Shown here in pieces: positions 1 to 20,230 of a stretch of DNA of 20,230 nucleotides; position 1 is the first letter of the stretch; each line of letters opens with the position of its first letter. The DNA is from a virus. The notes beneath the pieces are model-generated. The model did no database searches, was not told where the DNA came from, and saw only the letters and a list, made by a program, of their open reading frames with translations. Location of the stretch: positions 1 to 20,230 of IMG/VR virus record IMGVR_UViG_3300049846_000276. The stretch is one strand, 5' to 3'. The translations under genes were made by a program, and so were the position numbers.

Positions 1-36
1 GGCAGAGGCCGCCTCGAATTTATCCCAATCGCTCAT
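1..36 (-). CDS. 5' end of a leftward gene, cut by the window edge
   Basis: An ATG at 36 reading leftward opens a frame of 12 codons (MSDWDKFEAASA) that runs off the window. A GAGGT Shine-Dalgarno lies about ten bases upstream of the ATG. It diverges from the rightward early genes across the 37-213 control region, which is where a repressor or early regulator could sit. Too little is visible to name the product. The start is supported only by the ribosome site and the open frame. Confidence 0.5.
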   Translation of the reverse strand, partial: MSDWDKFEAASA

Positions 37-76
37 AGTGATGGTTACCTCATGGTTATGGTTAAGGGTGAGGACA

Positions 77-96
77 CTGTATCATCATCGGGACAG
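77..96. promoter_or_regulatory. Operator-like dyad (CTGTA-N10-GACAG)
   Basis: The two half-sites are separated by ten bases. This is the weakest of the family at the inner position (CTGTA instead of TGTC), but the outer CTGT/ACAG symmetry is intact. It contains the TATCAT -10-like hexamer at 80-85. Confidence 0.45.
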
Positions 97-122
97 GTGT
101 GCCATACAGTTTTGTCCAGAAT

Positions 123-142
123 GTGTCTCAGTAACGTGACAC
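123..142. promoter_or_regulatory. Operator-like dyad (GTGTC-N10-GACAC)
   Basis: Perfect five-base inverted half-sites GTGTC and GACAC, spaced by ten bases, lie in the divergent control region. The same half-sites and spacing recur on the integrase promoter and at 16948-16967. Confidence 0.6.
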
Positions 143-154
143 GTCATGGACTAC

Positions 155-174
155 CTGTCTGAATTCTGGCACAG
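155..174. promoter_or_regulatory. Operator-like dyad (CTGTC-N10-CACAG)
   Basis: Third dyad of the left cluster, with one mismatch in the right half (CACAG for GACAG). Its centre is 32 bases from the previous dyad and it ends 39 bases before the GTG start at 214, so it could overlap the transcription start of the rightward early genes. Confidence 0.45.
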
Positions 175-213
175 TTGGGGCTGGGCATACCGCCCTGCAA
201 ACAAGGAGAGACC

Positions 214-447
214 GTGAGAAATTTCAACGCCAAGAAACTCATCGACGATTGCGGTGGGATCAGGCGTGTCGCGACGATTCTCGGCAAGACGCGCACTGCG
301 CCCTACCGGATGATCGCCACTGGCCTGATGAACACCCGCCAGTTTGAAAAGCTCCTCGCTTCTAACCCTGACCTTAACTTGAACCATTACTTTGAGGAAG
401 CAAATGACAGCGCCGACCAAGCAAGACCTGAAACAAACGCTGTATGA
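214..447 (+). CDS. Small Cro-like helix-turn-helix protein
   Basis: A 77-residue protein whose N-terminal half (CGGIRRVATILGKTRTAPYR, from about residue 12) has the spacing of a Cro/CI-type helix-turn-helix. An Ala-Leu-Gly-type turn is followed by an Arg-Thr-Ala-Pro-Tyr recognition helix. Start chosen at GTG 214, preceded by AAGGAGAG; the longer frame from ATG 175 would run through the operator cluster and has no ribosome site. It is the first rightward gene after the divergent control region, and its end overlaps the primase gene by 44 bases. Position and fold suggest a lytic-side regulator like Cro, possibly binding the nearby dyads. That target is inference. Confidence 0.7.
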   Translation: MRNFNAKKLIDDCGGIRRVATILGKTRTAPYRMIATGLMNTRQFEKLLASNPDLNLNHYFEEANDSADQARPETNAV

Positions 448-2407
448 CGCAGCATCAATGGCGATTGAGAGGGGATGGACGGTCATCCCTCTCTCGATCT
501 CCAGCAAGAAGCCGCTCAACGAGTGGAAGAAATACCAGACCCAAGCGACTACCCAAGAAGAGGTAGACGACTGGTTTGAGAATGGAGCGCCTACCAAGGA
601 AGGTGGTCGCGTGGAAGTCTTCAACCTCGCCTTGGTGACGGGAGTCATCAGCGGGGTGCTCGTCTTGGATTGCGACAACCAAGCGGCTGTCGATTACGCC
701 AAGAAGAACGGAATGACTTCGCCCATCACGGTGAACACCACCCGTGGCAAGCACTTTTATTTTGCCCACCCGGGGCACGGCAAGCGCTTCGCCAACAAGG
801 TTGGCGGCGTGGCCCGAGACTGGCCCAAGGTCGAGGGCTTGGACTTCCGTGGCGACGGTGGCTATGTGGTCATGCCGCCATCCATCAAGCTCGACGAGAA
901 CGGTGTCGTCTCGCACCAGTATGAGTTCGACTGCGGCTACGAGACCTCTGTTGACGATCTGGGGGAATGGGTATGGGCTGGCAAGCCAACCGAGGTTGAG
1001 ACACAGCTTGACGGGGAGTTCAGCTTCGACGCCTTGAACCTGTCCGACTACCGTGTGGCGTCAGAGGCGGACTCCATGAGCGTCTACGAGCAAGCCGCGC
1101 AGAGGGTGGCGCACCTTGGTCGCAAGATGACCGACGGAGACGGCAGGAACAACTGGCTTGTCCGATTCGCGGGACAGAAGATCAGACAGGGCGTGGTTGG
1201 CGATGACTTGAGGGTGGTGTGCGAAGCCTTCATGGATGACTTCTTCGATCAGCATCTTGATCGACGCGAAGTAGAGGTCACCCTACGCAGCGCACAGGAG
1301 ATGGATCGCAGAAACTACCCCGAGGATTACGCAGAAGACGGTAGCCGACGCAAAAAAGAGTCACCCAAAAACGCAACTGGATCGCTGATCCCCATCTATT
1401 CAGACGCAGTCGACCGCCTTTTGGCGGAAATGAAGGACGAAGTCTACTGGTCAGACCCCATCATCCCCGCCGGAACCATCACCCAAATCGCAGGCTACAA
1501 CGGTCACGGCAAATCCTACTTCCTCTCAGCCATGCTCGCCGCCCTTGCTTCTGGGCACGAATGGTTTGGCCCGTACCAACTCGGGAAGCCAGCCAAGATT
1601 TTCTACATGGACTACGACAACCCGCGCCGCACGGTGCTGCGTCGTCTCAAAGAGTTCAACAAGATGTTTGGCGACACGGGCCACCACCTTGGTATCTGGT
1701 CTCCCACCTTGATTGCACCAGAGGATGGCGGCGAGATGAACCTGATGGAGGAGAGCGGTTTTCGCATGCTTGGTCAGTGGCTCGACGTGGTTCAGCCCGA
1801 CATTGTTGTGATCGACACCATCCGCAACGCATTCCGTGGTCTCGAAGAAGCATCAGCAAGTGAGTGGGCGAAGGTCAATCATGTCGCCAAGGCAATCCGC
1901 AACCGATACCAAGCCAGCGTGGTCATGGTGCACCACCGCAACAAACCGGGCGAAGCTGGGCTGGGGCGCGAGGCTGGCTCGACCGCGCAGTTGACCGACA
2001 TCGACACGCAGGTTTTTGTCACTCAGGTCTTCCGCGAGAAGAACGACGCCAAGTCAAAGGCCGGTCTGTGGGACGGCGACCTATCCGTGTATGCGATAGA
2101 CGGACGCGAGTTCACCCCATGGGGATACCTCGAAAAGCAAGCTGGTGACGACACCCGTCTCACCATGGTGACACAAATCACCTACGGAAAAGTCCGGCAG
2201 CAGACTGAGCTTCACGACACCCACTACATCGGCTGGGCCGAAAAGTTGGGCAGCAGCGAGAAGTTCATCGTCTCAACCAAATCCAAGAAGCAGCAGGCCA
2301 TGCACCTGCTCCACACCCAAGGCTCCACACCCGTGGAGATTTCAATGCGTATGAAAGTCCCGGCCTACGAAGTTCGTAGATGGCTGGGCATAAAGGAGAA
2401 CTCATGA
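404..2407 (+). CDS. Primase-helicase: prim-pol domain fused to AAA ATPase
   Basis: A 667-residue replication protein. The N-terminal archaeo-eukaryotic primase (bifunctional primase/polymerase, prim-pol) domain shows all three motifs: a metal-binding DxD (D89, D91 in LDCD), a GKHFYF histidine motif (H117), and LDFRGDGGYVVMPPS with D147. The C-terminal half is a RecA/AAA-type helicase domain of the RepA/AAA_25 kind, with Walker A GYNGHGKS (K370) and Walker B DIVVID (D471), followed by a VVMVHHRNK segment. The last about 30 residues resemble a helix-turn-helix (VEISMRMKVPAYEVRRWLG). It would prime and unwind phage DNA at the fork. Start at ATG 404 with GAGGAAG upstream; an earlier in-frame TTG at 392 is less likely. 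It ends in an ATGA overlap with the next gene. Confidence 0.9.
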   Translation: MTAPTKQDLKQTLYDAASMAIERGWTVIPLSISSKKPLNEWKKYQTQATTQEEVDDWFENGAPTKEGGRVEVFNLALVTGVISGVLVLDCDNQAAVDYAKKNGMTSPITVNTTRGKHFYFAHPGHGKRFANKVGGVARDWPKVEGLDFRGDGGYVVMPPSIKLDENGVVSHQYEFDCGYETSVDDLGEWVWAGKPTEVETQLDGEFSFDALNLSDYRVASEADSMSVYEQAAQRVAHLGRKMTDGDGRNNWLVRFAGQKIRQGVVGDDLRVVCEAFMDDFFDQHLDRREVEVTLRSAQEMDRRNYPEDYAEDGSRRKKESPKNATGSLIPIYSDAVDRLLAEMKDEVYWSDPIIPAGTITQIAGYNGHGKSYFLSAMLAALASGHEWFGPYQLGKPAKIFYMDYDNPRRTVLRRLKEFNKMFGDTGHHLGIWSPTLIAPEDGGEMNLMEESGFRMLGQWLDVVQPDIVVIDTIRNAFRGLEEASASEWAKVNHVAKAIRNRYQASVVMVHHRNKPGEAGLGREAGSTAQLTDIDTQVFVTQVFREKNDAKSKAGLWDGDLSVYAIDGREFTPWGYLEKQAGDDTRLTMVTQITYGKVRQQTELHDTHYIGWAEKLGSSEKFIVSTKSKKQQAMHLLHTQGSTPVEISMRMKVPAYEVRRWLGIKENS

Positions 2408-2742
2408 ACATCGGTCAATCACACATGGGCATTGGCGCTCAACTCGGCTCGACTCTGAACCCTACGCTTGGGCTTGGGCCTGAAGTCCCAAGACAAGAGT
2501 CGGCAACTGAAGACGAACTTGGTGGTCTCAGAAACCGTATTTCCACTCTCGAAGAAATGGTGTCTCAGGTGGAGATGCGTCTGCGACCCATCATGTCTCA
2601 GAACGAAGTGCCAGCTACTGGCAGGGTGTCGAAGGATGTGCGCGGGAACTCCATGTTGGTACTCAGCTTGAGGGAGAGCAACATGCAAATCGACATGCTC
2701 ATCACAAGGATGTGCCAAATCCGAGACAGGTTGGAGGTCTGA
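2404..2742 (+). CDS. Unknown protein with coiled-coil segment
   Basis: A 112-residue protein translated from ATG 2404, with AAGGAGA just upstream and an ATGA overlap with the primase stop, so it is very likely translationally coupled. Residues 1-35 are Gly/Ser/Pro-rich and probably flexible. From about residue 40 there are heptad-like stretches (LRNRISTLEEMVSQVEMRLR, then a second helix near the C terminus), consistent with an oligomerising coiled coil. No enzyme motif is visible. Its position between primase and further replication-region genes suggests an accessory early role. I do not recognise the family. Confidence 0.75.
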   Translation: MNIGQSHMGIGAQLGSTLNPTLGLGPEVPRQESATEDELGGLRNRISTLEEMVSQVEMRLRPIMSQNEVPATGRVSKDVRGNSMLVLSLRESNMQIDMLITRMCQIRDRLEV

Positions 2743-3110
2743 TGAAGACATTTCGTTTTGATGAGTGCGACTTCAAGCTGTTCAAGGAGTCCGTCGAGGA
2801 ACTCGTTGCGCTCTTCGGCTTGGTCGAGTGGAACCTCATGATTGTTCACGAGCAGATTGGCGGGAACGTGGTGGCTCAGACGCAGTACAACTCCGTCTCA
2901 AAGAACGCTTCGATCCGACTGACCGAGCAGTGCGAAGCCGACTTCGGAATAGAGGACGACGTCGAGAGGCTGGCGCTTCACGAGGTACTTCATCTGCTGG
3001 TCGCCGACTTCTGCGAGACGGCTGCCAAGCTGGGCGACACGCATCATGAACTGGTCGTTGGCGCAGAACACCAACTGATCGCTCGACTTATGAGGGGGTG
3101 GCAGAAATGA
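2742..3110 (+). CDS. Small HExxH protein, putative metallopeptidase-like
   Basis: A 122-residue protein with a clear zincin signature, HEVLH at residues 80-84, within a hydrophobic helix (LALHEVLHLLVADF). Acidic residues downstream (E103, E109) could supply the third ligand. N-terminal β-type segments (WNLMIVHEQIGGNVVAQT) precede the helix. The layout resembles small minimal-gluzincin proteins found in phage early regions, where substrates are usually unknown. Start at ATG 2742 with GGAGG upstream, overlapping the previous stop (TGATG). It is part of the tight primase operon. Whether it is an active peptidase is not shown. Confidence 0.75.
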   Translation: MKTFRFDECDFKLFKESVEELVALFGLVEWNLMIVHEQIGGNVVAQTQYNSVSKNASIRLTEQCEADFGIEDDVERLALHEVLHLLVADFCETAAKLGDTHHELVVGAEHQLIARLMRGWQK

Positions 3111-3439
3111 GACAGCAAGACATTTATGACTTCGCCGGGTGGCTGACAACCCGCCCCGGCGTAATGCCGGTTGGCTCAACATCCAACGCCGCGCCAATGG
3201 CAGAGGCGGTCAAGGAGTACATCGAGACGTACCCAGAGCGCTTCGATCCTGAAGGTGAGAACGAGTTCAACCCTGACTGGGACTTGGCAAATGACATGAG
3301 TGACGCGCTCGACTTGCTTGAGCGGTGCGAGACCGAGATGCGTTATGCGGGATGGAAGGAGGCGGTGACGGACAACGTGGCGAGGCAACAGGTCTACCGT
3401 GATGTCGAGGCTTTCGTGTCCAAGGAGGTCAAGCCCTAA
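3107..3439 (+). CDS. Unknown acidic protein, last gene of the primase operon
   Basis: A 110-residue acidic protein starting at ATG 3107, overlapping the previous stop as ATGA, with GAGGGGG upstream. A GTG nine bases earlier is in frame but too close to that ribosome site. The sequence looks helical, with a conserved-looking PERFDPEGENEFNPDWDLANDM patch in the middle (the Asn/Asp-rich loop is at about residues 44-64). No known domain is recognised. A strong hairpin terminator follows about 25 bases after the stop. Confidence 0.75.
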   Translation: MRQQDIYDFAGWLTTRPGVMPVGSTSNAAPMAEAVKEYIETYPERFDPEGENEFNPDWDLANDMSDALDLLERCETEMRYAGWKEAVTDNVARQQVYRDVEAFVSKEVKP

Positions 3440-3464
3440 AAGAACTACTACACTTATTACTGAA

Positions 3465-3490
3465 AAACCACCCGAAGGGTGGTTTCTATC
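3465..3490 (+). terminator. Terminator hairpin after the primase operon
   Basis: A perfect nine-base stem (AAACCACCC / GGGTGGTTT) closes a GAA loop at 3474-3476. The tail after it is only moderately T-rich. The hairpin is nested in a longer interrupted inverted repeat (AGAACTA near 3441 with TAGTTCT near 3502), so the folded element may span about 3440-3508. It lies between the stop at 3439 and the next start at 3513. Confidence 0.75.
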
Positions 3491-3512
3491 AGTGTGTTAG
3501 TTCTTAATAGGG

Positions 3513-3761
3513 ATGGTAGCGAGCGTGAAAGAATCTTGTCAAGAGCAGAATGCGACACAAGCTGGACAAAAGTTTAAGTGGTTCAAGTGCCTACGGTGTG
3601 CAAGGAATATCCGCACCTTTCTCACCGGCACTGCGGGCGGCAAGTATTGCGTCAGTTGCGGGGTCGGAATGGGGTTGAGGAAAGGAGTCGTGAATGACAA
3701 AGCCGAGGGTTCTCTCTCAGATGGAGAGAGCGTTCCTCCGGCAGGCCGTCGAGAACGGTGA
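3513..3761 (+). CDS. Small zinc-ribbon protein
   Basis: An 82-residue frame with two CxxC knuckles (C26-x2-C29 and C46-x2-C49) separated by 16 residues, the pattern of a zinc ribbon that binds nucleic acid or protein. Start at ATG 3513 directly after the hairpin, with only a weak AGGG ribosome site. Its last 68 bases overlap the start of the next gene in another frame, and that part of the protein (after about residue 60) looks like low-complexity filler. The zinc ribbon itself is convincing; the start and C terminus are less so. Confidence 0.55.
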   Translation: MVASVKESCQEQNATQAGQKFKWFKCLRCARNIRTFLTGTAGGKYCVSCGVGMGLRKGVVNDKAEGSLSDGESVPPAGRRER

Positions 3762-4017
3762 ACATTACACAAGCATGGCGACGTCACTTGGGGTGTGCGT
3801 CGACACGCTGAAACGAATATTACAAAGAGAGGGTCTGGCGGAGTTCGAGGGGGCAAAGTATGCCGTCTCAATGACGCGCTCGAACAAGAAGAACGTATGG
3901 GTTCGCCCGTGCATGAAGTGTAAGGACGACCGACCTCGTCCTAAGTGGCAATATTTCTGCGACAAATGCCGCTCTACACTTGACGACGATGACACGGAGT
4001 ACCGTTTATGGGACTAA
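3694..4017 (+). CDS. Helix-turn-helix plus zinc-ribbon DNA-binding protein
   Basis: A 107-residue protein with a homeodomain-like or Xre-like helix-turn-helix (about residues 25-46, MATSLGVCVDTLKRILQREG) followed by a C-terminal zinc ribbon (C73-x2-C76, C89-x2-C92). This architecture suits a small phage transcription regulator. Start at ATG 3694, preceded by GGAAAGGAG. It overlaps the previous frame by 68 bases and the following nuclease gene by 10 bases. A protein with the same architecture is encoded at 6519-6839 on the opposite strand, so the phage carries two HTH/zinc-ribbon proteins. Confidence 0.75.
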   Translation: MTKPRVLSQMERAFLRQAVENGEHYTSMATSLGVCVDTLKRILQREGLAEFEGAKYAVSMTRSNKKNVWVRPCMKCKDDRPRPKWQYFCDKCRSTLDDDDTEYRLWD

Positions 4018-4481
4018 GCCCGAAAGGCGCAAAAGCAAAAGGCGACGCTTACGAGCGCGAGATTGCCCACTACATGAATGATCGACTCTTCGGCGGTCGA
4101 GAGCAGGTCTACCGCGCTCCCCTCTCAGGCGGCGGTCGACAGTTCGTCTCAGGCGGCGGCAGCGCCGACCTCATTGGAACCCCAGAAGTCTGGGTCGAAG
4201 CCAAGCGAACAGAAAAATTCCAACCCTATGCCGCCATGGAGCAGGCCGAGACTGGCATCCGTGGCAAACGCGCACCAGAGAAACCCGTTGTAATATCGAG
4301 ACGTAGCAGAGTTGCGACAGGCGACAGCCTCGTGGTCATGCGTCTCGATGATTGGCTTGACCTATACGCCGCCCTGCTTTCGCAGGTCGGCTTCCGCATT
4401 GAGGAGAAACAACATGGCAACGAAACCAGCAAGCAAGTCGAAGATGGCTTGCAACAAACCACAGAAGACTCCGGGTCATAA
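4008..4481 (+). CDS. PDDEXK-family nuclease, Holliday-junction-resolvase-like
   Basis: A 157-residue protein whose first 110 residues form a PD-(D/E)XK nuclease core: an N-terminal helix with GDAYERE (E16/E18), the APLSGGG loop at 37-43, GSADL with D54, and VEAKR with E64 and K66. The D-x9-ExK spacing is that of archaeal Hjc/Hjr-like resolvases and related phage endonucleases. It would cut branched or recombining phage DNA. The tail after residue 135 is low-complexity and overlaps the next gene by 68 bases. ATG 4008 lies inside the previous gene's end without a strong ribosome site, so coupling is likely. Substrate is inferred from family only. Confidence 0.8.
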   Translation: MGLSPKGAKAKGDAYEREIAHYMNDRLFGGREQVYRAPLSGGGRQFVSGGGSADLIGTPEVWVEAKRTEKFQPYAAMEQAETGIRGKRAPEKPVVISRRSRVATGDSLVVMRLDDWLDLYAALLSQVGFRIEEKQHGNETSKQVEDGLQQTTEDSGS

Positions 4482-4689
4482 GACGAAGTCTCACGTCGTC
4501 AAGGCATGCAAAGATGGCAAAGAGAAAATTGTGCGCTTTGGTCAGCAAGGCGTTACCGGCGCAGGCAAGAACCCCAAGTCCGCAAAGGACAAGGCTCGAC
4601 GCAAGTCCTACTACGCCCGCCACAACGCACAAGACTCAAGCCCTGACATCTTCAGTGCCCGCTACTGGTCAAACAAAGTTAAATGGTGA
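4414..4689 (+). CDS. Conserved small basic phage protein (RHN...ARYW type)
   Basis: A 91-residue, Lys/Arg-rich protein. The second half carries a motif I recognise from small phage proteins of unknown function: VRFGQQGVTGAGKNPKS, then RRKSYYARHN, and the closing ARYWSNKVKW. The high charge and conserved Arg/His/Trp positions suggest nucleic-acid or capsid association, but no function is established to my knowledge. Start at ATG 4414 with GAGGAGAA seven bases upstream, inside the 3' end of the nuclease gene (68-base overlap). Confidence 0.8.
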   Translation: MATKPASKSKMACNKPQKTPGHKTKSHVVKACKDGKEKIVRFGQQGVTGAGKNPKSAKDKARRKSYYARHNAQDSSPDIFSARYWSNKVKW

Positions 4690-4694
4690 AGCCC

Positions 4695-4862
4695 ATGAAT
4701 GCACTCTGCTCAAGCTGTAAGTCCCCGAACATTTGCGCGTCGCTTGGTTGCGCCGCCAATGTGGTGAAGGCGGTCGTCAAGGTCGCGGTCATCAAAGAGA
4801 AGGTGATCCCCGTGGTCACCAAACGTCCCACCAAGAAGCCCGTGAAAGGAAAGCTCAAATGA
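4695..4862 (+). CDS. Small Cys-containing basic protein
   Basis: A 55-codon frame with an N-terminal four-cysteine cluster (C5, C8, C14, C19; CSSCKSPNIC then GC), which may bind a metal, followed by a Val/Lys-rich tail ending KKPVKGKLK. Start taken at ATG 4695, with GGTGA a few bases before it; an in-frame ATG at 4683 would add four residues. It begins just after the preceding stop and ends in an ATGA overlap with the next gene, so both edges fit a coupled operon. Confidence 0.6.
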   Translation: MNALCSSCKSPNICASLGCAANVVKAVVKVAVIKEKVIPVVTKRPTKKPVKGKLK

Positions 4863-4996
4863 AAAAGGAATACGGCGGCAAGGAGACCTACAAGTCCACC
4901 ACCGCAATGAAGAAGCACGAGAAAGCCGAGTCGCCTCGCAAGGAGCGCTCGGAAAAGATGTCGGAAAAGAAACCAGCGCCCAAGAAAAAGCGCTGA
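4859..4996 (+). CDS. Very small Lys-rich protein
   Basis: A 45-residue protein, about one third lysine, ending in PAPKKKR. Start at ATG 4859, overlapping the previous stop (ATGA), with AAAGGAAAG upstream. No fold is predicted; it is likely disordered and could neutralise nucleic acid. It closes the operon, with a terminator hairpin ten bases after its stop. Confidence 0.6.
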   Translation: MKKEYGGKETYKSTTAMKKHEKAESPRKERSEKMSEKKPAPKKKR

Positions 4997-5004
4997 CGTT
5001 TTGT

Positions 5005-5036
5005 CGGGTCACGCTCTCGCGTGGCCCGTTTGTCTT
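5005..5036 (+). terminator. Rho-independent terminator
   Basis: A ten-base stem (5005-5014 with 5019-5028, one G-U pair) closes a TCTC loop and is followed by TTTGTCTT. It ends the rightward operon 3513-4996. Confidence 0.8.
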
Positions 5037-5101
5037 ATAAAAACGAGGACGACGAACTATCTACTGCGCTCGCAAACTAGGCTCATCAAGGAGCAAGCCT
5101 A

Positions 5102-5608
5102 GTGGTAGAACTGATCGCCGCATTCTCAGCGCTCAATGCCGCCTTCAATGGCGTGAAGGCCGTTGTCAAGACGGGGCGCGAAGTCGAAGACGTCTTTAAG
5201 CAACTCACCAAGTGGGCAGAAGCTGTCGACGATCTCAATCATTGGCTCGGCAAAGACACCAAGCCCAGCATCTGGAAGCCCATCAAGTTCGACACCTCTG
5301 AGACGAAAGAGGCTTTCGACAAGATGGCTGCCAAACAAAAACTCGCCGACATGGAAAAAGAGATTTACCACATGTTCACATGGGGAGCACTCGGTCACCT
5401 TGGCATGTCGGGCTACCAAGAATTCCAACAACTCCGTCGCGACATCAAGTCGAGCCGTGAGAAGATGGTTCGCGATCAACTCAAGCGTCGTCAAGACCTC
5501 GTCGACACACTCGTTGAGTGGACTCTCGCCATCATCATTGGCGTCTCAGCGAGCATGGCGCTCTACTACTTCATCGCCTACATGCTCACCCAAAAAGGAA
5601 GTTGGTAG
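5102..5608 (+). CDS. Conserved phage protein with C-terminal membrane segment
   Basis: A 168-residue protein. The N terminus (VELIAAFSALNAAFNGVKAV) is a helix of the kind I associate with a family seen in aquatic phages; the middle is charged and helical, and residues 139-162 form one strong transmembrane segment. The short C-terminal tail (TQKGSW) follows it. A single-span, tail-anchored topology could fit a lysis or entry-related role, but this is inference. GTG 5102 is the start, with AAGGAG eight bases upstream. It is expressed after a terminator, so it probably has its own promoter in 5037-5087; I see only a TATAAA (5036-5041) without a clear -35. Its stop abuts the stop of the convergent gene at 5609. 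Confidence 0.75.
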   Translation: MVELIAAFSALNAAFNGVKAVVKTGREVEDVFKQLTKWAEAVDDLNHWLGKDTKPSIWKPIKFDTSETKEAFDKMAAKQKLADMEKEIYHMFTWGALGHLGMSGYQEFQQLRRDIKSSREKMVRDQLKRRQDLVDTLVEWTLAIIIGVSASMALYYFIAYMLTQKGSW

Positions 5609-6127
5609 TCAGTGCACCGCTGATGTCGGCCCACTGAACCAAGCCGGTGTCTGCCTGCCAACCCACTTCGCAAACCCAGCCTTCTCAATGCAGTAGTACC
5701 TGCGGTACGCATCAACCGCACTCCCATACTTGTAGCTATCGGGCATGCACAGCGGTGGCTCAACCCACTCCATCTGCTCACTAATGCTCGGCGGACACAA
5801 CATCAACGAGTCGTGGTACTTCATCGCCGCATGGAACTTCCCCGTCTTACCCGCATAGATCAACAACAATTCTTCCCAGCACGAGAACACCCAAGCATAC
5901 GGAATGATCCCTGTCTGCACCCACTTGGTCGCAGGATGATGCAAGTGTGACGGCTTCCAAAACTCGTTGTCCGTGATGTACTGCACGACCATCGGGTCTT
6001 TCTCTGCCTCTTTGTACCAAGCCGCCATCATCAACTGCGCATACTCCAAGATCATCTTGTACACATGCTTGTCGCAGTGCATGTGCGCCGCCGCTCTCGG
6101 GTCTTCATCCAAGTAGAACACGTTCAT
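5609..6127 (-). CDS. Conserved phage protein, CDKHVxKMILE family
   Basis: A 172-residue protein of a family I recognise from many phages but cannot assign a function. Diagnostic parts are the N-terminal MNVFYLDEDPRAAAHMHCDK followed by HVYKMILEYAQ, a central HPATKWV segment, and the C-terminal MPDSYKYGSAVDAYRRYY followed by a KAGFAKW...TPAWF ending. Conserved His/Cys/Asp residues in the first 25 positions could be catalytic or bind a metal. Start at ATG 6127 with AGGAGCG upstream; a longer frame to 6289 only overlaps the neighbouring gene. Its ATG overlaps the stop of the cell-wall hydrolase gene (ATGA), so the two are coupled. Confidence 0.8.
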   Translation of the reverse strand: MNVFYLDEDPRAAAHMHCDKHVYKMILEYAQLMMAAWYKEAEKDPMVVQYITDNEFWKPSHLHHPATKWVQTGIIPYAWVFSCWEELLLIYAGKTGKFHAAMKYHDSLMLCPPSISEQMEWVEPPLCMPDSYKYGSAVDAYRRYYCIEKAGFAKWVGRQTPAWFSGPTSAVH

Positions 6128-6516
6128 TGTTCGCTCCTGTAAAAAATGTGGTTGCCTATCTTCGCAGTCACCTGCACGTTGCCCCACTTTGGTTGCACCG
6201 TCTTCGCATGGAAGTGTGTCGCACCATTCGTTGGGTCGGTCAGCTTGCCATTGAACACAAGGCTTGCGATGTTCACCGAACTTCTCCAAGCATTCATGTC
6301 ATTCACAACAAGCCTGTCTTTCTCGCACATGAACGAGAACGCACACGTCGTCTTCACCCTGAAACGAACAACATCACAAACCGTCTTGGGATGCCTATCG
6401 TCCTTGACTCGATTCATCACCACCTTGGCTACTGCAACCTGCCCCACGAGCGGCTCACCTCTCGCCTCAAAGTAGACCGCAGTCGCCAAACAAATGATCG
6501 CTTCTGTCAACATCAT
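6124..6516 (-). CDS. Cell-wall hydrolase, SleB-like (endolysin candidate)
   Basis: A 130-residue single-domain protein of the SleB/Hydrolase_2 family: LATAVYFEARGEPLVGQVAVA with the likely catalytic Glu at 17, the VVMNRVKD helix, a CAFSF segment, then DPTNGATHFHA and a C-terminal AKIGNHIFYR. Members cleave glycan strands of peptidoglycan, so in a phage this is most likely the lysis enzyme or a virion-associated lysin. There is no signal peptide beyond the domain's own N-terminal helix, so export would need a holin or a similar route. ATG 6516 follows AAGGAG by five bases. It sits between an HTH regulator and the conserved gene at 5609-6127. Confidence 0.85.
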   Translation of the reverse strand: MMLTEAIICLATAVYFEARGEPLVGQVAVAKVVMNRVKDDRHPKTVCDVVRFRVKTTCAFSFMCEKDRLVVNDMNAWRSSVNIASLVFNGKLTDPTNGATHFHAKTVQPKWGNVQVTAKIGNHIFYRSEQ

Positions 6517-6518
6517 GA

Positions 6519-6839
6519 TTACTCCTTTCGTGATGCGCACCTTCCACAAAACTTGTGGTCATTACGCACAAGCGTCGCAGTCTCACGACCACATCTATGA
6601 CAGCTTGTTTTTGTCGGCTCGGGAAGTTCAACCAACACTCTCCCGCCCAATGATTCGACGACAGCCACAAAGTTGGAGAGCGTCGGGTCGTTCGTCGTCT
6701 TCCACCTTGAGATCGTCTTGCGGCTCACACCAGACACTGCTTCGAGTGCTGTGCCTGTGACCCAGAATTCTTCCGAACAATTCTTGTCGGCTTCGGTATG
6801 CTGGCGCATGTACCGGATTACTTTGTCAACGAGGTTCAT
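6519..6839 (-). CDS. Helix-turn-helix plus zinc-ribbon regulator
   Basis: A 106-residue protein. Residues about 28-50 (GTALEAVSGVSRKTISRWKT) form an Xre-like helix-turn-helix, followed by the supporting helix FVAVVESLGG, and the C terminus is a zinc ribbon (C80-x2-C83, C98-x2-C101). It is probably a transcription regulator acting on phage promoters, and a candidate for the repressor that binds the TGTC/GACA dyads. Start at ATG 6839 with a weak AGGGG site; it ends two bases before the hydrolase start. It lies downstream of the integrase terminator, so it either has its own promoter in 6883-6974 or relies on read-through. Confidence 0.75.
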   Translation of the reverse strand: MNLVDKVIRYMRQHTEADKNCSEEFWVTGTALEAVSGVSRKTISRWKTTNDPTLSNFVAVVESLGGRVLVELPEPTKTSCHRCGRETATLVRNDHKFCGRCASRKE

Positions 6840-6850
6840 CGCAGTCCCCT

Positions 6851-6882
6851 AAAAAAAGGGTGGAGGCTTGTGACCCCCACCC
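6851..6882 (-). terminator. Leftward terminator after the integrase
   Basis: Reading leftward, GGGTGG at 6882-6877 pairs with CCACCC at 6863-6858, with two further G-C pairs after one mismatch, and is followed directly by seven T residues (6857-6851). The layout is that of a strong Rho-independent terminator for transcripts coming from the integrase. Confidence 0.75.
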
Positions 6883-6974
6883 AAACCAAGAAGGAGACTG
6901 CGCGTAGAGGAAAAACCTAAAACCCCTCGCGCACTTCAATGCTTGCACACCCAAATCACCTTGACGTCCCTGTC
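6883..6974. other. Non-coding gap beside integrase; possible attP location
   Basis: No credible gene is found here. The stretch carries an imperfect inverted repeat (GCGCG near 6900 with GCGC near 6933 around an A-rich, C-rich centre). Tyrosine integrase genes are commonly next to their attP site, so this gap and the 8010-8065 promoter gap are the two natural places for it. No tRNA-like 3' end was recognised, so the core cannot be placed. Confidence 0.25.
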
Positions 6975-8009
6975 TCATTTGCATGCTCGTGTCTCCCCAT
7001 CGCTACTGTCTCGCGCCGCAGTCACGAACTGCTTCGCTCGACTCAACACAAAGCCCCGATACCTCATGGTCTGACTGATGTCCTCATGCCCCAACAGCGT
7101 CTGAAGGTCAGCCACATCTGCACCCGCTTGCGCCACCAAGTACGCAAACGTGTGCCGCAAGTCGTGCACCCTCAACGCCGGTAGCCCCAACTCAGCGCAC
7201 CCCTCCTTCAGCACCTTGCCCAAGTAGCTCGACGCATCGGCGCTCGTCCTCCACGCCTCGCCACTTGGCTTCAAGAACGCTGGCCCGAACGCAGGGAAAT
7301 CTTTGACTGCCAGCAGGACGCCGTTGGTCAGAGGTATCACTCTCGTCTCAGTCTTCCCGTTGCCAGTCGTGCGTCGCTGCATCCGCAGCACGCCCTCCTT
7401 GAAGTCGCGTCTCGTCAACCGCAACAACTCGTTGAGCCGAACCCCGCAATCAATGAGCACCGTGAAGTGCGCCAAGTAGTGCCGATGGTTGCGCTCCACC
7501 CACTCCAAGAACAGGTTGGCTTCCTCCGCACTGAAGTGCGCGTCCCGTGCGTCATCCACCACGGGCTTCTTCAACTTGGGAACCTTGAACCCCCACCGAT
7601 CACTGGCATGGTTGAGCACCGCACTCATGGTATTCAGATAGCGCCTCACGCTACCCGCCTTGAGCGTCTTCCAAGCCTCGGTGGTCTTCGTCTGAACGAT
7701 GTCTGCGGTAATGTCTTCCACCGCCACATCCTTGAACAGCGACACGAACATGTCGCAATGTGCACCAATCGTCCTGATGTCGGACTTCTCCATCCGCTTC
7801 CAAGCGAGGTACGAATCGACCGCCTCCTTGAACGAATGCTTCTTGGTGTTGAACTTGCCTTCGATGATGTCTCGCTCGATGTCGAGCCTCATCTTCTCGG
7901 CCTCTCTCTCGTACCCCACTGGCAACTGGGTAGAGCGTCTGACCTGTACTCCGAGCATGCGACCCATCACCCACAGTCGCCCACTCTTCCTCACAATTTT
8001 GAGCGGCAT
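6975..8009 (-). CDS. int: Tyrosine recombinase (phage integrase)
   Basis: A 344-residue tyrosine-family site-specific recombinase that would integrate and excise the phage genome. The N-terminal part (about 1-60) is the arm-type DNA-binding region, 60-140 the SAM-like core-binding domain, and the rest the catalytic domain. Catalytic residues visible: R191 (CGVRLNE), a β-hairpin lysine candidate K219, H282 and R285 (HDLRH), H308 (LLGHEDIS) and the nucleophile Y317 (TMRYRG). Start chosen at ATG 8009 because AAGGAGG ends five bases before it; an in-frame ATG at 8024 includes that ribosome site in its own codons. It has its own promoter, covered by a dyad, and its own terminator, so it is controlled apart from the flanking leftward genes. 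Confidence 0.95.
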   Translation of the reverse strand: MPLKIVRKSGRLWVMGRMLGVQVRRSTQLPVGYEREAEKMRLDIERDIIEGKFNTKKHSFKEAVDSYLAWKRMEKSDIRTIGAHCDMFVSLFKDVAVEDITADIVQTKTTEAWKTLKAGSVRRYLNTMSAVLNHASDRWGFKVPKLKKPVVDDARDAHFSAEEANLFLEWVERNHRHYLAHFTVLIDCGVRLNELLRLTRRDFKEGVLRMQRRTTGNGKTETRVIPLTNGVLLAVKDFPAFGPAFLKPSGEAWRTSADASSYLGKVLKEGCAELGLPALRVHDLRHTFAYLVAQAGADVADLQTLLGHEDISQTMRYRGFVLSRAKQFVTAARDSSDGETRACK

Positions 8010-8043
8010 AGCCACCTCCTTCATTTAACGTAACCGTAACGTC

Positions 8044-8065
8044 GGTGTCCCAATTATGTGACACC
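8044..8065. promoter_or_regulatory. Operator-like dyad covering the integrase -10
   Basis: Perfect six-base half-sites GGTGTC and GACACC are separated by ten bases, with the -10 hexamer inside the spacer. A bound protein would block the promoter. A second copy of the TGGGACACC half lies at 8087-8095, just upstream of the -35, forming an outer inverted repeat with 8044-8052. Confidence 0.7.
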
Positions 8066-8081
8066 CTCATCCCTTTGTCAA
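8053..8081 (-). promoter_or_regulatory. Sigma70-type integrase promoter
   Basis: Reading leftward there is a perfect -35 TTGACA (8081-8076), a 17-base spacer, and the -10 CATAAT (8058-8053). Transcription would begin near 8046, giving a leader of about 37 bases before the integrase ATG. The -35 overlaps the last codons of the upstream gene. Confidence 0.85.
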
Positions 8082-8581
8082 CTTTGTGGGACACCCATCG
8101 CCTTGCACCGATCAACGATGCCAGCCCAATCGCCCTCATTGAACAGAGGCATGATGCCCTTGAAGTTCTCGACGCTTCCCGTCTGTCCACTCGGATACTG
8201 GTAGACCCATTCCTCGCCCTTGCACACCGTCCCCAACATCATCCCGATGTCAGGCACGACCATCAAGACGAGACTGCCCTCGGCATGCTGGCTCAGATCA
8301 CGGTTGGCAAACCCACCCTTGACCGCATACCCGTTGGCCCGCTTCGTGTAGTCGCATCCTGTGATGAGACGAGACCACCGCTTGCTCTTCTTCACACCAC
8401 CACCAGCCTTGGCGGGGGCAGACCCGGAAGGGGTCTGCGTAAAGGTCTGCGATGCTGGCGCAAGGATGTAAGCCTCACCCATCAGCTTCGAGTAACGATC
8501 AACGACAACCTGCGCCAACGTGCGCACAGTCTTGTCATCAGCACCTGCGATCAGGTTTCCCACAGCTTGAACGATGTCCAT
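8078..8581 (-). CDS. Unknown phage protein, end of the leftward operon
   Basis: A 167-residue protein with no domain I recognise. The first 35 residues are helical (MDIVQAVGNLIAGADDKTVR), residues 45-65 form a Ser/Pro/Gly/Lys-rich linker, and the remainder looks like a compact β-rich domain (GSLVLMVVPDIGMMLGTV, then GEEWVYQYPSGQTG). It could be a two-domain binding protein. Start at ATG 8581 with AAGGAGTG upstream. It ends within the integrase -35 element, so this operon runs directly into the integrase control region with no terminator visible. Confidence 0.7.
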   Translation of the reverse strand: MDIVQAVGNLIAGADDKTVRTLAQVVVDRYSKLMGEAYILAPASQTFTQTPSGSAPAKAGGGVKKSKRWSRLITGCDYTKRANGYAVKGGFANRDLSQHAEGSLVLMVVPDIGMMLGTVCKGEEWVYQYPSGQTGSVENFKGIMPLFNEGDWAGIVDRCKAMGVPQS

Positions 8582-8584
8582 GAT

Positions 8585-8986
8585 TCACTCCTTGGTAATA
8601 GGTTTGAGTTGCGCTTCCAGTTTCACCTTCGTTCTCTCAATCAACTTGTTCGTCCACTCCTCGTCACTCAGCAAGTGGTACAAGCCCCATGCAATCAAGA
8701 ACGGCTTGCGTATCACAAGCACACCGTCCTTCGGCTCCGGCATGGCACAGATCACCTGATGTGGCTTCTCATGATCGGCGTTGTTCTTCAGCCAAATGAA
8801 GCAGTCTTCTGCATCCACCTCATGAGTCTGACCTCCCAACTTGATCGTGCCACCATTCTTTGTATCTACTGAAGAAGTCTCTTCAGTAGATACACTTGCC
8901 TTCGTCTCAGCATCACGCTTCTTTTTCCACTCCTCGTATGCCGCGACCTTGGCTCTGTCTTGCTCCTTCTCCCATCTCGTAGCCAT
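8585..8986 (-). CDS. Unknown protein with hairpin-encoded linker
   Basis: A 133-residue protein. The N terminus is highly charged and helical (MATRWEKEQDRAKVAAYEEW), then comes a Ser/Thr/Glu/Val linker, then a compact domain with CFIWLKNNAD and VIRKPFLIAWGLYHLL. The linker (about residues 31-42) is written by a perfect 15-base inverted repeat in the DNA (8861-8894), which is why its peptide is a near-mirror of Val-Ser-Thr-Glu-Glu-Thr-Ser-Ser-Val-Asp-Thr. Start at ATG 8986 with AAGGAGAAG upstream; the frame upstream to 9058 overlaps the next gene and is not needed. Function unknown. Confidence 0.7.
   Translation of the reverse strand: MATRWEKEQDRAKVAAYEEWKKKRDAETKASVSTEETSSVDTKNGGTIKLGGQTHEVDAEDCFIWLKNNADHEKPHQVICAMPEPKDGVLVIRKPFLIAWGLYHLLSDEEWTNKLIERTKVKLEAQLKPITKE
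8861..8894. repeat. Perfect 15-bp inverted repeat inside a coding region
   Basis: TGTATCTACTGAAGA at 8861-8875 is the exact reverse complement of 8880-8894, with a four-base AGTC loop. It is AT-rich compared with its surroundings and has no T-tract after it in either direction, so it is not a standard terminator. It lies in frame within the gene at 8585-8986. Confidence 0.9.
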
Positions 8987-8987
8987 C

Positions 8988-9194
8988 TCACTTCTCCTTC
9001 TCAAAGTGTCTCGCCACCATCTTGTCGACGAAGTCACCACACCTACGCTTGAACCCAAACGTCTGGTCTAGCGGCGACTTCATGCGAAAGAACCTTGGCT
9101 TGTGTCCTTTCTCACAAACCAAGTCACTGGTCGGCACGTCCCACTTGCCGTGCCAACAATCCTCACAGTGCTGTGTTTTGATCTTGATAGTCAT
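8988..9194 (-). CDS. Small Cys/His protein, probable zinc binder
   Basis: A 68-residue protein with HCEDCWHG near residue 9, CEKGH near residue 27, and a further RRCGDF near residue 51: four Cys and several His in a spacing consistent with one metal site. ATG 9194 is preferred because GGAG lies five bases before it; two GTG codons upstream are in frame but overlap that site. Its first 32 bases overlap the end of the preceding gene. Basic overall, so nucleic-acid binding is possible. Family not recognised. Confidence 0.65.
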   Translation of the reverse strand: MTIKIKTQHCEDCWHGKWDVPTSDLVCEKGHKPRFFRMKSPLDQTFGFKRRCGDFVDKMVARHFEKEK

Positions 9195-9444
9195 CACCAC
9201 TCCTCAACTGTTGTGCGATATACAAAGTCCCATAGCCGTCCATGCCCATGCGTTCCACGATGCTGGCGCATCGTTCCCGCTCCGCCATCACAGCCTCAAA
9301 GCCCGCCTCAATCACAGCGCGGTCATGCTTCATGAGGATTGCCTTGAACATCTTCATGACATTCTCACCAAGATACTCAGCGGCTTCCCTCATGCGTTGC
9401 TCGTCATTCAGGTGCACGATGTTTGCGATCTGCTTCTTCCTCAT
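9163..9444 (-). CDS. Unknown all-helical protein
   Basis: A 93-residue protein made of predicted helices (NDEQRMREAAEYLGENVMKM and AVIEAGFEAVMAERERCASI). No catalytic motif. Start at ATG 9444, one base overlapping the preceding stop (TGATG), with GGAGG seven bases upstream. The C-terminal tail (SGDDYQDQNTAL) overlaps the next gene by 32 bases. It sits within the run of small genes downstream of the VWA/AAA pair; function unknown. Confidence 0.7.
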   Translation of the reverse strand: MRKKQIANIVHLNDEQRMREAAEYLGENVMKMFKAILMKHDRAVIEAGFEAVMAERERCASIVERMGMDGYGTLYIAQQLRSGDDYQDQNTAL

Positions 9445-9962
9445 CACTTGTCCTCCACACCAATGCTCAGATACTCAGCGTCGTCAGTCATGTAGATGCA
9501 GTGCTTCGTGATGATCTCCTCAATCGCCATGTACAGCGCATCGTTACCGGGCCTACCATCAATGACCAACACCTTGCTCTTGTCGAGCGAACGCATGAAC
9601 TCGGTGCGCAACTCGGTCACGATCTTGTCGAGACCAACGTGACCGATCAGCGCCTCACCGGCAGACACAGTCGTGTTGAACTCACGACGGCAGATCGTCT
9701 CCAGCTTCTCGGCTGGCGCAGTGCCACGACTCCAAAGATCACCTTGGCGAGGCGAACTCTTGCTCTTCTTGCTCCAGTAGTTGGGGTCTTTCCATCCACC
9801 ATTCTTGTACCGATTGCTCGAATACGAAGACGAGTCGAGCACGTCACTCTCCAAGTCATCGAATCCACTCGCACCCCAAGACGAACGCAGGGGTTTCGGT
9901 TCTTCCTTCTTCTTCACACCAAGTTTCTCAAGCTCTTGGTCAGCCATCTTGTCAATGTCCAT
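9444..9962 (-). CDS. Unknown protein with disordered N-terminal half
   Basis: A 172-residue protein. Residues 1-80 are charged and Ser/Asn/Gly/Lys-rich, likely disordered. Residues 85-172 look folded (EKLETICRREFNTTVSAGEA, then KVLVIDGRPGNDALYMAIEE). The VLVIDGRPGND stretch resembles a β-strand plus loop of a nucleotide-binding or Toprim-like fold, but the match is too weak to call. Start at ATG 9962, with GGAGAAAG just upstream. Ends in a one-base overlap with the next gene. Confidence 0.7.
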   Translation of the reverse strand: MDIDKMADQELEKLGVKKKEEPKPLRSSWGASGFDDLESDVLDSSSYSSNRYKNGGWKDPNYWSKKSKSSPRQGDLWSRGTAPAEKLETICRREFNTTVSAGEALIGHVGLDKIVTELRTEFMRSLDKSKVLVIDGRPGNDALYMAIEEIITKHCIYMTDDAEYLSIGVEDK

Positions 9963-9972
9963 TGCTTTCTCC

Positions 9973-10251
9973 TTATGAGTAGTAGCCGACGACTTCGTCA
10001 GCCTTGATCGTTACGTTTCCATCATGCGTCGTGAAGGTCACGATGTCTTCTGCGAGCCAACGCATCGACATCACACCCTCAATCTCCGGCACATACTTTG
10101 TCTCGTTGCGCTCAGTGCGTTCGATGATCGGGTCTCTCACGATGACCCGCATCGCAAACGATGGGTCGCTATTGGCTCCCTTCAACAGGTAGTCCTCAAG
10201 CGCAACGAGGAACAGTGACTTGCGCCACTCTGACTTAGGTTTTACTTCCAT
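9973..10251 (-). CDS. Unknown small β-rich protein
   Basis: A 92-residue protein. An N-terminal helix (EWRKSLFLVALEDYLLKG) is followed by alternating β-strands (FAMRVIVRDPIIERTERNET, then DIVTFTTHDGNVTIKADEVV). ATG 10251 follows GGAGATTG by the usual distance; an in-frame TTG six bases earlier is less likely. It overlaps the preceding small gene by 17 bases. Function not recognised. Confidence 0.7.
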   Translation of the reverse strand: MEVKPKSEWRKSLFLVALEDYLLKGANSDPSFAMRVIVRDPIIERTERNETKYVPEIEGVMSMRWLAEDIVTFTTHDGNVTIKADEVVGYYS

Positions 10252-10429
10252 ACGCAATCTCCTTTGCTAGTTGTTTGATCTTCGTGTAGTCATGCTTGCG
10301 AACCCTGCGAGACTTGGCTCGCTTGGCAACACCAATCCAAAACGCAAGCGACTGTCCGGGCAACAGCGCAAACCACACACTTGGTATCTTGGGAACGCCC
10401 GCCTTCCTCTTTTTAGCGGGCCATTGCAC
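10235..10429 (-). CDS. Small basic protein coupled to the VWA gene
   Basis: A 64-residue, strongly basic protein with a central hydrophobic stretch (SVWFALLPGQSLAFWIGVAK) followed by KRAKSRRVRKHD. The stretch could be a short membrane or packing helix with a positive cytoplasmic flank. Start taken at GTG 10429 (AAGGA upstream), overlapping the VWA gene's end by 17 bases; a TTG at 10453 is the only longer option. Start choice is uncertain, and the product is not recognised. Confidence 0.5.
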   Translation of the reverse strand: MQWPAKKRKAGVPKIPSVWFALLPGQSLAFWIGVAKRAKSRRVRKHDYTKIKQLAKEIAYGSKT

Positions 10430-12548
10430 GAGCGCGATCCTTGTCAGATGCAATCAAGTCCTTGTTGTCAACGCGGAAGCGCTCACCCAAGACGAGACGT
10501 GCAACCTGATCGAGAACCGTCTTGCCCAGATCAGCCACGCTCTGAAGCACAACATTGCGAGGGAAGAACTGGCGAACAGCGTCGCTCTGAATGCCGATCC
10601 CTACACACTTGATGCCCTTCGTCTCACACCACTGCACAGCATCACGAGTGCGACGATAGTTGGCTTTCTTGCCACCACTCGAATGCCATGCGGGATAACC
10701 GTCAGCCATCACAAGCAAGATGCGACGATCATTCTTCTGCTCAAGCAAGCGCTCTGCCGCATACATGATGGCATCAGCATCGGCATTCGCACCACTCGTC
10801 ATGTGCGGAATCATGCCTAGTGCGCTACGCGCTTGAGTCATTGGCTCATCGAACGACTTGAACACAAGCATCGTCACCCCATCGGTGCGGTCATAGTTGT
10901 GCACGTTGGGGTTCTTCGCATAAGAACCATCAGCCTGTACCACATAGTTGCCATCGTCATCACGCAAGTGCTCGTCAGTTTCCTTGGCGATCTGATTGCG
11001 CATGTCATAAGGCAAGCCATGCGTATAGTGACCGAGCACCTCAAGCGGAACGCCAGTCGAAGCAAACGCTTCACACAACGCAATGGTCGACTGCCCTGCA
11101 ACATGCGCCTTGTCGCCTGCCATCGAGCCGGACAGGTCAATCAAGATCGACACCGCCGCATTGAGATCGTCACCGTCAGACTTGCGCTTGAAGATCAGAT
11201 CGCTACCGCTCATGATGCCAACGCCACGACGACGGATGTCGAGCTTGCCACTACGCGACTGCTCCCATTGGCGTGTGTCCTTGGCAATCAGCGCACGCTC
11301 CAACTTGCGACGCATCGTAGCCAGCGAGCCGACAACGCGAGACTTCTCGTGCGCATACAGCGCCTGACCATTGTTGTGATACAGCGCAGTCTTGAGTGTG
11401 CCATCACGTTTGTCAGTCCACACGTCGAACGATCTCGTGTAGGGACGATAGTCCTTGCTGGTCGCAACACCCTCGGTCATCAACTCGACAACACCTTCGT
11501 CGAGGTTGGGGTCAATCGAGCGAGACTCGCCCGTCACCTTACCCACCTCTTGGGCTTGCGAGTTGGTCGCACCGTGCGCACCACCGTTGCCCTTGGCTTC
11601 CTGCGACGAGTCCTTGTACCCGTCACCCTTCGCCATCTGATCTGAGACGGTGTCACCGTTGCCTCCGCTGCCACCAGCTGCCTGAGACGAGCCGTCACCA
11701 CCTTGCCCACCGTTTTGTCCACCACCTTGACCTTGACCCTGACCCTGACCATTGCCTTGACCCTGACCTTGGCCTTGACGTTGGCGCTCTTCCTCATCAG
11801 CCACTTCCTTGGCGACCTCGTTGCCGATGCGGTTGGCGAGTTCGAGACCCATGCGACAGCCCTTGTATGCCTCGCTACGGTTGACCTGACCGATGCCCTC
11901 GACACCATGCGGCAAGGTCATGATGACATCGACCACCTGCTCGGCACGCTTGCGAACGTCCTCACCAAGTGCATCAAACGCAACGCGAATGACGGGCGAT
12001 GGGTAGCCAATGCGCAGACGACCTGCCCAAGTTATGGCGAGCGGGAGCACAGCGCCCATATCCTTGGCAATGTCGGGGTTCTCCTTGAACGTCTTCTCGG
12101 CGAAGCGTCGGCAGACGAACTCGGCGGTCTTGTCAATCGACTTTGGCATCCCGGGGTACAGACGAGCACCACCGTTCTCGATGCGCACATCCTCGATGGC
12201 TTGTGCCAAGTGCAGTGTCAACGTGCGTCCGGTCGTGCCCCACTCACGAAACTTGGGCAAGCCCGCATCGAAGTCGGTCAGCAGGTTGTGCAGTGACTCG
12301 TGGTTGGCAAAGCCTCGACCGACGTGCGCTTGGCGCTTGGTCAGCATCTTGTCAGGCGCATTGGCTGGCAGGGTCACGCGCTTGCCGTTGGTGCAAGCAC
12401 CGTCGCCAGCGAACACGACGTCCGTGTCGAACTGAGACGAGAGCGTGCGCACGGCAGCGCGAGTGCCATTCTCGAAGTCACGACCTGAGACGGATGGCTG
12501 ATCCATGTCGGGGTCGTCCGGCGGAAGGAACGAAAGATCGTTACTCAT
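10413..12548 (-). CDS. cobT: VWA-domain protein, CobT-like
   Basis: A 711-residue protein with three parts. The N-terminal domain has HESLH (residues 83-87) and a following helix LHLAQAIEDVRIENGGARLY, as in phage CobT/VWA homologues. A Gln/Gly/Asn-rich linker spans roughly 253-320. The C-terminal von Willebrand A domain has a full MIDAS motif DLSGS (D471, S473, S475), a downstream Thr/Ser patch (HMTSGANADADA) and the VMADG strand. CobT is the VWA subunit of aerobic cobaltochelatase, and phage versions travel with a CobS-like MoxR ATPase. Here that partner lies directly upstream, 24 bases away. No CobN-like large subunit is present, so cobalt insertion cannot be concluded; a MoxR-VWA remodelling machine is equally possible. 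Start at ATG 12548 with AAGGAG upstream. Confidence 0.85.
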   Translation of the reverse strand: MSNDLSFLPPDDPDMDQPSVSGRDFENGTRAAVRTLSSQFDTDVVFAGDGACTNGKRVTLPANAPDKMLTKRQAHVGRGFANHESLHNLLTDFDAGLPKFREWGTTGRTLTLHLAQAIEDVRIENGGARLYPGMPKSIDKTAEFVCRRFAEKTFKENPDIAKDMGAVLPLAITWAGRLRIGYPSPVIRVAFDALGEDVRKRAEQVVDVIMTLPHGVEGIGQVNRSEAYKGCRMGLELANRIGNEVAKEVADEEERQRQGQGQGQGNGQGQGQGQGGGQNGGQGGDGSSQAAGGSGGNGDTVSDQMAKGDGYKDSSQEAKGNGGAHGATNSQAQEVGKVTGESRSIDPNLDEGVVELMTEGVATSKDYRPYTRSFDVWTDKRDGTLKTALYHNNGQALYAHEKSRVVGSLATMRRKLERALIAKDTRQWEQSRSGKLDIRRRGVGIMSGSDLIFKRKSDGDDLNAAVSILIDLSGSMAGDKAHVAGQSTIALCEAFASTGVPLEVLGHYTHGLPYDMRNQIAKETDEHLRDDDGNYVVQADGSYAKNPNVHNYDRTDGVTMLVFKSFDEPMTQARSALGMIPHMTSGANADADAIMYAAERLLEQKNDRRILLVMADGYPAWHSSGGKKANYRRTRDAVQWCETKGIKCVGIGIQSDAVRQFFPRNVVLQSVADLGKTVLDQVARLVLGERFRVDNKDLIASDKDRARAMAR
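11721..11780 (-). repeat. Hexamer-type repeats encoding the Gly-Gln linker
   Basis: Degenerate tandem hexamers (CCTTGA/CCCTGA) encode alternating Gln-Gly dipeptides in the linker of the VWA protein. Such tracts change length easily by slippage, so the linker length may vary between relatives. Confidence 0.7.
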
Positions 12549-12572
12549 AGGTTGGTCTCCTTGTTGGTGGGG

Positions 12573-14513
12573 TCAAGCCTTGAAGGCACGTTCTTGCAAC
12601 TCAAGCACACGTTGGCGGTTGTCCATGGTGGCGCGGTCGATGACGACCATCTCGACCGCCATCTCCATCGCCTTGGCAGTGCCAAGCAGTGGGTCGAAGA
12701 ACGCATAGGTCTCAGCGATGGACTTGAGACCACGAGGCGATAGCGTCAGGCTGATCTCGCCATTGGTGAACGCCTCACGAATGAGCTTGGCGAACGTGGT
12801 CAACTGCGTCACGACAGTTTGCGTCAGGTTCGGGTAAGCCTTGGCAAGGAAGTTGGCTTCCTCGTCACGCTCAAGGTAGTTGACCTCGATCATGACACCG
12901 AAGCGATCAAGCATGGCGGTGTTCATCGGACGCACACCTGCATACACGCCGAACTCATCGCCCTGACCACGACTGTTGGCGGTAGCGCAGAAGCGGAACA
13001 GCGGGTGCGGACGCACAAGACGACCGCCATCCTCGGTCAGCATCAAGCCGTTGCCCTCTGTCGCACGCTGAATCGTGAACAGGATGTCGGGACGACCGGC
13101 GTCGATCTCGTCAAGGATGAGTGCGCAAGGCTGAGTCATCGCTTGCGGGAGGATGCCCTCGTTGAACTTGGACACGGTCACGCCGTTGTCCTCGGCAAGG
13201 GAGGTCTGACCGACAAGGTCGGAGCGCTCAAGGTTCGAGTCGAGGTTCAATCTGTACACAGGAAATCCACAGCGGGCATAGAACTGCTCGAACAGCGTCG
13301 TCTTACCAGTGCCGGTGTGTCCGTGTGCCCACACGTTCTTGTTCATGAGAAACGCAGTCGCCAGCTTGAGCACATGGGTCATGCGGAACTGGTAGTTCTC
13401 ATCGTGTGCGGGAACCATTGGGTGTTGCACGACGTTGCCCTTGTCATCCTTCCACACAAGGGTTGGGATGTCGAACTTGAGTTGAGCCATGGTCTTGCCG
13501 GTCTTGGGGTTCTTGAACAGGTCGGCGGCTTGGCGCATGACAACCTCGTAGGTGAGGGTCGCACCGTCCACGGCTTGGCTACCGCCAGTCGGGATGACCG
13601 CAACGGGACGAGCACTGGCGCGGGACAACTGGTCGGCAAGCTCACGCGACTTGACCTGCAACTTGTACAGGTCTTCGAGGGTGGCCTCGATGGACGTGGC
13701 CTTACCGCCGGTCGCCTGACCGAGCAACGAGTCAACGGCACGAGCAAGGACGCCGTCGATCATGATGCGCTCCGGGGCTGGCTGAGACGAGACGGCAGCC
13801 GGGGCAGGCTCACCAGATGAGCTACCCACCATGTTACGAACCTCGTCTGAGACGACGACGTTGGCACGCTCATCGACTGATCGGTTCATGTTGACGACAG
13901 CGACAGCCGAGCGCAGGGCATCGCACTGCTCCGCCTTGAGACCCTTCGCCATGGCAATGGCGTCGCATGCACGGGTGTCGGATGCGTCGAGGTCGGACGC
14001 GCTGATCTTGCCGTCGAACGATGCGTCCTTGGCAAGCACGGCAGACAACTGACACACGAGGTCAGCGAGTTGGTTGATGTCCATAGAGTTCTCCTTGGTT
14101 GGGGTGATGGTTTGAGTGACGGTGAAGTTGGCAAGTCGGTGACCGCCAGCGGTTGCGTCCATGTCGGACAGGGCGACGTGGTGACCGTAGCCGTAGCCTG
14201 ATTTGGAGCGTGAGTTGCGAACAGCGTAAGACGCAGGGTCGGTGATCGCATCGGTGATGTTGCGAATCACTTGGTCGGAGTCGCCAGTCTCATAGGAGGT
14301 GACGATGCCGCCAACGAGTGCGCCGATGGGCAAGAGGTCGGTGGCTTGACCGATGGTCTTGCCTACTGCACGAGCGAAGCTCGCCTTGACCTGAGTCGAT
14401 GCGTTCTCAACGACGGAACTCGTGAAGAGTTCGCGCAGTTTGGATCGCTTCTCGTCTGCCTGCATCGCATCGACACGACGCAACAATGAAACCGCTTCGT
14501 GAAGTGGAAGCAT
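12573..14513 (-). CDS. cobS: MoxR-type AAA+ ATPase, CobS-like, with N-terminal extension
   Basis: A 646-codon frame. The C-terminal part is a MoxR/CobS AAA+ ATPase: Walker A GHTGTGKTT (K404), Walker B LILDEIDA (D468, E469), a polar sensor in FCATANSRGQ and an arginine-rich lid region. CobS energises cobaltochelatase; MoxR relatives remodel proteins together with VWA partners, such as the gene directly downstream. The first 143 residues (14513-14085) form an unrelated region with a hydrophobic patch (ATDLLPIGALVGGIVTSY) and a Gly/Tyr/His segment. At 14084 an internal ATG (MDINQLADLV) has the operon's typical CAACCAAGGAG leader, which would give a 503-residue ATPase without the extension. ATG 14513 follows AAAGGA; ATG 14528 has no ribosome site. 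Either a fusion or two nested products. Confidence 0.8.
   Translation of the reverse strand: MLPLHEAVSLLRRVDAMQADEKRSKLRELFTSSVVENASTQVKASFARAVGKTIGQATDLLPIGALVGGIVTSYETGDSDQVIRNITDAITDPASYAVRNSRSKSGYGYGHHVALSDMDATAGGHRLANFTVTQTITPTKENSMDINQLADLVCQLSAVLAKDASFDGKISASDLDASDTRACDAIAMAKGLKAEQCDALRSAVAVVNMNRSVDERANVVVSDEVRNMVGSSSGEPAPAAVSSQPAPERIMIDGVLARAVDSLLGQATGGKATSIEATLEDLYKLQVKSRELADQLSRASARPVAVIPTGGSQAVDGATLTYEVVMRQAADLFKNPKTGKTMAQLKFDIPTLVWKDDKGNVVQHPMVPAHDENYQFRMTHVLKLATAFLMNKNVWAHGHTGTGKTTLFEQFYARCGFPVYRLNLDSNLERSDLVGQTSLAEDNGVTVSKFNEGILPQAMTQPCALILDEIDAGRPDILFTIQRATEGNGLMLTEDGGRLVRPHPLFRFCATANSRGQGDEFGVYAGVRPMNTAMLDRFGVMIEVNYLERDEEANFLAKAYPNLTQTVVTQLTTFAKLIREAFTNGEISLTLSPRGLKSIAETYAFFDPLLGTAKAMEMAVEMVVIDRATMDNRQRVLELQERAFKA
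14085..14101 (-). promoter_or_regulatory. Internal ribosome-binding site in the CobS-like frame
   Basis: CAACCAAGGAG at 14101-14091 stands six bases before an in-frame ATG (14084-14082). The identical 11-mer precedes the starts at 15013, 15821 and 16257, so its presence here argues for real internal initiation. Confidence 0.6.
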
Positions 14514-14557
14514 GGGATGTCCTTTCATGGTTAGGGTTAGGGTGAAGTCAGCCGGTT

Positions 14558-14600
14558 GGCTGATGGGTTATGCCCTCTCCCTCTCCTCTGGAGAGACAGG
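14558..14600. repeat. GGCTGA / CCTCTGG hairpin element, copy C
   Basis: The order GGCTGA, GCCC, pyrimidine run, CCTCTGG matches two copies at 16984-17022 and 17077-17116. A six-base stem (14581-14586 with 14590-14595) closes a TCT loop, as in the other two. It spans the 3' end of the gene at 14568-14951 and the gap after it. An adjoining hairpin (TCAGCC with GGCTGA around GGTT, 14548-14563) lies between the two genes and could slow transcription. Confidence 0.4.
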
Positions 14601-14951
14601 CGGGTGGGCGCGTGACACCATCCGATTGCGGATGAAGCTGTCGATGTGGGCTTCGACGACCTCCCAACTGATGCCCACGTTGGCATCGTGAGCCTTACTG
14701 ACGAAGCGCAGAATTTGACGGAAGTCGTCGTCGTTCAGGGGGCCGCACTCAGGCTCGACGTCCCAGTCCGTGAACATGGTGTCGTACTGAGCCTTCACGT
14801 CGTCGATACCCCACCGGATGGTGATGGTGTCTTGGTCGTTGCCGGTCGCCGCATCTTGGATGAGTTGGCGAAGGCGGTACTCGTTGAGCGTCGTCTCAAT
14901 ATCGAATGTGAGGTTGGCGTTCTCGCCGTTGAGGGTGACAGAAATTGTCAT
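14568..14951 (-). CDS. Unknown acidic protein upstream of the AAA ATPase
   Basis: A 127-residue acidic protein. The N-terminal half is β-rich (MTISVTLNGENANLTFDIET); the second half is helical with a Trp/Asp-rich centre (MFTDWDVEPECGPLNDDDFR). No known domain is recognised. Start at ATG 14951 with GGGGAGG upstream; that ribosome site lies in the last codons of the 18-codon frame before it, so the two may be coupled. The longer frame to 15170 is not credible, since it overlaps another gene. Confidence 0.7.
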   Translation of the reverse strand: MTISVTLNGENANLTFDIETTLNEYRLRQLIQDAATGNDQDTITIRWGIDDVKAQYDTMFTDWDVEPECGPLNDDDFRQILRFVSKAHDANVGISWEVVEAHIDSFIRNRMVSRAHPPVSPEERERA

Positions 14952-14956
14952 GGCGC

Positions 14957-15013
14957 TTACCTCCCCAGCATTTGAGCGATGACGATTGCGGTGACGATGA
15001 TGAACTCGATCAT
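14957..15013 (-). CDS. 18-residue hydrophobic peptide
   Basis: ATG 15013 opens an 18-codon frame, MIEFIIVTAIVIAQMLGR, ending at TAA 14957. It is preceded by CAACCAAGGAG (15030-15020) six bases upstream, the same leader used by larger genes of this operon. The peptide is almost entirely hydrophobic with one acidic residue near the start and an Arg at the end, as expected for a minimal membrane peptide. Alternatively it is a short leader that couples translation of the gene at 14951. No family assignment is possible at this size. Confidence 0.5.
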   Translation of the reverse strand: MIEFIIVTAIVIAQMLGR

Positions 15014-15031
15014 GATGTTCTCCTTGGTTGG

Positions 15032-15313
15032 TTACTCGTACTTGAGGCGCTTGATGCGGAAGAACCCCTTGTGCTCGGGGTGGTAGTGCATGAACAGGCG
15101 AGCGTAGTAGGCGATGAAGTCGTTGCTGATCTTGAAGTCGTCGCCCTTCGTGACGATGCTCGTCTCCCACCTGATGCGGTTAACGATGAGCCAAGCGGAC
15201 AGGTGCTTGTGACCTAGCTTGATGGCTTCCCATGTGAACCGCTCGAAGAGTTGGTAGACGTGAGGGTTTGCCTTGTGCCACGCCCACCAGCGTTGCTTGG
15301 TGTCGTCAGTCAT
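15032..15313 (-). CDS. Conserved phage protein (ANPHVYxLFERFT type)
   Basis: A 93-residue protein of a widespread phage family of unknown function. The signature runs ANPHVYQLFERFTWEAIKLG, then HLSAWLIVNRIRWET, then DFKISNDFIAYYARLFMHYH and PEHKGFF. The strict spacing of Trp, Arg and His residues suggests a compact nucleic-acid-binding or enzyme-modulating protein, but I know of no demonstrated role. Start at ATG 15313 with GGAGAAAG upstream; it overlaps the preceding stop as ATGA. Confidence 0.85.
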   Translation of the reverse strand: MTDDTKQRWWAWHKANPHVYQLFERFTWEAIKLGHKHLSAWLIVNRIRWETSIVTKGDDFKISNDFIAYYARLFMHYHPEHKGFFRIKRLKYE

Positions 15314-15651
15314 TTTGCTTTCTCCTTCCTTTCGCGATCAGTGGTGATGAGGTGAGCGCATGCGTCGAAGACGAAGTCTGCGTACTCGCCGGTCTTGATG
15401 GTGTTGCCCTTGGGTGAAGGCGACATCGTGAAGTGGTCGTCTCCGTTGGTTGCCCACACGATGGCGGCGAGCTTCTTGTTGTCGAGGATGACGCACACCA
15501 TGCGACTCTTCTCGAACCTGTTGGGCGCGAGCTTGAGTTCGTAGCGTGCACCGTCTCGGAAGATGATGCTCGTCATGCGTTGAGGCGTGGCTTGTTCGTA
15601 GTAGGCGATGACTGCCTGCTCGACTGGTAGTGGTGGTTGATCGGCGATCAT
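15310..15651 (-). CDS. Unknown small protein, β-rich
   Basis: A 113-residue protein from ATG 15651. This start gives an ATGA overlap with the stop of the upstream gene and leaves eight bases after AAAGGA; the ATG at 15657 would be only two bases from it. The middle is β-rich (MTSIIFRDGARYELKLAPNR then RMVCVILDNKKLAAIVWATN), and the C-terminal helix carries DFVFDACAHLITTDRERKEK. No domain recognised. Both ends are coupled to neighbours. Confidence 0.7.
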   Translation of the reverse strand: MIADQPPLPVEQAVIAYYEQATPQRMTSIIFRDGARYELKLAPNRFEKSRMVCVILDNKKLAAIVWATNGDDHFTMSPSPKGNTIKTGEYADFVFDACAHLITTDRERKEKAK

Positions 15652-15821
15652 TTCCATGTTCCTTTCACGGGTGTGTATGGGATGACGAAGCATTCGCCGG
15701 TGACGAATGTTCCGTCGGCGTGGTACTCAGGCTCACCGCAACCGATGGCGAAGTTGACGAGGCCGATGGTCAGGGTGGTTGCCACGAGCAAGACAGCGAT
15801 GACAGTTGCGATGAGTCGCAT
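15648..15821 (-). CDS. Small exported or membrane-anchored protein
   Basis: A 57-residue protein starting at ATG 15821 with the CAACCAAGGAG leader. Residues 3-25 form one hydrophobic segment (LIATVIAVLLVATTLTIGLV) after a short N terminus with one Arg, so it is either a signal anchor or an uncleaved signal. The cysteine after it (FAIGCGEPEYH) is reminiscent of, but does not fit well, a lipobox. The short outside domain has a second Cys (TGECF) that could form a disulfide with the first. Function unknown; the first gene after the 15838-15885 dyads. Confidence 0.65.
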   Translation of the reverse strand: MRLIATVIAVLLVATTLTIGLVNFAIGCGEPEYHADGTFVTGECFVIPYTPVKGTWK

Positions 15822-15837
15822 GGTTTTCTCCTTGGTT

Positions 15838-15857
15838 GTGTCTCGTAAGTGTGACAG
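15838..15857. promoter_or_regulatory. Operator-like dyad (GTGTC-N10-GACAG)
   Basis: It lies 16 bases upstream of ATG 15821, in the gap between two leftward genes, and has the same half-sites and spacing as the integrase operator. No consensus promoter was identified around it, but the position suits control of the distal leftward operon. Confidence 0.5.
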
Positions 15858-15865
15858 GATAGCAC

Positions 15866-15885
15866 ATGTCACACATACGGGACAG
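15866..15885. promoter_or_regulatory. Operator-like dyad (ATGTC-N10-GACAG)
   Basis: Second dyad in the same gap, its centre 28 bases from the first. The inner TGTC and GACA tetramers are perfect and the spacing is again ten bases. It ends five bases before the stop of the 41-codon gene at 15890. Confidence 0.5.
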
Positions 15886-15889
15886 TGTT

Positions 15890-16015
15890 TCACATGGAAC
15901 GTGCGACCCAAAGCAGGTAAAGCGCACGGATGGTTCCGACTTGTTCGCGGGCACGGTAGAACGCATAGCGCTCACCAAACGCGAGCCGGTCTTGGTAGAC
16001 GATGTGCACGCTCAC
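15890..16015 (-). CDS. 41-residue protein, easily overlooked
   Basis: GTG 16015 opens a 41-codon frame (VSVHIVYQDRLAFGERYAFY then RAREQVGTIRALYLLWVARS and M) ending at TGA 15890. GGAGG lies six bases before the GTG, inside the last codons of the upstream gene, and the GTG overlaps that gene's stop (GTGA). The composition is protein-like: β-type start, then an amphipathic Arg/Ala/Leu helix ending in aromatic and hydrophobic residues. It fills what otherwise looks like a 190-base gap. Family not recognised. Confidence 0.65.
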   Translation of the reverse strand: MSVHIVYQDRLAFGERYAFYRAREQVGTIRALYLLWVARSM

Positions 16016-16257
16016 AGTCGGCCTCCATTCTGGATGTTGATGCCGTAGAACGCGAAGGCGTCGACCGGGGACATGCCCGTCTTGCCCACGAACTTGACCG
16101 CTTTGATGCAGTCCTGCGTGTAGGCGATGCGCTCATCGAGGATGGCTCGCATCTCCGTGTCGCCGTCTCGGACGGCTTCTTCGCGTGCCTTGAGTGCTGC
16201 GAACAGCGCACGCTGGTAAAACTTGGTCGCATCTGCGACCGCGACTGAGGTGCTCAT
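16012..16257 (-). CDS. Unknown small helical protein
   Basis: An 81-residue protein from ATG 16257 with the CAACCAAGGAG leader upstream. Two long helices (ATKFYQRALFAALKAREEAV and MRAILDERIAYTQDCIKAVK) probably form a hairpin or dimerise, followed by a short SPVDAFAFYGINIQNGG tail. No motif points to an enzyme. Its stop overlaps the GTG of the 41-residue gene. Confidence 0.7.
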   Translation of the reverse strand: MSTSVAVADATKFYQRALFAALKAREEAVRDGDTEMRAILDERIAYTQDCIKAVKFVGKTGMSPVDAFAFYGINIQNGGRL

Positions 16258-16261
16258 GGCG

Positions 16262-16471
16262 TTACTCCTTGGTTGCGTTGGTGAATGCGACCGACATGGC
16301 GGTCACGGCTTCGTTGGTGTCGACCTCGAACGTGTCTGCGGCTGGCGGGTCGAACGCACCAGTCGCGAGGAAGGCATAGAAGTTGTCGTCGTCGTGCAGC
16401 GTGTCTGCGCGGCGAAGAGCGAGAAGCTGACGGGTTTGAGCCGCGATGCGGCGTTGGTGTTGTGTCTGCAT
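16262..16471 (-). CDS. Unknown small protein
   Basis: A 69-residue protein. The N terminus is Gln/Arg-rich and helical (MQTQHQRRIAAQTRQLLALR), then an acidic DDDNFYAFLATGAFDPP segment and a Thr/Val/Ala C terminus. Start at ATG 16471 with AAAGGAG upstream; the leader CACGAAAGGAG is identical to the one before the cell-wall hydrolase (6532-6522). It is the first gene after the terminator at 16503-16528, so it needs its own promoter or read-through. Confidence 0.65.
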   Translation of the reverse strand: MQTQHQRRIAAQTRQLLALRRADTLHDDDNFYAFLATGAFDPPAADTFEVDTNEAVTAMSVAFTNATKE

Positions 16472-16502
16472 GAGATGCTCCTTTCGTGGTTGCGAACAGA
16501 CG

Positions 16503-16528
16503 AAAAAAAACCCCCGCCGAAGCGGGGG
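16503..16528 (-). terminator. Strong leftward terminator after the first gene of the operon
   Basis: Reading leftward, a seven-base perfect G-C stem (CCCCCGC / GCGGGGG) with a stable TTCG tetraloop is followed by eight T residues. This is a textbook intrinsic terminator. It stands between the gene at 16546-16923 and the rest of the leftward operon. Confidence 0.9.
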
Positions 16529-16545
16529 TCGTGGGCGCTACGCGA

Positions 16546-16923
16546 TCAGGCGAGCTTGGCGAGGAACGAGCGGAGCAGAGCCAACTCGTCTGCGCTCAAC
16601 GCAGGGGCGCTTGCGGGAGCCTTGCGGGTGCGCTTGGCCTTGGCGACTGGCTCGGCGGTGAACGTCGCGACAGGCGCAGGAGCGGCGAAGCCGTCGCGCA
16701 TTGCACGCACGGTGGCGAGGTTGGCGTTCGCGTTGGCGAGGATGCTCGCGTGGGCTTGCACGCCCTTGCCTGCGGACGCGGCGGCGTTGGCCTTCGCGGT
16801 GCGCGTGGTGATGCGACGCTCGAACTCCGCGACGACGGGGTCGATGTCGGCGACAGAGGTCGCGCCCTTGGCGAGCGCGATGAGGTCGGAAGCCTTGAGG
16901 TTGGCGAGTTTGATTGAGGACAT
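16546..16923 (-). CDS. Ala-rich protein, first gene of the leftward region
   Basis: A 125-residue Ala/Lys/Thr-rich protein. The N-terminal domain is helical (MSSIKLANLKASDLIALAKG, then VVAEFERRITTRTAKANAAA); a Pro/Ala/Lys linker (about 90-112) precedes a short C-terminal helix (LSADELALLRSFLAKLA). This helix-linker-helix design is seen in small DNA-binding or scaffold-like proteins, but no family is recognised. Start at ATG 16923 with GGAGAATG upstream. It has a dyad 25 bases upstream of its start and a strong terminator after it, so it is probably a separate, strongly expressed and repressible unit. Confidence 0.7.
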   Translation of the reverse strand: MSSIKLANLKASDLIALAKGATSVADIDPVVAEFERRITTRTAKANAAASAGKGVQAHASILANANANLATVRAMRDGFAAPAPVATFTAEPVAKAKRTRKAPASAPALSADELALLRSFLAKLA

Positions 16924-16947
16924 AGCATTCTCCTTCGAGTCCGTTGT

Positions 16948-16967
16948 GTGTCACATGCGGGTGACAC
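16948..16967. promoter_or_regulatory. Operator-like dyad (GTGTC-N10-GACAC)
   Basis: Perfect five-base half-sites with ten-base spacing, 25 bases upstream of the leftward gene starting at 16923. No consensus -35/-10 was found around it, but its position matches promoter-proximal operators elsewhere in the window. Confidence 0.6.
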
Positions 16968-16983
16968 GACCGTTGCCGGAAGT

Positions 16984-17116
16984 GGCTGACTCCAACTGCC
17001 CCCTATCCCCCTCTGGGGGAATCAGGCGCACGCCGGAGCGTGTGCCGGAACGGCTGACCGAACTGTCAACCGAACCGGCTGACCCCAATCGCCCTCCTCC
17101 TCCCTCTGGGAGGACG
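16984..17116. repeat. GGCTGA / CCTCTGG hairpin elements, copies A and B
   Basis: Two imperfect repeats of about 40 bases begin at 16984 and 17077 (GGCTGAC, CCAA, GCCC, pyrimidine run, CCTCTGGG). Each ends in a small hairpin with a TCT loop: 17007-17011 with 17015-17019, and 17099-17104 with 17108-17113. A third GGCTGACCGAA fragment lies at 17052. A related copy occurs at 14558-14600. Role unknown; terminators, protein-binding sites or origin iterons are all possible. Confidence 0.5.
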
Positions 17117-17427
17117 ACGTGCGCCGTAAGCCCGCGTCATGATTGCGTAAGCGCCCGCGAGGCCCATTTTTTGCCCACCTCGCGCACTCGTGCGAAACGC
17201 AGGGGCACGCGAGCCACCGCAAAGTCCCTCGATGGGAGACGAAAACCGTGCAAAATCAACGACTTAGCCTCGCAGATGCACGCTTCATGCACCGCAAGGC
17301 GCGTCCCATGGGCGCACCCCCGGGGGGAGACCCCATCCCGCCGACGGCCTTCGCCTCATGCCATGCCCTGCCATTCGAAATTTCGCACCAAAAAATGAAA
17401 ACTCGGTCACAATAACGAGACACAAAG
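17117..17427. other. Non-coding, structured gap before the packaging genes
   Basis: I see no convincing gene here on either strand. The stretch holds a seven-base inverted repeat CGCGAGG/CCTCGCG (17156-17162 with 17178-17184) around a T6-containing loop, a CCCATGGG palindrome at 17305-17312, a ten-base CCCCCGGGGG palindrome (17317-17326) and an overlapping GGGG-AGA-CCCC hairpin. The last 60 bases before the packaging genes turn A-rich. It must contain the late rightward promoter, but no consensus -35/-10 pair is clear. It lies next to the terminase genes, a usual place for a cos or pac site. Confidence 0.5.
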
Positions 17428-17441
17428 AAGGAGAAAAAGAC

Positions 17442-17879
17442 ATGCCAAACGTCCGCAAGAATCGCAGCATCACGCAAAGCACAGGCGGTCTGCCCGCCGT
17501 GACACCCATTGAAGTCGACCGCGTCCGCCGTTCGGTTCTGGACATCGTCCGCAACAACATCCCGACCGTCAGGGAAGTCCTCAACGGCAACAGAAGCTGG
17601 TCGAATCAGCAGGTTCGTCTGTTCGGCATGATGCTCAACAAGGTCATGCCCGACCTGCACCACACATTCAACGAGCACACTATCGAGAACAAGAAAGCTC
17701 ACGAACTCACAATCGAGGAACTCGAACAAATCGCCATGCAGGCGACCGAGCAGTCTGAAAGGGAAGACAAAGAAGAGACGATGGAGGATACTGACGACAT
17801 CAGCGATGCAGAGGTAGTCGAGACTCTGAACCGTCGCGACTCTCAGGAGGAAAAAGATGCCATACAACAGTCAGTCTGA
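17442..17879 (+). CDS. Candidate small terminase subunit
   Basis: A 145-residue protein, two genes before the large terminase. The central part (RVRRSVLDIVRNNIPTVREV, then FGMMLNKVMPDLHHTFNE and LTIEELEQIA) resembles the LLKKxxPDL...LSxEEL pattern of phage small terminase or packaging proteins. The C terminus is very acidic. Small terminases recognise the packaging site and hand DNA to the large subunit; here the structured gap just upstream could contain that site. Start at ATG 17442 with AAGGAG eight bases before it; the frame back to 17358 has no ribosome site. It overlaps the next gene by 23 bases. The assignment rests on position and partial motif. Confidence 0.55.
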   Translation: MPNVRKNRSITQSTGGLPAVTPIEVDRVRRSVLDIVRNNIPTVREVLNGNRSWSNQQVRLFGMMLNKVMPDLHHTFNEHTIENKKAHELTIEELEQIAMQATEQSEREDKEETMEDTDDISDAEVVETLNRRDSQEEKDAIQQSV

Positions 17880-18633
17880 GCGCGGCAGATTGAACCCCAG
17901 CGAGATTGATCTCTCCAAGCTGAACCTCAATCAGGAAATGAACATCGAGTTGACCCCAGAAATGGTGGCCTTCTTGCGCACAAACCTGACTCCGATGTTT
18001 GATCTTGCAGCCAACAACCAGTCCATGCAGTCTGGCTATCGACTTTTCTCCGACGTCGGCGTCAACCGAACCCTAGATGGCGGCTCAAGCATGGACTATG
18101 GCCTCAGAGCTACCGGCTCGTTCGAGAACAGACGCCAACACGGACAGCACAATCCATACATCTCGATGAACAACCCACTCGACATTCCTGTCGATCACTA
18201 TGTAAGACGAGACTCGCCCGGAATTGTTCAGGGTCGCAATGAGATGCAAGAGTCATACGGCGGCATGATGCCCGGTCGTGTTGCAGTTGGCGGTCGTCTC
18301 CCCGTCTTCAATGATGCTGGCGTTGGCATACTCACCGGCGAATACAACCGATCAGACAAGCCTCAAGGCGGCGGCCCATCCATGGATGAACTCCGCCTCA
18401 GTTTCGAGCAAGCCATCAAGAATGGAACCATCAACGCCTACCTTTCCCGCATGCGCAATATGCCCGGGGAAGAAGGCCAGACAATGAACGCAACGTCTGC
18501 CGGAGCAAACTTCAACATGCAAGGCGTTGGCGGCAAAGACAGTACGCTGTCAATCGGCGGTCGCTACGACAAGACCTCCATGGATCAAAAGCCCAACGTC
18601 AACCTTCAAGTGTTGTTCAAGAAGCTCTTCTGA
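17857..18633 (+). CDS. Unknown protein between terminase genes, β-strand C terminus
   Basis: A 258-residue protein, Gly/Asn/Ser/Met-rich and probably loosely structured through residues 60-180, with a helix near residue 178 (MDELRLSFEQAIKNG). The C terminus has alternating β-type segments (STLSIGGRYDK, then PNVNLQVLFKKLF) that end in an aromatic residue, a pattern seen in some phage virion-module proteins and in outer-membrane-type β-strands. ATG 17857 has AGGAGG upstream. Its stop overlaps the terminase ATG (TGATG), so expression is coupled to packaging genes. A virion or scaffold role is plausible but not shown. Confidence 0.7.
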   Translation: MPYNSQSERGRLNPSEIDLSKLNLNQEMNIELTPEMVAFLRTNLTPMFDLAANNQSMQSGYRLFSDVGVNRTLDGGSSMDYGLRATGSFENRRQHGQHNPYISMNNPLDIPVDHYVRRDSPGIVQGRNEMQESYGGMMPGRVAVGGRLPVFNDAGVGILTGEYNRSDKPQGGGPSMDELRLSFEQAIKNGTINAYLSRMRNMPGEEGQTMNATSAGANFNMQGVGGKDSTLSIGGRYDKTSMDQKPNVNLQVLFKKLF

Positions 18634-20230
18634 TGCAGGTATCACCACAAGAAGCCGCCAAATATCTACTGCGCCTCAAGAAGGCGCAGACCTCTTTTCG
18701 CGAGTTCGTCCACGCTATCTACCCAGACCTTGTTTGGGCCGACTTCCACTACGAACTGATGGACGCTCTCGATGCTCTTGAGAAGGGCACGCTGACAAAC
18801 AAAGACGGCAAGCAGGTTACCCGCTTGCTCATCACCATGCCGCCACGGCATGCAAAGTCTTTCCTCGCAACAGTTACCTTCCCTGTCTACTACCTTGCAA
18901 GAAAGCCTGTTCGCAATGTCCTCTCCACTTCATACAATCAGGACTTGGCTAAGACGTTTGGACGCCAAGTTCGCGATCTGGCGCGTGAGCCGCTCGTTAG
19001 CCAAGCATTCAAAGACTTCGGAATGTCGGAAGAGAGCAGGGCTGTCGACGACTGGCGTACTTCTTTTAATGGCACTTATTTCGCCACGGGCATTGGTGGC
19101 TCGACGACTGGCCGAGCGGCGACGCTCCTTCTTCTCGACGATCCTGTCAAAGCCCGAGAGGAAGCCGACTCCGCAAGCCAAAGAAACAAAACGTGGTCTT
19201 ACTACATTTCTGCACTGACCACTCGTAAGCAGCCGGAGCCTGACGGCTCCCCCGCAATAGAGATCGTCATCCTTACGCGCTGGCATCCAGACGACGTCGC
19301 CGGTCGTCTCATGGAGACTGAGGACTGGAAAGACGGACTCTGGCATCACATCAACTTCCCCGCCATCAAGGAAGTTGGCGGCGAGAAGCGTCCTGTCACA
19401 GAACTACCGGAGGATGACCCACGCTATGTCGCACCCGGAAAACTCTCAACGGTTGCCCCCGGCAAGCGTTACTATCGCGAAACTAAAGAAGAGGCACTGT
19501 GGCCTGAACGCTTCCCGCTTGAAGAACTCCAGCGCCGCCGTCGCCTCGATCAGCGCGAGTTCGCCTCCCTCTACCAGCAGTCGCCCTACATCGCTGGCGG
19601 TAACCTCATCAAAGCTGGCTGGTGGAGAACCTACAACCCAGAGCTAGTGCGCCCGACCACGGTCATCGTCGTTGCCGACACCGCCTTCAAGAAGACAGAG
19701 CAGTCCGACTACTCGGTGCTCATGATCCTTGGCATGGACGCATCGGGCGACATCTACCTGCTCGATGTCATCCGCAACAAGTACGACTTCCCCGAACTCA
19801 AGCGCCGCGCCATATCGGTCAACACCCTCTGGCGAGGCCGTGGCCTACGAGGCTTCTACATTGAAGACAAAGCCTCGGGCCAATCGCTCATTCAGGAACT
19901 CAAGACAGCCTCCGGCCTGTCGGTCATCCCATACAAAGTCTCGACCGACAAAGTTTCTCGGGTCAACGCCGTCACCCCACTCATCGAGGGCGGTCGCGTA
20001 TTTGTCCCAGAAAACGCCCCATGGCTGGACGACTTCATGAACGAGTGCCAGTCTTTCCCATCTGGCAAGCACGACGACCAAGTTGACGCCCTGTCCATGG
20101 GCTTAGATATTTTGTCGCGCATGGGCGGCGTGGGCACAGCACTCATCAACGCGCCAATCGACGTTGCCGCATCCTTGTATTCCCAGTTCAAGCCGCTCAC
20201 AGAATCAAACAGTGGGCCTTGGGTGGACAA
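18633..20230 (+). CDS. terL: Large terminase subunit, 3' end beyond the window
   Basis: 532 codons are visible with no stop. The N-terminal ATPase has the deviant Walker A MPPRHAKS (K75) and Walker B LLLLDDP (D169, D170), with a coupling motif candidate in VILTRWHPDD. The C-terminal RNase-H-like nuclease has ADTAFKKTEQSDYS (D349), YIEDKASGQ (E411, D412) and the closing acidic pair in KHDDQVDALS (D481, D482). Together these are the packaging motor and the headful or cos nuclease of a tailed phage. ATG 18633 overlaps the previous stop. The visible length already covers both domains, so only a short C-terminal part is likely missing. Confidence 0.95.
   Translation, partial: MQVSPQEAAKYLLRLKKAQTSFREFVHAIYPDLVWADFHYELMDALDALEKGTLTNKDGKQVTRLLITMPPRHAKSFLATVTFPVYYLARKPVRNVLSTSYNQDLAKTFGRQVRDLAREPLVSQAFKDFGMSEESRAVDDWRTSFNGTYFATGIGGSTTGRAATLLLLDDPVKAREEADSASQRNKTWSYYISALTTRKQPEPDGSPAIEIVILTRWHPDDVAGRLMETEDWKDGLWHHINFPAIKEVGGEKRPVTELPEDDPRYVAPGKLSTVAPGKRYYRETKEEALWPERFPLEELQRRRRLDQREFASLYQQSPYIAGGNLIKAGWWRTYNPELVRPTTVIVVADTAFKKTEQSDYSVLMILGMDASGDIYLLDVIRNKYDFPELKRRAISVNTLWRGRGLRGFYIEDKASGQSLIQELKTASGLSVIPYKVSTDKVSRVNAVTPLIEGGRVFVPENAPWLDDFMNECQSFPSGKHDDQVDALSMGLDILSRMGGVGTALINAPIDVAASLYSQFKPLTESNSGPWVD

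Follow-up and report, generated by a model that had tools for sequence, protein, structure and literature searches.

The CRP-810-type phages are globally distributed, CRP-810 itself is capable of integration, and prophages of this type are found in SAR11, Poseidonocella and Sphingomonadaceae genomes (PMC11288001). In the accessible part of that report, lysogeny control is covered by a suggestion about a LuxR-like gene and nothing further, and the words "repressor" and "operator" do not occur. We found no report of operators for this phage family in the open-licence literature. Repressor sites dispersed through a phage genome are described for the cluster A mycobacteriophages, whose stoperators, according to the accessible part of the source, are 13-14 bp long, lack dyad symmetry, number 20-30, lie mostly off promoters and are oriented with transcription; related phages of this cluster show shifted motifs and differing immunity (PMC6550527).

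The window, that is, the whole stretch of 20,230 nucleotides analysed here, comes from a temperate marine phage of the CRP-810 type and covers part of its genome, as judged by the synteny of its replication, cobS/cobT, integrase and terminase genes. Its matches to Roseobacter phage CRP-810 (OR671924.1) run in the same order as the annotated genes of that phage, with identities of 59% for TerL and 38.5% for the primase. Both have in common the gene order, the cobS/cobT-like pair, the integrase and the type of protein encoded at 214-447, whereas the LuxR-like gene located before the integrase in CRP-810 has no BLAST match in the window.

Dispersed 18-bp dyads in the window

The dyad unit spans 18 bp and reads roughly TGTCnCR-N4-YGnGACA. 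A scan of the window revealed exact TGTC-N10-GACA copies at 124, 1159, 8046, 8076, 15839, 15867 and 16949, seven against 0.29 expected (Poisson tail 2.5e-8), and this is the top-ranked gapped dyad among all 4- and 5-base half-sites with gaps of 0-20; correction for the 26,880 possible half-site/gap combinations leaves a tail of roughly 7e-4. Allowing up to one mismatch raises the count to 24, but shuffled sequence then gives 12.35 on average (largest 21), so that loose matching by itself is enriched only about twofold. On the gene map made in this analysis, noncoding DNA contains the whole of five of the seven exact sites, whereas 5.6% of 18-mers lie there (binomial 1e-5); of the other two, one overlaps the integrase promoter and one lies within the primase gene. 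When each of the six dyads located outside that gene is left out of the matrix in turn, its score is equalled by chance at a rate of 0 to 0.025 sites per 20 kb (40 simulated windows). The matrix gives eight hits above 15 in the window, one of them within a gene, and no site above 10.4 in the rest of the overlapping record G001 (36,781 bases outside the control-gene region). Of the 12 half-sites, 11 carry C at position 6 and 10 carry a purine (A or G) at position 7, and none has G at position 5.

The original prediction, which described a TGTC-N10-GACA family dispersed over the control regions, turned out to be stronger than claimed. Five of its seven sites are exact (it had counted four), while 77-96 and 155-174 are weak, and its list missed the exact sites 8076-8093 and 1159-1176 and the one-mismatch site 17405-17422. 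Its statement that the sites are intergenic does not extend to every match: 1159 lies within the primase gene, and 16 of the 18 bases of 8076-8093 fall within the 3' end of the gene at 8078-8581. The directional spacer trend that it had read (ACAyaaT-GG) was not borne out, the extra conservation being symmetric over the 12 half-sites. The comparison of genic and intergenic density that it proposed shows enrichment in noncoding DNA, sites do occur at the same positions in relatives, and its idea that a single operator family is scattered over the early, integrase and leftward genes is supported.

Table 1. Positions of the dyads, of the integrase promoter match and of the genes discussed in the text (leave-one-out, matrix score of a site left out of the matrix).
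Feature	Position	Strand	Basis
Weak candidate operator beside leftward early gene	78..95		one mismatch; 0.82 such sites expected by chance
Putative operator dyad, divergent early control region (37-213)	124..141		exact; leave-one-out 18.3
Weak candidate operator or promoter element before gene 214-447	156..173		one mismatch; 1.77 expected by chance
77-aa putative Cro-like helix-turn-helix (HTH) protein, best repressor candidate	214..447	+	homologues beside control region in L011-L016 and CRP-810
Primase/helicase, rightward early operon	404..2407	+	PHROG primase/helicase matches; identity to CRP-810 as in text
Match within primase gene, possibly chance	1159..1176		exact
HTH and putative zinc-ribbon protein, rival or partner regulator	6519..6839	-	weak CII-like and repressor PHROG matches
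Tyrosine integrase	6975..8024	-	PF00589 5.9e-17; PHROG integrase 1.3e-41
Putative operator dyad, starts 22 bp upstream of integrase start	8046..8063		exact; leave-one-out 20.9
Sigma-70-type integrase promoter match, TTGACA-17-CATAAT	8053..8081	-	11/12 bases
Second putative integrase operator, covers -35 hexamer	8076..8093		exact; leave-one-out 17.4
Putative operator dyad upstream of leftward gene 15648-15821	15839..15856		exact; leave-one-out 22.6
Paired putative operator dyad, 28 bp from the 15839 dyad	15867..15884		exact; leave-one-out 22.4
Putative operator dyad upstream of leftward gene 16546-16923	16949..16966		exact; leave-one-out 15.1
Operator-like dyad (GGTC variant)	17405..17422		one mismatch; score 16.7, matrix built without it

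In diverged relatives, the half-sites of the 124 dyad and of the 15839/15867 pair are retained while inner bases vary. The former keeps its outer bases in L009/L024 and L025, and the latter keeps both dyads and their 28-bp pitch in L120 and L121 (82% identical) despite three inner changes at 15839 and four at 15867. The dyads at 16949 and 17405 are identical in L121 and L118, where the flanks of the first are nearly identical too and the second lies inside conserved flanks. The 17405 dyad, whose score is reached by no site in the 40 simulated windows, is located 20 bp upstream of the rightward genes leading to terminase. With regard to the weak candidates, 78..95 retains TGTATCA and GGGACA in two relatives, and 156..173 is unchanged in L025 and differs by one base in L024. 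The match at 1159 keeps its dyad in L009/L024 with two inner changes, but it sits in coding sequence whose encoded protein is itself conserved, and it is not counted as an operator. An outer dyad, TGTCCA (113-118)/TGGACT (147-152), can also be seen by eye with the same centre as 124-141, and is one base off in L024.

The same geometry in related phages

CRP-810 contains no TGTC dyads but seven TGTA-N10-TACA dyads, all of them outside annotated genes (against 7.5% of 18-mers; 1.3e-8), at places that include the divergent control region, the LuxR/integrase genes and cobS. Out of 203 relatives found, 80 were kept, of which 76, together with the window and CRP-810, provided 78 control regions (the four copies of the window's phage, L007 and L028-L030, were left out), reduced to 40 after dropping near-copies and stretches shorter than 150 bases. 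These 40 regions hold 26 strict TGTx-N10-x'ACA dyads against 1.3 in shuffled sequence, with x being C, A, G or T depending on the lineage, and 15 of them have no strict dyad. At the remaining gaps between 2 and 20 the count is 0 to 7, with gaps 5 and 18 slightly in excess (7 and 6, where shuffling gives about 1.4).

Upstream of the integrase or LuxR gene, 17 loci yield 11 TGT-N12-ACA sites against 2.15 in shuffled sequence (largest 7 in 200), a count that includes one site twice (L081, L084) and a copy of the window's phage (L018), and that drops L035, L058, L060, L064, L082, L089 and L092 for having too little upstream DNA. Other gaps of 4-17 give 0 to 5 sites in these regions, 7 of the 17 being without a dyad. 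The LuxR-like gene is preceded by a dyad in six of the eight LuxR-bearing regions, CRP-810 among them, and would thus fall under the repressor proposed below.

At least five changes of half-site class can be placed on the primase tree, in which 30 of the 44 rows were labelled by hand, L011, L047, L055, L056 and L063 by imperfect dyads, L050, which has dyads of both class A and class C, received no label, and some rows sit on long branches. Class C is present in two separate clades according to strict dyads (the window and L009 in one, L042 in the other).

Candidate regulators and competing explanations

We favour the explanation, with a probability of about 0.6, that the dyads are operators bound by a phage-encoded dimeric Cro-like repressor, for which the 77-aa protein encoded at 214-447 is the likeliest candidate; the original prediction had already named it among the candidate regulators, and its candidacy is now supported. 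Its AlphaFold model (pLDDT 86.6) predicts a small single-domain HTH fold of the Cro type, and Foldseek places Cro proteins at ranks 1-4, 6 and 13 (best E 0.17, probability 0.98), with those of N15, Xfaso 1 and P22 among the top matches; the VIA Z of about 5 is a level also reached by many other HTH proteins and by unrelated rows. The window protein has no Pfam match and no significant sequence match to solved structures (PDB), and among its relatives P22_Cro is matched by 12 of 43 (best 0.009) and YdaS_toxin by 22 of 43, with E up to 1.

The position of the gene points in the same direction. A gene of the 214 type precedes the primase in all six distant loci fetched by primase alone (L011-L016), where its adjacency is non-circular, and also in CRP-810 (gp24, 42%). 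Against the explanation, the control regions of these six loci have imperfect dyads only (0/6 strict). The 214-type gene is found beside a strict dyad in the divergent control region of the window and in 25 of the 40 control regions. Moreover, half-sites vary with protein type, position 6 being C in 26 of 42 PYR-type but 3 of 32 PYG-type half-sites, as counted in 37 loci chosen by hand with the best-scoring dyad of each, TGT being part of the site choice. This covariation follows two deep clades, and ancestry alone may be its cause. Many pairings of an HTH residue with an operator position show high mutual information, but this signal is inseparable from PYR/PYG ancestry, and a single-residue recognition code is not claimed; within the PYR clade, no single HTH residue was seen to track half-site position 4.

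In the proposed mechanism, one subunit would read each TGTCnCR half-site, and the mirrored pair within the dyad would hold the dimer. Occupancy of 124 would switch off the divergent early promoters, including that of the repressor itself, which would drive primase and replication genes rightward and recombination genes leftward (no promoter match above 8/12 is found in 37-213). At the integrase promoter, protein on 8046 and 8076 would lie across the -10 and the -35, respectively. The sites 15839/15867, 16949 and 17405, when occupied, would keep expression low in the leftward genes that precede the cobS/cobT-like pair and possibly also in the packaging genes that run rightward. Such a network would keep the prophage silent or time the early genes, and alteration of the bases read by the repressor would give each lineage its own code. 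A further step, which we regard as tentative and rather unlikely, is that a Cro-like protein of about 75 aa confers immunity by itself, with no CI partner and with positions 4-6 repeatedly re-coded by lineages. If so, the scattered 18-bp dyads with their fixed spacing would serve to silence the early, integrase and cobS/cobT-side operons, and many heteroimmune groups of a widespread marine temperate family would be legible from sequence alone. A 77-aa Cro-like protein alone would be an unusual maintenance repressor, and it may act as a lytic-phase Cro only.

Two-repressor switches are usual in temperate phages, which counts for another reading of the dyads as phage operators. According to it, the 6519-6839 protein is the main repressor in the window's clade (the LuxR-like protein perhaps taking this role in CRP-810-like members), and the 214-447 product is a Cro competitor or a non-binder. 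We consider this doubtful as a whole, although 6519-6839, likewise named in the original prediction and still live, is a serious rival or partner of 214-447. Besides its weak matches to CII-like and repressor PHROGs, it is encoded directly downstream of the integrase, it is the only other candidate seen among the proteins scanned, none of which matches a CI-type family, and tblastn, run on the relatives, CRP-810 and the window, finds it in seven of nine integrase-bearing loci of the PYR clade, to which the window belongs (L014, L034, L035, L057, L058, L063 and L085, but not L032 and L095), nearly as regularly as the 214 type. Its dismissal on the basis of 1 of 12 integrase-bearing loci (of 18) was abandoned, that sample being PYG-rich. 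The LuxR gene of CRP-810, in turn, lies downstream of a dyad. However, none of the 17 integrase-bearing PYG-clade loci, CRP-810 included, matches 6519-6839, although dyads of the same geometry occur there, which makes the 214-447 product the better common reader. These clade counts leave out copies of the window's phage and the unlabelled L106, L115, L101 and L103 (all four match), and contain near-copies (PYG L081/L084/L089, L073/L074, L096/L098 and L060/L067; PYR L034/L035). Against the LuxR variant stands the lack of a BLAST match in the window, and a comparison of 35 CRP-810 proteins with the window found a counterpart for just one small HTH protein, that of the 214 type. The third candidate of the original prediction, the gene cut off at 1-36, fell away, its full copy (G001 12750-13160) matching only PHROG 2480, of unknown function.

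It is improbable that the dyads are instead promoter elements or activator sites, through which a phage activator or a phage-specific -35 (GTGACA) would turn the operons on together. The right half-site GTGACA resembles TTGACA and occupies a -35-like place in 124 and 16949 (the latter in a promoter-like GTGACA-16-GAGAAT on the minus strand, 9/12), and start codons lie some 17 to 72 bp away from the dyads at 124, 8046, 15839, 16949 and 17405. Nevertheless, both dyad halves are symmetrically retained, the TGTA half-sites of other lineages are unlike a -35, and a protein bound to the two integrase dyads, 30 bp apart, would block the near-consensus promoter match on whose -10 (8046) and -35 they lie. 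This match is the best of five promoter-like sites in 1-20000, where shuffles give 6.4, and so stands out by score and place only. Across the family, dyads overlap a promoter in 11 of 24 control regions against 5.7 expected; such overlap is not taken as a general rule, the window's integrase promoter being the sole compelling case.

Binding of LexA or another host transcription factor, exploited by the phage for instance as a damage or growth-state sensor, is the least probable explanation, since 18-bp dyads are possible in host regulons but the half-site varies by lineage, with the repeated class changes on the primase tree, and no strong site occurs in the G001 bases outside the control-gene region.

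Comparison with described repressor systems

The dyads point to a specific regulon with two candidate repressors, and supply a sequence code that should predict which phages are mutually immune. Within their own family, the CRP-810-type phages present the same dyad geometry at matching places, with TGTA as the half-site where the window has TGTC. The actinophage stoperators to which the sites had originally been compared share with them one repressor motif dispersed through the phage genome (PMC6550527, accessible part), but the window's phage groups with CRP-810, and the stoperator reading is rejected because the sites of this phage are symmetric 18-bp dyads, few (the eight matrix hits, against at least 20 sites per genome) and mostly near gene starts. 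The Cro proteins of lambdoid and related phages (N15, P22, Xfaso 1) are also small single-domain HTH proteins encoded first in the early operon, with dyad operators in a divergent control region; the system described here differs from them in its marginal sequence similarity, in showing no CI partner among the proteins scanned and in the spread of its sites across several operons, including that of the integrase.

Putative operator dyads in the window

The gapped dyad TGTC-N10-GACA occurs exactly seven times in the whole window, against 0.29 occurrences expected, and ranks first among all dyads with half-sites of four or five bases and gaps of 0 to 20. When up to one mismatch is allowed, 24 sites are found against a shuffled mean of 12.35 (largest shuffle 21), an excess of only about twofold. 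Conservation extends past the fourth base: among the 12 half-sites of six window sites, G is absent from position 5, C occupies position 6 in 11, and a purine stands at position 7 in 10. A symmetric matrix was built from these six sites and each was scored leave-one-out; per 20 kb of random sequence, only 0 to 0.025 sites reach the held-out score. The dyad at 17405, outside the training set, scores 16.7, with none expected by chance. The original prediction listed seven dyads, five of which coincide with exact matches; those at 77-96 and 155-174 (dyads 78 and 156) obtain weak matrix scores.

Putative operator dyads and associated genes (18-bp dyads given by start position in the window unless another record is named)
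Feature	Position	Location	Basis or remark
operator dyad	124	between divergent early operons	exact match
exact match	1159	within primase gene	exact
operator dyads	8046, 8076	upstream of integrase	exact matches
paired operator dyads	15839, 15867	upstream of leftward gene 15648-15821	exact matches
operator dyad	16949	upstream of leftward gene 16546-16923	exact match
operator-like dyad	17405	upstream of rightward genes leading to terminase	matrix score
LuxR-like gene, CRP-810 gp13	L026:7867-8331		dyad at 7737

The predicted preference for intergenic DNA is borne out, since five of the seven exact matches fall entirely in noncoding DNA, to which only 5.6% of 18-mers belong according to our own gene map; the match inside the primase gene may be due to chance. 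The best sigma-70-type match of the window, TTGACA-17-CATAAT (8081 to 8053, minus strand), is the putative integrase promoter, with its -35 inside the 8076 dyad and its -10 inside the 8046 dyad. The overlapping record G001, 99.8% identical to the window over 1-12784, carries the phage 36,781 bases further leftward, and no matrix score above 10.4 appears in this extension.

The dyads also recur at the same positions in related phages. The 124 dyad in L024 (contig L009) and L025 retains TGTC and GTGACA, with altered inner bases. In L120 and L121 (82% identical), both dyads of the 15839/15867 pair and their 28-bp pitch are retained, with three inner changes in the first dyad and four in the second. 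The dyads at 16949 and 17405 are unaltered where aligned (L121, L118), as are their flanks.

Several other features were observed. TGTCCA (113-118) and TGGACT (147-152) form an outer dyad sharing its centre with the operator at 124-141; this outer dyad is retained in relatives (one base off-centre in L024). The long noncoding stretch at 16967-17404, between divergent operons, holds imperfect repeats visible by eye and may act as an origin or in packaging. Downstream of the integrase, the leftward gene 6124-6549 encodes an endolysin-type cell-wall hydrolase (PHROG 938). The ‘CobT/CobS’ pair (10413-12548 and 12573-14528) matches PHROGs of unknown function, ATPases and cobalt-chelatase families.

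A fixed spacing with changing letters

The window shares its gene order with Roseobacter phage CRP-810, with identities of 59% for the terminase and 38.5% for the primase. According to its published description (PMC11288001), CRP-810 defines a marine phage family in which most members have an integrase, and integration is possible for CRP-810 itself. This phage has no TGTC dyads. It holds seven TGTA-N10-TACA dyads (1708, 7737, 9570, 9590, 14360, 14546, and 16972), all outside its 63 annotated genes, as compared with 7.5% of 18-mers (1.3e-8), and two TGTG dyads, both within genes. The divergent control region holds one of the TGTA dyads, another precedes the LuxR/integrase genes, two precede gp15 and one precedes cobS; the remaining two, at 14360 and 14546, fall between gp22 and gp23.

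A dereplicated set of 40 control regions, from loci encoding 214-447 relatives, contains 26 strict dyads that begin with TGT and have a gap of 10, versus 1.3 after shuffling; any other gap between 2 and 20 yields 0 to 7, peaking at gaps 5 and 18, and 15 of the 40 regions lack a strict TGT dyad. Upstream of integrase or LuxR genes (17 regions), TGT-N12-ACA is found 11 times versus 2.15 in shuffles (largest of 200, 7), with 0 to 5 sites for other gaps from 4 to 17; it is absent from seven of these regions. The fourth half-site base varies with the lineage among C, A, G and T, and changes class at least five times on the primase tree with labels given by hand, C being found in two separate clades.

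Candidate readers of the dyad

The product of 214-447, a 77-aa Cro-like HTH protein, is the leading candidate reader. Among 35 CRP-810 proteins compared, its counterpart (gp24, 42%, 1e-15) is the only small HTH matching the window. The gene lies upstream of the primase in all six distant loci retrieved by primase alone (L011-L016); none of their control regions has a strict dyad, only imperfect ones such as TGTATTATATATAATACT. A profile search of IMG/VR with this protein yielded 203 relatives, in which its presence is by construction. The HTH gene of this phage family is present on contigs L105, L106, and L107, whose assigned genomes are those of Phycisphaerae, Neomarinimicrobiota, and Poseidonocella; the first two contigs may be misbinned phage DNA.

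The AlphaFold model (mean pLDDT 86.6) is a compact, mainly helical HTH that also contains two short strands. The top Foldseek match is N15 Cro, closely followed by Xfaso 1 and P22 Cro, with E-values of 0.17 and worse for this very small domain; VIA gives Z ~5, a level also reached in many other rows, some not regulators. The presumed recognition helix opens with RTAPY in every one of 43 family members. Operator position 6 is C in 26/42 half-sites of the PYR clade, which includes the window, versus 3/32 of the PYG clade, which includes CRP-810, and position 4 is A in 16/42 versus 29/32. This difference at positions 4-6 would be compatible with direct reading by the 214-type protein, and is only suggestive because it tracks two clades and TGT was among the site-selection criteria.

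Alternatively, the HTH product of 6519-6839 may be the maintenance repressor in the PYR clade, with the 214-447 product acting as Cro. Its tblastn matches occur in seven of nine integrase-bearing PYR-clade loci, making it a regular neighbour of the integrase there; the seven loci are L034, L035, L057, L058, L063, L085, and L014. However, the PYG clade has the same dyad geometry and no such match (0/17 loci), and this protein is unlikely to read the dyads there. The second regulator at the integrase seems to have been swapped between clades: the 6519-type HTH stands downstream in PYR, and much of PYG has a LuxR-like gene on the upstream side. L115 matches both. In PMC11288001, the LuxR-like gene has been suggested to govern lysogeny. 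A dyad of this family precedes it in six of eight LuxR-bearing regions (CRP-810, L054, L073, L081, L084, and L097), which makes this gene a probable target of the proposed repressor.

Proposed mechanism and known systems

Most likely, the 214-447 protein would bind the dyads as a dimer and repress the early, integrase, and leftward operons, its own included. Stoperator-like termination finds no support, because known stoperators, as described in PMC6550527, are asymmetric, number 20-30 per genome and are oriented with transcription, whereas the window dyads are symmetric. A repressor-operator network is an already known kind of system. As far as the open-licence literature shows, the candidate novelties are such a network in the CRP-810-type family, the very small size of the candidate repressor, and a dyad of fixed spacing whose letters have been re-coded several times.
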